From: Conexibacter arvalis
GTDB lineage: Bacteria > Actinomycetota > Thermoleophilia > Solirubrobacterales > Solirubrobacteraceae
NCBI RefSeq assembly: GCF_014199525.1
Contig: NZ_JACHNU010000001.1
Coordinates: 908,182-972,181 of the forward strand
Length of the DNA: 64,000 nucleotides
Reading direction: 5' to 3'
In this document: positions 1 through 64,000 of the stretch, piece by piece
Layout of the letters: each line of letters starts with the position of its first letter
Numbering within the stretch: position 1 is the stretch's first letter
The notes under the pieces: model-generated
Databases searched by the model: none
The model's input: the letters and a program-made list of their open reading frames with translations, nothing else
Told to the model about the DNA's origin: nothing
Program-made: the position numbers and the translations under genes

Positions 1-2
1 CG

Positions 3-299
3 GCGAACCTCGCCGAGGTGCTCAGCCGCGTCGCCGCGCACGGCCTCGATCCGCTCCGTCTGCTCAGACGGCTGGTCGACCGCGGGCTGATCGACGGCGC
101 GATCGTCGTGGAGCCGCTGACCACCGCCGACGCGGCGGAGATCGCGCGGCTGCGGCCGCTGACGAAGGCGGCCGGCCTGTCGCTCGGCGACCGCGCCTGC
201 GTCGCGCTCGCCCGGCGGTTGCGGCGGCCGGCGCTGACCGCCGACCGCGCTTGGACCGGACTCGACCTCGGCGTCGAGCTGCGCCAGATCCGCGCCTGA
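3..299 (+). CDS. PIN-domain ribonuclease toxin (VapC-like), 5' end outside window
   Basis: C-terminal part of a PIN-domain protein; reading frame is open from the window edge, so the true start lies upstream. Visible are the family-typical N-A-E region (ANLAEVLSRV, residues about 1-10 of the visible part) and the signature GLSLGDRACVALARRL followed by ALTADRAW, which carry acidic metal-binding residues of VapC-type Mg-dependent RNases. The usual partner antitoxin would sit upstream, outside the window. VapC toxins cleave RNA when freed from the antitoxin; which RNA cannot be judged here. A GTG at 18 exists but the upstream residues match the family, so it is not the start. Confidence 0.8.
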   Translation, partial: ANLAEVLSRVAAHGLDPLRLLRRLVDRGLIDGAIVVEPLTTADAAEIARLRPLTKAAGLSLGDRACVALARRLRRPALTADRAWTGLDLGVELRQIRA

Positions 300-340
300 C
301 GAGCGGACGAGGTCGTTGAAGCCCTGGGTCGGGTCCTTCT

Positions 341-375
341 GTCATTCGATGGGTCGAGGAGACCCACCGGATGAC
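341..375. terminator. Bidirectional hairpin between convergent genes
   Basis: A 15-base arm (341-355) pairs with 361-375 around a five-base loop, with two imperfect pairs. It sits between the stop of the PIN gene (299) and the stop of the convergent lipoprotein gene (443), the expected place for a shared terminator. No clear U tract follows. The right arm and its flank (369-382) contain a 14-mer that also occurs in the hairpin at 32325-32379. Confidence 0.6.
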
Positions 376-442
376 ACAGGTCGCCCGGGCGACCGGTCGG
401 GCGGACCGGGGGGCGGGTCGTGGGCCGTTCGCGCCGTGACGC

Positions 443-1489
443 TCAGCAGGCCGGCTCGGCTGGCAGCGAGCTGACGTCGGCGTTGTCGACGACCCATCTG
501 GCGAGCGTCGTCAGCGCGGTCGTGCCGCTCTCGTGGCTGCCGTCGCCCGGCTGGGCGGCGATCGCGACCGCGAGCGGCTTGCCGTCGACGGTCACGATCC
601 CCATCTGGCGGTCGAGGTAGCCGCCGCCGCTGCCGGGGCTGGAGCCGGGGCCCCAGCCGCCCTTCAGCTGCGCCGGCAGACCGGTCGCGCCGAGTCCCCA
701 GCGGTGAGCGGAGATCACCTCGCCCATCAGCCCGAGCACCTGGCCGCCCGCCTCGGTGCAGGCCATCCCGGCCGTGAAGCGGGCCTGGTCGGCGAGCGCC
801 CAGTTCGTCTGCCCGAACGGCGTGAAGCCGGAGCGCAGCGTGCGCGACTCGGTCGCGGTCGCCTCGTCGCCGGCGGCGCGCAGCTGCGCGTCGGTCGCGG
901 CGGCCGCCGCGCCGCCGCCGCCGAGCGCGTCCCACAGCCGCGTCGCCGCAGCGTTGTCGGAGGCGGTGATCGCCTGGCGCAGGTCGCCGTCGTTCGCGAC
1001 CCCGGCGGAGATCGCCGCCATCGCGACCGGCACCTTGCTCGTCGACCACGCGACCGCGCTCTGCAGCGCGCCGAGCTGCTCGACCTGCTGGCCGCGCCCG
1101 GCGCCCGCGACGGCGACGCCGACCGGCCCGGAGAGCGAGCCGGCGAGCTGGTCGAAGCTCGCACGCGCCTGCGCGGAGAGGATCGCGCCGCCGCCGCCGG
1201 CGGAGCCTGAGCCGCTCGCGCCGCCGCCGGCGGCGCCCGGGTCGGCGTTCGCCGCGGCCTCGCTCGCGCGCTTGCGCTTCAGCCCGCTCAGCTCCTCGCG
1301 CAGCTTCTGCGCCTCGGCCTCGAGCTCGGTCGCGCGCGTCTCCTGGATGTTGCCGCGCCCGGTCGCCTGCTCCAGCTGCGTTCTCGCGCGCTCCTCGGCG
1401 CTGCTGCCGCAGGCGGCGAGCGCGACGGCCGACGCGACGGCGAGCAGCAGCGCGGCGAGCGGACGGGCGATGCGAAGCGGGGCGCGCAC
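443..1489 (-). CDS. Lipoprotein with coiled coil and class-A beta-lactamase-like serine hydrolase domain
   Basis: 348 residues. Signal peptide with lipobox LAAC (Cys27), so likely anchored to the outer face of the membrane. Residues about 31-75 are charged and heptad-like (coiled coil), then a Gly/Ala/Ser linker to about 102. The C-terminal domain shows the three landmarks of the class A beta-lactamase fold: STSK at 149-152 (SxxK nucleophile), SDN at 177-179, and KGG at 276-278 in the KTG position. The class A Glu166 loop is not obvious, so peptidoglycan or ester hydrolase activity, or no activity, is as likely as beta-lactam hydrolysis. It is divergent from another coiled-coil lipoprotein at 1642. 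Confidence 0.8.
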   Translation of the reverse strand: MRAPLRIARPLAALLLAVASAVALAACGSSAEERARTQLEQATGRGNIQETRATELEAEAQKLREELSGLKRKRASEAAANADPGAAGGGASGSGSAGGGGAILSAQARASFDQLAGSLSGPVGVAVAGAGRGQQVEQLGALQSAVAWSTSKVPVAMAAISAGVANDGDLRQAITASDNAAATRLWDALGGGGAAAAATDAQLRAAGDEATATESRTLRSGFTPFGQTNWALADQARFTAGMACTEAGGQVLGLMGEVISAHRWGLGATGLPAQLKGGWGPGSSPGSGGGYLDRQMGIVTVDGKPLAVAIAAQPGDGSHESGTTALTTLARWVVDNADVSSLPAEPAC

Positions 1490-1641
1490 GGTCGCTGGAT
1501 CCTGACGGATGGGGAGGCGCGATGAAGCGGTTCACGTCGTCCGCGCCGGGCCGCGGAAGCGCGACCGGCGGCGCGCCAGCTCGGATAAAGTCGCCATAAA
1601 CCAGGTGCGATCCAGGGGCCTGGCCGGGGAAGCCACGAGTC
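1490..1641. promoter_or_regulatory. Divergent promoter region of two lipoprotein genes
   Basis: 152 bases separating two divergent lipoprotein genes. The only A+T-richer patch is around 1583-1602 (GATAAAG ... CATAAAC), which could supply -10 elements, but no convincing -35/-10 pair or operator is visible. Confidence 0.35.
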
Positions 1642-2166
1642 ATGAGGGACCGGATGTCTGCAAATCGACTGTTCGCCGTCGCGGCGACCGCGCTCCTCGC
1701 GAGCGGGGCGGCGGCGGCGCTCGGCGCCTGCGGCAGCAGCGGCGACGACAGACCGAGCGCCGAGCAGGTCGCGGCGATCAAGCGCGAGGCGATCCGCGAG
1801 GAGCGGGCCAAGCAGCGGACGGCGCAGGCCGAGCGCGAGCTGAAGCAGCTCAGACGCGAGATCCAGAAGTTGAAGAAGAGAGGCGGCGCGAGACCGGCCC
1901 CGTCGAGCGGCGGATCGTCCGGCGGCGGCTCCAGCTCCGGCGGCTCCTCATCGGGCGGCTCGTCGTCGTGCGGCGGTGGCGTCTCGGTCAACTCGGTGAC
2001 CTCGTGTCCGTTCGCGGCCAACGTCGTGGCGGCCTTCCACGCGAACGGCCCCGGCACCGTCTACGCCTCCAGCCCCGTCACCGGCCAGACCTACGCGATG
2101 AGCTGCAGCGGCGGCGTGCCGACCGTCTGCACCGGCGGCAACGGCGCCGCCGTCTACATCCGCTGA
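1642..2166 (+). CDS. Small coiled-coil lipoprotein of unknown function
   Basis: 174 residues from ATG 1642; a second ATG at 1654 (MSANRLF) has a better-placed AGGGAC upstream and may be the true start. Hydrophobic signal with lipobox ALGAC, then a highly charged helix rich in Glu/Lys/Arg (about residues 38-80, coiled coil), a Ser/Gly linker of about 30 residues, and a small C-terminal domain of about 60 residues containing four cysteines, consistent with two disulfides outside the cell. The architecture (lipid anchor, coiled coil, flexible linker, small domain) parallels the divergent serine-hydrolase lipoprotein, suggesting both stand off from the membrane, perhaps together. I do not recognise the C-terminal domain. 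Confidence 0.75.
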   Translation: MRDRMSANRLFAVAATALLASGAAAALGACGSSGDDRPSAEQVAAIKREAIREERAKQRTAQAERELKQLRREIQKLKKRGGARPAPSSGGSSGGGSSSGGSSSGGSSSCGGGVSVNSVTSCPFAANVVAAFHANGPGTVYASSPVTGQTYAMSCSGGVPTVCTGGNGAAVYIR

Positions 2167-2167
2167 G

Positions 2168-2187
2168 GCCGGGCGGCCGCGCCCGGC
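2168..2187 (+). terminator. Hairpin just after the lipoprotein stop
   Basis: Perfect 7-base arms GCCGGGC (2168-2174) and GCCCGGC (2181-2187) around a six-base loop, starting two bases after the stop at 2166. No U tract. Confidence 0.5.
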
Positions 2188-2266
2188 GCGCCGGGCAGCG
2201 ATCGCCCGTCGGGCGCGGGCGCAATGGCGCCGCGGGGTAGGCGCAGGGTGAGAACGGCCACAAGTA

Positions 2267-2305
2267 GTTGCGCGCGCAACAACATGATATGGTTGCGCGT
2301 GCAAC
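2267..2305 (+). promoter_or_regulatory. Double 14-bp palindrome: candidate MarR-type operator
   Basis: GTTGCGCGCGCAAC (2267-2280) is followed by GTTGCGCGTGCAAC (2292-2305), centre to centre 25 bp. TTGC...GCAA palindromes are typical of MarR/OhrR-type repressor sites. The pair lies 20 bases upstream of the dioxygenase start and spans the probable core promoter (a TATGGT-like -10 at 2288-2293). No regulator gene of this class is adjacent, so the repressor must be encoded elsewhere. Confidence 0.6.
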
Positions 2306-2324
2306 TGCACCAGAGGAGCGGACG

Positions 2325-3260
2325 ATGAAGCTCGAGGCCCTGCACCACATCACGATGATCACCGGCGAGGCGCAGAAGAACGTCGCGTTCTACGCGGACG
2401 TGCTCGGCCTGCGGCTGGTGAAGAAGACGGTCAACTTCGACCAGCCGGAGGCGTACCACCTCTACTTCGGCGACGAGCAGGGCTCCCCGGGCTCGATCCT
2501 CACCTGGTTCGAGTTCCCCGGCGCCGCGCGCGGCCGCGCCGGCCTCGGGATGGTCCACACGCTCCAGCTCGGCGTCGCGGACGGGGCGTCGCTCGACTTC
2601 TGGGCCGAGCGCCTGGCGGCGCACGGCTACGACGCCGTCCGCGCCGACCCGCGCACGCTGCGCTTCGAGGACTACGACGGCCTCGGCCTCGAGCTGGTCG
2701 TCGCCGACGACGGCAACCCGCCGCTGCGCGCCGCGCATCCGGAGATCCCCGCCGAGCACGCGATCGTCGGCCTGGAGGGGGCGCGGGCGTACAGCATGTT
2801 CGCGAACGTCGAGGAGTCGGTCCTGACCGACACGCTCGGCTTCACCCACCTTGGCGGCGGCGAGTATCGCCTCGACGGCGACGAGCGCCACTTCCACTGG
2901 GCCTACGACCAGGCGACGAGAACGGGCACGCCCGGCGCCGGCACCGTCCACCACATCGCGTGGGCGTCGCGCGACGGCGACCATCTCGGCTGGCAGGAGC
3001 GGGTCCAGCGAGCCGGCGGCTTCGTCACCGACGTGCTCGACCGCGACTACTTCAGATCGATCTACTTCCGCGAGCCGCGCGGCGTGCTGTTCGAGATCGC
3101 GACGCTCTCGCCCGGCTTCGCCGTCGACGAGCCGGCCGACCGCCTCGGCGAGGAGCTGCGGCTGCCCAGGCAGCACGAGCATCTGCGCGCGCAGCTGGAG
3201 CAGGCGCTGACCCCGGTCGTCAACCCCCGCGCCGCGCGTCGGCAGGAGGCGAAGGCATGA
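2325..3260 (+). CDS. VOC-family ring-cleaving dioxygenase (PcpA/MhqO/LinE-like)
   Basis: 311 residues, start ATG 2325 preceded by AGAGGAG. Two vicinal-oxygen-chelate (glyoxalase) modules: residues about 1-150 starting with LHHITMITG and about 155-290 containing TVHHIAWA and LFEIATLSPGF. The HHI motifs and the C-terminal Glu are the 2-His-1-carboxylate Fe(II) ligands of extradiol dioxygenases; the N-terminal motif and overall length match hydroquinone dioxygenases such as PcpA and LinE and the quinone-stress protein MhqO. It probably opens a (chloro)hydroquinone ring next to a hydroxyl group. First gene of an overlapping three-gene operon with a hydrolase and a maleylacetate-reductase-like enzyme, which supports the assignment. 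Confidence 0.85.
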   Translation: MKLEALHHITMITGEAQKNVAFYADVLGLRLVKKTVNFDQPEAYHLYFGDEQGSPGSILTWFEFPGAARGRAGLGMVHTLQLGVADGASLDFWAERLAAHGYDAVRADPRTLRFEDYDGLGLELVVADDGNPPLRAAHPEIPAEHAIVGLEGARAYSMFANVEESVLTDTLGFTHLGGGEYRLDGDERHFHWAYDQATRTGTPGAGTVHHIAWASRDGDHLGWQERVQRAGGFVTDVLDRDYFRSIYFREPRGVLFEIATLSPGFAVDEPADRLGEELRLPRQHEHLRAQLEQALTPVVNPRAARRQEAKA

Positions 3261-3925
3261 GCGCGCTGACGTATCAGGAGCGTCCGGCCGCCGGCCGGGC
3301 CGAGGGGCTGCTCGTCCTCCACCACGGCCGCGGCGCCGACGACCGCGACCTGCTCGGGCTCGGCGACGTGCTCGATCCCGAGCGGCGGCTCCACGTCGTC
3401 ACGCCGCGCGCGCCGCTGACGCTCGACGGCTGGCCCGGCTACCACTGGTACGTCGTGCCGCGCGTCGGCTACCCCGACCCGGCGACCTTCCGAGCGGCCT
3501 ACGACAGGCTGGCCGCCTTCCACGACGAGCTGTGGGAGCGGACCGGCGTCGCGCCGGAGCGGACGATCCTTGGCGGCTTCTCGATGGGCTCGGTGATGAG
3601 CTACGCGCTCGGCCTCGCCGGCGAGCGGCCGAAGCCGGCCGGGATCCTCGCCTTCTCCGGCTTCGTGCCGACCGTCGAGGGCTGGCAGCCCGACGTCTCC
3701 TCGCGCGCCGGCCGCACCCGCGCCTTCGTCGCCCACGGTCGCCGCGACCCGGTGATGGCGGTCGACTTCGCGCGCCGCGCGAAGGAGCTGCTGGAGGCCG
3801 GCGGGGTCGAGCTCGAGTACCACGAGTCCGACGCCGGCCACCACATCGATCCGGCGCACGTCCCGGCCGCGGTCGAGTGGGTCGCGACGACGCTGCCCTC
3901 GCCGGCCGGCGAGCGGGCGGCCTGA
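3257..3925 (+). CDS. Alpha/beta hydrolase, phospholipase/carboxylesterase family (MhqD-like)
   Basis: 222 residues, ATG overlaps the stop of the dioxygenase gene (ATGA). Compact serine hydrolase: HHGRGAD oxyanion region near residue 22, nucleophile elbow GFSMGS, acid in HGRRDPVM and base in DAGHHID give a complete Ser-Asp-His triad. No signal peptide, so cytoplasmic. In Bacillus the homologous pair MhqO-MhqD also sits together and responds to quinones; in this operon the enzyme may hydrolyse the acyl product of ring cleavage or an ester precursor. The substrate cannot be told from sequence. Confidence 0.85.
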   Translation: MSALTYQERPAAGRAEGLLVLHHGRGADDRDLLGLGDVLDPERRLHVVTPRAPLTLDGWPGYHWYVVPRVGYPDPATFRAAYDRLAAFHDELWERTGVAPERTILGGFSMGSVMSYALGLAGERPKPAGILAFSGFVPTVEGWQPDVSSRAGRTRAFVAHGRRDPVMAVDFARRAKELLEAGGVELEYHESDAGHHIDPAHVPAAVEWVATTLPSPAGERAA

Positions 3926-5037
3926 TGGCCGCGGCCGGCTTCCGGCACGACGAGGCGCAGCGGTCGATCGTCTTCGGCCGCGGCGCGGTCGGCGAACCGG
4001 CGACCGCCGAGCTGCTCGGCGAGGGCTACGCGCTGCTGACGACGAGCCGCGCCGCCGACGCCCTCCCGGCGCTCGCCGAGCGCGCGGCGCGGATCGTCGA
4101 CGTCCCGCACGGCAAGGTCGACGTCGTCGCCGGCGACCTGCTCGCTTCCGGCGTCGAGCCGCGGCTTGAGGAGCGGCTGGTCGCGCTCGGCGGCGGCCGC
4201 GTGATCGACGTCGCGAAGGCGCTCGCCGCCGCCGGGGCGGTCGCGGGCCGTCCGCGTGCCGTCGCCGCGATCCCGACGACGCTGTCGGGCGCCGAGATGA
4301 CCGGCGGCCACCGACACGCCCGCGGGGTCGACCCGTCGGCGCCGCGCGTGCGGCCGTCGCTGGTCGTCAACGACCCCGCTCTGAGCGCCTCGCACGCCGT
4401 GCCGGAGCTGGCGGCGTCGAGCGCCAACGCGCTCGGCCACGTGCTGATCGCGCTCGCCAGCGCCCGCACGACCCCGTTCGCCCGCGCCGTCGCGCGGGAG
4501 GCGGCGGTCCAGCTGGCGGCCGGGTGGGTCGGCGACGCGGGCGCCGGCCGCTCGCCGGCGGCGCCGTCGCGGGCGGGAGCGGACCCTGACCGAGACGTCG
4601 CCGCGCCCGGCGGCCGGCAGACCGACCCCGATCGCGACGCCGTCGCGCTCGGTGCGCTGCTGGCCGGCTGGGCGGTCGACGAGAGCGGCCTCGGCCTCCA
4701 GCACGTGCTGGCCCAGACGGCCGTCCGCATCGCCGGCGCCGGCCACGCCGAGGCCAACGCCGCGCTGCTGCCGGCGACCGCCGCCGCCGTCCGCCGCCGC
4801 GCCCCCGCGGTGCTCGAGCCGCTCGACGCGTTGCTCGGGATCCGCTTCGAGGAGCTCGCCGCGCGCCTGCGCAGCCGCGCCGGCGCCAGCCTCGGCCGGC
4901 TCGCGGACGACGACGAGCTGTTGGAGGCCGTCGTCGCCGCCGCCGGACGCCGCGCCGACGAGCTGCAGCGGATCGCCCCCGCGCCCGACGGCGACGAGCT
5001 GCGGGCGCTCTATCGCGCCGCGGCGGGCCCTACTTGA
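3925..5037 (+). CDS. Iron-containing alcohol dehydrogenase, maleylacetate-reductase-like
   Basis: 370 residues, start overlaps the upstream stop (TGATG at 3923). Group III dehydrogenase fold: dinucleotide motif GGGRVID at 89-95 and IPTTLSGAEMT at 116-126, the latter typical of maleylacetate reductases (NADH-dependent reduction of maleylacetate to 3-oxoadipate). Metal-site remnants NALGH (168-172), QH (259-260) and GHAE (273-276); the second His of the family HHKLxH stretch appears replaced by Gln264, so the metal site may be altered, as in metal-independent members. Residues about 205-238 are a low-complexity Pro/Ala/Asp/Arg insertion absent from usual homologues. It completes the inferred hydroquinone-to-oxoadipate pathway. 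The 3' end overlaps the convergent ABC permease by 8 bp. Confidence 0.8.
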   Translation: MAAAGFRHDEAQRSIVFGRGAVGEPATAELLGEGYALLTTSRAADALPALAERAARIVDVPHGKVDVVAGDLLASGVEPRLEERLVALGGGRVIDVAKALAAAGAVAGRPRAVAAIPTTLSGAEMTGGHRHARGVDPSAPRVRPSLVVNDPALSASHAVPELAASSANALGHVLIALASARTTPFARAVAREAAVQLAAGWVGDAGAGRSPAAPSRAGADPDRDVAAPGGRQTDPDRDAVALGALLAGWAVDESGLGLQHVLAQTAVRIAGAGHAEANAALLPATAAAVRRRAPAVLEPLDALLGIRFEELAARLRSRAGASLGRLADDDELLEAVVAAAGRRADELQRIAPAPDGDELRALYRAAAGPT

Positions 5038-5806
5038 GCTCCTCGCGACGCAGGCGCCAGGCGCCGATCAGCAGCGGGAGGAGCATCCAGAGCGCGAGGG
5101 CGGTGATCGCTCTCGCCCACTGCTCGCCGCTCAGCAGCTCGCTCGTCATCGGCGCGAGCGCGCGCGAGCTGTCGACCCACTCGGCGATCTTCTCGAAGAA
5201 CGAGAACTCGCCAAGGATGCCGAATGCCATCGGGAGGGCGAAGTAGAGGACGATCGCCGGCGCGGAGGCGAGCAGGGCCGCGCCGAAGCCGATCCCCATC
5301 GCCATCCCGGTCGCCATCATCAGGAAGTCCTGCAGCAGCAGGCCGACCGGCAGCGACCAGACCCCGTCGCCCTCCGGGGCGATGACGGCGACGGCGGCCG
5401 CGGCGATCGCGAGCGACAGCAGGAAGGCGGCGACCGCGAGCACCAGGCCGGCGGCCAGCTTGGCGACCAGCACGCGGCCGCGCTGGGGGACGAGCGCGAA
5501 GGTGACGAGCGCCGTCCGCTGCGTCCATTCGGAGGTGACGAGCAGGATGCCGATCACCGGCAGCAGGACGCTCGCCGGCGCGATCGCGACCTCCAGCATC
5601 GAGCGGAAGCGATGATCGGCGGCCTCGCCGGCGAAGCCGACGATCGCGATCGCGGCGAGCGTCAGCGCCGCGGTCGTGAGCAGCAGCCAGAGGCCGGCGC
5701 GGGTGTCGACCATCTTGCGCAGCTCGACGCCGGTCAGGCGCACGAGGCCCGGGCGGGCGTGCTCGGGCCCGATGCCGGCGGCGGGGGCGGTGGCGAGTGC
5801 GCTCAT
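5030..5806 (-). CDS. ABC-2 type transporter permease
   Basis: 258 residues with six hydrophobic segments (first near residues 40-60). The pattern is that of ABC-2 permeases: ELRKMVDTRAGLW before TM1 and TSEWTQRTALVTFALVPQRG after TM2. Its ATG overlaps the stop of the ATPase gene (4 bp). It likely forms the membrane part of an exporter, such as for drugs, lipids or peptides. The adjacent divergent two-component system is a plausible regulator. Confidence 0.85.
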   Translation of the reverse strand: MSALATAPAAGIGPEHARPGLVRLTGVELRKMVDTRAGLWLLLTTAALTLAAIAIVGFAGEAADHRFRSMLEVAIAPASVLLPVIGILLVTSEWTQRTALVTFALVPQRGRVLVAKLAAGLVLAVAAFLLSLAIAAAAVAVIAPEGDGVWSLPVGLLLQDFLMMATGMAMGIGFGAALLASAPAIVLYFALPMAFGILGEFSFFEKIAEWVDSSRALAPMTSELLSGEQWARAITALALWMLLPLLIGAWRLRREELK

Positions 5807-6735
5807 CGGGCGGCCTCCGTCAGGTCGGGATCGGTCGCGGCGGCCGGGAAGCTCTCCGGCGCGCCCTGGGTCAGGTCGAAGAACAGCTGCTCGAGGCCGG
5901 CGCCCTGCGAGAGCGCGAGATGGCGCAGCGCGACGCCGCCGGCGAGCGCGGCGCGGCCGACCTCCTCGGGCTCGGCCTCGACGACGAAGCCGCCGTCGCT
6001 GCCGGGCCGGGCGGCCAGGCCGGCCGCGTCGAGCGCGGCGCGCAGCGCCGCCTCGTCGCGCGCCTCGACGATCGTGCCGGTGCCCTGCAGCAGCTCGTCG
6101 CGCGTCCCCTGCGCCTGGATTCTGCCGTTGCCGATGATGACCAGCCGGTCGGCGGTCGCCTCGACCTCGTGCAGCAGGTGGGAGGAGAGCAGCACGGTCC
6201 CGCCGCGGTCGGCGAAGTCGCGCAGCAGCTCGCGCATCCAGCGCATCCCCTCCGGGTCGAGTCCGTTGGCCGGCTCGTCGAGGATCAGCACCTCGGGGTC
6301 GCCGATCAGCGCGTTGGCGATCCCGAGCCGCTGGCGCATGCCGAGCGAGTACTGGCGGACGCGCTTGCGGCCGGCGCTCTCGTCGAGCCCGACCCGTCTC
6401 AGCAGCTCGCCGACGCGCGACTCCGGCACGCCGATCACCTGCGCGGCGAGCGCGAGCACCTCGCGGCCGCGGCGGCCGGGGTGCTGCGCGGAGGCGTCGA
6501 GCAGGATGCCGACGCGGCGGCCGGGATTGGGCAGGTCGCGGTAGCGTCCGCCAAGGATCCGCGCGCTGCCGGCGTCGGCCGGCGAGAGGTCGCACAGCAT
6601 CCGCATCGTCGTCGTCTTGCCGGCGCCGTTGGGGCCGAGGAAGCCGGTGACGGTGCCGGGCTCGCAGCGGAACGTGACGTCGTCCACCACCACCCGGCCG
6701 CCGAGTCGCTTCGTGAGGCCGTCGGATTCGATCAT
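5803..6735 (-). CDS. ABC transporter ATP-binding protein (drug/bacitracin exporter type)
   Basis: 310 residues; start at 6735 chosen because AAGGATC lies 8 bases upstream. Walker A GPNGAGKTT, signature YSLGMRQRLGIA (an LSGGQ variant common in CcmA/BcrA-type ATPases), Walker B VLILDEPANGLD, H-loop LLSSHLLHE. A C-terminal extension of about 90 residues (after residue 215) is typical of DrrA/BcrA-like exporters. Partner of the permease at 5030. Confidence 0.9.
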   Translation of the reverse strand: MIESDGLTKRLGGRVVVDDVTFRCEPGTVTGFLGPNGAGKTTTMRMLCDLSPADAGSARILGGRYRDLPNPGRRVGILLDASAQHPGRRGREVLALAAQVIGVPESRVGELLRRVGLDESAGRKRVRQYSLGMRQRLGIANALIGDPEVLILDEPANGLDPEGMRWMRELLRDFADRGGTVLLSSHLLHEVEATADRLVIIGNGRIQAQGTRDELLQGTGTIVEARDEAALRAALDAAGLAARPGSDGGFVVEAEPEEVGRAALAGGVALRHLALSQGAGLEQLFFDLTQGAPESFPAAATDPDLTEAAR

Positions 6736-6843
6736 GACCGGGATCCTTCCCATCCGAGCGGACGTGCGCCACGGACCGCGGTCGACGCCGCCATCGACTT
6801 CGGTAGGGGGTCCGGCCGCGCCTCCGGTCGTACGCTGTGCCGC

Positions 6844-8163
6844 ATGGCGAGCGAGCCGATCGACGACCTCGCCGGCGGCCACGCCGGCGTGCCGCGCTGG
6901 CAGCAGGCGCTGCTGCCGGGCGCGATGCGCGCCGCCCCCGACGGCCGCCGCTCCGCGCGCGACTGGTTCGTCGACGTGCTCATGTTCCTGCTGGCGCTCG
7001 GGATCGGCGCGCTGCTGCTCGCCGAGTCGTGGGACGACCACACGACGGCGACCGCCGCGATCGACGTCGTGCTCGGGATCGCGGCGACGATCGCGCTGTG
7101 GTGGCGCCGCCGGCATCCGGTCGCCGTCGCGGCCGGCAGCGGCGTGCTCGCGCTCGCCTTCGCCTTCCCGGCAGGTGCGGCGCTGATGGCCTACTTCAGC
7201 GCCGTGCTGCGCGTGCGGGTGCGGGCGCTCGTCGCGCTGTCGCTGCTCGGCGGAGGCGCTTCGATCACCTTCCCGCTGCTGTACCCGTCGCAGGACCCGA
7301 CCTCGACCGAGATCGCGTTCGGCCTGATGCTGACGGTCGTCGTGCTGGGCTGGGGGCTGTTCGTGCGCGTCCAGCGCGAGCTGGTCAGATCGCTGCACGA
7401 GCGGACCGCTCGCGCGGAGTCCGAGCAGCGGCTGCGGATCGAGCAGGCGCAGGCCGCCGAGCGGCGCCGGATCGCGCGCGAGATGCACGACGTGCTCGCC
7501 CACCGCGTCTCGCTGCTGTCGCTGCACGCCGGCGCGCTGGAGTTCCGTCCCGACGCGCCGCCGGCCGAGATCGCCGAGGCGGCCGGCGTCGTGCGCGCGA
7601 GCGCCCGCGCCGCGCTGGAGGACCTGCGCACCGTGATCGGCGTGCTGCGCGAGGAGGGCGCGGACGGGAACGGGGCCGCGGCCCCCGAGCCGCCGCAGCC
7701 GACGCTCGCGCAGATCCCGGCGCTGGTCGAGCAGTCGCGCGCGACGGGGACGAGGGTCGGCTGCCGCATCGATCTCGCCGGCCTCGACGGCGCGACGGTC
7801 GGCGACGCGCTCGGCCGCACCGCCTACCGGATCGTCCAGGAGGGGCTGACCAACGCCCACAAGCACGCGCCGGCCGCGGCCGTCGAGGTGGCGGTCGTCG
7901 GGCTCGCGGCCGGCGACGGCGCCGCGCGGACCGAGCGGGGCCCGTCTGCCGACGGCCCGCGGCTCGTCGTCGAGGTCGTCAGCCGACCGGCCGTCGGGAT
8001 GCCCCCGCCCGCGCGCGGCGAGATGCTGCCCGGCGCCGGCACCGGGCTCGTCGGCCTGAGAGAGCGGGTCGCGCTCGCGCACGGCGAGCTGGTCCACGGC
8101 CCGGATGCCCGCGGCGACTTCGTGCTGCGCGCGATACTGCCGCTGATGGGAGCCGGCAGGTGA
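6844..8163 (+). CDS. Sensor histidine kinase, HisKA_3/DesK type
   Basis: 439 residues. About four to five membrane helices between residues 40 and 175, a coiled linker (176-205), dimerisation/phospho-acceptor box REMHDVLAHRVS with His215, and a HATPase_c domain with EGLTNAHKHAP and GLVGLRERV. No large extracellular domain, so it may sense the membrane or the transporter itself. Divergent from the ABC exporter genes (6735), the classical layout of DesK/LiaS-type systems that control a neighbouring exporter. The start ATG lies 108 bases from the divergent ATPase start. Confidence 0.9.
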   Translation: MASEPIDDLAGGHAGVPRWQQALLPGAMRAAPDGRRSARDWFVDVLMFLLALGIGALLLAESWDDHTTATAAIDVVLGIAATIALWWRRRHPVAVAAGSGVLALAFAFPAGAALMAYFSAVLRVRVRALVALSLLGGGASITFPLLYPSQDPTSTEIAFGLMLTVVVLGWGLFVRVQRELVRSLHERTARAESEQRLRIEQAQAAERRRIAREMHDVLAHRVSLLSLHAGALEFRPDAPPAEIAEAAGVVRASARAALEDLRTVIGVLREEGADGNGAAAPEPPQPTLAQIPALVEQSRATGTRVGCRIDLAGLDGATVGDALGRTAYRIVQEGLTNAHKHAPAAAVEVAVVGLAAGDGAARTERGPSADGPRLVVEVVSRPAVGMPPPARGEMLPGAGTGLVGLRERVALAHGELVHGPDARGDFVLRAILPLMGAGR

Positions 8164-8831
8164 GCGACGACGCGGCGGACGCGATCCGCGTCCTGCTCGT
8201 CGACGACGACGCGCTCGTCCGCTCCGGCCTGCGGATGATGCTCGCCGGCGCCGAGCGGATCGAGGTCGTCGGCGAGGCCGACGACGGCCGCGGCGTGCTC
8301 GCCGCCGTCGACCGCCACCGGCCCGACGTCGTGCTGATGGACATCCGCATGCCGCAGCTCGACGGGATCGCGGCGACGCGCCTGCTGCGCGCCCAGCCGG
8401 CGTCGCCGGAGGTGCTCGTGCTGACGACCTTCGACGCCGACGAGCTGGTGCTGCAGGCGCTGCGCGCCGGCGCCGCCGGCTTCCTGCTGAAGGACACGCC
8501 GCCGCGCGAGATCGTCCGCGCGATCGAGCTGGTCGCGGCCGGCGAGGCGATGGTCTCGCCGAGCGTCACGCGCCAGCTGATCGCGCTCGTCGCCGGCGAC
8601 GGCGAGGCGGCGGCGCGCGGCGAGCGAGCGCGGAAGCGGCTGGCGACGCTGAGCCCGCGGGAGCGGGAGGTCGCCGACGCGGTCGGCCGCGGCCGCGCCA
8701 ACGCCGAGATCGCCGCCGAGCTGCACATGAGCGTCGCGACGGTGAAGGCCCACGTCTCGCGCCTGCTGGCCAAGCTCGAGGTCGACAACCGCGTCCAGAT
8801 CGCCCTGCTGGTGCAGGACGCGGGCGGCTGA
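8160..8831 (+). CDS. Response regulator, NarL/LuxR family
   Basis: 223 residues, GTG overlaps the kinase stop (GTGA). Receiver domain with acidic pocket DDD near residues 15-17, phospho-acceptor Asp61 (VLMDIRMP) and the switch Thr and Lys (LTTFD, LLKD). C-terminal helix-turn-helix from about 158 (LSPREREVADAVGRGRANAEIAAEL). Cognate partner of the upstream kinase; likely controls the divergent ABC exporter. Confidence 0.93.
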   Translation: MSDDAADAIRVLLVDDDALVRSGLRMMLAGAERIEVVGEADDGRGVLAAVDRHRPDVVLMDIRMPQLDGIAATRLLRAQPASPEVLVLTTFDADELVLQALRAGAAGFLLKDTPPREIVRAIELVAAGEAMVSPSVTRQLIALVAGDGEAAARGERARKRLATLSPREREVADAVGRGRANAEIAAELHMSVATVKAHVSRLLAKLEVDNRVQIALLVQDAGG

Positions 8832-8844
8832 GCCGAGCGCCGCC

Positions 8845-9462
8845 CTACGCGCCGGCGGCCGGCCGCGGCTCGCGCCGCATCAGCCAGACGCGCGGACCGT
8901 CGCTCGGCATCTCGACCTCGGCGGCGACGCGGAAGCCGAGCCGCTCGTAGAGACGGACGTTCGCCGCCGAGGAGGTGTCGAGCACGGCCAGCTCGCCGTC
9001 GCGGTCGAAGCCGGCGAGCGCCGGCGCGAGCACGCGCGTGCCGAGCCCGGCGCCCTGCCGCTCCGGCCGCACGCCGACGGCTGCGAGCACCCAGTGCTCG
9101 CCGCTCGGCGCGTGCGCGGCGAGCAGCTCGACGCCGGCGGCGACGTTGGCGATCCGCGAGCCGCTCAGCCGCGCGATCTCGGCGACCAGTCCTTCGCGCT
9201 CGAACAGTTCCTCCTGCTGCGCCGCCGCACGGCTGCTCGTCCACGCCGCGACGGCGGCGCAGTCGTCGCTGACCCACAGCTGCCCCAGCTCCAGCGCGAC
9301 GCGCAGGTAGATCGCGTACAGGCCCTCGAGCCGCGCGGGGTGGTCATCCGGGTCGACGACCCAGCGCGTCCACGCGTAGTCGGCGAAGGCGGCGGCGAGC
9401 GTCGCCGTGGCCGCGGGCAGGTCGGCGGCGTCCGCGCGGCGGATGGCGGGGGAGGCGCTCAT
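8845..9462 (-). CDS. GNAT-family N-acetyltransferase
   Basis: 205 residues. GNAT fold with the acetyl-CoA-binding motif A (AVGVRPERQGAGLGTRVL, about residues 130-147) and the C-terminal NVRLYERLGFRV motif. Overall similar to small-molecule acetyltransferases; substrate unknown. Convergent with the response regulator with a 13-base gap. Confidence 0.85.
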   Translation of the reverse strand: MSASPAIRRADAADLPAATATLAAAFADYAWTRWVVDPDDHPARLEGLYAIYLRVALELGQLWVSDDCAAVAAWTSSRAAAQQEELFEREGLVAEIARLSGSRIANVAAGVELLAAHAPSGEHWVLAAVGVRPERQGAGLGTRVLAPALAGFDRDGELAVLDTSSAANVRLYERLGFRVAAEVEMPSDGPRVWLMRREPRPAAGA

Positions 9463-9536
9463 GCGGTTCCCCCAAGGGTAGGCGCAGGCGGGCCGGCCGC
9501 GTCGCGACATCGGCCGGTTGACCGCCGCCCGCGGCG

Positions 9537-9809
9537 GTGACAACAGTGGCGATGCGTGCATCGGCCGACAGCTCGGGCGGCTGGAAGCGCGCCGCGCTGC
9601 TGCGCGCCGCGGCGGTCGCCGCGCTCGCGGTCGTGGGGCTCGTGCTTGCGTTCGCGGCCGACGGCACCGTCTCCGACGTCGGCTACACGTTGTTCGGCAT
9701 CGCGTTCGTGCTCGCCCTCTCGCTCGCCTTCCTGGAGGTCGGCTACAGCGAGGATCGCGCCCGCGCGCGCGAGGAGCGCCGCAGACGCGGCAGCGGACCG
9801 CCGGGCTGA
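9537..9809 (+). CDS. Small two-helix membrane protein, unknown
   Basis: About 90 residues; start GTG 9537 or, five codons later, ATG 9552. Two hydrophobic helices (about 20-40 and 48-68) with a short loop and a strongly basic tail ending in ERRRRRGSGPPG. No recognised family. Independent transcription or linkage to the following gene (33 bases downstream) is possible. Confidence 0.6.
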   Translation: MTTVAMRASADSSGGWKRAALLRAAAVAALAVVGLVLAFAADGTVSDVGYTLFGIAFVLALSLAFLEVGYSEDRARAREERRRRGSGPPG

Positions 9810-9841
9810 CGTTCCGGCGCTCGGCGGCTAGCATCGGGGGC

Positions 9842-10111
<270 letters not shown>

Positions 10112-10147
10112 CGCCGCGCCGGCGGGCGCGTGCGGCGATACTCGGGG

Positions 10148-10182
10148 CCGCGGCCGGGCTGGGACCAGGCCGCCGGCCGCGG
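10148..10182. terminator. Hairpin between convergent DUF2277 and SUI1 genes
   Basis: Perfect 10-base arms CCGCGGCCGG (10148-10157) and CCGGCCGCGG (10173-10182) with a 15-base loop, ending two bases before the SUI1 stop codon. Placement between convergent genes suggests bidirectional termination. Confidence 0.55.
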
Positions 10183-10183
10183 G

Positions 10184-10552
10184 TCAGCCGCCGGCGAGGA
10201 CGGCGTCGAGGCCCTCGGCTCTGAGGACCTCCATCACCGTCTCGCGGTGATCGCCCTGCAGCTCGATCACGCCGTCCTTGGCGGAGCCGCCGACGCCGCA
10301 GCGCTTCTTCAGCCTGCCGGCCAGCTCGCGCAGGGCGTCGTCGCCGAGCCCGACGTTCGAGACCGTGGTGACCGTCTTGCCGCGCCGGCCGGAGGTCTCG
10401 CGGCGGACCTTCACGCGGCCGCCGCCAGCGCCGCCGCTCGGCTGGGCGGGGCCGCGGTCGCGCCGGTCGCGGCCGGCCTTGCGCCGGTCGCCGTCGTCGG
10501 AGGACCAGACGACGGCGCTCGCTTCGTCGCTGCGTGAGATGCGCTTCGGCAT
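10184..10552 (-). CDS. SUI1/eIF1-like translation factor (YciH family)
   Basis: 122 residues. Variable charged N-terminus (about 1-55) followed by the SUI1 domain (about 56-120): GRRGKTVTTVSNV, LKKRCGVGGSAKDG and ELQGDHRE match bacterial YciH, a homologue of eukaryotic initiation factor 1 that can influence start-site selection on the 30S subunit. Single gene with no evident operon partners. Confidence 0.9.
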   Translation of the reverse strand: MPKRISRSDEASAVVWSSDDGDRRKAGRDRRDRGPAQPSGGAGGGRVKVRRETSGRRGKTVTTVSNVGLGDDALRELAGRLKKRCGVGGSAKDGVIELQGDHRETVMEVLRAEGLDAVLAGG

Positions 10553-10661
10553 GGCGCTGAGGCTAACGGACGCCGCCGTGCGGACTCTTCGCGACGGTTA
10601 CGCGGCCGGCCGGAGCGCCGCGGCCGAAAACCTCTAGCGGCGAACCGGGGCCGCGAGCGAA

Positions 10662-10694
10662 GGTGCTGCTCCGATGAACGAAAGGAGCAGCACC
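10662..10694 (+). promoter_or_regulatory. 11-bp inverted repeat that buries a Shine-Dalgarno sequence
   Basis: GGTGCTGCTCC (10662-10672) and GGAGCAGCACC (10684-10694) are perfectly complementary across an 11-base loop, and the right arm contains the AAAGGAG ribosome-binding site and ends at the base before ATG 10695. Folded in RNA it would block initiation; as DNA it could be an operator. The gene behind it is broken. Confidence 0.6.
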
Positions 10695-11179
10695 ATGGAT
10701 CTCGAACTCGCAGGCAAGACCGCCGTCGTCACCGGCGCCAGTCGCGGCATCGGCCTCGCCGTCGCGCAGGCGCTCGCCGCCGAGGGCGCCCGCGTCGTCG
10801 CCGGCGCCCGCACCTCGTCGCCCGAGCTGGCGGCGGTCGCCGCGACCGTCGTGCCGGTCGACCTCGCCGCCGCCGGCGGGCCGGAGCGGCTCGTCGCGAC
10901 CGCGCTCGACGCGCACGGCGCGATCGACCTGCTGGTCAACAACGTCGGAGGCAATCCTGGACCGACGAGGACGGCCCCGGCGCGGCGATCGCGCGGACGG
11001 CCGGACTCGACCGCGAGGCGCTCATCGAGCAGCTGCCCGGCATGATCGGCATGACGAGCGGCCGCTTCGCCGAGCCGCGCGAGGTCGCCGCGCTCGTGCT
11101 GCTGCTCGCCTCCGGCGCGGCGCCGAGCGTCCGCGGCGCCGACCTCGTGATCGACGGCGGCGCGCTGAAGGCGATCTAG
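10695..11179 (+). pseudogene. Short-chain dehydrogenase broken by an internal deletion and frame change
   Basis: The frame from ATG 10695 encodes a normal SDR N-terminus: VVTGASRGIG cofactor motif and LLVNNVGGN. After about 10957 that frame turns into Arg/Ser-rich nonsense and stops at 11045. From about 10961 a second frame encodes a typical SDR C-terminus (WTDEDGPGAAIAR ... EPREVAALVLLLAS ... GADLVIDGGALKAI) ending at TAG 11177. About 100 codons that should hold the Ser-Tyr-Lys catalytic core are missing, so this is a remnant rather than two genes. Preceded by a good ribosome-binding site inside a hairpin. Confidence 0.8.
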
Positions 11180-11246
11180 CGGAGACGCGCACCCCGGACC
11201 GCGCGGCCTTGACTTCAAGCCGCCTTGAAGTGTCACCCTGGGTGGC

Positions 11247-12188
<942 letters not shown>

Positions 12189-12217
12189 CGGCGGCCGTTC
12201 GCTGCGACGATCCCTCC

Positions 12218-13156
12218 ATGTTCGAGCGGACGGAGATCGAGGGCTTCGCGGCGGTGCGGCTGCGCGACGGCGACGACGACGCGCTGGAGGCGACCTTCCT
12301 CCCCGGCGCGGGCATGCTCGGCCTCTCGCTGCGGGACGGCGGCGAGGAGCTGCTCGGCCAGCACCGCGGCGTCGACGCCTACGTGCGCGAGGCGAGAACG
12401 CTCGGGATCCCGTTGCTGCATCCGTGGGCCAACCGGCTGTCGCGCGACGCCTACGCGGCCGCCGGCGCGACGGTCGAGCTGGCGCCGGACGCGCCCGGCG
12501 TCCACCGCGACGGCAACGGCCTCGCGATCCACGGCCTGCTCGCCGGCGCGCCCGAGTGGGTCGTCGAGCCGCTCGACCCCACCGGCTTCGCCGCGACCTT
12601 CGACTTCGCCGCCCGCGCCGACCTGCTGCCGTCGTTCCCGTTCCCGCACCGGCTGCGGATCGAGGTGACGCTCGCGCGCCGCACGCTGCGCCTGGAGACG
12701 ACCGTCACGGCGACCGGCGAGCGCTCCGTCCCGCTCGCGTACGGCTTCCACCCCTACCTGCGCATCCCCGGGCTGCCGCGCGTCGACTGGGAGGTCGAGC
12801 TGCCGGCGCTGCGCCACCTCGCGCTCGACGGGCGCGGCATCCCGACCGGCGCCGCCCACGCCGAGCCGGCCGCCGCCTTCCTGCTCGGGACGCGCACCTT
12901 CGACGACGCCTACGATCGCGTCGAGCCGGGCGCCGTCTTCGCCCTGCAGGGCGGCGGCCGGCGGATCGAGGTCGCCTTCGAGCAGGGCTTCCCGGCCGCC
13001 CAGGTCTACGCGCCCGCCAGCGAGGATGTGGTCTGCTTCGAGCCGATGACGGCGCCGGTCGACGCGCTCGTCAGCGGCGACGGCCTGCGGCTCGTCGGGC
13101 CCGGCGAGAGCGACACGTCGGTCTTCTCGATCGCCGTCTCGCGCACGCTGGCGTGA
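12218..13156 (+). CDS. Aldose 1-epimerase family protein
   Basis: 312 residues. Galactose-mutarotase-like beta-sandwich: PLLHPWANRL near residues 66-75, IHGLL near 105 and YGFHPYLRIPG near 178 supply the usual substrate-binding His residues, with the C-terminal CFEPMTAP carrying the catalytic Glu. Interconverts sugar anomers; specificity unknown. Convergent with the Lrp-type gene (stop codons one base apart). Confidence 0.88.
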   Translation: MFERTEIEGFAAVRLRDGDDDALEATFLPGAGMLGLSLRDGGEELLGQHRGVDAYVREARTLGIPLLHPWANRLSRDAYAAAGATVELAPDAPGVHRDGNGLAIHGLLAGAPEWVVEPLDPTGFAATFDFAARADLLPSFPFPHRLRIEVTLARRTLRLETTVTATGERSVPLAYGFHPYLRIPGLPRVDWEVELPALRHLALDGRGIPTGAAHAEPAAAFLLGTRTFDDAYDRVEPGAVFALQGGGRRIEVAFEQGFPAAQVYAPASEDVVCFEPMTAPVDALVSGDGLRLVGPGESDTSVFSIAVSRTLA

Positions 13157-13157
13157 G

Positions 13158-13649
13158 CTAGACGACGCCGACGCCGCGCACGACCTCGTAGACGAGGTTG
13201 GTCTCGGCGTGGGCGACCGACGGGTGGCTGGCGAGGTGCTCGACGACGAACTCGCGCAGGTCGCCCGGGTCGGCGGCGGCGACGCGCAGCAGGTAGTCGT
13301 CGCCGCCGGTCATGTGGAAGAGCGTCAGCACCGCCGGCAGCGCGCGGACGTGGGCGGTGAAGCTCTCGATCTGCTCGCGCGAGTGGACCGACAGCCGAAC
13401 CGCGATCATCGCCTGCAGCGGGCGGCCGAGCGCGGCCGGGTCGACCTCGGCGTGGAAGCCCCGGATCACGCCGCGCTCGATCAGCGCCCGCACCCGCGCG
13501 AGACAGGTCGAGGGCGCCACGCCGACCGCCTCGGCGAGGCGGGCGTTCGGCATCCGCGCGTCGGCGACGAGCAGCTCGACGATCCGGCGGTCGATCGGGT
13601 CGAGCGGGTCCGAGGGCGCGAGCGGCGATGCGACGACGTTCGGCGACAT
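13158..13649 (-). CDS. Lrp/AsnC-family transcriptional regulator
   Basis: 163 residues. N-terminal winged helix (LDPIDRRIVELLVADARMPNARLAEAVGVAPSTC... within 17-60) and C-terminal RAM ligand domain (about 75-150, GDDYLLRV). Such proteins bind amino acids and often regulate themselves and a divergent amino-acid gene. Here the divergent genes are cystathionine beta-synthase and a cystathionine gamma-synthase/lyase, so a sulfur amino acid is a reasonable ligand. Confidence 0.92.
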   Translation of the reverse strand: MSPNVVASPLAPSDPLDPIDRRIVELLVADARMPNARLAEAVGVAPSTCLARVRALIERGVIRGFHAEVDPAALGRPLQAMIAVRLSVHSREQIESFTAHVRALPAVLTLFHMTGGDDYLLRVAAADPGDLREFVVEHLASHPSVAHAETNLVYEVVRGVGVV

Positions 13650-13670
13650 TGCACAAGCCTACCTGTCAAA

Positions 13671-13716
13671 CCGCAGAAACGAGAGCGAAATCGGCGATAT
13701 TCCGATGATTCTGCGG
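13671..13716. promoter_or_regulatory. Inverted repeat in the Lrp / cystathionine-synthase divergent promoter
   Basis: CCGCAGAA (13671-13678) and TTCTGCGG (13709-13716) are perfectly complementary, 38 bp apart centre to centre. The intervening and flanking DNA is the most A+T-rich of the neighbourhood (for example GATATTCCGATGATT and CAAATCGATT). Position in the 107-bp divergent region suggests an Lrp-type operator; binding is inferred. Confidence 0.45.
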
Positions 13717-13756
13717 ATGTCAAATCGATTGGCCGAACGCCCGCTACGCTCGAACG

Positions 13757-15154
13757 ATGAGCCTCCACCGCACCGCCACCGAACCGGTGATCGCCGACTC
13801 GATCCTCGAGACGATCGGCGACACCCCGCTGGTGCGCCTGGCCCGCTACGGCGCCGGCCTCACGCCCCAGCTCGTCGCGAAGGTCGAGTCGTCGAATCCC
13901 GGCGGCTCGATCAAGGACCGCGTCGCCGTCAGCCTGATCGAGGCCGCCGAGCGCGACGGCCGCCTCCAGCCCGGCGGCACGATCGTCGAGCCGACCTCCG
14001 GCAACACCGGCACCGGCCTCGCGATCGCCGCCCGCATCAAGGGCTACCGCGTGATCGCCGTGATGCCGGACAAGATGTCGCGCGAGAAGATCGACCTGCT
14101 GCGCGCCTACGGCGCCGAGGTCGTGATCGCGCCGACCGACGTCCCGCCCGACTCGCCGCGCTCCTACTACCGCGTCGCCGACCGCCTCACCGAGGAGATC
14201 CCCGGCGCCTTCCAGCCCAACCAGTACCGCAACCAGGCCAACCCGGCCGCCCACGAGGCGAGCACCGGGCCGGAGATCTGGGAGCAGAGCGGCGGACGGA
14301 TCACCCACCTCGTCGCCGGCGTCGGGACCGGCGGGACGATCACGGGCATCGGCCGTCACCTGCGGAGGATGAAGCCGGAGATCGAGATCGTCGGCGCCGA
14401 CCCCGAGGGCTCGATCTACTCCGGTCCCGAGGACCAGGTCCGCCCGTACCTCGTCGAGGGCGTCGGCGAGGACTTCTGGCCCGAGACCTTCGACCGCTCG
14501 ATCGTCGACCGCTACGTCACCGTCAGCGACAGAGACTCCTTCCTCGCGGCGCGCAGACTGGCGATGACCGAGGGGATCCTCGCCGGCGGCTCGGCCGGCA
14601 CCGCGCTGCACGCCGCGGTCGAGGTCGCGAAGGGGATCGACGACCCGGCGGCGATGGTCGTCGTCGTGCTCCCCGACGGCGGCCGCTCCTACCTCAGCAA
14701 GGTCTTCAACGACACGTGGATGAGCGAGCACGGCTTCCTCGGCGGCGGCCCCTCCGACGCCCGCGTCGGCGACGTTCTGCGCGCCAAGCACGACAGCTCG
14801 CCGCCGCCGCTGGTCACCGTCCACGCCCACCAGCGGGTCCGCGACGCCGTCTCGCTGCTGCACGAGCACGGCGTCTCGCAGCTGCCGGTCGTCTCCGCGC
14901 ACGACCCCGACGCGATCGTCGGCTCGGTCGGAGAGCGCGGCCTGCTCGCGCACGCCGTCGGCGACGCCGCGCTGCTCGACGCCGAGATCGTCCACGTGAT
15001 GGAGCCGCCGCTGCCGGCCGTCAGCGCGACCGACCCGGTCCGCGACGCGGTGACGCTGCTGAGCGGCGAGCGCCAGGCGCTGCTCGTCACCGACGGCGGC
15101 CGCGCGGCGGGGATCGTCACGCGCACCGACCTGCTGGAGGCGCTCGCGAGATGA
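13757..15154 (+). CDS. cbs: Cystathionine beta-synthase with C-terminal CBS domains
   Basis: 465 residues. Fold-type II PLP domain (about 10-325): ETIGDTPLVRL, PLP-lysine Lys53 in GGSIKDR, TSGNTGTGLA binding the substrate carboxylate, and GVGTGGTITG gripping the phosphate. Two CBS modules follow (about 340-395 and 400-460), the regulatory layout of cystathionine beta-synthases. It makes cystathionine from homocysteine and serine; O-acetylserine sulfhydrylase activity is an alternative. First gene of a two-gene operon with a cystathionine-cleaving or -forming enzyme. Confidence 0.92.
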   Translation: MSLHRTATEPVIADSILETIGDTPLVRLARYGAGLTPQLVAKVESSNPGGSIKDRVAVSLIEAAERDGRLQPGGTIVEPTSGNTGTGLAIAARIKGYRVIAVMPDKMSREKIDLLRAYGAEVVIAPTDVPPDSPRSYYRVADRLTEEIPGAFQPNQYRNQANPAAHEASTGPEIWEQSGGRITHLVAGVGTGGTITGIGRHLRRMKPEIEIVGADPEGSIYSGPEDQVRPYLVEGVGEDFWPETFDRSIVDRYVTVSDRDSFLAARRLAMTEGILAGGSAGTALHAAVEVAKGIDDPAAMVVVVLPDGGRSYLSKVFNDTWMSEHGFLGGGPSDARVGDVLRAKHDSSPPPLVTVHAHQRVRDAVSLLHEHGVSQLPVVSAHDPDAIVGSVGERGLLAHAVGDAALLDAEIVHVMEPPLPAVSATDPVRDAVTLLSGERQALLVTDGGRAAGIVTRTDLLEALAR

Positions 15155-16245
15155 CGTCGTTCCAGACGCGCGCCGTCCACGCGGGCCTCAGACCGGACCC
15201 GAGCTACGGCTCGGTGATCCCGCCGATCCACCAGACCTCGACCTACCGCCAGTCGGCCGTCGGCGAATTCGTCGGCGACTACGACTACGCCCGCTCCGCC
15301 AACCCGACGCGGTCGGCGCTGGAGGAGGCGCTCGGCGCGCTGGAGGGCGGCAGCGCCGTCGCCTTCTCCTCCGGGCTCGCGGCGGCGCACGCGCTGCTCG
15401 TGCACGTGATGAGAAGCGGCGACCACATGGTGCTGCCGGCCGACCTCTACGGCGGCACCTTCCGGCTCGTCGACAAGGTGCTGGTCCGGTGGGGCCTGCG
15501 CTACACGCTCGTCGACCAGACCGACCTCGACGCGCTCGCGGCGGCGATCGAGCCCGACACGCGGGTCGTCTGGGTCGAGACGCCGACCAACCCGCTGCTG
15601 AACGTCGTCGACGTGCGCGGCGCCGTCGAGCGGGCGGCGGCCTCCGCGGCGCGCCCGCTGGTCGTCGTCGACAACACCTTCGCGACGCCGTTCAACCAGC
15701 GGCCGCTGGAGCTCGGCGCCGACGCCGTCGTCCACTCGACGACGAAGTACCTTGGCGGCCACTCCGACGTCGTCGGCGGCGCGGTGATCGCGAAGGAGGA
15801 GGCGCTCTACGAGGGGATGCGGTTCGTGCAGAACGCGGTCGGCTCGGTCCCCGGCCCCTTCGACAGCTTCCTCGTCCACCGCGGCCTGCGGACGCTGCCG
15901 CTGCGGATGCGCGCGCACGCCGAGAGCGCCGCCGCGGTGAGCGAGTTCCTGCGCTCCGCGGAGGGCGCCGCCGCCGGCGCGAGCGACGTGCGCTGGCCCG
16001 GCTTCAGCGGGATGGTCTCGTTCCGCCACCCCGACGCCGTCGGGATCGCGCAGCGGACGCGGCTGTTCACGCTCGCCGAGTCGCTCGGCGGGGTCGAGTC
16101 GCTGATCGAGGTCCCGCAGGCGATGACCCACCAGTCGGTCGAGGGCTCCGACGCGGCTGTCCCCGCCGATCTCGTGCGGCTCTCCTGCGGCGTCGAGGAG
16201 CCGGCCGACCTCGTCGCCGACCTGCGCGCGGCGCTGGCCGGCTGA
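15151..16245 (+). CDS. Cystathionine gamma-synthase / gamma-lyase
   Basis: 364 residues; ATG overlaps the cbs stop (ATGA). Cys/Met-metabolism PLP enzyme: [34 protein letters not shown] and PLP-lysine Lys199 in [10 protein letters not shown]. Pairing with cystathionine beta-synthase points to the lyase direction (cystathionine to cysteine, reverse transsulfuration), although sequence alone does not separate synthase from lyase. Confidence 0.9.
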
Positions 16246-16374
16246 GCCGCGACGCCGGCGCGCGCCTCGCCACCGGGTCGGCAGCCGGTCGAGCGAGACG
16301 GTCGTCGATCGCTGCGCAGTTCCGGCGCGCTCCGGTGTTGATCCGTCGCGGGCGGCACCTCCAGTCTGCGAACG

Positions 16375-16989
16375 ATGCGAGCGAGACGGAGTGAGTACCC
16401 CGCGAAGCGACTGCTGGCCGACGTGAGGAAGGCGCGCGCCGCCCTTCCCGCCGAGCATCGTCGACTGCTCGACGAGATCGGCGCCCAGGAGACCGTCGTC
16501 GCGGACTGGCCCCAAGGCGTCCTCAACTTGTACCTGACGCTGCGAGAGCGCCCGCCGTCGCCGGTGCAGCTCGAACGTGCGGCTGCGGCGTGGCTCGAGG
16601 CCCGCCGCACCGTCGCCTTCAACCTTGCCTTCTTCACGACGATCGTCGAGGGCCTCGACGATCGGGCTCGCGAGCAAGTGGTCGCGCACGTCGCCTGGCA
16701 CGAGTACGGCCACGCGCTGAGCGTTACGCGGTCGACGTGGCACCAGCGTCGCGAGGGCCCGCGTCTCCACGCGCTGCTGCCTCCCGATCTGCGCGACGCA
16801 ATCGACTTCCCGGGCCTTTATCGTCGGGATCAACTGTTCGATGAGGTAATTGCCACGATTTATCCAGTAATGGTCGAACGCGTCCGGAACGGTGACTACC
16901 GTGCAGCGGAGTTCCTGCACCCAGAGGTGCGCCGTGCGTTCGAGGAGATGATCCCGTGGCCGCCGAGCCGACCGACAGATCAGACGTGA
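16375..16989 (+). CDS. HExxH-containing protein of unknown function
   Basis: 204 residues, no signal peptide. One clear motif: WHEYGHALS with His109-Glu110 and His113, the zinc-peptidase HExxH pattern, set in a helix (REQVVAHVAWHEYGHAL within 99-115). The rest does not match a family I can name. The gene and its small downstream neighbour have a lower GC content and more varied codon use than their surroundings (for example GAGGTAATTGCCACGATTTA near 16844), suggesting acquisition by transfer. The two-gene overlap resembles toxin-antitoxin or protease-regulator pairs, but this is inference. Confidence 0.6.
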   Translation: MRARRSEYPAKRLLADVRKARAALPAEHRRLLDEIGAQETVVADWPQGVLNLYLTLRERPPSPVQLERAAAAWLEARRTVAFNLAFFTTIVEGLDDRAREQVVAHVAWHEYGHALSVTRSTWHQRREGPRLHALLPPDLRDAIDFPGLYRRDQLFDEVIATIYPVMVERVRNGDYRAAEFLHPEVRRAFEEMIPWPPSRPTDQT

Positions 16990-17135
16990 CCGTGTTCCCC
17001 GCCAGCCAGGTCGTCCCGCTGCTGCGCGCGATCGCAGATCCGGAGGGCACCGGGCGCGTTCGGCCCGACGACGCGGCCACGCTGCGCCAGGTCGAGCGCA
17101 ACGTCGCCGCATACGAGCGCCGCGACGACGCCTGA
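16956..17135 (+). CDS. Small protein overlapping the HExxH gene
   Basis: 59 residues from GTG 16956 (GAGGAG lies 8 bases upstream), or 49 from GTG 16986, which overlaps the upstream stop as GTGA. The C-terminal half is charged and helix-prone (DDAATLRQVERNVAAYERRDDA). Translation is probably coupled to the HExxH gene. No family recognised. Confidence 0.5.
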   Translation: MAAEPTDRSDVTVFPASQVVPLLRAIADPEGTGRVRPDDAATLRQVERNVAAYERRDDA

Positions 17136-17179
17136 CGTACAGCGCCGCGTCAGCTCGGCCCGGCGCCGGGAGGCGAGAC

Positions 17180-17198
17180 GCGGCCGGCTGCCGGCCGC
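17180..17198. terminator. Hairpin between convergent genes upstream of the prfC stop
   Basis: Eight-base arms (17180-17187 and 17191-17198) around CTG, between the small ORF stop (17135) and the prfC stop (17242). Confidence 0.45.
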
Positions 17199-17241
17199 CG
17201 CCCGCGCCGATGCTGTTGCATCTGCCTGCGTCAGCGGCCGG

Positions 17242-18864
17242 TCAGCGCGTCAGCAGCCGATCGAGCGTGATCTCGGGGTGATCGCGCTCCAGCCGCTGGA
17301 GCACGAACTCGCTGCGGAAGACGGCGAGGTGGGTGCCGTCGGCGCGTACGAGCACCTCGGCTCCGGTCGCCTCGCGGACCGTCGGGACGTCCTCGGGCTC
17401 GGTCCGCCGCGCGACCGTCCACGGCGCCTCCTCCAGCCGCACGGCGGCGTTGAACTCGTGCTCCATGCGGTTGACGGCGACATCGAACTGGAGGCGGCCG
17501 ACGCCGGCCAGCACCGGCACCGGGTCGCCGGCGGCCTCGCGTCTGAGGACGTGGACGACGCCCTCCTCGTCGAGCTGCTCCAGCCCGCGGCGGAACTGCT
17601 TGTAGCGGGAGACGTCGCCGTTGCGGACGAACATGAAGAACTCGGGCGCCAGCGACGGGATCGCCGGGAAGCGCGCCGGCTCCTCGAGCCACAGCGTGTC
17701 GCCGACGCGCAGGTCCTGCGCCCCGACGACGCCGACGACGTCGCCCGGGAAGCCCTCCTCCAGCAGCGACCGCTCGCGGCCGAAGACCTCGTGCGCGTGG
17801 GCCATCGCGAGCGTGCGGCCGGTGCGCTCGTTGGTGACGCGCATGCCGCGCTCGAAGCGGCCGGAGCAGATCCGCACGAAGGCGATCCGGTCGCGGTGAC
17901 GCGGGTCCATGTTCGCCTGCACCTTGAAGACGAGCCCGGCGAACGGCGCCTCCAGCTCCCGCACGCCGTTCGGCTCGCCGGCGGCGTCGACCTCGTGGCG
18001 CGGCGCCGGCGCCGGCGCGATCGCGACGAGCGCGTCGAGCAGCGGTCCGACGCCGAAGTTGGAGACGGCCGAGCCGAAGAACAGCGCGGTCGCGCGGCCG
18101 TCGCGGAACGCGGCGTCGTCGAACTCCTCGTCGACGGCGTCGAGCAGCTCCAGCTCCTCGCGCGCGGTCGCCCACGCGCCCTCGTCGGCGCCCGCGGCGC
18201 TCTCGGCGTCGAGCACCTCGACCGGCGCGATCGTCGCGCCGCCGCTGGTGCGCGTGAAGCGGTGGAAGAGGTCGGTTCTGCGGTCGATCACGCCCTCGAA
18301 GGAGCCCGGCAGGCCGACCGGCCAGTTGAGCGGGATCGCCTCCAGGTCGAGCACGCTCGCGAGGTGGTCGAGCACCTCCAGCGGCTCCATGCCGGGGCGG
18401 TCGTACTTGTTGACGAAGGTCAGCAGCGGGATCCTGCGCGCCCGCGCGACCTCGAACAGCCGCAGCGTCTGCGGCTCGACGCCCTTCGCCGCGTCGATCA
18501 GCATCACGGCCGCGTCGACAGCCGACAGCACGCGCAGCGTGTCCTCGGAGAAGTCCTTGTGGCCGGGCGTGTCGAGCAGGTTGAAGACGGTGCCGGCGTG
18601 CTCGAAGCGGAGCACCGTCGAGGAGACCGAGATCCCGCGTCGCTTCTCCAGCTCCATCCAGTCGGAGGTCACCTCGCGCCGGCCCTGTCTCGCCTTCACC
18701 GAGCCGGCCTCGGCGCCGCCGAGCGCGCCGGCGTACAGCAGCAGCTTCTCCGTCAGCGTCGTCTTGCCGGCGTCGGGATGGGAGATGATCGCGAACGTCC
18801 GCCGACGCGCCGCTTCCGCGGCGATCGATCCGGTCGCCGCGGGGGCGGGTGGCGCGCTGCTCAT
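17242..18864 (-). CDS. prfC: Peptide chain release factor 3
   Basis: 540 residues from ATG 18864; an in-frame ATG at 18873 would add three residues. Translational GTPase: G1 SHPDAGKTTL near residue 29, G3 DTPGHKD, G4 NKYD; then domain II (VFKVQANMDPRHRDRIAFVRICSG) and the RF3-specific C-terminal domain ending LQRLERDHPEITLDRLL. RF3 uses GTP to recycle RF1/RF2 after peptide release. Compared with EF-G it lacks domains IV-V, as expected for this length. Divergent from the flavoprotein gene by 59 bases. Confidence 0.95.
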   Translation of the reverse strand: MSSAPPAPAATGSIAAEAARRRTFAIISHPDAGKTTLTEKLLLYAGALGGAEAGSVKARQGRREVTSDWMELEKRRGISVSSTVLRFEHAGTVFNLLDTPGHKDFSEDTLRVLSAVDAAVMLIDAAKGVEPQTLRLFEVARARRIPLLTFVNKYDRPGMEPLEVLDHLASVLDLEAIPLNWPVGLPGSFEGVIDRRTDLFHRFTRTSGGATIAPVEVLDAESAAGADEGAWATAREELELLDAVDEEFDDAAFRDGRATALFFGSAVSNFGVGPLLDALVAIAPAPAPRHEVDAAGEPNGVRELEAPFAGLVFKVQANMDPRHRDRIAFVRICSGRFERGMRVTNERTGRTLAMAHAHEVFGRERSLLEEGFPGDVVGVVGAQDLRVGDTLWLEEPARFPAIPSLAPEFFMFVRNGDVSRYKQFRRGLEQLDEEGVVHVLRREAAGDPVPVLAGVGRLQFDVAVNRMEHEFNAAVRLEEAPWTVARRTEPEDVPTVREATGAEVLVRADGTHLAVFRSEFVLQRLERDHPEITLDRLLTR

Positions 18865-18923
18865 GCCCCTCATGGTGGCAGCCGCACCGACCGCCCGCTG
18901 CCACCGGACTAGAGTGGGGCGGC

Positions 18924-20087
18924 ATGGCAGATCTCCACGCAAGCGACTCCACCGCCACCCGCGTCCTGATCGCCGGGGGCGGCATCGCGGCCGTCGAGAC
19001 GCTGCTGGCACTGCGCGCCGCCCCGCGCGGCGGGCAGCTGGCGGTCACGCTCGTCTCGGCCGGCGACCAGCTCGAGTACCGGCCGCTGAGCGTGCTGGAG
19101 CCGTTCGGGCCGGCGCCGCTGCGGCGCTACCCGCTCGAGCGGATCTGCGCCGAGCACGACGCGACGCTCGTGTGCGACCGCGTCGTCGCGGTCGACGGCG
19201 ACGACAGAGCGGTGCGGCTCGCCGGCGGCGGCGCGCTGCCCTACGACGCGCTCGTCGTCGCGGTCGGCGCGCGGCGCGAGCCGGTGCTGGCGCATGCCCA
19301 CACCTTCCGCGCCGAGGACGACGGGGACGGCACGCAGTGGATCGTGCGCGAGCTCGAGCAGCAGCTCGCCCGCAACGTCACGTTCGTGGTGCCGGAGGGC
19401 AGCGGCTGGTCGCTGCCGCTCTACGAGCTGGCGCTGCTGACCGCCCGCCACGCGGAGGCGAGAGGGATCGGCGACGTCGCGCTGACGCTCGTCACGTGCG
19501 AGCCGGAGCCGCTCGCGATCGTCGGCGGCGAGGCCAGCGCGGCCGTCGGGCGCCTGCTCGGCCGCGCCGACGTGCGCGTGCTCGCGGGCCGCCGCGCCGT
19601 CGCGTGGGACGGACGCATCGTCACGCTCGACCCGTCCGACGCGGAAGGGCCGCTCGTCGCCGACCGCGTGATCGCGCTGCCGCGCCTGCACGGCCCGGCG
19701 ATCGAGGGCCTGCCGGCCGACGAGCGCGGGTTCATCGAGGTCGACGGCCACATGCGCGTGCCGGGCCTCGACGGCGTCTACGCCGTCGGCGACGCGACGA
19801 CCGTCCCCGTCAAGCTGGGCGGCCTCGCCGCCCAGCAGGCCGACCTCGCCGCCGCCCTGATCGCCCGCGCCGCGGGCCCCGACGCCTCCCGTTCGGCGGT
19901 CCTGCGCGCGATCCTCCTGACCGGCAGCGCGCCGCTCTACATACAGGCGCTGATCGAGGGCGACCACCCGAAGGCCTCCTCCGTCTCCAAGGAGCCGCCG
20001 TGGTCGCCGCCGCAGAAGGTCGCCGCCCGCTACCTCGCGCCCTACCTGGAGGGCTGGCAGGAGCGGGCGTCGGGCGGCGACGCGTAG
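18924..20087 (+). CDS. NAD(P)/FAD-dependent oxidoreductase (NDH-2 / sulfide-quinone-reductase-like)
   Basis: 387 residues. N-terminal Rossmann FAD motif GGGIAAVE near 18-25, second dinucleotide region around FVVPEGSGWSLPLYE (about 153-167), and a C-terminal FAD contact PGLDGVYAVGDATT near 280. The LEYRPLSVLEPFG stretch after strand two resembles sulfide:quinone and type II NADH dehydrogenases. No cysteine pair that would support sulfide oxidation is evident, so quinone or other acceptors are equally possible. The last 46 bp overlap the convergent btuD gene. Confidence 0.8.
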   Translation: MADLHASDSTATRVLIAGGGIAAVETLLALRAAPRGGQLAVTLVSAGDQLEYRPLSVLEPFGPAPLRRYPLERICAEHDATLVCDRVVAVDGDDRAVRLAGGGALPYDALVVAVGARREPVLAHAHTFRAEDDGDGTQWIVRELEQQLARNVTFVVPEGSGWSLPLYELALLTARHAEARGIGDVALTLVTCEPEPLAIVGGEASAAVGRLLGRADVRVLAGRRAVAWDGRIVTLDPSDAEGPLVADRVIALPRLHGPAIEGLPADERGFIEVDGHMRVPGLDGVYAVGDATTVPVKLGGLAAQQADLAAALIARAAGPDASRSAVLRAILLTGSAPLYIQALIEGDHPKASSVSKEPPWSPPQKVAARYLAPYLEGWQERASGGDA

Positions 20088-20857
20088 GCGCTCGGCGCCA
20101 GGAAGCGGATCGCGGGGCGGCCGGGGCCGGCGGCGTCGGGGAGGACCTCGGCGGCGACCTCGTAGACGTCGGCGATCAGCGCCGGGGTGAGGACGTCGGC
20201 GGGGCGGCCCGCGGAGACGAGGCGGCCCGCTCTCAGGACGATCACGCGGTCGCAGAAGAGCGCCGCGAGGTTGAGGTCGTGGAGCGCGACGACCGTCGTC
20301 AGCGGCAGCCGGCCGACGAGCGCGAGCAGGTCGAGCTGATGGCGCACGTCGAGGTGGTTTGTCGGCTCGTCGAGCAGCAGCTCGCGCGGCTCCTGGGCCA
20401 GCGCGCGGGCGATCTGGACGCGCTGCTGCTCGCCGCCGGAGAGCGTGCGCCAGCGGCGGTCGCGCAGCGCGGACGTGCCGGTCTCGGCGAGCGCGCGCTC
20501 GACGGCGCGCGCGTCGGCGTCCGCGTCGCCCGACCAGCTGCCGCGATGCGGGATCCGGCCGAGCCGCACGACCTGCTCGGCGGTCAGGTCGACCTCGGTC
20601 GACGCCTGCTGCTCGACGACCGCGACCCGCCGTGCGACCTCGCCGCGGCGCAGTGTCCGCAGCTCGCGCCCGTCGAGCAGGACCGCGCCGCCGTCCGTGC
20701 CGCGCAGCCCCGCCAGCAGCCGCAGCAGCGACGACTTGCCCGAGCCGTTGGGGCCGAGCAGCCCGAGCGTCTCGCCGTCGCGCAGCGCGACCGAGACGCC
20801 GTCGACGATCAGCCGCCCGCCGGCCGACCAGCTGACCTCTCTCGCGGCCAGCGTCAT
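20042..20857 (-). CDS. btuD: Cobalamin ABC transporter ATP-binding protein
   Basis: 271 residues. Walker A GPNGSGKSS, signature LSGGEQQRVQIARAL, Walker B ELLLDEPTNHLD, and ALHDLN H-loop, the pattern of FecE/BtuD/FhuC ATPases for metal chelates. Its operon begins with a cobalamin riboswitch, so vitamin B12 import is the best assignment. The start ATG (20857) lies inside a 14-bp inverted repeat. Confidence 0.88.
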   Translation of the reverse strand: MTLAAREVSWSAGGRLIVDGVSVALRDGETLGLLGPNGSGKSSLLRLLAGLRGTDGGAVLLDGRELRTLRRGEVARRVAVVEQQASTEVDLTAEQVVRLGRIPHRGSWSGDADADARAVERALAETGTSALRDRRWRTLSGGEQQRVQIARALAQEPRELLLDEPTNHLDVRHQLDLLALVGRLPLTTVVALHDLNLAALFCDRVIVLRAGRLVSAGRPADVLTPALIADVYEVAAEVLPDAAGPGRPAIRFLAPSAYASPPDARSCQPSR

Positions 20858-20891
20858 GTCATGACACGATCGTCGACGTCATGACATGACG
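20852..20891. repeat. 14-bp perfect inverted repeat at the btuC-btuD junction
   Basis: CGTCATGTCATGAC (20852-20865) is the exact reverse complement of GTCATGACATGACG (20878-20891). Each arm contains the palindrome GTCATGAC, the two centres being exactly 20 bp apart, about two helical turns, as in dimer-dimer operators. It also covers the btuD start codon, so a role as an RNA hairpin limiting btuD translation is an alternative. Confidence 0.65.
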
Positions 20892-20923
20892 CGGAGGAGG
20901 AGAGACGCGCACGCCCGCTCGGC

Positions 20924-22090
20924 TCACGCCGCCCGCCCCCGACGCGCGAGGATCAACGCGAAGGCCGGCACGCCGAGCAGCGCCGTGACGACCCCGACCG
21001 GCAGCTCCTGCGGCTCGAACAGCGTGCGCGCCGCGGTGTCGACCCAGACGAGGAAGATCGCGCCGGCGAGCGCCGTGATCGGCAGCAGCCGGCGGTGGAC
21101 CGGGCCGACGAGGATCCGCGCGGCATGCGGCAGCACCAGGCCGACGAAGCCGATCGCGCCGGCCGCGCTCACCAGCACGGCGGCCAGCAGCGCCGTCGTC
21201 GCGAGCAGGAGCGCCCGCACCCGCCGCACCGCGACGCCGAGCGTGGCGGCCGCGTCCTCGCCGAAGGCGAAGGCGTCGAGGGCGTCGGCCTGCGTCAGGC
21301 ACAGCGCGAGGCCGAGCGCGCAGACCGCGCCGCACAGCGCCACGTCGCCCCAGCCGGCGCCGCCGAGCGAGCCGAGCAGCCAGAACAGCACGCCGCGCGT
21401 CTGCTCCGCGTCGGCCGAGGAGAAGACGACGAAGGTCGTCACCGCCGCGAACAGCTGGGTGCCCGCGACGCCGGCGAGCACGACCCGGTCGGGGCCGCCG
21501 CCGGCGGCCGCGGCCAGCGCCAGGACGAGCGCGAAGGCGGCGAGCGCGCCGGCGAAGGCGCCGCCCGAGAGCGCGATCGCGCCGCCGCCGACGCCCGCGA
21601 CGACGACCAGCACCGCGCCGGTCGAGGCGCCGGAGGAGATCCCGAGCACGAACGGGTCGGCGAGCGGGTTGCGCAGCAGCGACTGGAGGATCGCGCCGCA
21701 GATCGCCAGCCCGGCGCCGCAGACCGCCGCCAGCAGCGTGCGCGGCAGGCGCAGCTCCCAGACGATCCCCTCCTCGATCCGCGTCACGCCGGCGTCGCCG
21801 AGGCCGAGCTGCTGGGCGACGACCGCGTAGACGTCGCGCAGCGCGAGGTCGGCCGGGCCGATCGTGATCGCGACCGCGATCGACAGCAGCAGCGCCGCCG
21901 CGCCCGCGGCGCCGAGCAGCCACGGGCGCGCGGCGCCGCCGCCGGCCGCGCGCCCCCGCAGGCCGCCGCCGGCCCGGCCGCGCAGGCCGCTGGCGACGCT
22001 CCGGCCGCGCCACCGCGGCTCACGGCCAGCCGGATCCGGCGCCTGCGACGGCGCCGCGGGATCGGGCTGGGGCGGCGCCGTCGCGCTCAC
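20924..22090 (-). CDS. btuC: Cobalamin/iron-chelate ABC transporter permease (FecCD family)
   Basis: 388 residues from GTG 22090, which overlaps the methyltransferase stop (GTGA). About 55 residues of Pro/Gly/Arg-rich cytoplasmic leader, then roughly ten membrane helices. Family marks include LRLPRTLLAAVCGAGLAICG, QSLLRNPLADPFVLGISSGA and GFVGLVLPHAAR (the ATPase-contacting loop). The N-terminal extension is longer than usual. Confidence 0.9.
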   Translation of the reverse strand: MSATAPPQPDPAAPSQAPDPAGREPRWRGRSVASGLRGRAGGGLRGRAAGGGAARPWLLGAAGAAALLLSIAVAITIGPADLALRDVYAVVAQQLGLGDAGVTRIEEGIVWELRLPRTLLAAVCGAGLAICGAILQSLLRNPLADPFVLGISSGASTGAVLVVVAGVGGGAIALSGGAFAGALAAFALVLALAAAAGGGPDRVVLAGVAGTQLFAAVTTFVVFSSADAEQTRGVLFWLLGSLGGAGWGDVALCGAVCALGLALCLTQADALDAFAFGEDAAATLGVAVRRVRALLLATTALLAAVLVSAAGAIGFVGLVLPHAARILVGPVHRRLLPITALAGAIFLVWVDTAARTLFEPQELPVGVVTALLGVPAFALILARRGRAA

Positions 22091-22941
22091 TTCACGCCGA
22101 GCACGACGTAGTCGTCGAGCAGCTGCCACGCCGTGCCCGCCTCGGCGAAGCCGGCCTGTGCCAGCGCCGCGACGTGGAAGTCGACGGCGGTCGGCGGCGG
22201 CGACGGGCGGCCGTCGAAGCGGCGGTCGCGCTCGGCCGCCAGCAGCTCCGCGCCCGGCCGTGCCCGCGCCGCCGCCCACCACGCATCCCACGTCGGCGCG
22301 CCGGCGGCGTGCGCGCGCCGCTGCGTCGCCTCGTCGTGGATCGCGGCGAACCGCCGCAGCGCCGGCGAGCGGCTGTCGAAGCGGAAGTGGTCGCCGTTCA
22401 GCAGCACGCCGCCGTCGCGCAGCAGCGTCGCCGCCTCGGCGTAGACGCGCACGAGCTGGTCGGGCGCGAGCCAGTGGAGCGCCGTCGTCGAGACGAAGGC
22501 GTCGGGGGTCTCGCCGCCGAGCGCGTCGCGCACGAGCGCCGGCCATCCCTCTGCGGCGAGGTCGGCGTCGAGCAGCGTCAGGCGGTCGCCGTGGAGCGGG
22601 TCGAACGCGCGCGAGGCGAGGTCGAGCAGCAGCGGGTCGTGGTCGACGCCGAGCACCCGCGCGCCTGGCAGCGCGTCGAGCACGCGGGCGCTCAGCGAGC
22701 CCGGCCCGCAGGCGAGGTCGACGACCAGCGGCGCCGGTCCGCAGGCCAGCTCCAGCAGCTCGACGACGATCCGGAAGCGCCCCTCGCGATCGGCGATGTA
22801 CGCCGCCTGCTGCTCGTCCCAAGCGGCGAGCAGGCCGGCGGGGGTGGAGAGGTCGGCGGTGGCGTGCGGTGCGGCGGCGGGCGGTGCGGCGGCGGGCGGT
22901 GCGGCGGCCGGCGGTGCGGCGGCCGGGTCGAGCGCGGTCAT
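22087..22941 (-). CDS. Class I SAM-dependent methyltransferase inside the B12 uptake operon
   Basis: 284 residues. N-terminal Ala/Pro repeat (PPAAA units, about residues 9-25) then a methyltransferase domain: motif I VVDLACGPGSLSARVL (near 73), acidic VLGVDHD, and the DAFVSTTALHWL loop. Start overlaps the btuF stop and its own stop overlaps the btuC start, so it is translationally locked into the riboswitch operon. Substrate unknown; context suggests corrinoid or one-carbon metabolism, but a housekeeping small-molecule methyltransferase cannot be excluded. Confidence 0.8.
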   Translation of the reverse strand: MTALDPAAAPPAAAPPAAAPPAAAPHATADLSTPAGLLAAWDEQQAAYIADREGRFRIVVELLELACGPAPLVVDLACGPGSLSARVLDALPGARVLGVDHDPLLLDLASRAFDPLHGDRLTLLDADLAAEGWPALVRDALGGETPDAFVSTTALHWLAPDQLVRVYAEAATLLRDGGVLLNGDHFRFDSRSPALRRFAAIHDEATQRRAHAAGAPTWDAWWAAARARPGAELLAAERDRRFDGRPSPPPTAVDFHVAALAQAGFAEAGTAWQLLDDYVVLGVK

Positions 22942-24008
22942 CTGCCCGCCACCCCCAGTCTGCGCAGCCCGGCGGCGACCGTCTCGATCGCGTCGACGTT
23001 GCGCAGCGACGGATCCATGTCGGAGCCGGCGAGCACGACGTACCGTCTCTCGCGCACCGCCGTCAGCCGCTTCGCGACCGGGTCGCGCTCGAGGAACCTG
23101 ATCTTCGCCTCGGCGCTGTCGCCCTCGTCGCCGCGCGTCAGGTCGGCGAGCACGAGCACGTCGGGATCGCGGTCGAGGATCGCCTCCCACGAGATCTCCG
23201 GCCACAGCTGTCTGTTGTCGGCGAAGGCGTTGTCGGCGCCGAGCGCGCGCGTGACGATCCCGGGCGCGCCGCAGCAGCCGGCGATGTACGGCGCCTTCGT
23301 CGCCGAGTACCACCACATCAGCGAGACCCCCTCGGCGTCGAGGCCGTCGGCCGCTCTCGCCTGGCGCGCTCTCAGCGACTCAACCAGCCGCTCGCCGCGC
23401 TCGGCCACGCCGAAGATCCGCGCGAGGTCGCCGATCTCGGCGTAGAGGTCGTCGAGCGTCAGCTCGTCCTCCTGCGTCGCCTCCTGCCCGCCGCACTCCG
23501 ACGCCGACTGGTAGGTCGGCACGCCGAGGCGCTCGAAGCGGTCGCGCGGGGCGACGCCCTCGTCGGTGAACGACCAGTCGAAGGTCGCGTAGACGAAGTC
23601 GGGATCGTCCTTCAACACCCGCTCGAAGGAGGGGAAGTCCCGGCTGATCACCGGCACCTTCGCGTTCTCCTCCGCCAGGCTCGGCAGCACCGGGTCGTTC
23701 CACGACGCGCTGCCGGCGAGCCGGTCGGCGAGTCCGAGCGTCAGCAGCAGCTCGGTCGCCGGCTGGTTGATCGAGATCGCCCGCTCCGGCGGCGCCTCGA
23801 CGACCACCTCGCGGCCGCAGTTCTCCAGCCGCACCGGGAAGCCGGCGTCGGATGGCGCGGCGGCGGTCGCCGCGGCCTTTGCGCCGGCGGTGGTCGTGCC
23901 GGCGGCGGTCGCGGAGGGCGCGTCCGAGGATCCGCAGCCGGCGAGCGGGATCGCCGCGAGCGCGGCGGCGAGGGACAGGAGGGGGACGGTGCGAGCGCGC
24001 TTGGACAC
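22938..24008 (-). CDS. btuF: Cobalamin-binding lipoprotein of the ABC importer
   Basis: 356 residues from GTG 24008 with AAAGG upstream. Lipobox LAGC with Cys25, a Thr/Ala-rich tether (about 30-55), then a class III binding-protein fold: RAISINQPATELLLTLGLADRLAGSA region, long central helix, and C-terminal lobe with DPDVLVLADL. First gene after the cobalamin riboswitch. The length and the ECGGQEATQ and CCGAPG cysteines are unusual and could form an extra disulfide. Confidence 0.85.
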   Translation of the reverse strand: MSKRARTVPLLSLAAALAAIPLAGCGSSDAPSATAAGTTTAGAKAAATAAAPSDAGFPVRLENCGREVVVEAPPERAISINQPATELLLTLGLADRLAGSASWNDPVLPSLAEENAKVPVISRDFPSFERVLKDDPDFVYATFDWSFTDEGVAPRDRFERLGVPTYQSASECGGQEATQEDELTLDDLYAEIGDLARIFGVAERGERLVESLRARQARAADGLDAEGVSLMWWYSATKAPYIAGCCGAPGIVTRALGADNAFADNRQLWPEISWEAILDRDPDVLVLADLTRGDEGDSAEAKIRFLERDPVAKRLTAVRERRYVVLAGSDMDPSLRNVDAIETVAAGLRRLGVAGR

Positions 24009-24089
24009 GCGGTGCCTTTCGATCTGGGACCCGATCGCGGAGCCCGTTGGACGATCCGGCACGACGGCGCAGGGGATGCGCCGGCGGGC

Positions 24090-24262
24090 CGCAAGCCAGC
24101 AGGTCTTCGGGCTCGGGATCGTCCGGCCGGAGCGCCTTCCCGGTCCCCTCGCGGGGCCAGTGGCCGATGCTCCGCCCGTCCCCCATACCGCTGCGCGTCA
24201 GCTCCGGCTTCTCACCGGATTCCCTGACCCACGGGTGGGTGCGACTGGCTCGCGCGGCACCT
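24090..24262 (-). ncRNA. Cobalamin riboswitch
   Basis: On the minus strand the region upstream of btuF carries the canonical pieces in order: GGGAATCCGGTGAGAAGCC (P3/J region), GCTGACGCGCAGCGGTA, GGCCACTGG, and the B12 box GAGCCCGAAGACCTGCTGGC at 24095-24114. A TAAGGT -10 candidate lies at 24259-24264. Adenosylcobalamin binding would be expected to repress btuF and the genes behind it; about 80 bases remain between the aptamer and the GTG start for an expression platform. Confidence 0.9.
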
Positions 24263-24331
24263 TAGCGGAAGTCGCGCAGTGCGCACGCCCGCGGCGCGCC
24301 ATCCGCCCCCGAGCGCGAGCTCGTCGCCGAG

Positions 24332-25492
24332 CTATGCGAGCGGCCGCGCCCAGACGCCGCGCGCCAGGACGCCCGCGAGCGCGAGGTCGTCGCCGAGCAC
24401 CACGAGGTCGGCGTCGCGGCCGGGCGCGATCGAGCCCTTGCGGTCGGCGATCCCGAGCAGCTGCGCCGGGGTCGTCGCGGCCATGCGCGCGGCCTGCTCG
24501 ACCGGCACGCCGCAGAACGCGACCGCGTTGCGCAGCGCGCCCTCCATCGTCAGCGCCGCCCCGGCGATCGTCTCCGCGCCCGCCAGGGTCGCGCGGCCGC
24601 CGGCGACCGCGATCGCCCGCCCGCCGAGACGGTAGTCGCCGTCGGGAAGCCCGGTCGCCTCGATCGCGTCGGTCACCAGCAGCGTCCGCTCCGCGCCCTT
24701 CAACCGCTGCAGCAGCCGCACCATCACGGGGTCGACGTGGACGCCGTCGGCGATCACCTCGCAGGCGAGCGCGGGGAGGTCGAGCGCGGCCGCGAGCAGG
24801 CCGGGGTCGCGATGGTGGAGCGGGCGCATCGCGTTGAAGGCGTGCGTGACGGCGCGCGCGCCGGCCGCGACCGCCCGCTCGACCTCGGCGTAGCTGGCGT
24901 CGCTGTGGCCGAGCGCGACGAGCGCGCCGGCGTCGCGCAGCCGCGCGATCAGCGCGAGCGCGCCCGGCAGCTCCGGCGCGATCGTCATCGAGCGGACGGG
25001 CCCGGCCGCCAGCAGCGCGTCGAGCGCCGCGGCGTCGGGGTCGAGGAATGCGGCGCCGTCCATCGCGCCCGGCCAGCGCGCGCTCAGGAACGGCCCTTCG
25101 AGGTGGGCGCCGAGCACCTCCGCGACCCCGTCGAGCGGCGCGGCGTGCGCGACCTCGATCGCCTCCAGCGCGCCGACCAGCTCGTCGACCGGCGCGGCGA
25201 CCGTGCTCGCCAGCAGCGCGGTCGTCCCGTGCGCGGCGTGGAAGCGCGCCGCCGCGCGCACCTCGTCGGGATCGGTCGTGTTGAACTGCGCCCCGCCGCC
25301 GCCGTGGACGTGGAGGTCGACGAAGCCGGGCAGCAGCCAGCGGTCGGCGAGGTCGACGACCTCCGCGGCCCCGCCGCCCGCGCCGTCGACCTCCGCCACC
25401 GCCGCGATCCGCCCGGCGCGCACGACGACGTCGGCGGCGCGGACGCCGCCGGGCGTGACGACGCGCCCGCCGCGCAGGATCAGGTCGCCCAT
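24332..25492 (-). CDS. nagA: N-acetylglucosamine-6-phosphate deacetylase
   Basis: 386 residues. Amidohydrolase fold with metal and substrate motifs in the expected order: PGFVDLHVHGGGG, LEGPFL (metal Glu), ALGHSDA, VTHAFNAM, DGVHVDP and the catalytic Asp in LLVTDAIEA. Converts GlcNAc-6-phosphate to glucosamine-6-phosphate and acetate. Four bases downstream of a sugar-binding lipoprotein gene and controlled, most likely, by the divergent GntR regulator. Confidence 0.93.
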   Translation of the reverse strand: MGDLILRGGRVVTPGGVRAADVVVRAGRIAAVAEVDGAGGGAAEVVDLADRWLLPGFVDLHVHGGGGAQFNTTDPDEVRAAARFHAAHGTTALLASTVAAPVDELVGALEAIEVAHAAPLDGVAEVLGAHLEGPFLSARWPGAMDGAAFLDPDAAALDALLAAGPVRSMTIAPELPGALALIARLRDAGALVALGHSDASYAEVERAVAAGARAVTHAFNAMRPLHHRDPGLLAAALDLPALACEVIADGVHVDPVMVRLLQRLKGAERTLLVTDAIEATGLPDGDYRLGGRAIAVAGGRATLAGAETIAGAALTMEGALRNAVAFCGVPVEQAARMAATTPAQLLGIADRKGSIAPGRDADLVVLGDDLALAGVLARGVWARPLA

Positions 25493-25496
25493 CGGC

Positions 25497-26618
25497 TCAT
25501 CTGATCCCGGCCGCAGCGCATGCCTCTCTGTAGGCGTCGGTGCAGATCTGCTCCGCCGTCGCGAACCCGTCTCTGACGATCGTCTCCTGGATGTTGCCTC
25601 TCGTGATCACGATCGTGTCGAGCAGGACCGCCGGGACTCTTCTGGAGCCGCCGTTGTCGACCTCGGTCGTCGTGATCGGCGGCAGCTCCTCGCCTCTCGC
25701 CAGCGGGACGGCCAGCTCGGCCGCGGTCGAGGCGATCTCGTTGATCGGCTGGTAGACGGTCATCAGCTGGTCGCCGGCGAGGATCCGCTGGAGCGCCGCG
25801 ACCTCGGCATCCTGACCGGTCACCGGCACGCGCGCCGGGTCGATCCCGTTCGCTCTCATCGCCGCGATCACGCCGCCGGCCATGCCGTCGTTGGCGGAGT
25901 AGACGCCGTCGAAGCCGTCTCTGCCCTCACTCGCGATCGCCTGCTCCATCTCCGTCTGCGCTCTGTCCGGGCTCCAGTCCGGGGTGTCGTACTCCTTCAC
26001 GACCTCGACGCCGGCGCGGTCGAGCACGTCGTGGGCGCCCTCCTTGTACGGCGCCGAGTTGGAGTCGGTCGGCGAGCCGTTGATCATCACGATCCGGGCG
26101 CCGTCGCCGCCGTCGGGCAGCGCTCTCAGCAGCGCCTCGCCCTGCTGCTGGCCGACTTCGAAGGGGTCGATCGAGACATACGCGTCGAGGTCGGCGTCGG
26201 CGATCAGGCGCGCGTAGCTGACGACCGGCACGTCCTGCGCTCTGGCGGCGTTGGCGATCGCGGCGGCCGACTTGACGTCGACGGCGTCGACGACGAGCAC
26301 GTTCGCGCCGTTGGTGATCGCCTGCTCGGCCTGCTGCTGCTGCTTGGCCGGGTCCTGCTCGGCGTTGGCGTAGAGCACCTCGCAGTCGGGGCAGAGCTCT
26401 CTGACCTTCTCGGTGAAGCGCGGCCGGTCCTGGTTCTCGTAGCGCGTCGTCTTGCTCTCCGGCAGCAGCAGCGCGACCTTCGGCGCCTCGCCGCCGCCAC
26501 CGCCACCGCCGCTCGCGCCCGTCGTCGCGCCGCCGTCGTCGTCGCCGCCGCATGCGCCGGCGCCCACCGCCAGCGCGGCGGCGAGCGCCAGCGCGGCGCT
26601 CGTGCGGATGATCGACAT
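25497..26618 (-). CDS. Sugar ABC transporter substrate-binding lipoprotein
   Basis: 373 residues from ATG 26618 (GGGAG 8 bases upstream); an in-frame ATG at 26633 is possible. Lipobox GAGAC, Gly/Asp-rich tether, then a type I periplasmic-binding fold of the ribose/xylose/rhizopine class (VALLLPESKTTRYENQDRP, GANVLVVDAVDV, YKEGAHDVL, YSANDGMAGG). No permease or ATPase is adjacent, so it must share one encoded elsewhere. 13 of its 22 arginine codons are AGA by my count, striking in this GC-rich DNA. In an operon with nagA. Confidence 0.88.
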   Translation of the reverse strand: MSIIRTSAALALAAALAVGAGACGGDDDGGATTGASGGGGGGGEAPKVALLLPESKTTRYENQDRPRFTEKVRELCPDCEVLYANAEQDPAKQQQQAEQAITNGANVLVVDAVDVKSAAAIANAARAQDVPVVSYARLIADADLDAYVSIDPFEVGQQQGEALLRALPDGGDGARIVMINGSPTDSNSAPYKEGAHDVLDRAGVEVVKEYDTPDWSPDRAQTEMEQAIASEGRDGFDGVYSANDGMAGGVIAAMRANGIDPARVPVTGQDAEVAALQRILAGDQLMTVYQPINEIASTAAELAVPLARGEELPPITTTEVDNGGSRRVPAVLLDTIVITRGNIQETIVRDGFATAEQICTDAYREACAAAGIR

Positions 26619-26694
26619 ACCCCACGCTCCCATCCGGTCGTTGCAAGCCGGCCGCCCCGCGCGTCGAGGGGCGACGCTGCCGCGAACGTAGCTC

Positions 26695-26710
26695 GCTGGA
26701 CTAGACCAGT
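26695..26710. promoter_or_regulatory. DasR/NagR-like operator (dre site) upstream of the sugar-binding gene
   Basis: GCTGGACTAGACCAGT matches the Streptomyces DasR consensus ACTGGTCTAGACCAGT at 14 of 16 positions. It lies about 77 bases upstream of the binding-protein start and about 80 bases from the divergent GntR gene. Confidence 0.65.
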
Positions 26711-26774
26711 CAAACGGTCGAGTGCGCGCGGTGACACGGCCGCTCGCGGGGGTTCGCCGATCCGACGCGGCTGC

Positions 26775-26786
26775 TGGTATACACCA
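26775..26786. promoter_or_regulatory. Second GntR-type operator at the regulator's own start
   Basis: TGGTATACACCA, a near-perfect palindrome of the HutC/GntR type, ends three bases before the regulator's ATG, a position suited to autoregulation. Confidence 0.5.
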
Positions 26787-26789
26787 CGC

Positions 26790-27557
26790 ATGAAGCGCGC
26801 CCGCAGCCGACCGCCGTCTCCGCCGTCCGTCGAGGAGCTCGCCCCGCTCGACCGCTCGGCGCCGAAGGGCGCCCAGCTGCGCGCGGCGCTGGAGCAGCTG
26901 ATGGCGGGCCTCGGCGCCGGCGCGCTGCTGCCGTCGGAGCGGATGCTGGCCGAGCGCTTCGGCGTCGCGCGGATGACCGTCCGGCGTGAGCTCGACCGTC
27001 TCTGCGCCGACGGTCTCGCCTACCGCGTCGAGCGCCAGGGGACCTTCGTCGCGGAGCGGCCGATCGTCCAGTCCGACGCGCTCTCCTCCTTCAGCGAGGA
27101 CATCCTCGCGCGCGGCATGACCCCGGGCGGCACCGTGCTCGCGCAGGAGGTCGTGAAGGCGCCGGACGCCGTCGCCGCCGCGCTCGAGCGGCCGCCGGGC
27201 GTGCCGGTCGTGCTGATCCACCGCGTGCGTACCGCCGACGGCGTCCCGCTCGCGGTCGAATGGGCCCACCTGCCGGCCGACGACTTCCCGCTGCTGGAGC
27301 GCGCCGCGCTCGACGACCGCTCGCTCTACCGTCTGCTGCGCCGCAGATACGGCGTCGCCTTCGGCGAGGCGACCCAGCGCGCCAGCGCCGTCGCGCTGAC
27401 GGAGGAGGAGGCGCGGCTGCTGGAGACCGCGCCCGGGGCGCCGGCCTTCCTCTTCCGCCGCGTCACCCGCCGCGTCAGCGGCCGCGTGATCGAGTCGGCC
27501 CGGTCGCTCTACCGCGGCGACCGCTACGAGATCGACATGCACCAGCGGCCGCGCTGA
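26790..27557 (+). CDS. GntR/HutC-family regulator (NagR/DasR-like)
   Basis: 255 residues. Winged helix at about 25-95 (LLPSERMLAERFGVARMTVRRELDRL) and a C-terminal UTRA effector domain (about 105-250, ending ARSLYRGDRYEIDM). The UTRA domain of NagR and DasR binds phosphorylated amino sugars. Divergent from a sugar-binding gene and nagA, with two operator-like palindromes between, so it probably represses amino-sugar uptake and breakdown until GlcNAc-6-P or GlcN-6-P accumulates. Confidence 0.9.
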   Translation: MKRARSRPPSPPSVEELAPLDRSAPKGAQLRAALEQLMAGLGAGALLPSERMLAERFGVARMTVRRELDRLCADGLAYRVERQGTFVAERPIVQSDALSSFSEDILARGMTPGGTVLAQEVVKAPDAVAAALERPPGVPVVLIHRVRTADGVPLAVEWAHLPADDFPLLERAALDDRSLYRLLRRRYGVAFGEATQRASAVALTEEEARLLETAPGAPAFLFRRVTRRVSGRVIESARSLYRGDRYEIDMHQRPR

Positions 27558-27588
27558 CCAGCCACGTCTGGCCCACACGGATATGAGC

Positions 27589-27623
27589 GCAGGTCTGTGG
27601 GTCTCAGCGACCAGCAGACCTGC
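27589..27623 (+). terminator. Strong hairpin after the GntR gene
   Basis: GCAGGTCTG (27589-27597) pairs with CAGACCTGC (27615-27623), and GGTC/GACC extend the stem internally around a five-base loop. It lies between the GntR stop and the next gene on the same strand. Confidence 0.65.
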
Positions 27624-27670
27624 ACAGTGCGCCGCGTGACGCCGCTGCGGGCGCGGGTACGCTCGCCCGC

Positions 27671-29002
27671 ATGGAGCGATTCGACTGCGTGGTGATCGGG
27701 GCGGGGCCGGGCGGCCGGGCGGTCGCGCCGGTGCTCGCCGGGGCCGGCTGGAGGGTGGCGGTCGTCGAGGCCGAGCTGGTCGGCGGCGAGTGCCCGTACT
27801 GGGCGTGCATCCCCTCCAAGACGCTGCTGCGGCCCGGCGACCTGCGCAGCGAGGCCCGCCGCGCGCCCGGCGTCGGCGAGCCGTCGCTCGACTGGGACGC
27901 CGTGCGCGACTACCGCGACTACATGGTCTCCGGACTCGACGACGCGAGCAAGGCGCAGGCGCTCGAGGCGAGAGGCGTCGTGCTCGTGCGCGGCGAGGCG
28001 CGCGTCGCGGAGCCCGGCCTGGTTGTCGTCGGCGAGCGCGAGCTGCGCTGCCGCGAGATCGTGATCGCCAGCGGCTCGCGCGCGGTCGTGCCGGAGCTGC
28101 ACGGGCTCCAGCGCGGGCGCGTCTGGACCAGCCGCGAGGTGACGACGCTGCGCGAGGTGCCCGGCTCGGCGATCGTCGTCGGCGCCGGGCCGGTCGGGAT
28201 CGAATGCGCGCAGTACCTCGCCGAGCTCGGCAGCACGGTGACGTTGATGGGCCGCTCGCCGCGGCTGCTCCGGCGCGAGGACCCGGAGGTCTCCGAGCAC
28301 GTCTTCGACCTGCTGAGAGCGCATGGCGTCGAGGTCCGCACGCGCGCCGCCGTCGCCGCCGTCACCCACGACGACGCCGGCGCGCAGGTGCGGACCGACG
28401 ACGGCGGCCTCCACCACTCCGAGCGGCTTGTCGTCGCGACCGGCCGCGCCCCGCGCGTCGAGGGGCTCGAGGGCGCCGGCGTCACGCTCGACGAGCGTGG
28501 CGCGATCGCCGTCGACGAGCGCTGCCGCGCCGCGGAGGGGATCTGGGCGGTCGGCGACGTGACGGGCGTCGCGCCGTTCACCCACGTCGCCAGCTACCAG
28601 GGCCGCGTCGCCGTCGCCAACCTGCTCGGCGGCGACGCACGGGCCGACTACCGCGCGATCCCGCGTGTCGTCTTCGGCTCTCCCGAGGTCGCCGCCGTCG
28701 GGCTGACGGCCGCGCGGGCGGAGGAGGCGGGGATCGCGACCGAGTCGGCCCACCTGCCGCTGCGCGACGCCGACCGCGCCGAGATCTATGGCACCGACCT
28801 CGCCGGCGGCGTCGGCCTGCGCGTCGACCGCGACCGCGGCGTCGTCGTCGGCGCGTGGGCGGTCGGCCCGCACGCCGGCGAGTGGATCCACACCGCGGCG
28901 CTCGCCGTCAAGGCCGAGCTGCCGGTCGCGGTGCTGCGCGACTTCGTGCCGCAGTTCCCGACCTTCGACGAGCTGTGGTCGCAGGCGGCGCGGGCGCTGT
29001 GA
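27671..29002 (+). CDS. FAD-dependent disulfide oxidoreductase-like protein (class I)
   Basis: 443 residues. FAD motif GAGPGG near 10, redox-active pair in GGECPYWACIPSKT (C-x4-C as in lipoamide dehydrogenase and mercuric reductase), NAD motif GAGPVGIE near 173, FAD motif WAVGDVTG near 295, and a dimerisation domain from about 325. The catalytic His-Glu of the C-terminal HPTxSE motif is not present; the corresponding end reads FPTFDELW. Such proteins form a poorly characterised subgroup and may reduce something other than a disulfide. Confidence 0.8.
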   Translation: MERFDCVVIGAGPGGRAVAPVLAGAGWRVAVVEAELVGGECPYWACIPSKTLLRPGDLRSEARRAPGVGEPSLDWDAVRDYRDYMVSGLDDASKAQALEARGVVLVRGEARVAEPGLVVVGERELRCREIVIASGSRAVVPELHGLQRGRVWTSREVTTLREVPGSAIVVGAGPVGIECAQYLAELGSTVTLMGRSPRLLRREDPEVSEHVFDLLRAHGVEVRTRAAVAAVTHDDAGAQVRTDDGGLHHSERLVVATGRAPRVEGLEGAGVTLDERGAIAVDERCRAAEGIWAVGDVTGVAPFTHVASYQGRVAVANLLGGDARADYRAIPRVVFGSPEVAAVGLTAARAEEAGIATESAHLPLRDADRAEIYGTDLAGGVGLRVDRDRGVVVGAWAVGPHAGEWIHTAALAVKAELPVAVLRDFVPQFPTFDELWSQAARAL

Positions 29003-29029
29003 GCGGCTGAGCGGATCGGCGCCGCTCAC
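28999..29029. terminator. Hairpin overlapping both stop codons of a convergent pair
   Basis: GTGAGCGGC (28999-29007) and GCCGCTCAC (29021-29029) are perfect complements with a 13-base loop. The left arm contains the TGA of the oxidoreductase and the right arm the stop of ltrA. Confidence 0.6.
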
Positions 29030-30224
29030 GCGGCGCCGAGGTCGAGCCGCTCCAGCGGGCTTGGCTCTCCGCGCGCGCGGCGGCGCCGTCCGGTGACCTG
29101 CTCGGCGACGATCACGGCCACGACGATCGCGAGCACGAGCGCGGCCAGCGCGAGCCCGTCGAGGTCGCGGCCGAGCAGGCCGGCGAGCAGGCAGGCGAGC
29201 GCGCCGCCGAGCCGCTTCCGGCTGAGCGAGCCGGCCATCCGCAGGCGGAAGAGGACGTGGCCGAGCAGGTAGATCGCCGGGCCGCCGGCGACGACGGCGA
29301 CCTCGGCGTCCGGCAGCGCCTCGGTCGGGTGGGCGATCGTCAGCTCGTCGCCGACCGCAGAGACGATCACGCCCGCGACGAGCACGACGTGCAGGTAGGT
29401 GTAGCCGTCGCGCGCCAGCTGCGTCCGGTTCGGCGCAAGCTCCAGCCGCCGCTCGGCGATCCGCGCGACGTAGTCGAAGTACAGCCACCACAGCGCCGCC
29501 GTCGTCAGGAAGGCGACCGCGAAGGCGAGCACGCGGCTCGTCGTCAGCTCCAGGTCGGAGGTCGTCGCGCCGGTCAGCACGATCGTCTCGCCGAGCGCGA
29601 TGATCACGAACAGCTGGAAGCGCTCGGCGAAGTGGGTGACGCTGACGTTCCACGCCTCCGGCGTCACCCGTCTCATCCCCGGCACCAGATACGTGACGCG
29701 CGGGGCGCCGTAGTCGATCGCGAGCGCGACCAGCCACAAAGCCGTCCGCGTCGACCCGTCGGCCAGCGCGCCGGCGATCCAGAAGACCCCCGCGGCGCAG
29801 AACCAGATCAGGATCCGGCTCGCGCGCATCCGCTCGGGCGTGCCGCGGCCGGCGGCGGCGAACGTGAGGAAGAGATGGCGGCCGACCTGGATCGCGACGT
29901 AGGAGCCGGCGAACAGCAGCGCGCGGTCGCCGAACGCCTCCGGGATCGCGACCGCCATCAGCAGCGACGCCAGCATCAGCGCGATCATCAGCAGCCGCAC
30001 GACCCCCGACTCGGGATCGAGCTCGTTCGTCACCCACGTCGTGTAGTTCCACGACCACCAGACGACGAGCAGCACCAGCGCCGACTGCCCGAGGCCGGTC
30101 CAGTCGAGGTCTCTCAGCAGCAGGTGCGAGACCTGCGTGACGGCGAAGACGAAGACGAGGTCGTAGAACAGCTCCAGCGTCGTCGACCGCTGCTCGTGCG
30201 GGTCGCCGACGCGCTGGAAGCGGC

Positions 30225-30228
<4 letters not shown>
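29026..30228 (-). CDS. ltrA: Low temperature requirement A (LtrA) family membrane protein
   Basis: 400 residues with about ten to eleven membrane helices. Family motifs: STTLELFYDLVFVFAVTQVSH at the N-terminus, VWWSWNYTTWVTNELDP and FAERFQLFVIIALGE in the middle. LtrA proteins are widespread membrane proteins of unknown biochemical role, first linked to growth of Listeria in the cold. The start overlaps the stop of the metal ATPase gene (ATGA), suggesting a joint transcript. Confidence 0.9.
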
Positions 30229-32303
<2,075 letters not shown>

Positions 32304-32324
32304 ACCCCGGGTCCTACCCGGCGA

Positions 32325-32379
32325 CCGGACCTGTGTCATCCAACTGCTGCTCAGCGACAGCTGGATGACAGAGGTCCGG
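32325..32379. promoter_or_regulatory. 22-base imperfect inverted repeat between copB and proline dehydrogenase
   Basis: Arms 32325-32346 and 32358-32379 match at 20 of 22 positions with an 11-base loop. Unlike other hairpins in this window it lies between divergent genes, so an operator or a leader structure is more likely than a terminator. Part of the left arm (32328-32341) recurs on the opposite strand at 369-382. Confidence 0.5.
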
Positions 32380-32439
32380 AGCCGCGGCGGGCGGGCCCGC
32401 GGGCTGGGCCGGCTCGGCGGGCGGCGCTACCTTCACCGT

Positions 32440-33801
32440 ATGAGCGCGCTCGACGGTGAGATCGCCGTCTGGGGACGGCGGCTCGCCGGCCCGGCGCGCC
32501 CCAGCGCGCGCGACCGCGCGACGGCGCTGCTGAGCCGCGATCCGGCGCTGCGCGCCGCCCTCTTCCGGGTCGTCGACGTCGCGCCGGCCTGCGACGGCCC
32601 CGGCGAGCTCGCCGACCATCTCGCCGCGTACCTGGAGGAGGCCGCGCGCCCGCGCGGCGGGGGAGCGCCGGCGGGATCGGACGCGGGCTCGCGGCTCGCG
32701 CCCGTGCTCGCTGCGGCGGGCGCGCGCGTCGCCGGCTCGCGCGCCGGCCGCGTTCCGGCGGGCGTCGCGGCGCGGCTGGCGGTGCGGGCGACGGCGCGCC
32801 GCTTCATTGCCGGCGCGACCCCGGCCGCCGCGGCGCCTGAGCTCGGGCGGCTGTGGAGCGCGGGGATCGCGAGCACGGTCGACCTGCTCGGCGAGGCGAC
32901 CGTCACCGCCGCCGAGGGGCGCGCCTACGCGGCCCGCTGCGCCGACGCGCTCGACACGCTCGCCGCGACCGCCGCGCGCTGGCCGCCGGCCCCGCTGCTC
33001 GAGGCCGACGCCGCCGGCCCGCTGCCCCGCGCGAGCCTGTCGGTGAAGGTGACGGCGCTGACGCCGCTGGTGCGGCCGGCCGCTCCCGAGCGCGGCCGCG
33101 CCGACGCCGCGGACGCGCTGCGCGACCTGCTGCGCCGCGCCCGCGACCACGGCGCCCACCTCCACGTCGACATGGAGTCGCTCGACGCCCGCGAGCTGGT
33201 GCTCGAGCTCGCGCTGGAGCTGCTCTCCGAGCGCGAGTTCCGCGACGGCCCGTCGGCCGGGATCGTCGTGCAGGCCTACCTGCGCGACAGCGAGCAGCAG
33301 GTCGACCGCGTGCTGGCGTGGGCGCGCGCCGCCGACCGCTCGGCGTCGCTGACGGTGCGGCTGGTGAAGGGCGCCTACTGGGACCAGGAGACGATCGAGG
33401 CGCTCCACCGCGGCTGGACGCCGCCGGTGTGGTCGCGCAAGGGCGACAGCGACCGCTGCTTCGAGCGGATCGTCCCGCGCCTGCTCGCCGCCTTCCCCGC
33501 GGTCCGCACCGCGGTCGCCACCCACAACCTGCGCTCGGTCGCGCACGCGATCGTCGCGGCCCGCCGCGCCGGGCTCGCGCCGGCCGACCTCGAGCTGCAG
33601 GTGCTGCGCGGCCTCGGCGACGAGCTGGCCGCGGCGCTCGCGGCGGAGCGGCTGCGCGTGCGCGCGTACTGCCCCGTCGGCGACCTCGTCGCCGGGATGG
33701 CCTACCTCGTCCGGCGGCTGCTGGAGAACACCGCCAACGACTCGTTCCTCGCGACGCGCGCGACCGGCGCGGCGCTCGACCGGCTGCTGGAGGCGCCGTG
33801 A
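32440..33801 (+). CDS. Proline dehydrogenase
   Basis: 453 residues. PRODH TIM barrel: ASLSVKVTAL, HLHVDMES, QAYLRDS, VRLVKGAYWDQE, VATHNLRSV, and the C-terminal RAYCPVGDLVAGMAYLVRRLLENTANDSF, a highly conserved stretch. FAD-dependent oxidation of proline to pyrroline-5-carboxylate. Followed by P5C dehydrogenase, as in bacteria with the two PutA activities on separate proteins. N-terminal 120 residues are Ala/Arg-rich and poorly conserved. Confidence 0.93.
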   Translation: MSALDGEIAVWGRRLAGPARPSARDRATALLSRDPALRAALFRVVDVAPACDGPGELADHLAAYLEEAARPRGGGAPAGSDAGSRLAPVLAAAGARVAGSRAGRVPAGVAARLAVRATARRFIAGATPAAAAPELGRLWSAGIASTVDLLGEATVTAAEGRAYAARCADALDTLAATAARWPPAPLLEADAAGPLPRASLSVKVTALTPLVRPAAPERGRADAADALRDLLRRARDHGAHLHVDMESLDARELVLELALELLSEREFRDGPSAGIVVQAYLRDSEQQVDRVLAWARAADRSASLTVRLVKGAYWDQETIEALHRGWTPPVWSRKGDSDRCFERIVPRLLAAFPAVRTAVATHNLRSVAHAIVAARRAGLAPADLELQVLRGLGDELAAALAAERLRVRAYCPVGDLVAGMAYLVRRLLENTANDSFLATRATGAALDRLLEAP

Positions 33802-33869
33802 GCGCGCCGCGCCGACAGCCGCGCGGAGCGCCCCGCCGTCCGGCGACGGGAGGGCGGCGGACGCCATGA
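33798..33869 (+). CDS. Candidate 23-residue coupling ORF between PRODH and P5CDH genes
   Basis: GTG 33798 overlaps the PRODH stop (GTGA) and the TGA at 33867 overlaps the P5CDH ATG (ATGA). The predicted peptide is Arg/Pro-rich (MSAPRRQPRGAPRRP and on). Such exact bridging would let ribosomes move across the 64-base gap; a chance frame in GC-rich DNA is also possible. Confidence 0.35.
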   Translation: MSAPRRQPRGAPRRPATGGRRTP

Positions 33870-35434
33870 GCGCCCCCTTCCGCAACGAGCCGCTGCTGGA
33901 GCTGCGCCGCGCGAGCGTCCGCGACGAGCTGCGCGGCGCGCTCGCGGCGCTCGACGCGCGGCTGCCGCTGGAGGTGCCGGTCGCGATCGGCGGCGAGCGC
34001 CGCCACGCACCGGTGCTCGACTCGGTCGATCCCGGGCGGCCGGAGCGGGTCGTCGCGCGCGCGACCGTCGCGACCGGCGCCGACGTCGACGCCGCCGTCG
34101 CGATCGCCGCGCAGGCGGTCGGCGCGTGGCGCGACGCGCCGGCAGGCGAGCGGGCGGCGGTGCTGGCGCGGGCCGCCGGCGAGCTGCGCGGCCGCCGCCG
34201 CGAGCTGGCGGCGCTGTGCGTGCGCGAGGTCGGCAAGCCATGGCCGGAGGCCGACGCCGACGTCGCCGAGGCGATCGACTTCCTCGAGTTCTACGGGCGC
34301 CAGGCGGTCGCGCTGGAGGCGCGCGCCGAGCTGGAGCAGCTGCCGGGGGAGCGCAACACGCTGCGCCACCGCGGCCGCGGCGTCGCGGCGGTGATCGCGC
34401 CGTGGAACTTCCCGCTGGCGATCGCGACCGGCATGACCGCCGCCGCGCTGGCGGCCGGCAACGCGGCGCTGCTGAAGCCGGCCGAGCAGTCGCCCGGCTG
34501 CGCGCTGGCGCTGGCGCAGGCGCTCGAGCGCGCCGGGCTGCCGGCCGGGCTGTTCGCGCTGCTGCCCGGCGCCGGCGAGGTCGGCGCCGCGCTCGTCCGC
34601 CATCCCGGCGTCCACACGATCGCGTTCACCGGCTCGGGCGCGGTCGGGCTGGAGATCGTCGAGCGGGCGGCACGGGTCGCGCCGGGCCAGCGCCACCTGA
34701 AGCGCGTCGTCGCCGAGATGGGCGGCAAGAACTGCACGCTCGTCGACCGCGACGCCGACCTCGACGACGCGGTGCCGGCGCTGCTCGCCTCGGCCTTCGG
34801 CTACGCCGGGCAGAAGTGCTCGGCGACGGCGCGCGCGCTCGTCCACGAGCGGCTCCACGCGCCGCTGCTGGAGCGCCTTCGCGGCGCGCTCGACACGCTC
34901 TCCGTCGGGCCGGCCGACGACTTCGCCAGCGACCTCGGTCCGCTGATCGAGGCCGACGCCCGCGACCGCGTCGAGGGCGCGCTGCGCGACGCCGCGGCGG
35001 CCGGCGCGCGGGTCGACCGCACCGTCGGCGAGCTGCCCGACGACGGCTGGTTCGTCGCGCCGGCGGTCGTCGCCGGCGCTCCGGCCGACGGCGCCGTCGT
35101 GCGCGCGGAGCTGTTCGGACCGGTCCTCTCGGTCGAGCCGGTGCGCGGCATGGAGGAGGCGTGCGACCGCGTCGACGAGCAGTCGTACGCGCTGACCGGC
35201 GGCCTCTTCTCGCGCGACCCGCGCACGATCGAGCTCGTCAGCCGCCGCACGCCGGTCGGCAACCTCTACGTCAACCGCGGCACGACCGGCGCGATGGTCG
35301 CGCGCCAGCCGTTCGGCGGCAACCGCCTCTCCGGGACCGGGACGAAGGCCGGCGGCCCCGACTACCTGCTCCAGTTCATCGAGCCGGTCGTGATCTGCGA
35401 GAACACCGTCCGCCACGGGCTGACGTTCGGGTGA
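33866..35434 (+). CDS. pruA: L-glutamate gamma-semialdehyde (P5C) dehydrogenase
   Basis: 522 residues. Aldehyde dehydrogenase fold: IAPWNFP (Asn181), LLKPAEQSP, FTGSGAVG, general base Glu284 in VVAEMGGKN and nucleophile Cys318 in GYAGQKCSA; C-terminal FGPVLSVEP and PFGGNRLSGTGTKAGG are characteristic of the P5C dehydrogenase branch. Oxidises glutamate semialdehyde from the upstream PRODH reaction to glutamate using NAD. Confidence 0.93.
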   Translation: MSAPFRNEPLLELRRASVRDELRGALAALDARLPLEVPVAIGGERRHAPVLDSVDPGRPERVVARATVATGADVDAAVAIAAQAVGAWRDAPAGERAAVLARAAGELRGRRRELAALCVREVGKPWPEADADVAEAIDFLEFYGRQAVALEARAELEQLPGERNTLRHRGRGVAAVIAPWNFPLAIATGMTAAALAAGNAALLKPAEQSPGCALALAQALERAGLPAGLFALLPGAGEVGAALVRHPGVHTIAFTGSGAVGLEIVERAARVAPGQRHLKRVVAEMGGKNCTLVDRDADLDDAVPALLASAFGYAGQKCSATARALVHERLHAPLLERLRGALDTLSVGPADDFASDLGPLIEADARDRVEGALRDAAAAGARVDRTVGELPDDGWFVAPAVVAGAPADGAVVRAELFGPVLSVEPVRGMEEACDRVDEQSYALTGGLFSRDPRTIELVSRRTPVGNLYVNRGTTGAMVARQPFGGNRLSGTGTKAGGPDYLLQFIEPVVICENTVRHGLTFG

Positions 35435-35484
35435 GGAGCGACCGCCGGGCCTGCCGCACGGCGACCGCGCTAGGGTGCCGCGCC

Positions 35485-36585
35485 GTGAGCGAACGGAACG
35501 GCGGGAACGAGCGAGGGCGGGTGCTGTGCGCCCCTGACAAGCTGCGCGGCGCGCTCGACGCGGCCGAGGCGGCGGCGGCGCTGGCGGCCGGCGCGCGGGC
35601 GGCGGGGGCGGCGGCGGTCGAGCTGCCGATCGCCGACGGCGGCGAGGGGACGCTCGACGCCTTCCGCGACGGGGCGACGCTCCATCGGGTCGCCGTCCAC
35701 GACGCGCTCGGGCGGCCGCGCGAGGGGCGGATCGCCAAGCTCGACGACGTCGGCACGTTCCTGGTCGAGGCGGCCGAGGCGGTGCCGCTCCACGGCCTCG
35801 CCGAGCACGAGCGCGACGTCGAGCGGGCCTCCTCGCGCGGCGTCGGCGAGCTGATCGCGGCGGCGCTCGACCGCGGCGCGCGGCGGCTGCTGGTCGCCGT
35901 CGGCGGGACCGCGACGATGGACGGCGGCGCCGGCATGCTGCGCGCCCTCGGCGGCCGCTGCGCGAACGACGGCGCCGGCCTGCTCGCCGACCCGTCGGTC
36001 GACCTTAGCGGCGTCGACCCGCGCCTGGCCCAGGTCGAGCTCGAGCTGCTGGTCGACGTCGCCGCGCCGCTGACCGGTCCCGACGGCGCCGCCCGCCGCT
36101 TCGGCCCGCAGAAGGGCGCGACCGGCGCTCAGGTCGACGCGCTCGACACCGCTCACGGCCGCTGGGCCGAGGCGCTGGGGATCGACCCCGCGACGCCCGG
36201 CGCCGGCGCCGCCGGCGGCCTCGGCGCCGCGCTGCAGGCGCTCGGCGCCCGCACCGTCGCCGGCGCCGACGCCGTCCTCGACCTGAAGCGCTTCGACGCC
36301 CTGCTGGCCGGCTGCGACCTCTGCCTCGCCGCCGAGGGCTCGGTCGACCCCTCGACGCTCCAGGGCAAGGCGGTCGCCGCCGTCGTCGCCCGCTGCGCGC
36401 GGGCCGGCGTCCCGGTCGTCGTGCTCGGCGGCCGCGTCGAGGCCGAAGCCGCCGCCGAGCTGCGCCGCCGCGGCGCCCGCGACGTGCGCGCGATCGGCCC
36501 CGCCGACCGCCCGCTGGCGGCGGCGCTGGCGGCCGCCGGCGAGGAGCTGGAGGCGGCCGCCCGCGCCGCGGTCGCGGAGGCCTGA
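35485..36585 (+). CDS. Glycerate kinase (GK-I family)
   Basis: 366 residues from GTG 35485. Family marks: VLCAPDKLRGALDAAEAA, LPIADGGEGTLD, SRGVGELI, VGGTATMDGGAGML, PQKGAT and EGSVDPSTLQGK. Phosphorylates D-glycerate, usually at O2 in this class. About 50 bases downstream of P5CDH, so perhaps cotranscribed, but no metabolic link is obvious. Confidence 0.92.
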   Translation: MSERNGGNERGRVLCAPDKLRGALDAAEAAAALAAGARAAGAAAVELPIADGGEGTLDAFRDGATLHRVAVHDALGRPREGRIAKLDDVGTFLVEAAEAVPLHGLAEHERDVERASSRGVGELIAAALDRGARRLLVAVGGTATMDGGAGMLRALGGRCANDGAGLLADPSVDLSGVDPRLAQVELELLVDVAAPLTGPDGAARRFGPQKGATGAQVDALDTAHGRWAEALGIDPATPGAGAAGGLGAALQALGARTVAGADAVLDLKRFDALLAGCDLCLAAEGSVDPSTLQGKAVAAVVARCARAGVPVVVLGGRVEAEAAAELRRRGARDVRAIGPADRPLAAALAAAGEELEAAARAAVAEA

Positions 36586-36661
36586 GCCGGACGAGCACCC
36601 GGCGCGCCGGCGCCGCCGCTCGCGCCGCCGCGCCGCCCGCGGCGACCGGCCGCCCGCGCCG

Positions 36662-37132
36662 CTACGCCCGCTCGACGACCCGCTCGCCGCCGTCGGGCGT
36701 CCAGATGCGGATCACGAGCGCTCTCCTGTCCGCTCGCAGCCCGACCAGCGAGACCTCGCTGAGGTCGAGACGGAAGAGGTGGGAAGGGCCGTCGGCGGCC
36801 GCCGCACCGTTGAGGCGGCGGACCGTCTCCTCGTCGGTGATCTCCTCGACGATGCCCGCGAGCTTCGCGTCGCCCTTCCAGTCGTCGGGCTCGTCGGAGC
36901 CGCTGTGGAGCGCGAAGCGCGGGTCGCGGCGCAGGTCTCTCGCCTTGCGCGCCTGCCACATCGAGCCGATCCACAGCTCGCCGTCGGCGAAGGTCGACTC
37001 GGTGCCGGAGATCCGCGGCGCGCCGTCGCGGCGCACCGTCGCGATCGTCTTGTGCGTGTGTGCGTCGAGCCGCTCGCGCACCTGCGCGGCGAGCGCGGGG
37101 GCGGCGGCCTCGAACTCGGACCATGAGGGCAT
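36662..37132 (-). CDS. Pyridoxamine-5'-phosphate-oxidase-like flavin protein
   Basis: 156 residues. Split-barrel FMN/F420-binding fold: HKTIATVRRDGAPRISG, ELWIGSMWQARKARDLRRDPRFALH. These proteins bind FMN, F420 or heme; activity is unknown. Divergent from an AraC/DinB-like regulator (133 bases). Confidence 0.85.
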   Translation of the reverse strand: MPSWSEFEAAAPALAAQVRERLDAHTHKTIATVRRDGAPRISGTESTFADGELWIGSMWQARKARDLRRDPRFALHSGSDEPDDWKGDAKLAGIVEEITDEETVRRLNGAAAADGPSHLFRLDLSEVSLVGLRADRRALVIRIWTPDGGERVVERA

Positions 37133-37265
37133 CGGCCGATCGTCGCCGACGCCGGCGCCGCCGTCGAGCAGGAGGTCGAATTCGATCAAATGCGGCGACG
37201 CCCGCCCCGCGCGCCCGCGCCCCGTGGCGCCGCGCCAGCCGCGCGAGGCGGGAGGATGTGCGGCG

Positions 37266-38210
37266 ATGGCCGACCGTCTGCGCGAGCTGATCGATCTCGT
37301 CCTCGCCTCGCTCGACGAGCCGGGGACCGACGGCCGCGCGCTCGCCGACCGCGCCCACTTCTCGCGCGACCACCTCGACCGCCTGCTGTCGGCGGCGACC
37401 GGCGAGACCCCGGTCGGGCTGCGCCGCCGCCTGCTGCTGGAGCGCGCCGCCTGGCAGCTGCGCGCCGCCGGCGCATCGGTCTCGGAGGCCGCGGCCGGCT
37501 CCGGATACGGCTCGCTGGCGGCCTTCTCGCGCGCCTTCACGCGCGCCTACGGCGTCGCTCCCCGCGGCTTCCCCGGCTCCGGTCGGCCGGTCGAGCTGGA
37601 GGCGCCGAACGGCATCCACTTCCATCCGCCTGCCGGCCTGCTGCTGCCGGCGCCGGGCGCCGCCGGCGGCGCCGCCGGCCGCGCCCGGCGCAGCCGCGAC
37701 CTCGCCGACCGGCTCGTCACCCACCATCTCGACCGCGTCGACGAGCTGCTGCGGGCCGCCGCGGCCCTCCCGGCCGCCGAGCTGGCGCGACCGCTGCGCC
37801 CCGGCTTCGTCGCGGTCTGGTTCGAGGGCGAGGAGGCGAGCGCGGCGCTGATGGCGCAGCGGCTCGTGCGGACGCTCGAGGTGTGGGGCGCGGCGATCGC
37901 CGGCGAGCCGGAGCCGCAGCCGCGGCTCGACGACGCCGTGCCGCTGGAGCCGGCGGCGCTGCGCGCCCGCTTCCGACCGGCGGCGCGCGCCTTCGCGCGC
38001 CACGTCCGCGCGATCCGCGACCGCGGTGCGTGGGACGACGCCTTCGTCGACGCGCTCTGCGAGCCGCCGCAGGCGTTCACCTACGGCGGCGTCGTGGCGC
38101 ACGTCGTCGAGTTCGGCGCGATCCGCCGCGAGATGCTCGCCTCGCTGCTCGCCGAGCTGGGCGCCGACGGCCTCTCCTCACCCGACGCGATTGTCTGGGA
38201 GCAGGGGTAG
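37266..38210 (+). CDS. AraC-type HTH fused to DinB-like domain
   Basis: 314 residues. N-terminal AraC double HTH (about 5-105): FSRDHLDRLLSAATGETPVGLRRRLLLERAAWQL and GSLAAFSRAFTRAYGVAPRGF. The C-terminal half (about 140-310) resembles a DinB/YfiT four-helix bundle: VTHHLDRVDELL, HVRAIRDRGAWDDAFVDALC, TYGGVVAHVVEFGAIRREML, giving His residues that could bind a metal. Known as a regulator with an appended putative metal-dependent module; the ligand is unknown. Likely partner of the divergent flavin protein. Confidence 0.8.
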   Translation: MADRLRELIDLVLASLDEPGTDGRALADRAHFSRDHLDRLLSAATGETPVGLRRRLLLERAAWQLRAAGASVSEAAAGSGYGSLAAFSRAFTRAYGVAPRGFPGSGRPVELEAPNGIHFHPPAGLLLPAPGAAGGAAGRARRSRDLADRLVTHHLDRVDELLRAAAALPAAELARPLRPGFVAVWFEGEEASAALMAQRLVRTLEVWGAAIAGEPEPQPRLDDAVPLEPAALRARFRPAARAFARHVRAIRDRGAWDDAFVDALCEPPQAFTYGGVVAHVVEFGAIRREMLASLLAELGADGLSSPDAIVWEQG

Positions 38211-38221
38211 GGGCGGCGCCG

Positions 38222-38361
38222 GCGTTCGCTTCGCGCCGGCCGTTCCGCGCCGCGCGCGCCGGCGTTCGCTTCGCGCCGGCAGCTCCGCGGCACGCGCCCC
38301 GCGTTCGCTCCGCGCCGGCCGTTCCGCGGCACGCGCGCCCGCGTTCGCTCCGCGCCGGCCC
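38222..38361. repeat. Three and a half tandem copies of a 40-base hairpin-forming unit
   Basis: Units begin GCGTTCGCT at 38222, 38262, 38301 and 38341 (spacings 40, 39, 40). The first two can fold GCCGGCG ... CGCCGGC around a nine-base loop; the later copies have drifted. The array fills the space between the convergent AraC/DinB (stop 38210) and META-lipoprotein (stop 38366) genes and could act as a multi-hairpin terminator. Confidence 0.75.
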
Positions 38362-38365
38362 GGTG

Positions 38366-39196
38366 CTACCGGCTGGCCGTGAAGACGAGCTGCCGGCCGT
38401 CCTTCGCGAGCACGAGCTTCGCGCCCTCGAAGGACGCCGCGACTCTGCCGTCGAGGATCGCGGTGACCGTCGCCTCAACCCTGTTCGTGGCCTCGTCGCA
38501 GGCCTTGCGCGTCAGCGCGATCGGGCCGAAGACGACGAAGCCTTCGCGCACCCGCGCGCTGCCGCCGCCGCCGTTGCAGCCCGCGAACAGCTCGACCGCG
38601 CCGTCCTCGCCGATCAGCAGCGTCGGTGCCGCGACGCCGGCCGGCACGCTCGACGCCGTCCCGTCGGAACCGCCCTCGGCGATCGTCTCCAGCGTCCACC
38701 TCGTGCCGGCGATCGGCGGCGGGTCGCTCGGGCGGTCGCGCTCGACCAGCTCGATCGCGGCGCCGTCGTCGCCGGTCAGCGTCAGCCGTCTGCCGTCGAG
38801 CGCGATCCGCGGATGCGAACCAAGGAGCGTGCGCATCCGCTCCTCCTGCCGCATCAACGCCGGCTCGCAACCCATCTCCGTCTGGAACAGCTCGTCCGCG
38901 ATCAGGCGGCCGTCGGCGATCTCGTAGCGGCCGCCGATGCCGTTGCAGCCGGTCGAGGCCCCGAGCCGGCCGTCTCTGAACGCGATTCTCGCGTCGGACC
39001 CGGCGACCGGCGGAGCGCCGTCGATCCGCCGCGCGGCGAAGTCGCGTCCGTCGAGCTGGTCGGCGGTCGGAGGCGCCGCGGTCGTCGTCGTCGCCGGAAA
39101 GCTCCCGCCGGTGCTCGCCGCCCCGCCGTCGTCGCTGCTCCCGCAGCCGGCGAGCGCGGCCGCGACGAGCGCGACCATGATGCCGCTGCGCCACAT
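38366..39196 (-). CDS. Lipoprotein with two META/HslJ domains
   Basis: 276 residues, start ATG 39196. Lipobox LAGC then Ser/Thr/Ala tether (about 18-45). Two META repeats: about 45-155 with ASTGCNGIGGRYEI, and about 165-275 with ELFAGCNGGGGSARV. HslJ-type META domains occur in heat-shock and motility-related outer-layer proteins of unknown mechanism. Single gene. Confidence 0.8.
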   Translation of the reverse strand: MWRSGIMVALVAAALAGCGSSDDGGAASTGGSFPATTTTAAPPTADQLDGRDFAARRIDGAPPVAGSDARIAFRDGRLGASTGCNGIGGRYEIADGRLIADELFQTEMGCEPALMRQEERMRTLLGSHPRIALDGRRLTLTGDDGAAIELVERDRPSDPPPIAGTRWTLETIAEGGSDGTASSVPAGVAAPTLLIGEDGAVELFAGCNGGGGSARVREGFVVFGPIALTRKACDEATNRVEATVTAILDGRVAASFEGAKLVLAKDGRQLVFTASR

Positions 39197-39232
39197 GCCG
39201 GCGAGCATACCCGGCCCGCCTGCGCGCCTCCG

Positions 39233-39305
39233 GCGCATGCCCGCCGCCGACGCCCGCCTGCGCGCCCCGTCCACCTCCCGCGCATGCCCGCCGCCGACGC
39301 CCGCC
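39233..39305. repeat. Direct repeat of 26 bases
   Basis: The 26-mer beginning GCGCATGCCCGCCG occurs at 39233-39258 and again at 39280-39305, offset 47 bases, in the gap between the META lipoprotein and the next minus-strand gene. Confidence 0.7.
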
Positions 39306-39325
39306 CGCCCCCGCGGCCAGGCCCC

Positions 39326-40156
39326 TCACGGCCCCTGCGGCTGCTCCTCCTGCGGCGCCGCGCCGCCGACCGACGGCGGCGTCGCGGTCGTCGGCGCGGG
39401 CGTGGGGGCCGTCTCGGACGGCGCCGTGCGCGTGGCGGGCGCCTCCTGCTCGGTCGTCGGCGACGGCGTCTCCTGCTCGGTCGTCGGGCGATCGGCAGGC
39501 GGCGTCGTGGTCTGCTGCGGCGTCGTCTGCTCGGCCGGCGTCGTCGAGGTCGTCGCCGGTCTCTCGTCGCCGCCACCGCGCTGGCGCGGGGAGAAGAGCG
39601 AGCTGGAGCCGCCGCGCCCGGTGATCGCGCTGCCGGTCGTGAGGTCGGCGACGACGAAGAAGCCGACGGCGATCGCGAACGCCAGCGCGCCGGTCACGAG
39701 CGCCAGCCTGATCCGCCTGCGGTCCCAGCCGCGGTGGTCGCTGCGCGGGTACTCGTGGACGACCTCGCGGCCGGCCTCGGCGTCGGAGCGCCGCCCGTGC
39801 GCAGGTCGCTCATGCGTCGGATCGAGGGGCTCGGCCGGCTCGGGCACCGGCGGCGCGACCGGATGCTCGCGCGCCGACGCCGGCGGGCCGCCTCTGCCGC
39901 TCGGCCGCAGCGGCGCGAGCGCGGCGCTTGGGGAGGGGACGGCCTCGATCGGCTTGCGTACCAGCTCGGAGACGAGCGCGACGACGACCGGCGTGACCGC
40001 GGCGCCTATCAGGGTGCCGGGCGCCCACAGCGACGAGACGAGGAACGCGGCCGCGACCGACGCGACGCTCGCGACCGTCAGCGTCCGCCACGAGATGCGC
40101 GACTCGGCCGGCCCTTCCTGCCGTGCTCGCGACCGCTGCTCGCCCGATGCCTCCAT
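39326..40156 (-). CDS. Hypothetical membrane protein with Thr/Pro-rich tail
   Basis: 276 residues. Two hydrophobic regions: about 25-65 (one or two helices) and about 148-172; charged Pro-rich stretch between them; C-terminal third dominated by Thr/Pro/Glu (TTTPPADRPTTEQETPSPTTEQE within it), likely an extended region outside the cell. No recognised domain. Confidence 0.6.
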   Translation of the reverse strand: MEASGEQRSRARQEGPAESRISWRTLTVASVASVAAAFLVSSLWAPGTLIGAAVTPVVVALVSELVRKPIEAVPSPSAALAPLRPSGRGGPPASAREHPVAPPVPEPAEPLDPTHERPAHGRRSDAEAGREVVHEYPRSDHRGWDRRRIRLALVTGALAFAIAVGFFVVADLTTGSAITGRGGSSSLFSPRQRGGGDERPATTSTTPAEQTTPQQTTTPPADRPTTEQETPSPTTEQEAPATRTAPSETAPTPAPTTATPPSVGGAAPQEEQPQGP

Positions 40157-40265
40157 TCCGCTCTCCTACCCGCGGCCCGCCGCGCGCCCGCGCCGGGGCG
40201 GCGATGAGTTCGGCGGGCTCGCGCGGTCTGATTCCCGAACGTTCCCGACGACAGGAGACGACCAG

Positions 40266-41018
40266 ATGATGCTCGACGGCAAGCGGGCCGTGATCTACGG
40301 CGGCGGCGGCTCGATCGGCGGCGCGGTCGCGCGCGCCTTCGCGCGCGAAGGCGCGACCGTCTTCCTCGCCGGCCGCACGCAGGAGCCGCTCGACCGCGTC
40401 GCGGCCGACATCCGCGCCGCCGGCGGGCGGGCCGAGACGGCGCTGGTCGACGCGCTCGACGAGCGCGCGGTCGACGCCCACGCGGACGAGATCGCGGCCG
40501 GCGGCGGCATCGACGTCTCCCTCAACGTCGTCGCCCACGGCGACGTGCAGGGGACGCCGATGGCCGAGATGGCGGTCGACGACTACCTGCGGCCGGTCGA
40601 GACCGCGGTGCGGACCTCGTTCATCACCTGGCGCGCCGCGGCGCGCCACATGGCCAGCGACGGCGGCGGCACGATCCTCGTCTTCGGCGGCGACGGCGAC
40701 CCGATGCGCGGCTACAGTCTCGGTGGGCTGCAGACCGCGTTCACGGCGCTGGAGTCGATGCGCCGCCAGCTGGCGATGGAGCTCGGGCCGCAGGGCGTCC
40801 GCGTCGTGACGCTGCGGACGGGCGGCGTGCCGGAGTCGATCCCCGCCAGCTTCGCCGGCCGCGAGGCGATCGAGCGGTCGATCACCGAGCTGACGATGCT
40901 CGGCCGCGCCGCGACCCTGGAGGACGTCGGCAACGCCGCCGTCTTCGCTGCCTCCGACTGGGCCCGCACGATGACGGCCGCGACGATCAACGTCAGCTGC
41001 GGAGCGCTGATCGACTGA
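40266..41018 (+). CDS. Atypical short-chain dehydrogenase without catalytic lysine
   Basis: 250 residues; GGAGACG lies just upstream of ATG 40266. Rossmann motif YGGGGSIGGAVA at 11-22 and the NAG region modified to LNVVAHG. The usual YxxxK is YSLGG at 150-154, so Lys is Gly and the standard proton relay is broken. C-terminus typical for enoyl-ACP-reductase-like SDRs (AVFAASDWARTMTAATINVSCGALID). May be a non-classical reductase or non-catalytic protein. Confidence 0.8.
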   Translation: MMLDGKRAVIYGGGGSIGGAVARAFAREGATVFLAGRTQEPLDRVAADIRAAGGRAETALVDALDERAVDAHADEIAAGGGIDVSLNVVAHGDVQGTPMAEMAVDDYLRPVETAVRTSFITWRAAARHMASDGGGTILVFGGDGDPMRGYSLGGLQTAFTALESMRRQLAMELGPQGVRVVTLRTGGVPESIPASFAGREAIERSITELTMLGRAATLEDVGNAAVFAASDWARTMTAATINVSCGALID

Positions 41019-41029
41019 CCGCGAGCCGC

Positions 41030-41488
41030 TCAGCCGCCGGCCGCGAGCTCCCCTTCCAGCTCCCGCTTCAACGTCGCGCAGTCGGCGTCGAACTGGCGGC
41101 GGAGCCTGCGGGCGAGCAGCGGCTCCATCAGGCGCATCGCGCCGGTCGGCTGGCCGTGGGCGTGGAAGGAGAGATGGGTCGCGCTGCCGTCGCGCACCGG
41201 CGCGAAGTGCAGGTCGGCGTCGACCGGCAGCGCGCCCTCGACGACGTGCAGGTCGAAGCGCCGCGGCGGGTCGAAGGCGGCGACCACGACGAGCGAGCGC
41301 AGCTCGCGGCCGCCGGGGGCGCGGTGGACCTCGCGCAGCCGGGCGCCGAGCGCGACCGGTCCGCCGCCCTCGACCTCGGAGGAGACGGTGCCGGCCTGCC
41401 AGCTCGGCAGCTTCGCGGGATCGGTCGCGTAGGCGAAGACGTCGGCCGGCGGTCGCGCGATCTCGGTCTCGATCGTGAAGTCGATCAT
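41030..41488 (-). CDS. SRPBCC (START-like) family protein
   Basis: 152 residues: TIETEIARPPADVFAYATDPAKLPSWQ start, central beta strands and a long C-terminal helix (LMEPLLARRLRRQFDADCATLKRELEGEL). Members bind hydrophobic ligands or act in polyketide or stress metabolism; ligand unknown. Confidence 0.85.
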   Translation of the reverse strand: MIDFTIETEIARPPADVFAYATDPAKLPSWQAGTVSSEVEGGGPVALGARLREVHRAPGGRELRSLVVVAAFDPPRRFDLHVVEGALPVDADLHFAPVRDGSATHLSFHAHGQPTGAMRLMEPLLARRLRRQFDADCATLKRELEGELAAGG

Positions 41489-41547
41489 CCTCGCTCCCTC
41501 CTGCTGGTTGTCTCCAACCGCGGCCGAACGCATGCCTGCTGGGCACG

Positions 41548-41690
41548 CTAGGGCCGCAGGTCGATCACGACGCCGGCGTGGTCGGAAGGTCAGAGGCGCC
41601 CGATCGCCGTCGTCGACGTGCGGTTGAGCGGGTTGCGGCCGGTCACCCAACCCCACTTGCGCCCGTGCGGCCGCGGGGCTGGTGCGCGGC
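41548..41690 (-). pseudogene. Remnant of an endonuclease/exonuclease/phosphatase-like gene
   Basis: On the minus strand one frame reads RKWGWVTGRNPLNRTSTTA then GRL, a stop (41590-41592), then PSDHAGVVIDLRP and TAG at 41548. The final SDHAGVV-DL is the typical end of EEP-family enzymes, and the internal stop stands where LWPSDH is expected (TGG to TGA). No longer upstream part is present. It lies between two intact minus-strand genes. Confidence 0.5.
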
Positions 41691-41699
41691 GTGGCGCGA

Positions 41700-42479
41700 T
41701 CAGCCGGCCTGTGCGGCGGCCTCTGAGGCCAGCTCGGCGAAGGTCGGCGTCCACAGCCGCTCGGCGCGGCGCAGGCCGGCGACGAGATCGAGGCTCTCGA
41801 CCAGCACGTCGAGCGCGTCGCGGCGCTCGAAGCGGTGAGCCGGCGGCGCGATCGCGAGCATCCCGCCCAGCGGCAGCGTCCGCCCGACCGCCGCCTGGAA
41901 GGCGAGGTGGAACGACGACGGGCTGGCGGCCTCATCACGCGCCACCGGGATCCGCACGAGCCCGTCGTCGCCGCGCGTCGGCCGGGCAGCCGGCGCGCCG
42001 CCGGGCAGCGCGACGTAGGCAGCCCCCGCCGCTCGCAGCGCATCGGCCGCGGCGTCGGTGGCGCCCGGGTGGCTGCTGCCGGGCGCGTCGGCGTCGGTGG
42101 CGCCCGCGTCGGCCGCACGCTCCTGGCGCGTGTCGGCGCTGCCGCCCGGCTCGCCGGCGCCGGCCGTGAGCAGCGCGCCGGCCGGTTGGGCGCCGGCGTC
42201 GCGCAGCGCGGCGAAGCCGTCGGCGAGCGCGTCCGGCTCGGTCGTGTCGGCGAGCAGGCCGACCTCGTTGGCCGACAGGTCGATCATCTCGAGCGCGAAC
42301 GGCTCGGCCGTCGCGATCTCGGGCTCGACGAAGAAGGTGGCGTACAGCTGCCGGTCGCTCAGCACGCGCAGCAGCGTCGGCAGCGCCGGCGTCACGGGAT
42401 GGTCGGGCGCCGGCGTCGCGAGCCCGGCGAAGGCGACCGCGACGGCGGCCGGACGGCGATCGGGGCCCCAGGGCGGCAT
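41700..42479 (-). CDS. Degenerate polysaccharide-deacetylase-like protein
   Basis: 259 residues. The N-terminal part (AVAVAFAGLATPAPDHPVTPALPTLLRVLS..LYATFFVEPE) and the spacing to a C-terminal LDLVAGLRRAERLWTPTFAELA resemble NodB-type deacetylases, but the metal-binding Asp-Asp (TFDD) is AFAG and the HxxxH motif is absent, so catalysis is unlikely. A low-complexity Ala/Asp/Gly region sits near 105-150. Family placement is tentative. Confidence 0.45.
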   Translation of the reverse strand: MPPWGPDRRPAAVAVAFAGLATPAPDHPVTPALPTLLRVLSDRQLYATFFVEPEIATAEPFALEMIDLSANEVGLLADTTEPDALADGFAALRDAGAQPAGALLTAGAGEPGGSADTRQERAADAGATDADAPGSSHPGATDAAADALRAAGAAYVALPGGAPAARPTRGDDGLVRIPVARDEAASPSSFHLAFQAAVGRTLPLGGMLAIAPPAHRFERRDALDVLVESLDLVAGLRRAERLWTPTFAELASEAAAQAG

Positions 42480-42537
42480 CGCGCCGAAGCGTAGCGGCGA
42501 CCGCGCGGCCCGCGTCGTCGCGGCCCTCGTCACGCGT

Positions 42538-42602
42538 CGCTCGCCGCGCCGCCGCTCCCCAGCCGCCGCTCGTCCCGCCGCTCGCCGCGCCGCCGCTCCC
42601 CA
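42538..42602. repeat. 24-base direct repeat, 41-base period
   Basis: A 24-mer beginning CGCTCGCCGCGCC occurs at 42538-42561 and 42579-42602, in the gap upstream of the Cys-rich small gene. Confidence 0.65.
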
Positions 42603-42665
42603 CCCGCCGTTTGCCGGCGACGGCGTCGGGTAGCGGCTCGCAGATCCCCGCGAAAGGAGCACGCC

Positions 42666-42917
42666 ATGGCCCGCTGCGAGGTCTGCGGCAACGACTACGA
42701 CAAGCCGATCGAGATCACGGTCGCCGGCGCCCATCACGTCTTCGACTCGTTCGAGTGCGCGATCCATGCGATCGCGCCGCGCTGCGAGCACTGCGGCTGC
42801 GCCGTCATCGGCCACGGGACCGAGGCCGACGGCCACTTCTTCTGCTGCGCCCATTGCGCCTCGGAGAAGGGCTTCGCCCAGATGACCGACCGGGTCGACC
42901 AGCCCGCGCACGCCTGA
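42666..42917 (+). CDS. Small Cys/His-rich putative metal-binding protein
   Basis: 83 residues with GAAAGGAG upstream. Ten cysteines and several histidines: CEVCG, FECAIHAIAPRCEHCGC, FFCCAHCA. The CxxC pairs suggest one or two structural zinc sites. Similar short proteins are found in actinobacteria without known role; possible metal buffer or treble-clef-like domain. Confidence 0.75.
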   Translation: MARCEVCGNDYDKPIEITVAGAHHVFDSFECAIHAIAPRCEHCGCAVIGHGTEADGHFFCCAHCASEKGFAQMTDRVDQPAHA

Positions 42918-42923
42918 GCCGAA

Positions 42924-42976
42924 CCGATCAATGGCGTTCTGTACAGGCCATTCCTGTACGGACCGCCACTGATCGG
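42924..42976. terminator. Long hairpin between convergent genes
   Basis: CCGATCAATGGCG (42924-42936) pairs with CGCCACTGATCGG (42964-42976), 12 of 13, and GTACAGG (42941-42947) with CCTGTAC (42953-42959). It separates the Cys-rich gene from the convergent flavin oxidoreductase. Confidence 0.7.
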
Positions 42977-42988
42977 ATTCCGCGGCTG

Positions 42989-44170
42989 TCAGGAGGAGGG
43001 CGTCCAGGGGCCGAGCCGCTCCAGCAGCGGGCCGCGCCGCTCCATCGCCCAGCGCGCCTGCGGCGGCCACGAGGCCCACGCCTCGGCGGTCGCGCCGTCG
43101 CCACCGCCGTTCGCGCCGGCGCCGCTCGCGCGCAGCGCCGCCTCGGCATGCAGCGGCCAGTTGGGGTCGTCGAGGGCCGTGCGGCCGAGCGCGACGAGGT
43201 CGGCCTCGCCGTCGGCGACGATCGCCTCGGCGTGCGCCGGGTCGACCACCAGTCCGACCGCCATCGAGGCGACCCCGGCCTCCCGCCGGACGCGGGAGGC
43301 GTAGGGCACCTGGTAGCCGTAATGCTCGGGATGGGCGTAGCGCTTCCCGACGCCGCCCGAGGAGCAGTCGACCACATCGACGCCGACCGCCCCGAGCTCG
43401 CGCGCGAACGCGACCGTGTCGTCGGCGGTCGTGCCGGTCAGCTCGCCGTCGACCGCCGAGACGCGCGCGAACAGCGGTCTGTCGTCGGGCACCACGGCGC
43501 GCAGCTCGCGCACGATCTCGAGCGGCAGCCGCATGCGGCCGGCGAGGTCGCCGCCGTACTCGTCGTCGCGGTGATTTGCGAGCGGGGAGAGGAAGGCGTT
43601 CAGCAGATAGCCGTGGGCGCAGTGCAGCTCGATCACGTCGAAGCCGGCCGCCAGCGCCCGCCGGGCGGCGGCGACGAACGCGGCCTTCACCTCGGCGATC
43701 CCGTCACGGGTCAGCTCGGCCGGCTCCGGCCACCCCTCGACGGCGGCGCGCGCGCTCGCGGAGACCGTCGGCCACGCCGGCTCGCCGCGCGCGGCGTCGG
43801 CCTCGGTCAGCGGGCCGAAGCCCTGCCACGGCCGCTGCGTGCTCGCCTTCGGGCCGGCGTGGCCAAGCTGGATCCCCGCGGCGGCGCCGTACGATCTGAT
43901 CAGCCGCGCGATCCGCGCCAGCGGCTCGATCTGCTCGTCGGACCAGATGCCGAGGTCGCCCGGCGTGATCCGCCCCTCCGGCACGACGGCGGTCGACTCG
44001 GCGATCACGAGGCCGAAGCCGCCCATCGCGAAGCGGCCGAGGTTGACGAGGTGATGGTCGCCGGGGAGGCCGTCGGTCGCCGAGTACTGGCACATCGGCG
44101 AGACGACGAGGCGGTTTCTGAGCGTGAGCCCGCGCAGCGTCAGCGGGCTGAGCAGGCGCGGCGCGCTCAC
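42989..44170 (-). CDS. NADH:flavin oxidoreductase / old yellow enzyme (YqjM-like)
   Basis: 393 residues from GTG 44170, which overlaps the acetyltransferase stop (GTGA). FMN TIM barrel with LTLRNRLVVSPMCQYSA (Cys26 region typical of YqjM-class OYEs), GIQLGHAGPKAS, ELHCAHGYLLNAFLSP (substrate His), GDLAGRMRLPLE and DLVALGRTALDDPNWP. Likely reduces activated C=C bonds with NADPH. Confidence 0.92.
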   Translation of the reverse strand: MSAPRLLSPLTLRGLTLRNRLVVSPMCQYSATDGLPGDHHLVNLGRFAMGGFGLVIAESTAVVPEGRITPGDLGIWSDEQIEPLARIARLIRSYGAAAGIQLGHAGPKASTQRPWQGFGPLTEADAARGEPAWPTVSASARAAVEGWPEPAELTRDGIAEVKAAFVAAARRALAAGFDVIELHCAHGYLLNAFLSPLANHRDDEYGGDLAGRMRLPLEIVRELRAVVPDDRPLFARVSAVDGELTGTTADDTVAFARELGAVGVDVVDCSSGGVGKRYAHPEHYGYQVPYASRVRREAGVASMAVGLVVDPAHAEAIVADGEADLVALGRTALDDPNWPLHAEAALRASGAGANGGGDGATAEAWASWPPQARWAMERRGPLLERLGPWTPSS

Positions 44171-44703
44171 GAGACGGCGATCCGGTAGAGGCGGTGGGGC
44201 AGCTCGACGACGGTCGTCTCGCCCTCGTAGGCGAAGCCGCAGCGCTCGATCGTCGCGACCGCCCGCGGGTTGAGGTCGGGCATCGCGAAGGCGACGACCG
44301 ACTCGAGCCCGCGGATCGCGTGCGCGTGCGCGAGCGCGCTCGTGGTCACCTCGGCCGCGTAGCCGCGACCCCAGCGGTCGGGCGCGAGGATGAAGCCGGC
44401 CTCGACCTCGGCGCGCCCCGCGACGACGGTGTAGCTGAGCCCGACGTGGCCGACGATCTGCTCGCCGTCGCGCTCGCGGACGGTCCACGGCCCGAACCCG
44501 TGGGCCTCCCAGTGGGCGTCGTAGCGGGCAAGCCAGGCGTACGTCTGCTCGCGCGTGCGCGGACCGCCGAGGTGCGCCGGCCACATCGTGCGCGCGATCG
44601 CCTCGTCGGCGAACAGCGGCGCGAACGCGTCGAGCTCGCCCTCGGCGTCGCAGCGGGTCGCCACGAGCCGCTCGGTCTCGATCCGTTCAGGGAAGGCGGT
44701 CAT
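44167..44703 (-). CDS. GNAT acetyltransferase, RimJ/RimL-like
   Basis: 178 residues. ETERLVATRC start, VGHVGLSYTV, acetyl-CoA loop DRWGRGYAAEVT and NPRAVATIERCGF are typical of ribosomal-protein-like or small-molecule acetyltransferases. First gene of a pair with the OYE; divergent from hyuA across a 217-base region with repeated TGTGCG motifs. Confidence 0.88.
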   Translation of the reverse strand: MTAFPERIETERLVATRCDAEGELDAFAPLFADEAIARTMWPAHLGGPRTREQTYAWLARYDAHWEAHGFGPWTVRERDGEQIVGHVGLSYTVVAGRAEVEAGFILAPDRWGRGYAAEVTTSALAHAHAIRGLESVVAFAMPDLNPRAVATIERCGFAYEGETTVVELPHRLYRIAVS

Positions 44704-44920
44704 CCGGTCCTCTCGTGTCAGATGGTGCGTTGAGCGCACAAATGTGCGTCATCATCAGCGACGGGCGCGAGCGAAACCCCGTGCCGACTGGCAAATCGTA
44801 GCGGCAACCGGCCCGACCAATTGTGCGCATTGCGATTGCTCGGGCGATATGCGAACATCGCCCTCACGGTCGCCACGCCCATCCGGCGATCGCTGCAAGC
44901 AACTGAGAGGGAGCAGTGGA
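44704..44920. promoter_or_regulatory. Divergent control region of GNAT/OYE and hyuA with TGTGCG motifs
   Basis: Contains the palindrome CGCACA-AA-TGTGCG (44735-44748) and the element TGTGCGCAT (44822-44830) ... ATGCGAACA (44849-44857). Within the latter, TTGCGA (44830-44835) and GAACAT (44853-44858) with 17-bp spacing could be -35/-10 of the hyuA promoter. The same 37-base element with the same spacing occurs at 61544-61580, and the half-site TGTGCGAACA occurs at 60139. Confidence 0.7.
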
Positions 44921-46948
44921 GTGGCGTATCGCGTAGCGATCGACATCGGTGGCACGTTCACGGATCTCGTTCTGGAGGACGTCTCCGCGGGCCGGCTGAG
45001 CACGGCGAAGGTGCTCTCGACCCCGGGCCATCTGGTCGACGGTGTCGTCGCGGCCGTGCGCGCGAGCGAGGTCCCCGCCGCCGAGATCGAGCTGTTCGTC
45101 CACGGTACGACGGCCGGTCTGAACGCGCTCCTCGAGCGCCGCGGCGCCAAGGTCGCGCTCGTCACGACGCGCGGCTTCCGCGACGTCTATCCGATCGGCC
45201 GCGGCAACCGCCCGCAGATGTACGACCTCCACTACGTCAAGCCGGAGGCGCTCGTCGACCGCGCGATGATCTTCGAGGTCGACGAGCGGATCGCCGCCGA
45301 CGGCAGAGAGCTCGAGCCGGTCGACCTCGCCTCGGTCGACCGCACCGCGGAGGCGATCGCGGCCGGCGGCTTCGACGCCGTCGCCGTCTCGCTGCTGCAC
45401 GGCTACGCCGACGGCGCCCACGAGCAGCAGGTCGCCGACCGCCTCGCGGAGAAGCTCGGGCTGCCGGTCGTCACCAGCCACGTCGTCGCCCCCGAGTGGC
45501 GCGAGTACGAGCGCACCTCGACGACGGTGATGTCGGCGTACATCACGCCGATCATGCGCAGATACCTCGACGAGCTGACGAGAGCGCTCGCCGCCGAGGG
45601 CCTCCAGGTCCCCGTCTACATCACCGAGTCCAACGGCGGCATGATGAGCGCCGCCGTCGCCGACGACAAGGCGATCCTGACGCTCTTCTCCGGCCCCGTC
45701 GGCGGCGTCGTCGGAACGCGCGCCGCCGGCGCCGCGCTCGGCCTCGAGGACTTGATCACGATCGACATGGGCGGCACGTCGTTCGACGTCAGCCTCGTGC
45801 GCGGCGGCGAGGCCGGCGTGATGTCGGAGTTCGAGCTGCAGGGCCTGCCGGTGCTCGCCCCGGCCGTCGAGGTCCACACGATCGGCGCCGGCGGCGGCAG
45901 CCTCATCCGCGAGGTCGGCGGCGCGCTGCGCGTCGGCCCCGAGTCGGCCGGCGCCCGTCCCGGCCCGGCCTCCTACGGCAACGGCGGCGCCGAGCCGACG
46001 ATCACCGACGCCAACGTCGCGCTCGGGCGGCTCCCCTCCGGCCAGCGCCTCGCCGGCTCGATGGAGCTCGACCGCGACGCCGCGATCGCCGCGCTGGAGC
46101 AGGTCGGCGCGAGATTCGGCATCGGCGCGACCGAGCTGGCCGAGCAGGCGCTCGAGATCGCCCACTTCGCGATGGCCGAGGCGATCCGCGAGCTGACGAT
46201 CGAGCGCGGCCTCGACCCGCGCGACTTCGTGCTCTGCGCCTTCGGCGGCGCCGGCGGCCTGCACGCGACCGCGCTCGCCGAGGAGCTGGAGATCAGACGG
46301 GTGCTCGTGCCCGCGATGCCCGGTGCCTTCTCCGCGTGGGGAATGCTCCAGGGCGATGTCCGCCACGACGCCGTCCAGACCTTCTACCGCTCGCTCGAGC
46401 GCGCCCCGGCCGACCTCCCCGGCGCCGCCGCCGAGCTGGAGCAGCGCGTCGCGGGCCTGCTCGCCGCCGACGGCGTCGACGGCCGCCCGGTCCGCTTCGA
46501 GGTCGCGGGCGACCTGCGCTACCTCGGTCAGGAGTACACGCTGACGCTGCCGCTCGCCGAGCACGAGGTCGCCGACCTGGCGGCCCACTCCGACGCGCTC
46601 GTCGCGCGCTTCCACGCCGCGTACCACGAGCGCTACGGCCACGCGAGCGCCGACCAGCCGGTCGAGTTCGTCGCGATCCGGATCGCCGCGATCGCCGAGC
46701 TGGAGCGCTCCGCGAACGGCGACGGCGGCGGCGCCGCCCCCGCCGCCGCCGACGGCTCGCCGCTCGGCAGCTCGACCTACCTTCAGGACGGCGCCGAGCT
46801 GGAGGCGGCCCTGTGGCCGCGCGCCGCGATCGCCGGCCCGGTGCAGGGCCCGGCGATCGTGCTGGAGCAGACCTGCACCACGGTCGTCGGCCCCGGCTGG
46901 ACCGCACGACCCGTCGCCGACGGCCACCTGCTGCTGGAGAAGGACTGA
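44921..46948 (+). CDS. hyuA: Hydantoinase/oxoprolinase A subunit (N-methylhydantoinase A type)
   Basis: 675 residues from GTG 44921 with GGGAG upstream. ASKHA-type ATPase fold: RVAIDIGGTFTDLVL, VHGTTAGLNALLERRGAKVALVTT, TESNGGMM, TIDMGGTSFDVSL, HTIGAGGGSL, FGGAGGLHA. Together with HyuB it uses ATP to open five-membered cyclic amides or imides such as hydantoins, N-methylhydantoin or 5-oxoproline, or to carboxylate ketones (acetophenone/acetone carboxylase relatives). Exact substrate undetermined. First gene of a long plus-strand cluster. Confidence 0.9.
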   Translation: MAYRVAIDIGGTFTDLVLEDVSAGRLSTAKVLSTPGHLVDGVVAAVRASEVPAAEIELFVHGTTAGLNALLERRGAKVALVTTRGFRDVYPIGRGNRPQMYDLHYVKPEALVDRAMIFEVDERIAADGRELEPVDLASVDRTAEAIAAGGFDAVAVSLLHGYADGAHEQQVADRLAEKLGLPVVTSHVVAPEWREYERTSTTVMSAYITPIMRRYLDELTRALAAEGLQVPVYITESNGGMMSAAVADDKAILTLFSGPVGGVVGTRAAGAALGLEDLITIDMGGTSFDVSLVRGGEAGVMSEFELQGLPVLAPAVEVHTIGAGGGSLIREVGGALRVGPESAGARPGPASYGNGGAEPTITDANVALGRLPSGQRLAGSMELDRDAAIAALEQVGARFGIGATELAEQALEIAHFAMAEAIRELTIERGLDPRDFVLCAFGGAGGLHATALAEELEIRRVLVPAMPGAFSAWGMLQGDVRHDAVQTFYRSLERAPADLPGAAAELEQRVAGLLAADGVDGRPVRFEVAGDLRYLGQEYTLTLPLAEHEVADLAAHSDALVARFHAAYHERYGHASADQPVEFVAIRIAAIAELERSANGDGGGAAPAAADGSPLGSSTYLQDGAELEAALWPRAAIAGPVQGPAIVLEQTCTTVVGPGWTARPVADGHLLLEKD

Positions 46949-48579
46949 TGTCGACGCAAACGATCCCCACCCCCGCGACGGTCGAGGTCGTCCGTCACGC
47001 CTTCATGTCGGGCGCCGAGCAGATGCGCCGCAACCTCTGCCGCTCGGCCTACAGCCCGGTCATCTACGAGATGAAGGACTGCTCGGTCGGCCTCTACGAC
47101 GTCCGCGGCGACCTGCTCGGCCAGGCGCCCGGCCTGCCGTTCTTCCTCGGCAGCCTCGCCGGCACGATCAAGCTCGCGATCGAGCAGGTCGGCCTCGACG
47201 CCTTCTCCGACGGCGACGTCTGGGTCGTCAACGACTCGGCGATCTGCGGCAGCCATCTCAACGACGTGACGCTGTTCGCGCCGGTCTTCGTCGACGGCGA
47301 GCTGCGCGGCTTCACCGCCTCGAAGGCGCACTGGAACGACATCGGCGCCAAGGAGGCCGGCTACGTGTCGGACTCCGTCGACATCTTCCAGGAGGGCCTG
47401 CGGATCCCGCCGATGCGGATCATCCACGCCGGCGAGAGCGACCGGCGGCTGATCGACATGATCGCGCTCAACTCGCGCTATCCGACGGAGCTGGTCGGCG
47501 ACATGATGGCCCAGGTGACCGCCTGCCGCACCGGCGTCGAGCGCTTCCGCTCGATCGTCGCGCGCTACGGCTGGGAGCAGGTCGAGGCCGCGACCGAGCG
47601 CTTCTTCGCGCAGGCCGAGGCCGAGGACCGCGCTGCCGTCGCCTCGATCCCCGACGGCACCTACCGCGCCGAGGGCGCGCTCGACAACGACGGCATCAAC
47701 GCCGACCCGGTCCCGGTCGTCGTCACGGTGACGATCGACGGCGACCGCATGATCGTCGACCTCGAGGGCTCCTCGCCCGAGAACGAGGGCTCGGTCAACA
47801 GCGGCATCGTCCAGACCCACTCGGCGATCCAGCAGGCGTTCAAGTTCGTCGTCAACCCGGACGCGCCGGTCTGCGGCGGCAACTTCCGCAACCTCGAGAT
47901 CGTCGTGCCGAAGGGCAGCTGCTTCGACCCCTCGCCGACGGCCGCCTGCCTCCACTACGGCCCGCACCTGATGCTCGCGATGGACCTGCTCGTGCGCGCG
48001 CTCAGCGAGGCGATCCCGGAGCGCACCGCCGCCGGCCACGTCGGCGACTCCTGGAACATCACCTTCGTCAACGAGCGCGGCCACGCGCCGTTCCTCTGCG
48101 GCGAGTCGCTGATCGGCGGCTGGGGCGCCCACCCCGGCGGCGACGGCGAGAGCGCGCTGGTGCACTCGGCCGCCGGCGACTTCAAGAACTTCCCCGTCGA
48201 GATCATCGAGCAGCGGTACCCGCTGCGCCTGCGCGAGTTCTCGCTGCGCGAGGGCTCCGGCGGGGCCGGCGCCCATCGCGGCGGCCTCGGCACGGTGCGC
48301 GTCTACGAGACGACCGACGCCTGCCGTCTCAGCCTCTGGTTCGAGCGCCACGACACACCGTCGTGGGGCCTGGCCGGCGGCGGCGACGGCGCGCCGCCCG
48401 AAGTCTGGGTGACGCGTCCGGGCGGCGAGCGGGAGCTGGTGCTCAAGTGCAATGCGCTGGCCGTCGAGGCCGGCACGGTGATCGAGGTGCTCACCGGCGG
48501 AGGCGGCGGCTGGGGCGACCCGGCGCAGCGCTCCGCGCAGTCCGTGGCCGAAGACCGTCGACTCGGCCTGATCAGCTAG
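46948..48579 (+). CDS. hyuB: Hydantoinase/oxoprolinase B subunit (N-methylhydantoinase B type)
   Basis: 543 residues; start overlaps the hyuA stop (TGATG). Hydantoinase_B domain over the full length: LCRSAYSPVIYEMKDCSVGLYD, NDSAICGSHLNDVTLFAPVF, AHWNDIG, GGNFRNLEIVVPKG, GGGGWGDP at the C-terminus. Obligate partner of HyuA. Confidence 0.92.
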   Translation: MSTQTIPTPATVEVVRHAFMSGAEQMRRNLCRSAYSPVIYEMKDCSVGLYDVRGDLLGQAPGLPFFLGSLAGTIKLAIEQVGLDAFSDGDVWVVNDSAICGSHLNDVTLFAPVFVDGELRGFTASKAHWNDIGAKEAGYVSDSVDIFQEGLRIPPMRIIHAGESDRRLIDMIALNSRYPTELVGDMMAQVTACRTGVERFRSIVARYGWEQVEAATERFFAQAEAEDRAAVASIPDGTYRAEGALDNDGINADPVPVVVTVTIDGDRMIVDLEGSSPENEGSVNSGIVQTHSAIQQAFKFVVNPDAPVCGGNFRNLEIVVPKGSCFDPSPTAACLHYGPHLMLAMDLLVRALSEAIPERTAAGHVGDSWNITFVNERGHAPFLCGESLIGGWGAHPGGDGESALVHSAAGDFKNFPVEIIEQRYPLRLREFSLREGSGGAGAHRGGLGTVRVYETTDACRLSLWFERHDTPSWGLAGGGDGAPPEVWVTRPGGERELVLKCNALAVEAGTVIEVLTGGGGGWGDPAQRSAQSVAEDRRLGLIS

Positions 48580-48594
48580 CAGGAGCAGAGGTAC

Positions 48595-50247
48595 GTGTTC
48601 AGCAGACCCACCCTTCCCGGCGCCGGGCGCCTGCGCGCAGTGTGCGCCGCGCTCGTCGCAGTGGCGCTCGCGGCGCTGCTCGCCGCCTGCGGCGGCAGCG
48701 ACAGCGACTCGAGCAGCGGCGGCGGCAGCGCCGGCGGCTCCTCGGGCGACACGTCGACGCTGACGATCGGCGTCGCCGGCGATCCCGAGACGCTCGATCC
48801 CGAGTTCGGCCAGGCGCAGCGCGCGAACGAGACGCTCAAGAACATCTACGCGCAGTGGACGCGCTACGAGACGGCCGACGCCGGCGACGGCGACCTCAGA
48901 GCCGACCTCTCCAAGCCGCCGGTCGGCGAGGCGCTCGAGTCCTACAGAATCAGCAGAGACGGCAGAACGGTCACGCTGACCGCCCGCGAGGGCTTCAGAC
49001 TGCCGTCGAGCGGCCAGCTGACCGCCGACGACATGCTCTACAAGACGAGCCGTCTGCTCGGCCTCAACGCGGCCTCGGTCTTCGATCTGAACATCCTTGG
49101 CGTCACGAGACCCGAGCAGATCAGAAAGGTCGACGACCGCACGATCGAGCTGTCGCTGCCCCAGCCGTCGCCGATCGTCGGCGCGATGCTGCGCGATCAG
49201 GACGCCGGTCTCGTCGACACCGAGCTGGTCAGAAGAAACGCCACGGGCGGCGACGAGTGGGCGAGAGCGTTCGTCGGCAGAACGGGCGCGCCGACCGGCG
49301 CCTACCTGATCGAGGACTACCAGCCGGGCAACCAGCTGGTCCTGAGAGCGAACCCGGACTACCCCGAGGCGCCGTTCTTCGAGCGGGTCGTCCTGAAGGT
49401 GATCCCGTCGGCCGACGAGCGCGCCCAGCTGCTGCGCAACGGCACGATCGACATCGCCGCCGACCTCACCTCCGACGGCATCACCCGTCTCGCCGACGCC
49501 GACGGCGTCCGCGTCGTCTCCGTGCCGGGCCTCCAGCAGACCCAGCTCGGCTTCGTCAGCGACAAGGCGCCGTTCGACGACGCGCGCGTCCGCCAGGCGA
49601 TCGCCGCCGCGATCCCGTACGACTCGCTCAGGGACAACGTCCTCGGCGGCGAGTCGAGCGCCCCGGGCGTCTGGCCGACCCAGTCGGTCTGGTACGACGA
49701 CTCGATCCCGAGCCCGTACGCGACCGACGTCGAGAAGGCGAGAAGCCTGCTCGCTGAGGCCGGCGTCGACAACCTCACTTTCGACGTCGAGATCAGCGAC
49801 GCCGACGCCGACGCCGAGGCGCTCGCGATCCCGGTCCAGACCGCGCTCGCCGACATCGGCGTGACGATGAACATCAGAAAGCTCAACGCCGCGCAGTTCC
49901 AGGAGAACCTGGGCAGAAGAAGCGCGCAGGCGTGGATCCGCTCCGGCATGGGGCCGTACGTCGACGACCCGTACTACATGGCCTTCCTCACGTGGATGAC
50001 CAGATCGGTCGTCAACTGGTACGGCTACTCCAACCCGGTCGTCGACAGAGCCGGCGCGGAGCTGGCGAGAACGCTCGACGAGGGCAAGCGCAGAGAGCTC
50101 GCCTCGACGATCCAGAGAGAGCTCGCCAACGACGTCCCGATGATCTCGCTCGGCGAGCCGAACTTCCGGCTGCCGGTCCGCGAGGACATCAGAGGCGTCC
50201 TCTGGGAGCCGGACGGCCTGCTCACCTACCGCCTGCTGAGACGGTAG
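48595..50247 (+). CDS. Peptide-type ABC transporter substrate-binding lipoprotein (family 5)
   Basis: 550 residues from GTG 48595 with AGGAGCAGAGG upstream. Lipobox LAAC (Cys32), Ser/Gly tether, then SBP_bac_5 fold: GDPETLDPEFGQAQRANETLKNIY, and a long two-lobed body. Delivers oligopeptides, nickel or other ligands to the DppBCDF-like permease encoded next. 24 of 46 arginine codons are AGA by my count, whereas adjacent hyuB has almost none. Context suggests the ligand feeds the hydantoinase/racemase pathway. Confidence 0.92.
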   Translation: MFSRPTLPGAGRLRAVCAALVAVALAALLAACGGSDSDSSSGGGSAGGSSGDTSTLTIGVAGDPETLDPEFGQAQRANETLKNIYAQWTRYETADAGDGDLRADLSKPPVGEALESYRISRDGRTVTLTAREGFRLPSSGQLTADDMLYKTSRLLGLNAASVFDLNILGVTRPEQIRKVDDRTIELSLPQPSPIVGAMLRDQDAGLVDTELVRRNATGGDEWARAFVGRTGAPTGAYLIEDYQPGNQLVLRANPDYPEAPFFERVVLKVIPSADERAQLLRNGTIDIAADLTSDGITRLADADGVRVVSVPGLQQTQLGFVSDKAPFDDARVRQAIAAAIPYDSLRDNVLGGESSAPGVWPTQSVWYDDSIPSPYATDVEKARSLLAEAGVDNLTFDVEISDADADAEALAIPVQTALADIGVTMNIRKLNAAQFQENLGRRSAQAWIRSGMGPYVDDPYYMAFLTWMTRSVVNWYGYSNPVVDRAGAELARTLDEGKRRELASTIQRELANDVPMISLGEPNFRLPVREDIRGVLWEPDGLLTYRLLRR

Positions 50248-50284
50248 GCGCCGGCCCGCAGCGACCGACTGGAGCGATGCTCGG

Positions 50285-51313
50285 ATGAGAAGCTCGTCCT
50301 TCTGGCTCGTCTACCTGGGGCGCCGCGTCGCGGCGGCGCTCCTGGCGCTGTTCGGCGTCGCGCTGCTCGTCTTCGTCGTCACGCGCCTGCTCGGCGATCC
50401 GGTCAACCTGATCCTGGGAGCGCGCGCGACGCCGGAGCAGATCGCGGCGTTGAGAAGAGAGCTGGGCTACGACAAGCCGATCGTCGAGCAGTTCCTCACC
50501 TACATCGGGAACCTGCTCCAGGGCGACCTCGGCGTCTCGCGCTACACGCAGTTGCCGGTCACCGAGGAGCTCGCCAACCGGCTCCCCGCGACGTTGGAGC
50601 TGGCACTGGCGGGCCTCTTCCTCGGCCTGCTGTGGACCGTCCCGCTCGGCGTGATCGCGGCGACCCGCCCCGGCGGGTGGGTCGACCGCGTCAGCCAGGC
50701 GATCGTCGAGTTCGGGGTCGCGATCCCGAGCTTCTTCTGCGGCCTGCTGCTGGTGCTGCTGTTCACCTACCTGCTCGGCATCACGCCGCCGCCGGTCGGA
50801 CGGCTCGACATCGGCACGGCCGCGCCGGCGAGAGTGACCGGCCTCTTGACGGTCGACTCGCTGCTGGCGGGCGACCTGAGAGCGTTCGGCAGCTCGCTGA
50901 AGTACCTCGCGCTCCCTGCGATCACGCTGGCGCTGACCTCCTGCCCGCCGATCCTGCAGCTGACGCGCAACACGATGATCGGAGCGCTGCGCTCCAACTA
51001 CGTGCGCGGCGCGCGCAGCTTCGGCCTGCCGGAGCGGACGGTGCGCTGGTACGCGCTGAAGAACTCGCTCGTCCCCGTCTTCACGATGACGGCGATGACC
51101 TTCGGCTTCCTGATCGGCGGCACCGTGCTCGTCGAGACGGTCTTCTCGTGGCCGGGCATCGGCCTCTACGCCGTCCAGAGCATGCAGCGCTTCGACTACG
51201 AGCCGGTGCTCGGCGTCGTGCTGCTGGCGTCGGCGATCTACATCCTCGTCTACCTGATCGCCGATCTCGTCTCGATGGCGATCGACCCGCGCGTGCGAGA
51301 GGGGGCGTCATGA
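50285..51313 (+). CDS. Peptide-type ABC transporter permease (DppB-like)
   Basis: 342 residues, six membrane helices. LLVFVVTRLLGDP at TM1, GDLGVSRYTQLPVTEELANRLPATLELA, and the EAA loop RNTMIGALRSNYVRGARSFGLPERTVRWYALKN. Confidence 0.93.
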   Translation: MRSSSFWLVYLGRRVAAALLALFGVALLVFVVTRLLGDPVNLILGARATPEQIAALRRELGYDKPIVEQFLTYIGNLLQGDLGVSRYTQLPVTEELANRLPATLELALAGLFLGLLWTVPLGVIAATRPGGWVDRVSQAIVEFGVAIPSFFCGLLLVLLFTYLLGITPPPVGRLDIGTAAPARVTGLLTVDSLLAGDLRAFGSSLKYLALPAITLALTSCPPILQLTRNTMIGALRSNYVRGARSFGLPERTVRWYALKNSLVPVFTMTAMTFGFLIGGTVLVETVFSWPGIGLYAVQSMQRFDYEPVLGVVLLASAIYILVYLIADLVSMAIDPRVREGAS

Positions 51314-52230
51314 GCGTCGGAAGGCTCGAGGGCGCCGGCCAGGGGCCGGAAATCGCCCTCCACACCGCCGACGACCTCGGCCCGGAGCCCCGTCCCCAGG
51401 GGCCGCGGCGCGGGCTGCGCGCCCGCGCCGGCCGCGCCGGCTTCTTCCTCACCGGCTGGTGGGCGCTGCTGCTGCTGTTCGGCCTGGTCGCGATCTTCGC
51501 GCCGCTGATCGCGCCGTTCGACCCGGTCCGCGCCGACCTGACAGCGAGACTGCTGCCGCCGTCGGGAACCCATCTGTTCGGCACCGACCAGAACGGCATG
51601 GACGTCTTCTCGCGCGTGCTGTGGGCGACGCGCACCGACTTCACGATCGCCTTCGTCGGCGTCGCGATCTCGCTCGCGGTCGGCGTCCCGCTCGGCGCCG
51701 CCAGCGGATATCTCGGCGGCTGGCTCGACGAGGGCCTCAACCGCTTCGCGGAGATCATCCAGTCGATCCCGCTGTTCCTCTTCGCGCTGATGGTCTTCGC
51801 CGCGATGGGCAACAACCGCACGGTCCTGATCGGCATCGTCGGCTTCGTCAACGCGCCGATCTTCTTCAAGCTCACTCGCGCGGTCGTGCTGCCGATGAAG
51901 TCGCTCGACTACATCGCGGCCGCGACCTGCGCGGGGCTGCGCGCGCCCGCGATCATCGTGCGGCACGTGCTGCCCAACGCGCTCGGGCCGGTCGCCTCCC
52001 AGCTGTCGATCTCCTGCGCCTACGCGCTGCAGATCGTCGCCGGGCTCAGCTTCCTCGGCCTCGGCGTCCCGGTCCCCGAGCCGGAGTGGGGGTCGATGAT
52101 CCAGCAGGGCGCGGGCCGCATCGTCGACGGGGACTGGTGGATCTCGGTCTTCCCCGGCTTCGCGGTGCTGCTCGCGGTGATGGCGTTCGGCGGCATCGGC
52201 CGCCAGCTTGCGAGGGCGTATGACCACTGA
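51310..52230 (+). CDS. Peptide-type ABC transporter permease (DppC-like)
   Basis: 306 residues; ATG overlaps the DppB-like stop. N-terminal 45 residues charged, then six helices; LFGTDQNGMDVFSRVLWATRTDF and an EAA loop around YIAAATCAGLRAPAIIVRHVLPNAL. Confidence 0.93.
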   Translation: MSVGRLEGAGQGPEIALHTADDLGPEPRPQGPRRGLRARAGRAGFFLTGWWALLLLFGLVAIFAPLIAPFDPVRADLTARLLPPSGTHLFGTDQNGMDVFSRVLWATRTDFTIAFVGVAISLAVGVPLGAASGYLGGWLDEGLNRFAEIIQSIPLFLFALMVFAAMGNNRTVLIGIVGFVNAPIFFKLTRAVVLPMKSLDYIAAATCAGLRAPAIIVRHVLPNALGPVASQLSISCAYALQIVAGLSFLGLGVPVPEPEWGSMIQQGAGRIVDGDWWISVFPGFAVLLAVMAFGGIGRQLARAYDH

Positions 52231-53215
52231 GACGACGCCGCGGGAGCGGCGCACCGCGCTGCGCGGGCTCCCCGGCGAGCCGCTGCTGGAGGTCGCCGGC
52301 CTGGAGGTCGCGACCGCCGCCGGCGTGAAGCTGCTGCACGGGATGGAGCTGGCGGTGCCGGCGGGCGCGCGCGTCGGCATCGTCGGCGAGAGCGGCTCGG
52401 GCAAGTCGATGACCGCCGCCGCGGTCCTCGGGCTGCTGCCCGACGGCGTGCGCGCGACCGCCGGCAGCGTCCGCCTGCGCGACCGCGAGCTGTCGGGCCT
52501 GCCCGAGCGCGAGCTGCGCGCGATCCGCGGCCGCGAGATCTCGATCGTCTACCAGAACGCGGTCACCTCGCTGAACCCGCTGATGCCGGTCGGCGAGCAG
52601 ATCGCGCGCGTCTGCCGGACCCACACCGGCGTCTCGAAGGAGGCGGCCCGCGAGCGGACGGTCGAGCTGCTCGACCGGCTCGGGATCGCCGACGCGAGAT
52701 CGCGCGCCAACGACTACCCGCACCACTTCAGCGGCGGCATGGCGCAGCGCGTCGCGATCGCGATGGCGCTGATCTGCGACCCGGCGCTGCTGATCGCCGA
52801 CGAGCCGACGACCGGCCTCGACGCGACGATCCAGGCGCAGGTGCTCGACGTGATCGACGGCTCGGTGCGCGAGCGCGAGGCGGCGCTGCTGCTGATCTCG
52901 CACGACCTCGGCGTGATCCGCGCGATGTGCGACCACGTCGCGGTCGTCTACGCCGGCGAGCTGCTCGAGTTCGGCGCCACCGAGGAGGTGCTCGGCAACC
53001 CGTTGAGCCCCTACACCGCCGGGCTCGTCCGCTGCCTGGAGCCGGCCGACGGCGAGATCGCCTACATCCCGGGCCGCATCCCCGCGCCCGGCACGCCGCG
53101 CAGGGGCTGCGTCTTCGCGCCCCGCTGCGAGCAGGCGACCGACAGCTGCCGCACCCGCCAACCCGAGCTCTCAGAGCTCCGACCCCACCACTGGGCCTCA
53201 TGCCACCATCAGTGA
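52220..53215 (+). CDS. Peptide-type ABC transporter ATPase (DppD-like)
   Basis: 331 residues; start overlaps the DppC-like gene by 11 bp. Walker A GESGSGKSM (Met where Ser/Thr is usual), signature FSGGMAQRVAIAMAL, Walker B LLIADEPTTGLD, H-loop LISHDLG, and the C-terminal oligopeptide motif with four Cys (RRGCVFAPRCEQATDSC and ASCHHQ), which in homologues holds an Fe-S cluster. Confidence 0.93.
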   Translation: MTTETTPRERRTALRGLPGEPLLEVAGLEVATAAGVKLLHGMELAVPAGARVGIVGESGSGKSMTAAAVLGLLPDGVRATAGSVRLRDRELSGLPERELRAIRGREISIVYQNAVTSLNPLMPVGEQIARVCRTHTGVSKEAARERTVELLDRLGIADARSRANDYPHHFSGGMAQRVAIAMALICDPALLIADEPTTGLDATIQAQVLDVIDGSVREREAALLLISHDLGVIRAMCDHVAVVYAGELLEFGATEEVLGNPLSPYTAGLVRCLEPADGEIAYIPGRIPAPGTPRRGCVFAPRCEQATDSCRTRQPELSELRPHHWASCHHQ

Positions 53216-54216
53216 CCTCGGAGACGACCGCCGCGCCGGTCCTCGAGCTGCGCGAGCTGCGCAAGACGTTCGCGCCGCGCGGCCTGCTGGCGCGCCGCAG
53301 AGGCGTCGCGGTCCCGGCCGTCGACGGCATCGACCTGCGGCTCGAGCAGGGCAGCACGACCGCGCTCGTCGGCGAGAGCGGCTCGGGCAAGTCGACGCTG
53401 GCGCGGCTGATCCTCCATCTGCACAAGGCCGACTCGGGCGAGATCCTGTTCGGCGGCGAGCAGGTCCAGGGCCTCTCCGAGCGCGACTTCCGCCGCTTCC
53501 GCGCGGACGTCCAGATGGTCTTCCAGAACCCGCTCACCTCGTTCGACCCGATGCACACGATCGGCTCCTCGATCAAGGAGACGATGCGGCTGCGCCCGCC
53601 CGCGGGCGACCCCGACGCGCGCGTCCGCGAGCTGCTGGAGGAGGCCGGCCTGTCGGCCCGCTTCGCCGACCTGCGGCCGCGAGACGTCAGCGGCGGCGAG
53701 CTGCAGCGCGCCGGCATCGCCCGCGCGCTGTCGGTGACGCCGAAGCTGGTCGTGATGGACGAGCCGACCTCGGCGCTCGACATGTCGATCCAGGGCCAGG
53801 TGCTGGAGCTGCTCGCGCGCCTGCAGCGCGACCACGACCTCACCTACCTGATCGTCACCCACGACCTGCGCACCGTGCGGATGGTCGCCGAGCGCGTCGT
53901 CGTGATGTACCTCGGCCAGGTCGTCGAGGAGGGCCCGACGCACGAGGTCTTCGACGATCCCCGCCATCCGTACACGCGTGGGCTGCTGTACGCCCACGAC
54001 CTCGCCGACCGCGACGCCGAGCGCGACGCGAACGTCCGCATCCGCGGCTCGCTGCGCTACCCGACCGCGGACGAGAGGGGCTGCCGGCTCGTCGGCCGCT
54101 GCCCGCTGGCGGTCGACCGCTGCAGGGAGCCGCAGCCGCTCGCGGAGACCGGGCCCGATCGCCGCGCCCGCTGCTGGCGCGGCGCGCAGGGGCCGCTTGA
54201 CACGGCCGGCGCCTGA
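53200..54216 (+). CDS. Peptide-type ABC transporter ATPase (DppF-like)
   Basis: 338 residues from ATG 53200; GTG 53212, which overlaps the upstream stop as GTGA, is an equally plausible start. Walker A GESGSGKST, MVFQNPLTSFDPMHTI, signature VSGGELQRAGIARAL, Walker B LVVMDEPTSALD, VTHDLRTV, C-terminal Cys motif RGCRLVGRCPLAVDRC. Completes the transporter. Confidence 0.92.
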   Translation: MPPSVTSETTAAPVLELRELRKTFAPRGLLARRRGVAVPAVDGIDLRLEQGSTTALVGESGSGKSTLARLILHLHKADSGEILFGGEQVQGLSERDFRRFRADVQMVFQNPLTSFDPMHTIGSSIKETMRLRPPAGDPDARVRELLEEAGLSARFADLRPRDVSGGELQRAGIARALSVTPKLVVMDEPTSALDMSIQGQVLELLARLQRDHDLTYLIVTHDLRTVRMVAERVVVMYLGQVVEEGPTHEVFDDPRHPYTRGLLYAHDLADRDAERDANVRIRGSLRYPTADERGCRLVGRCPLAVDRCREPQPLAETGPDRRARCWRGAQGPLDTAGA

Positions 54217-54250
54217 GGCCGCCGGCGACGCACGACCAACAAGGAGCAGG

Positions 54251-54979
54251 ATGCGGATCCGATACGTCAATCCGGTCGGGAGCGACGCGATCGACGCGTA
54301 CTTCGCGCGCCAGCTGGCCGGCGCCGGCGGAGCCGACGCCGAGATCGAGGTCGTCCACGCGCAGGCCGGCGCCGACTCCGACAGCCCCTTCCTGCCGCCG
54401 GCGACCGCCTCCCACGGGGCGATCCTCGAGGCGCTGGCGAAGGCGCAGGCCGACGGCTGCGACGCGGCCGTGATCGGCTGCAGCGGCGATCCGACGCTGC
54501 TGGAGGCGCGCCGCGCCTTCGAGATCCCCGTCACCGCTCCGCTCGACAGCGCGCTCCATCTCGCCGCGCAGCTCCATCAGCGGGTCGCGATCCTCGTCGC
54601 CGACGGCTTCGAGGCGGCGATCCTCTTCAAGGATCTCGCCCGCCTCTACGGCCTCGACCACCTCGTCGCCGAGGTCCACACGATCCCGATGGACTACCCG
54701 GAGACGCACGGCGGCGCCGACCACGAGGCCGAGACGATGGCCGTGATCGAGCGCCACCGCGAGGTGCTGAGCGGACGGGCGCTCGAGCTGGCGCGCGGCT
54801 CGGTGGAGCGCGGCGCCGGCGTCGTCTACGCCGGCTGCACCTTCTGGACCGGCGAGATGCTCGACCCGTTCCGCGCGGCGCTCGGCGTGCCGGTGCTCGA
54901 CCCCGGTCGCGGCGCCGTCGCGATGGCCGCGGCCGCCGTCCGCGCGAAGGCCGGCATCCCGGCGGGGGCGGCGGCATGA
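54251..54979 (+). CDS. Asp/Glu/hydantoin racemase family protein
   Basis: 242 residues, AAGGAG at good distance from ATG 54251. Two-fold Asp/Glu racemase fold with the catalytic cysteine pair Cys77 (VIGCSGDP) and Cys196 (YAGCTFW). Hydantoin racemases of this family interconvert 5-substituted hydantoin enantiomers before stereospecific ring opening, which fits hyuAB in the same cluster. Confidence 0.88.
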   Translation: MRIRYVNPVGSDAIDAYFARQLAGAGGADAEIEVVHAQAGADSDSPFLPPATASHGAILEALAKAQADGCDAAVIGCSGDPTLLEARRAFEIPVTAPLDSALHLAAQLHQRVAILVADGFEAAILFKDLARLYGLDHLVAEVHTIPMDYPETHGGADHEAETMAVIERHREVLSGRALELARGSVERGAGVVYAGCTFWTGEMLDPFRAALGVPVLDPGRGAVAMAAAAVRAKAGIPAGAAA

Positions 54980-56067
54980 GCGCGCTGCGGACGCGCTACG
55001 AGCGGGCGCGCAGACTGGCCGAGGCCGCCGGGCTCGACGGCCTCTACGTGACCGCCGGCGCCAACTTCACGTGGCTGACGGAGGAGAACGCCCATCCCGG
55101 CGGCTGGCCGCTGTGGGCGTCGGTGCTGATCGTGCCGGTCGACGGCGACCCGGCGCTGGTCGTCAGCAAGATGCACGCCGACATCTTCGACCTCGAGCGG
55201 ATCCCGGTCGACCACGTCTTCCAGTACGTCGACGGCGAGGACCCGGCGCCGGCGCTGCGCGCCGCGCTCGCCTCCGCCGGCGTGTCGGCCGGGCAGCTGG
55301 GGGCCGACGACGCGCTCTGGCTCGGCGACGCCGACCTGCTGGCGCAGGTCGCGCCCGAGGTGCGGCTGCGCCGCAGCTCGGCCGTCTTCGACCGCCTGCG
55401 CGCGGTCAAGGACGCCGCCGAGGTCGAGCATCTGCGCAAGGCGTGCGCCGCCCACGACGCCGGCTACCGGCGCGCCTTCGAGGTGATCCGGCCGGGAGTG
55501 ACGGTCGCGGAGGCCGGCGCCGAGGTCGTGCGCGCGATGCTGGCGGCCGGCTCCGGCGAGCTGGCGCTGTCGGGCGTCTTCCATCACCTCAGCGACCGTC
55601 CCTTCGCGGCCGGCGAGGTCGTCGACCTCGACCTCTTCCCCGGCTCGCACGGCGGCTACCACGCCGACACGGCCCGCAACCTCTTCCTCGGCGAGCCCTC
55701 CGCCGAGGCGCGCAGACTGTACGCGGCGACCCACGCCGCCTACGACGCCGCGATGGCGGCGGTCCGCCCGGGCGTCCCGGCGCAGGAGATCCACCGGGTC
55801 GCCGCGGCGACGATGGAGGCGGCCGGCTACAGACAGGTGTGGAAGATCGGCCACGGCGTCGGCCTCGCGCCGATCCACGAGCCGCCGCTGCTGCAGGTCG
55901 GCAACGACGAGCCGCTGGAGGAGGGGATGGTCTTCACGATCGATCCCGGCGCCTTCCTCGCCCGCGACACCCCGATCCACATCGAGGACACCGTGCTGGT
56001 GACCGCCGACGGCGCGGAGGCGCTCAACCGCTTCCCGCTCGACCTGGAGTCGCTGATCGTCGCGTGA
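54976..56067 (+). CDS. M24 family peptidase/creatinase-like hydrolase
   Basis: 363 residues; overlaps the racemase stop by 4 bp. N-terminal creatinase-like domain (about 1-125) and pita-bread C-terminal domain. Ligand positions visible: VVDLDLFPGS, YHADTARN (second Asp), GHGVGLAPIHE (His), FTIDPGAF (Asp where Glu is typical), HIEDTVLV (Glu). Could be an Xaa-Pro-type dipeptidase; creatinase/ectoine hydrolase-like activity is also possible, and the Glu-to-Asp change leaves the metal dependence uncertain. Confidence 0.85.
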   Translation: MSALRTRYERARRLAEAAGLDGLYVTAGANFTWLTEENAHPGGWPLWASVLIVPVDGDPALVVSKMHADIFDLERIPVDHVFQYVDGEDPAPALRAALASAGVSAGQLGADDALWLGDADLLAQVAPEVRLRRSSAVFDRLRAVKDAAEVEHLRKACAAHDAGYRRAFEVIRPGVTVAEAGAEVVRAMLAAGSGELALSGVFHHLSDRPFAAGEVVDLDLFPGSHGGYHADTARNLFLGEPSAEARRLYAATHAAYDAAMAAVRPGVPAQEIHRVAAATMEAAGYRQVWKIGHGVGLAPIHEPPLLQVGNDEPLEEGMVFTIDPGAFLARDTPIHIEDTVLVTADGAEALNRFPLDLESLIVA

Positions 56068-57380
56068 GCGGGCGGGTCGTCAGCGGCCTCGTCGACGGCG
56101 CCGACGTCTACAGCTCCCGGCTCGCGGCCGCGGCCGGCTACGCCTTCCTCGGCGGGCCGGCCCGCGGGCCCGACGGCCGGCTCGCAGCAGAGGCGGCGGT
56201 CGCCCATCCCTACCGCCGCTCGCCGACCGCGCACGCGCGGGCGCAGGCGCAGGCGCTGCTCGACGGCGGCGCCGCGCTGCTGGCGCCGCTCGGCGCCGGC
56301 CTCGACGACCTCGTCCAGCTGGAGCAGTACGTCGCCACCGGCGCCCACGCCTACGGCTACCTGACGACGCTGCGCGGACCGCGCGGGATCGCGACCCGGC
56401 GGCCGGCGAGCGCGCTCGCCGCGAGCGGGCCGATGGCGCCGCCGGAGGCGGTCGTCAACGCGCTGCTGATCGCCGCGCTGCCGCAGGGCGGCCGCGCGAA
56501 GGAGATCGTCGTCCCCTTCAGGGGCGACGCCGCCGCGCACCTCCCCGACCCCACGATGCGCGAGGCGCCGTACGCCGAGGTCGTCGGCGCCGGTCCGTAC
56601 CTGTTCACGCTCGGCGACGTCGCCTTCGAGCTCGGCGCCGGCGTCCACCCCGACGTGCGCCAGCCCGACTGGACCTGGTTCGGCAGCGAGATCGCGGCCG
56701 AGGCCGAGCACAACCTCGCGCTCCTCTCCGAGCGCCTGGAGGCGGCCGGGAGCGACCTCGCCCACGTCGTCCACGCGACCGTGATGGTCGCCGACACCGC
56801 CGACCTGCGCGAGCTCGACGACGTCTGGGAGCGGGCCTTCCCGCAGGCGCCGCCGGCGCGCACCGTCGTGCCGGTGACCGGGCTCGCGTCGCCGCGCCGG
56901 GCCGGCGCGCGCGGCCATGGCGAGAACGCCGTCCGCTACATGACGATGTGCCGCGCGGTGCGCCGCGACGCCGGCCCCGCGACCGTCGTGCCCGACGGCT
57001 CCGGCGTGCTCGGCGCCGCCTCCGGCGCCGTCTCCGCCGCCGGCCTGCTGTGGGTCTCCGGGCAGTGCGCGGCCGACCCCGACGGCCTCCCGGCGGGCTC
57101 CGGCGCGACCGCGCAGGCGGCGGTCGCCTTCGAGCGCGTGCGCGCGCTCTGCGAGGCCGGCGGCACGTCGCTCGGCGAGCTGCTCGTGCTGCGCGCCTTC
57201 GCCGCCGACCGGGAGGCGATCGACGCCGTCCACGCGCTCGTGCGCGAGGCCTTCCCGGCCGACCCGCCGGTCGTGATCGCGCTGCCCGTCGCCGGGCCGC
57301 CGGCGATCGACGGGGTCCGTGTCACGCTCGACGCGATCGCGCACGTCCCCACCGCCGCCCCGACCGAGGTCCAGCCATGA
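56064..57380 (+). CDS. Fusion of three RidA/YjgF-like domains
   Basis: 438 residues from GTG 56064 (overlaps upstream stop). Three successive YjgF-type modules: about 1-142, 146-303 and 304-435. The second keeps the RidA catalytic arginine region (PPARTVVPV, Arg266); the third reads DPPVVIALPV at that place and lacks it, and the first is divergent (RRPASALA). RidA proteins hydrolyse reactive enamine/imine intermediates formed by PLP or flavin enzymes on amino acids. Standard members are single-domain trimers of about 130 residues, so this chain may fold as a covalent pseudo-trimer with one or few active sites. Confidence 0.75.
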   Translation: MSGRVVSGLVDGADVYSSRLAAAAGYAFLGGPARGPDGRLAAEAAVAHPYRRSPTAHARAQAQALLDGGAALLAPLGAGLDDLVQLEQYVATGAHAYGYLTTLRGPRGIATRRPASALAASGPMAPPEAVVNALLIAALPQGGRAKEIVVPFRGDAAAHLPDPTMREAPYAEVVGAGPYLFTLGDVAFELGAGVHPDVRQPDWTWFGSEIAAEAEHNLALLSERLEAAGSDLAHVVHATVMVADTADLRELDDVWERAFPQAPPARTVVPVTGLASPRRAGARGHGENAVRYMTMCRAVRRDAGPATVVPDGSGVLGAASGAVSAAGLLWVSGQCAADPDGLPAGSGATAQAAVAFERVRALCEAGGTSLGELLVLRAFAADREAIDAVHALVREAFPADPPVVIALPVAGPPAIDGVRVTLDAIAHVPTAAPTEVQP

Positions 57381-58228
57381 CCGCCCCAGCTCCCCTCCCG
57401 CTCCTGCACGGCCGCGTCGCGCTCGTCACCGGCGGCGCCAACGGCCTCGGCGCGACGATCGCGCGGACGCTCGCCGCGGCCGGCGCCCGCGGCGTCGCGC
57501 TCGACCGCGACGTCGCCGGCGCGACGCCGCCCGACGGCTGGGTCGCCCACGCCGCCGACGTCACCGACGAGCAGGCGCTGCGCGCCGCCGTCGCCGCCTG
57601 CGTCGAGCGCTTCGGCCGCCTCGACGTCGTCGTCGCCAACGCCGGCGTCGTGCCGCCGTGGCGCGAGACCGCCGCGATCGAAGCGGACGAGTGGGACCGC
57701 GTCAGCGCCGTCAACGTCCGCGGCGTCGCGACCACGATCGCCGCCGCCGTCCCCGCCCTCAAGGCCGCCGCCGCGGCCCCGCCCGCCGCCGCCGCGCCGG
57801 GGCCGCCCGCCGCGCAGGGGCTCGCCGCCGCGGCCCCGCCGGCCGCCCGCGCGACCGCCTCCGTGATCGCGCTCGCGTCGATCAACGCGCGCAAGGCCCA
57901 TCCGCGGCAGGCGCTCTACAGCGCCACCAAGCACGCGGTCGTCGGGATCGTCCGCGCGACCGCGCTCGACCTCGGCCGCGACGGCATCCGCGTCAACGCC
58001 GTCGCGCCCGGCGCGATCGCGACCGACGCGCTGCTCGACCGCATGGCGAGACGCGCCGCGGCCGGCGGCCTCGCCGCCGACGAGGCGCTCGCCGCGGCGG
58101 CGGGCGAGACCGCGCTCGGCCGCATCGCGACCGCCGAGGAGGTCGCCGACGCCGTCCTCTTCCTCGCCAGCGACCTGGCGTCCGGCATCACCGGCCAGGT
58201 GCTCGCCGTCGACGCCGGCGTCCCCTGA
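57377..58228 (+). CDS. Short-chain dehydrogenase with Ala/Pro-rich insertion
   Basis: 283 residues; ATG overlaps the RidA-fusion stop. GGANGLG cofactor motif, VVANAGVVPP, serine SINARKAHP, catalytic YSATK, C-terminal AVDAGVP. Between helix alpha-F and the catalytic Ser is a low-complexity Ala/Pro/Gly stretch (about residues 133-159) absent from usual homologues. Probably oxidises or reduces an alcohol/keto intermediate of the local pathway. Confidence 0.88.
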   Translation: MTAPAPLPLLHGRVALVTGGANGLGATIARTLAAAGARGVALDRDVAGATPPDGWVAHAADVTDEQALRAAVAACVERFGRLDVVVANAGVVPPWRETAAIEADEWDRVSAVNVRGVATTIAAAVPALKAAAAAPPAAAAPGPPAAQGLAAAAPPAARATASVIALASINARKAHPRQALYSATKHAVVGIVRATALDLGRDGIRVNAVAPGAIATDALLDRMARRAAAGGLAADEALAAAAGETALGRIATAEEVADAVLFLASDLASGITGQVLAVDAGVP

Positions 58229-58231
58229 TCC

Positions 58232-58257
58232 GCGCCCGCGCCCCGCGGCGCGGGCGC
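58232..58257 (+). terminator. Hairpin between two SDR genes
   Basis: GCGCCCGCGCC (58232-58242) and GGCGCGGGCGC (58247-58257), perfect 11-bp stem with a four-base loop, four bases after the upstream stop. May attenuate transcription into the second SDR. Confidence 0.55.
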
Positions 58258-58288
58258 CGCACCACCAGCAACTGAAGGAGCATCCGAC

Positions 58289-59053
58289 ATGCACGATCTC
58301 AGCGGCAGGACGATCCTGCTGACCGGCGCCTCGAAGGGCATCGGCGCCGCGACCGCGGAGGCGCTCGGCGCTGCCGGCGCCCACGTCGTCGCCCACTACG
58401 GCGGCGACCGCGCCGGCGCGGAGGCGGCGACCGCGGCGATCCCGGCCGACCGCAAGCTGCTCGTCCAGGCCGACCTCGCCGACCTCGGCGCCGTCCGCGG
58501 CCTGTGGCGCGAGGCGGTCGCCTGGCGCGGCCGCGTCGACGTGCTCGTCAACAACGCGGCCGTGATGCTCGACTCCCCGCTCGCGGCCGACGACGACCAG
58601 TGGGACGCGGCGTGGGCGCGCTCGCTCGACGTCAACGTGAAGGGCCCGGCGTCGCTGCTGCGCGACGCGACCCGCCACCACCTCGAGCGCGGCGGCGGCG
58701 TGATCGTGACGATCTCCAGCTGGGCCGCGCAGCGCGGCGCCGGCAACCCCGACCTGACCGCCTACTCGGCGTCGAAGGCGGCGATCAAGGCCGCGACGCA
58801 GACGATCGCGCGCGCCCACGCCGTCGACGGCGTGCTCGCATACGTCGTCGCGCCGGGCATCGTGCGGACGCAGATGTCGGAGGTCTCGGCGCAGCGGACC
58901 GGCGGCGAGGAGGCGCTGACCGCCAGCCTCGCGATGAAGGAGTGGGTCCCGCCGTCGGACCTCGCCGACCTCGTCTGCTACCTCGCGACCGGCCGCTGCC
59001 GGCATCTGACGGGTGCGACGCTCGACGTCAACGGCGCCTCCTACGTCCGCTGA
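58289..59053 (+). CDS. Short-chain dehydrogenase/reductase
   Basis: 254 residues with GAAGGAG upstream. Complete classical SDR: TGASKGIG, NNAAVML, Ser (ISSWAAQ), catalytic YSASK, C-terminal LTGATLDVNGASYVR. Last gene of the plus-strand series before the convergent DapA-like gene. Confidence 0.9.
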   Translation: MHDLSGRTILLTGASKGIGAATAEALGAAGAHVVAHYGGDRAGAEAATAAIPADRKLLVQADLADLGAVRGLWREAVAWRGRVDVLVNNAAVMLDSPLAADDDQWDAAWARSLDVNVKGPASLLRDATRHHLERGGGVIVTISSWAAQRGAGNPDLTAYSASKAAIKAATQTIARAHAVDGVLAYVVAPGIVRTQMSEVSAQRTGGEEALTASLAMKEWVPPSDLADLVCYLATGRCRHLTGATLDVNGASYVR

Positions 59054-59072
59054 TCGCAGCGCGCGGCGCGCT

Positions 59073-59148
59073 GGCGCTCCGCTGTCGCGCGGCGACGGCG
59101 GAGCGCCGGTGCTCCGCCCGGGCGCGCCGCCGCGGCGCGTCCGGGCGG
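59073..59148. terminator. Two adjacent strong hairpins between convergent SDR and DapA-like genes
   Basis: First: GGCGCTCCGC (59073-59082) with GCGGAGCGCC (59098-59107), extended internally by GTCGC/GCGAC around GCG. Second: CCGCCCGG (59114-59121) with CCGGGCGG (59141-59148) continued by CGCGCCGC/GCGGCGCG. Together they fill most of the 103-base gap. Confidence 0.7.
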
Positions 59149-59156
59149 TCGGCCGC

Positions 59157-60119
59157 TCAGGCGGCGGCCGACGCGGGGGAGACGGGGGCGGCGGCCTCGA
59201 ACTTCGCCGTCAGCTCCTCCATCTCGACGATCACGGCGCGCAGCTCGGCGACCTTCGCCTCGCCCTCGGCGCCGAGCGATCTGAACGACTTCAGCGGCGG
59301 GCGGACGTCGCCGACCGGGTAGCCGGCCGCGGCCGCGAGCGCCTTCGAGTAGCACTGGTAGCCGTAGAGCGGATGGCCGTCCTGGAGGATGAAGTCGATC
59401 TTGTCGAGCAGCACCTCGATCTGCTTGGCCTCCTCGACGCGGCCGGCGTCGATCAGGTCGCAGATCACGCGCGAGGGGCGCGGCGTGTAGTTGCCGAACG
59501 GGTTGACGTAGCCGACGGCGCCGAGCAGGTAGGACTCGACGATCCGCTCGCCGGCGAAGACGTTCATGACGCCGTCGGTCGCCTCGATCACGTCGTAGAC
59601 GCGCGCGACGTCGGTGCTCGCCTCCTTGATGTAGCGGATCTGCTCGTGGTCCCGCGTCAGCTGCGCGACGAATCTCGCCGACATGTCGACGTTGGTCGTG
59701 TGCGGGTTGTTGTAGAGCATGATCGGCACGTCGACCGCGTCGCAGATCGCGGCGTAGTAGCCGGCCATCTCGTCCTCGGTCGGGGTGATGTAGTACGGCG
59801 GCGAGATCATCAGGCCGTCGGCGCCGAGGGCGACCGCCTCGCGGCTGTAGCGGACCGCGTTGGGCGTGTGCATGTTGGCGGTGCCGACCAGCACCGGCAC
59901 GCGGCCGGCGACGTGTCTCACGGCCGTCTCGACGAGCGCCGTGCGCTCCTCGTCGCTGACCGACAGGAACTCGCCCGACGTGCCGAGGACGACGATGCCG
60001 GGGACGCCCTCAGCGAGGTTCCAGTCGATCAGGCGCTTCATCGCGTCCAGATCGACGTTGGCGCCGTCCTCGGTGAACGGCGTGATCGTGACGGTGTAGC
60101 TCCCACGAAACTCCGACAT
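59157..60119 (-). CDS. DapA-family aldolase/lyase (DHDPS/NAL superfamily)
   Basis: 320 residues with AGGAGA upstream of ATG 60119. Class I aldolase barrel: GTSGEFLSVSDEER, Tyr136 (MLYNNP) and Schiff-base Lys165 (IRYIKEAS). The superfamily includes dihydrodipicolinate synthase, N-acetylneuraminate lyase and several 2-keto acid lyases and hydroxyproline or keto-glutarate enzymes. Position next to an amino-acid oxidase and outside any lysine pathway makes a catabolic 2-keto acid lyase more likely than lysine synthesis. Confidence 0.88.
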   Translation of the reverse strand: MSEFRGSYTVTITPFTEDGANVDLDAMKRLIDWNLAEGVPGIVVLGTSGEFLSVSDEERTALVETAVRHVAGRVPVLVGTANMHTPNAVRYSREAVALGADGLMISPPYYITPTEDEMAGYYAAICDAVDVPIMLYNNPHTTNVDMSARFVAQLTRDHEQIRYIKEASTDVARVYDVIEATDGVMNVFAGERIVESYLLGAVGYVNPFGNYTPRPSRVICDLIDAGRVEEAKQIEVLLDKIDFILQDGHPLYGYQCYSKALAAAAGYPVGDVRPPLKSFRSLGAEGEAKVAELRAVIVEMEELTAKFEAAAPVSPASAAA

Positions 60120-60177
60120 GGTCTCCTCTGCGAACGAATGTGCGAACAGCGAACATCACGTACGATACGCCCTCACC
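60120..60177. promoter_or_regulatory. Divergent promoter of the DapA-like gene and flavin oxidase
   Basis: 58 bases holding TGTGCGAACA (60139-60148) and GCGAACAT (60149-60156). A TACGAT -10 (60161-60166) would place the transcript start a few bases before GTG 60178, and no Shine-Dalgarno is present, so the oxidase mRNA may be leaderless. Confidence 0.55.
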
Positions 60178-61338
60178 GTGGTCAGCGCACCTCCACAGAC
60201 AACTGAGGTCCTCGTCGTCGGCGGCGGGATCACCGGCGCTGCGACCGCGTACCGGCTCGCGCAGGCCGGCGTCGAGACCGTCCTGATCGACCGCTTCGAC
60301 CTCGGCACGCAGGCCTCCGGCGCCAACGCCGGCTCGATGCACGGCCAGATCCAGTTCTCGCCCTTCCGCGACAACGGCGAGGTCTGGGCGCGCAGATGGG
60401 CGCCGTCGCTGGAGCTGCTGGACGCCTCCGTCGAGATCTGGAAGGGGCTGAACGACGAGCTCGGCGTCGACGTCGAGCTGAGACTGGGCGGCGGGCTGCT
60501 GGTCGCCTCCGACGAGAGGCAGCTGCGGATGATCGAGCGCAAGGTGGCGCTCGAGAACGCCCACGGCGTCGCCTCGCAGCTGCTCTCGCGCGACGACCTG
60601 CGGCGGGTCGCCCCGTACGTCGCCGACGAGATGGTCGGCGGCGAGCTCTGCCCGATCGAGGGCAAGGCCAACCCGCTGCTGGCGACGCCGGCCTTCGCGG
60701 CCGCCGCGCTGCGCGCCGGCGCCCGGATCGAGCGCCACTGCGAGGTGCAGGCGATCGAGCGCACGCGCGACGGCTTCGAGCTGAGCACGACGCGTGGCCG
60801 CTTCCGCGCGCCGAGACTGGTCCTCTGCGCCGGCGCCGACACCGCGCCGCTCGGCCGCATGCTCGGCGTCGAGTTGCCGATCGAGGGCCATCCGATGCAG
60901 GTCAACGTGACCGAGGTCGTGACGCCGCTCGTCCCCCACCTCGTCTACTTCGCGGGCGACAGACTGACGCTCAAGCAGGCGGGGATCGGCTCGCTGCTGA
61001 TCGGCGGCGGCTGGCCGGCGACCGTCCACCCCCGCACCGGCCGTCCGGCCGTCGACCTCGACGGCGTCCGCCGCAACCTCGCCGTCGCGCGACGGGTGGT
61101 GCCGGCGGTCGGCCGCGCGCGGCTGCTGCGGACGTGGGTCGGCGTCAACAACGGCGTGCCCGACGAGATGCCGATCATCGCCGCGCTCGACGACGTCGCC
61201 CCGGGGCTGGTCGTCGGGACCTTCCCGTACCTTGGCTTCTCCGCCGGCCCGGTGATGGGCGAGATCCTCGCCGCGCTCGCGCGCGGCGTCGAGGTCCCGT
61301 TCGACCTCGCCCCGTTCCACCCGTCGCGCTTCGGCTGA
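60178..61338 (+). CDS. FAD-dependent D-amino-acid/sarcosine-oxidase-like enzyme (DAO family)
   Basis: 386 residues. N-terminal FAD motif VVGGGITGAATAYRL near 13-27, GTQASGANAGSMHG (flavin contact after the third strand), a substrate domain and GTFPYLGFSAGPVMGEILA at the C-terminus. Family members oxidise sarcosine, glycine, D-amino acids, opines or D-proline. In a cluster with hydantoinase and RidA the product imine or iminium would be a RidA substrate. The true start is GTG 60178; upstream in-frame codons overlap the divergent promoter. Confidence 0.85.
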   Translation: MVSAPPQTTEVLVVGGGITGAATAYRLAQAGVETVLIDRFDLGTQASGANAGSMHGQIQFSPFRDNGEVWARRWAPSLELLDASVEIWKGLNDELGVDVELRLGGGLLVASDERQLRMIERKVALENAHGVASQLLSRDDLRRVAPYVADEMVGGELCPIEGKANPLLATPAFAAAALRAGARIERHCEVQAIERTRDGFELSTTRGRFRAPRLVLCAGADTAPLGRMLGVELPIEGHPMQVNVTEVVTPLVPHLVYFAGDRLTLKQAGIGSLLIGGGWPATVHPRTGRPAVDLDGVRRNLAVARRVVPAVGRARLLRTWVGVNNGVPDEMPIIAALDDVAPGLVVGTFPYLGFSAGPVMGEILAALARGVEVPFDLAPFHPSRFG

Positions 61339-61686
61339 CGGCGCCACCGCGCCGCGTTCGCACCGCGTCCGGCAGGTGCGCATGGCGCACGGAAGGGTCT
61401 CTCCGGCGACCGCCCGGACGCGCAGATCTCGTCGCACCGTGTTTTTGATCGGCAAGGTGTGCGCATTTCGCGTCATTTGTGCGACAGGCAGATGGCGTGG
61501 GAGCGCGCCAGGCCCCTGCTATCCAGGAAGGAGCGCACTCGGTCGTGCGCATTGCGCCCTCTCGCGCGATATGCGAACATTCGCCTGGCTGACACCGCTT
61601 CGCCGTCCGTCATGGCGATCGCAATCCCCCCACGAACGTCTCGCCGCACCCCACAGCGGCGGGGCTGAACGGAAGCAGGAGAGACA
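61339..61686 (+). promoter_or_regulatory. 348-base control region with five TGTGCG/GTGCGC elements
   Basis: No gene seen. Holds GTGCGC-ATG-GCGCAC (61376-61390), TGTGCGCAT (61458-61466), TTTGTGCGACA (61476-61486), GCGCAC-TCGGTC-GTGCGC (61533-61550) and the full promoter-like element 61544-61580 shared with hyuA (31 of 37 identical). A short T run at 61442-61446 follows the oxidase gene and may mark its 3' end. Precedes the amino-acid ABC transporter. Confidence 0.7.
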
Positions 61687-62613
61687 GTGGATCACCACGA
61701 GAGTGCTCCAAGAGCAGAGGCAACGCAGGCCACCCGCCGCCGGATGCTGCTCGCTGGCGCCGGCGTGCTCGCGGCCGGCGCCGTCACCGGCTGCGGCCTG
61801 ACCAAGAGCGAGGACAGCTCCGCCAGCTCCGGCGCCGCCGCCGCCGGCGAGAGCGCGCTCGCACGCATCAAGAAGGACAAGAAGGTCCGCTTCGGCGTCG
61901 ACCTCTCGTTCGCGCCGCTGCAGTACCGCGACCCGAGATCGAAGGAGCCGACCGGCTACTCGATCGAGGTCTCCAAGCTGCTCGCGGCCGCGCTCGGCGC
62001 CGAGGCCGAGTGGGTCGAGGTGCCGTTCCAGGAGCTGATCTCGGCGCAGAAGGCCGGTCGCTTCGACATGGTCGGCATCCCGGTCGTCAACACCGCCGAG
62101 CGCGCGCTCGAGGTCGCCTTCGCCGCCGCTCCCGCCTTCCTCGAGGGCACCTACCTGTTCCAGCGCAGAGGGCTCGGCCTCTCCAGAATCGAGCAGCTCA
62201 ACGACGGCAGCAAGACGATCGCGCTGCTCGCCGGCTCGGCCCAGGTCAACACCGCCAAGCTGCTGTTCCCGAAGGCGAAGCGCAAGGAGCTGCCCGACGA
62301 CGTCGCCGCGACCGCCGACGTCTCGACCGGCCGCTCGGACGCGCTGTTCGTCGGCGACTACGCGATCGGCGACGCCCGCCGCAAGGGCCTCGAGCTGATC
62401 CAGCCGAGACCGGTCGCGACCGCCTGGAACACGTACTTCCTGCCGCAGGGCGACATCATCCTGCAGCAGTTCGTCACGACCTTCCTGCAGCAGAAGGCCA
62501 GCGACCTGACGCTCGCCAACCTGTGGCAGCAGTTCGTCGCCTCGGACATCGAGAGATACGGCGTCCAGTCGGCGCCCGTGAAGGACCCCTACCTGGCTGC
62601 CGCCTACGCCTGA
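61687..62613 (+). CDS. Amino-acid ABC transporter substrate-binding lipoprotein (family 3), Tat signal
   Basis: 308 residues from GTG 61687 with AGGAGAGA upstream. Twin-arginine motif TRRRMLLAG followed by lipobox VTGC (Cys36), so folded export and lipid anchoring are likely. SBP_bac_3 fold: [48 protein letters not shown]. Binds a polar amino acid or related amine. Six of 19 arginines use AGA. First gene of a three-gene importer. Confidence 0.9.
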
Positions 62614-63398
62614 TGAGCGCTTCGACCTCGTCCCTGCTGGAGCTCCGGCAGGTGACCAAGCAGTTCGGTGAGACGACCGTCCTCCATCCGACGGACCTCC
62701 AGGTGGAGAGGGGCGAGGTCGTCTGCGTCATCGGGCCGAGCGGCTCCGGCAAGTCGACGCTGCTGCGCTGCGTCAACTTCATCGCCCCGCCGACCACCGG
62801 CACGATCGTCTTCGACGGCGAGGAGTACCGCCCGCCGAAGGACCATCGCTGGATCCCGGCGCTCGGCATACCGGAGGAGCAGCGCCTCACGAGACTCCGC
62901 ACGCAGGTCGGCATGGTCTTCCAGCAGTTCAACGTCTTCCCGCACCTGACCGTGCGGGAGAACGTGGCGCTCGGCCTGCGCAAGACCTGCGGGCTCGGCA
63001 AGAAGGCGGCCGACGCGCGCGCCGTCGAGGAGCTGGGGAAGGTCGGCATGGCCGAGAAGGCCGCCGCCTACCCCGAGCAGCTCTCCGGCGGTCAGAAGCA
63101 GCGCGTCGCGATCGCCCGCGCGCTGGCGCTGGAGCCGAAGCTGATGCTGTTCGACGAGGCGACCTCGGCGCTCGACCCGGAGCTGGTCGGCGGCGTGCTG
63201 CAAATCATGCGCGACCTCGCGGCCGGCGGCATGACGATGATGGTCGTCACCCACGAGATGCGCTTCGCGATGGACGTCGCCGACCGCGTCATCTTCATGG
63301 ACAGAGGCGGGATCGTCGAGCAGGGGACGCCCGAGCAGTTCAAGTCGCCGCAGCACGAGCGCACGCGGGCCTTCCTGAAGTCGATCAACCACGGGTGA
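62613..63398 (+). CDS. Amino-acid ABC transporter ATPase (GlnQ-like)
   Basis: 261 residues; start overlaps the binding-protein stop (TGATGA). Walker [24 protein letters not shown] (polar amino acid type), signature [15 protein letters not shown], Walker [18 protein letters not shown]. Confidence 0.94.
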
Positions 63399-63405
63399 GC
63401 GCGCG

Positions 63406-64000
63406 ATGGTGTTCGCCTTCGACACGACCGTCATCTCGGACCATTCGAGCGAGCTGCTCGACGGGCTCCTGCTGACGGTCGAGGTCGCCGCGCTCGGCTT
63501 CGCGATCGCCGCGCTGCTGGGCCTGCCGCTCGCGCTCGCCGGGCGGTCGCAGTCGCCGCTGCTGCGCGTGCCGGCGACCCTGTGGGTCGGGCTGGCGCGC
63601 GGCGTGCCGCTGCTGATCGTGATCTTCTGGCTCTACTACGCCGCGGCGCAGGAGGGCCTCTTCAGCCTCACCGCCTTCCTCGCCGGCGCGCTGTCGCTCG
63701 GCCTGACCGGCTCGGGCTACATGTCCGAGATCTACCGCACCGCCTTCTCGGCGGTGCCGTCCGGGCAGCGTGAGGGCGCGGCCGCGATCGGCCTGTCGCG
63801 CTGGCAGACCTTCCGGCTGGTGATCTTCCCGCAGGCGCTGCGGACCGCGATCCCGCCCGGCATGAACGTCTTCGTGATGCTGCTGAAGGGCGCGACGCTG
63901 CTGTCGGTGATCGGCCTCGCCGACATGTTCTACACCGCCAAGCTGGTCGCGGTGAACGAGTTCAAGCCGTTCGAGCTGTACACGGCCGCGGCCGTGCTCG
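63406..64000 (+). CDS. Amino-acid ABC transporter permease, 3' end outside window
   Basis: At least 198 residues, open to the window edge. GLLLTVEVAALGFAIAALLGLPLALA (TM1), LARGVPLLIVIFWLYY, and the EAA loop GQREGAAAIGLSRWQTFRLVIFPQALRTAIPP are diagnostic of His/Glu/Gln/Arg-type permeases. Confidence 0.92.
   Translation, partial: MVFAFDTTVISDHSSELLDGLLLTVEVAALGFAIAALLGLPLALAGRSQSPLLRVPATLWVGLARGVPLLIVIFWLYYAAAQEGLFSLTAFLAGALSLGLTGSGYMSEIYRTAFSAVPSGQREGAAAIGLSRWQTFRLVIFPQALRTAIPPGMNVFVMLLKGATLLSVIGLADMFYTAKLVAVNEFKPFELYTAAAVL

What the first reader, a model, noticed from the sequence alone, without database searches (positions are those of the whole stretch)
44921..64000. Hydantoinase-racemase-RidA-oxidase island with two dedicated importers
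Seen: hyuA-hyuB, a full peptide-type ABC importer, Asp/Glu/hydantoin racemase, M24 hydrolase, triple RidA, two SDRs, then a convergent DapA-type lyase, a DAO-family oxidase and an amino-acid ABC importer. Known: HyuAB open cyclic amides or imides, hydantoin racemases supply the right enantiomer, DAO enzymes give imines, RidA hydrolyses them. Inferred: one route for uptake and degradation of a cyclic amide, N-methylated amine (such as N-methylhydantoin to sarcosine) or modified dipeptide. I do not recognise this combination as a described pathway.
Basis: partly seen in the sequence, partly recalled or inferred. Interest (0 to 1): 0.75.

Follow-up and report, generated by a model that had tools for sequence, protein, structure and literature searches.

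The report
Co-regulated cyclic-amide and amine breakdown island
A soil actinobacterium (Conexibacter relative) carries about 20 co-regulated genes that look like one uncharacterised route for importing a cyclic amide, opening its ring and burning the released amino compound, and parts of this route recur, with the same DNA control site, in distant bacteria.

Summary
All named genes are present; only "triple RidA" is overstated (two RidA domains detected) and the "oxidase" is better read as a dehydrogenase subunit whose partner lies just outside the window. The island runs on to about 77.6 kb. A 32-bp inverted repeat, T/GCGCATTGCG-N13-TATGCGAAC, sits upstream of hyuA, of the amino-acid importer and of aminotransferase|SSADH, and nowhere else in the 5.2-Mb genome at up to 3 mismatches. 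A relative (G017, contig C12) carries HyuAB, M24, both importers, DAO, DapA and two SDRs as one operon. Close HyuB relatives (at least 64%) were found only in genomes that also have the core. The core (DAO/alpha dehydrogenase, DapA, SDR, ene-reductase, GcvPA/PB, SSADH, IclR) is conserved across phyla; the HyuAB block is an added front end, absent from Conexibacter CPCC 205762. The substrate is unknown. N-methylhydantoin-to-sarcosine and 4-hydroxyproline readings fit poorly. Most likely: a lactam, hydantoin or cyclic dipeptide is imported, epimerised, opened with ATP and hydrolysed, and the amine is oxidised. No described pathway with this combination was found. New variant of a known kind.

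The parts
42989..44170 (-). Old-yellow-enzyme type (Oxidored_FMN) ene-reductase; core gene of the conserved island
   Evidence: PF00724 1.2e-66; relative found in 56 of 80 core loci
44825..44856 (+). Operator-like inverted repeat GCGCATTGCG-N13-TATGCGAAC upstream of hyuA
   Evidence: Exact match; only 3 distinct places in the genome at up to 3 mismatches, all in the island
44921..46948 (+). HyuA, ATP-binding subunit of an ATP-dependent lactamase/hydantoinase; nearest named family caprolactamase alpha (below its cut-off)
46948..48579 (+). HyuB, second subunit
   Evidence: PF02538 1.2e-166; 81% identical relative in G017, 64-67% in Acidimicrobiia
48595..50247 (+). Family-5 (dipeptide/opine/Ni type) solute-binding protein
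50285..51313 (+). DppB-type permease
   Evidence: reading frame and conserved position; 77% relative in G017
51310..52230 (+). DppC-type permease
52220..53215 (+). DppD-type ATPase
53212..54216 (+). DppF-type ATPase
54251..54979 (+). Asp/Glu/hydantoin racemase family protein, both active-site Cys present
   Evidence: PF01177 2e-22; best solved relatives are hydantoin racemases; sequence
54976..56067 (+). M24 (pita-bread) hydrolase with D/D/H/D/E at the metal-ligand positions
   Evidence: PF00557 1.3e-40; sequence; ligand assignment from general knowledge of the family
56064..57380 (+). Protein with two detectable RidA domains (about 167-275 and 314-420) and an unassigned N-terminal 150 residues
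   Evidence: full-length form seen only here among 396 phylum genomes
57377..58228 (+). SDR 1, overlaps the RidA stop codon by 4 bp; conserved core gene
58289..59053 (+). SDR 2; conserved core gene (63 of 80 loci)
59157..60119 (-). DapA-superfamily lyase/deaminase of its own clade; Arg of the DHDPS motif YNVPGRT absent (YNNPHTT)
60178..61338 (+). DAO-family beta subunit of a heteromeric FAD/FMN/[2Fe-2S] amino-acid dehydrogenase (GGGITG and RTWVG motifs)
61547..61578 (+). Second copy of the operator, upstream of the amino-acid importer
61687..62613 (+). Family-3 (polar amino-acid type) solute-binding protein
   Evidence: PF00497 5.5e-18
62613..63398 (+). Amino-acid ABC ATPase
63406..64000 (+). 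Amino-acid ABC permease 1 (continues to 64077; permease 2, alpha subunit, IclR1, IclR2, HCDH, GcvPB, GcvPA, NAD-kinase-like, aminotransferase, third operator 76058-76089 and SSADH follow up to 77644, outside the window)

Best explanation
The island is one co-regulated catabolic route made of a conserved back end and an added front end. Front end (44.9-57.4 kb): a peptide-type importer brings in a cyclic amide (lactam, 5-substituted hydantoin or cyclic dipeptide; the class is inferred, the compound unknown); the racemase epimerises its acidic alpha-carbon; HyuAB opens the ring with ATP; M24 hydrolyses the open product to release an amino compound; RidA domains clear reactive imines. Back end (57.4-77.6 kb): SDRs and an ene-reductase adjust the carbon skeleton; the DAO beta subunit and the [2Fe-2S]/FAD alpha subunit oxidise the (probably secondary) amine to an imine or keto acid without making H2O2; the DapA-family enzyme cleaves or deaminates that product; HCDH, the omega-aminotransferase and SSADH take the fragments to central metabolism, and GcvPA/PB dispose of glycine. 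The amino-acid importer takes up the already open form. An IclR regulator, probably IclR1, controls the units through the shared inverted repeat. Shown computationally: gene content, co-conservation, shared operator sites, clade membership. Inferred: every reaction, their order, the regulator that binds, and the substrate class.
For: Operator: exact 32-bp sites before hyuA, sbp3 and amt3|SSADH, no other place in 5.2 Mb at up to 3 mismatches; 2 in 64 kb against 0.03 expected. Sites at 0-2 mismatches occur at island promoters in Conexibacter CPCC 205762, G004, G017, G030, G445 and G447 (G017 also has one elsewhere). In 80 DapA loci 43 sites at up to 4 mismatches, 38 of them outside the island genes that were mapped, against about 0.3 per 10 shuffled loci, including an exact one at amt3|SSADH in Pseudomonas. 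Operon evidence: G017 contig C12 has SDR1-SDR2-ATPase-perm-SBP3-FAD-DAO-DapA-Fer2-HyuA-HyuB-SBP5-DppBCDF-M24 on one strand behind one operator. Co-occurrence: HyuB of at least 64% identity only in G000, G017 and three Acidimicrobiia; same contig as the DapA core in four of the five, about 13 kb apart in two of these. sdr1 and sdr2, core genes, follow the RidA gene in the hyu run. Dehydrogenase hallmarks: Cx4Cx2Cx12C, BFD-type Cys, GxGxxG, RxW (PMC4575208). The DapA clade is sister to proteins encoded beside a HydA-type cyclic amidohydrolase. HyuAB, omega-aminotransferase and SSADH parallel the caprolactam route (PMC6061476).
Against: HyuAB is near the core in only a few lineages: within 10 kb in 2 of the 80 DapA loci (one a distant pair), and it is absent at this site from the nearest relative, so the core has its own substrate that need not come from a cyclic amide. 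No sequence evidence names the substrate. The motif could be a promoter element or bind another regulator; no binding was tested. No operator of this type was found in the Acidimicrobiia islands (only 3-mismatch matches elsewhere), so regulation there differs. Gene families alone do not prove reaction order.
Confidence: 0.6

Rival explanations
1. Two separate routes lie side by side: a HyuAB/Dpp/racemase/M24 module for one compound, and the conserved DAO-DapA amino-acid route for another; sharing of the operator reflects a common nitrogen or carbon signal.
For: Conexibacter CPCC 205762 has the back end gene for gene without the HyuAB block; most of 80 core loci lack HyuAB.
Against: Exact shared operators limited to this island; single-operon version in G017 C12; HyuB clade always in genomes with the core; sdr1-sdr2 follow RidA in the same run.
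Confidence: 0.2
2. Opine-type or lactam-opine route: HyuAB opens a lactam such as a pyro-opine, the DAO/alpha enzyme splits the secondary amine into an amino acid and a keto acid, DapA cleaves the keto acid, aminotransferase and SSADH finish a GABA-like part. This is a narrower form of the best explanation.
For: Closest enzyme family includes flavin opine dehydrogenases (PMC4575208, RxW motif found); family-5 binding proteins include agrocinopine binders; SSADH over its subfamily cut-off; luciferase-like monooxygenase in the variants.
Against: No NAD(P)-opine synthase or arginine genes recognised nearby; SDRs, ene-reductase and HCDH unexplained.
Confidence: 0.15
3. 4-hydroxyproline route extended to hydroxyproline-containing cyclic dipeptides: HyuAB opens the ring, M24 acts as prolidase, DAO/alpha is D-hydroxyproline dehydrogenase, DapA the deaminase, SSADH the ketoglutarate-semialdehyde dehydrogenase.
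For: Same enzyme order as the described pathway (PMC6608401); M24 includes prolidases.
Against: No PF05544 epimerase anywhere in G000 or G017; DapA outside the clade of the deaminase-like proteins from Hyp-type clusters; G030 keeps a separate locus with proline racemases, DapA, SSADH and OCD.
Confidence: 0.08
4. N-methylhydantoin or creatinine to sarcosine.
For: HyuAB includes N-methylhydantoinases (general knowledge); DAO is nearest to SoxB-like models; GcvPA/PB would use glycine.
Against: DAO far below the SoxB cut-off, alpha shorter than the SoxA model and matching only its middle, no carbamoylsarcosine amidase recognised, DapA and SSADH unexplained.
Confidence: 0.05

Closest known systems
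Caprolactam degradation cluster of Pseudomonas jessenii (CapAB, omega-aminotransferase, SSADH-like; PMC6061476)
   Same: HyuAB-type ATP-dependent lactamase, class III omega-aminotransferase and SSADH-type dehydrogenase in one cluster; nearest named family for HyuA/HyuB (NF050156/NF050157)
   Different: HyuA 466 and HyuB 253 bits against cut-offs of 1000; island adds racemase, M24, DAO/alpha, DapA, SDRs, GcvPA/PB and two ABC importers
Bacterial trans-4-hydroxyproline catabolism (LhpABCEF / SCO6289-6293; PMC6608401)
   Same: Heteromeric D-HypDH-type dehydrogenase, DapA-family enzyme and semialdehyde dehydrogenase
   Different: No PF05544 epimerase in the genome; DapA in another clade; extra SDR, OYE, HCDH, GcvPA/PB
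Flavin-containing opine dehydrogenase OdhABC (PMC4575208)
   Same: Alpha/beta/gamma dehydrogenase layout with FAD, FMN and [2Fe-2S] motifs
   Different: Here gamma is fused to alpha and the genes are apart; DapA partner; substrate untested
HydA-DUF3830-DapA-fused dehydrogenase operons of Azospirillum, Agrobacterium, Aureimonas
   Same: Cyclic amidohydrolase plus DapA plus alpha/beta dehydrogenase plus amino-acid importer
   Different: Metal-type HydA instead of ATP-dependent HyuAB; no SDR, OYE or GcvPA/PB seen in the operon; no described function found

Membership tests
Caprolactamase (CapAB) | Scores over curated cut-offs of NF050156/NF050157 (1000 bits) | tested here: not met
   466.3 and 252.8 bits
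Hydantoinase/oxoprolinase A+B superfamily | HyuA N and catalytic domains plus HyuB domain over Pfam cut-offs | tested here: met
   PF05378, PF01968, PF19278, PF02538
trans-4-hydroxyproline catabolic cluster | Proline racemase family hydroxyproline 2-epimerase (PF05544) | tested here: not met
   No match in the whole genome G000
trans-4-hydroxyproline catabolic cluster | DapA in the Pyr4H2C deaminase clade | tested here: not met
   Separate clade with 100/100 support; the Hyp-cluster proteins fall outside it, though on long branches
Heteromeric FAD/FMN/[2Fe-2S] amino-acid dehydrogenase (D-HypDH/OpnDH/L-ProDH group) | Beta GxGxxG and RxW, alpha GxGxxG, Fer2 Cx4Cx2CxnC and BFD-type Cys | tested here: met
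   motif types as described in PMC4575208
Heteromeric FAD/FMN/[2Fe-2S] amino-acid dehydrogenase (D-HypDH/OpnDH/L-ProDH group) | Dye-linked dehydrogenase activity of the assembled complex | not testable with these tools
   needs protein
Heterotetrameric sarcosine oxidase | SoxB/SoxA models over cut-off, alpha near 1000 residues | tested here: not met
   133.7 of 529.45 and 146.7 of 1164 bits; alpha 580 aa
Dihydrodipicolinate synthase | TIGR00674 cut-off and substrate Arg in YNVPGRT | tested here: not met
   169.3 of 206.15 bits; motif YNNPHTT
Ectoine hydrolase (DoeA/EutD) | NF038259/TIGR02993 cut-offs | tested here: not met
   79.7 of 575 and 68.6 of 613 bits
RidA | PF01042 domain; three copies as claimed | tested here: inconclusive
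   two stretches found, first 150 residues no hit
IclR-controlled regulon | Shared inverted-repeat operator confined to pathway promoters | tested here: met
IclR-controlled regulon | Binding of the repeat by the island's IclR protein | not testable with these tools
   needs binding assay

The most novel reading that the evidence does not exclude
A widespread, undescribed catabolic pathway with its own IclR regulon, conserved with the same operator from Actinobacteria to Pseudomonas and Burkholderiaceae, degrades a common natural amino compound; lineages extend it to cyclic precursors by adding different ring-opening front ends (HyuAB; perhaps HydA in related DapA/dehydrogenase operons).
Probability: 0.5. 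Interest if true: 0.72.

Novelty: new variant of a known kind. Interest (0 to 1): 0.6.

Why it matters
HyuAB, M24, DapA and DAO paralogs are abundant and usually left without a substrate. A regulon that ties them together, conserved across phyla with a recognisable operator, gives a concrete handle: one inducer screen would assign function to many paralogs at once, and culturable hosts (Conexibacter, Pseudomonas, Caballeronia, Roseobacteraceae) exist. It would also show how a catabolic core gains a cyclic-amide front end.

Tried and rejected
Full-text searches for the gene combination, homarine, mycosporine-like amino acids, DUF3830, DUF885 and cyclic dipeptides gave no described pathway; the library lacks most subscription papers. 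Single-sequence AlphaFold of the RidA protein was useless (mean pLDDT 34.6). The Bacillus thuringiensis sox locus with soxG (dihydrodipicolinate synthase) was considered; it includes a proline racemase, unlike here. S. meliloti pSymB was held without annotation, so hypD there was taken by position and similarity only. Hydroxyproline identity was my leading idea after and was rejected. G005 and G444 give identical coordinates for every site and are probably the same genome; they are not counted as independent.

Full report
Observation. Gene starts were set by codon-position GC and ribosome-binding sites. From hyuA to sdr2 the genes run on one strand, most overlapping by 1-11 bp. Two corrections: the RidA protein has two detectable RidA domains, not three, and the DAO is a beta subunit whose [2Fe-2S]/FAD alpha partner lies at 65854-67596, outside the window.

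The island is larger than reported. Beyond 64000 follow permease 2, an MTES_1575/AbiEi gene, the alpha subunit, IclR1, then IclR2-HCDH-GcvPB-GcvPA-NAD-kinase-like-aminotransferase on the - strand and SSADH on the + strand up to 77644. GcvPA, GcvPB, HCDH (PRK06129) and the SSADH subfamily model pass their curated cut-offs. The PF02347 search finds GcvP-type sequence at one other place, C1:322198, so the island GcvPA is a second, more divergent copy.

Conservation of the core. A DapA alignment fetched 80 loci from 84,980 species genomes. Within 10 kb: DAO 71, alpha 64, SDR2 63, OYE 56, HCDH 39, IclR1 36, SDR1 36, GcvPB 34 and GcvPA 32 of 80, in Alphaproteobacteria, Gammaproteobacteria, Burkholderiaceae, Acidimicrobiia and others. 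Conexibacter sp. CPCC 205762 has the back end gene for gene at 59-89% identity, with OYE next to SDR1, and lacks the hyuA-RidA block at that site. So the block is a gained or lost front end.

Conservation of the front end with the core. G017 carries M24-racemase-DppFDCB-SBP5-HyuB-HyuA next to IclR1-alpha-LLM-DAO-DapA on contig C11 (HyuB 81%), and IclR2-HCDH-GcvPB-GcvPA-NADK-aminotransferase|SSADH on C421. Three Acidimicrobiia have HyuA-HyuB-HyuB' (64-67%); in two the same contig also holds SBP5-Dpp, racemase, HCDH, DapA, alpha and GcvPB/PA, about 13 kb between HyuB and DapA, and in the third HyuB and DapA are on different contigs. HyuB at E<=1e-165 was found in only 5 of 396 phylum genomes, and at least 64% identity only in genomes with the core. 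The HyuB tree groups the window, G017-C11 and the Acidimicrobiia (82/100). An independent, more divergent version in G017 (C12) puts two SDRs, the amino-acid importer, FAD subunit, DAO, DapA, Fer2, HyuAB, Dpp importer, M24 and a luciferase-like monooxygenase in one operon. G030 has HyuAB and M24 near SSADH, Fer2, DapA, DAO, HCDH, GcvPB and GcvPA.

Regulation. Comparing intergenic regions showed a common inverted repeat. The pattern KCGCATTGCG-N13-TATGCGAAC with up to 3 mismatches occurs at three distinct places in the whole genome, all exact and all in this island: before hyuA (44825), before sbp3 (61547) and between aminotransferase and SSADH (76058) (window expectation 0.03). Sites at 0-2 mismatches are found in the islands of other Solirubrobacteraceae and related genomes, including the G017 C12 operon and G004. 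In G017 one exact site lies elsewhere (contig C28, beside an HSP70 gene and a nitroreductase), so the confinement is not absolute in that genome; 3-mismatch matches are at noise level judging by the reversed-pattern controls. In the 80 core loci 43 sites at up to 4 mismatches were found, 38 outside the mapped island genes, against about 0.3 per 10 shuffled loci; Caballeronia and Paraburkholderia carry a one-mismatch copy and Pseudomonas sp. RIT-PI-AD an exact copy next to SSADH or at amt3|SSADH. Those proteobacterial clusters have IclR1 but no IclR2 within the stretch read, which points to IclR1 as the cognate regulator (inference).

Enzymology from sequence. DAO has GGGITG and RTWVG; alpha has Cx4Cx2Cx12C, GGGPAG and BFD-type cysteines, the hallmarks described for D-hydroxyproline, opine and L-proline dehydrogenases (PMC4575208). 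Such complexes act as dehydrogenases, so H2O2 is not expected. DapA lacks the DHDPS arginine and forms its own clade (100/100), sister, with 3eb2 placed uncertainly, to Azospirillum and Agrobacterium proteins encoded beside HydA and DUF3830, and away from DapA proteins of hydroxyproline-type clusters (long branches make the exact position of the latter unsure). HyuAB is nearest to caprolactamase but far below its cut-off. The racemase resembles solved hydantoin racemases; a distant fungal family member, OpaE, acts on nonribosomal peptide derivatives (abstract seen).

Mechanism and verdict. The best-supported reading is one regulon for uptake and degradation of a cyclic amide through an amine that the back end oxidises. 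The gene and operator evidence is computed; the substrate and all reactions are inferred. N-methylhydantoin to sarcosine and 4-hydroxyproline fail tested features. No described pathway matching the combination was found in the open library searched.

Noticed in passing
window 20924-24264 (-): Cobalamin riboswitch (24081-24264, 81.7 bits) ahead of a Peripla_BP_2 binding protein, a methyltransferase and a FecCD permease: a likely vitamin B12 uptake operon.
   Followed up: partly
L012, L014/L113, L128 (type B clusters): A second DapA/DAO module with separate alpha and Fer2 genes; luciferase-like monooxygenase and an enolase-superfamily racemase in some. It shares HCDH-GcvPB-GcvPA and, where read, the aminotransferase|SSADH and operator with the main core: two upstream modules into one downstream route.
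   Followed up: partly
L020, L021, L123, L125: Plasmid-borne operons in Azospirillum, Agrobacterium and Aureimonas: DapA, fused alpha-beta dehydrogenase, amino-acid importer, HydA, DUF3830; Variovorax has DapA, the fused dehydrogenase, ATPase and HydA. No described function found.
   Followed up: partly
L116:5763-7394; L089:12264-13901: DUF885 proteins next to HyuAB in Acidimicrobiia and near the core in several other loci; a candidate hydrolase for this pathway.
   Followed up: no
L062:3133-4542: An aldo/keto reductase fused to a RidA-like C-terminus near the core in Pseudotabrizicola, judged by eye from the sequence.
   Followed up: no
window 64880-65806 (-), outside the window: An MTES_1575/AbiEi-type gene inserted between the importer and the alpha subunit; absent at this place in Conexibacter CPCC 205762.
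   Followed up: no
G017 contig C28, 2825 (L127): An exact copy of the operator between an HSP70 gene and a nitroreductase-family gene, away from the known island contigs.
   Followed up: partly
L001:10597-11742 and relatives: An NAD-kinase/AcoX-like protein that often lies beside GcvPA/GcvPB in these clusters; its role is unknown.
   Followed up: no
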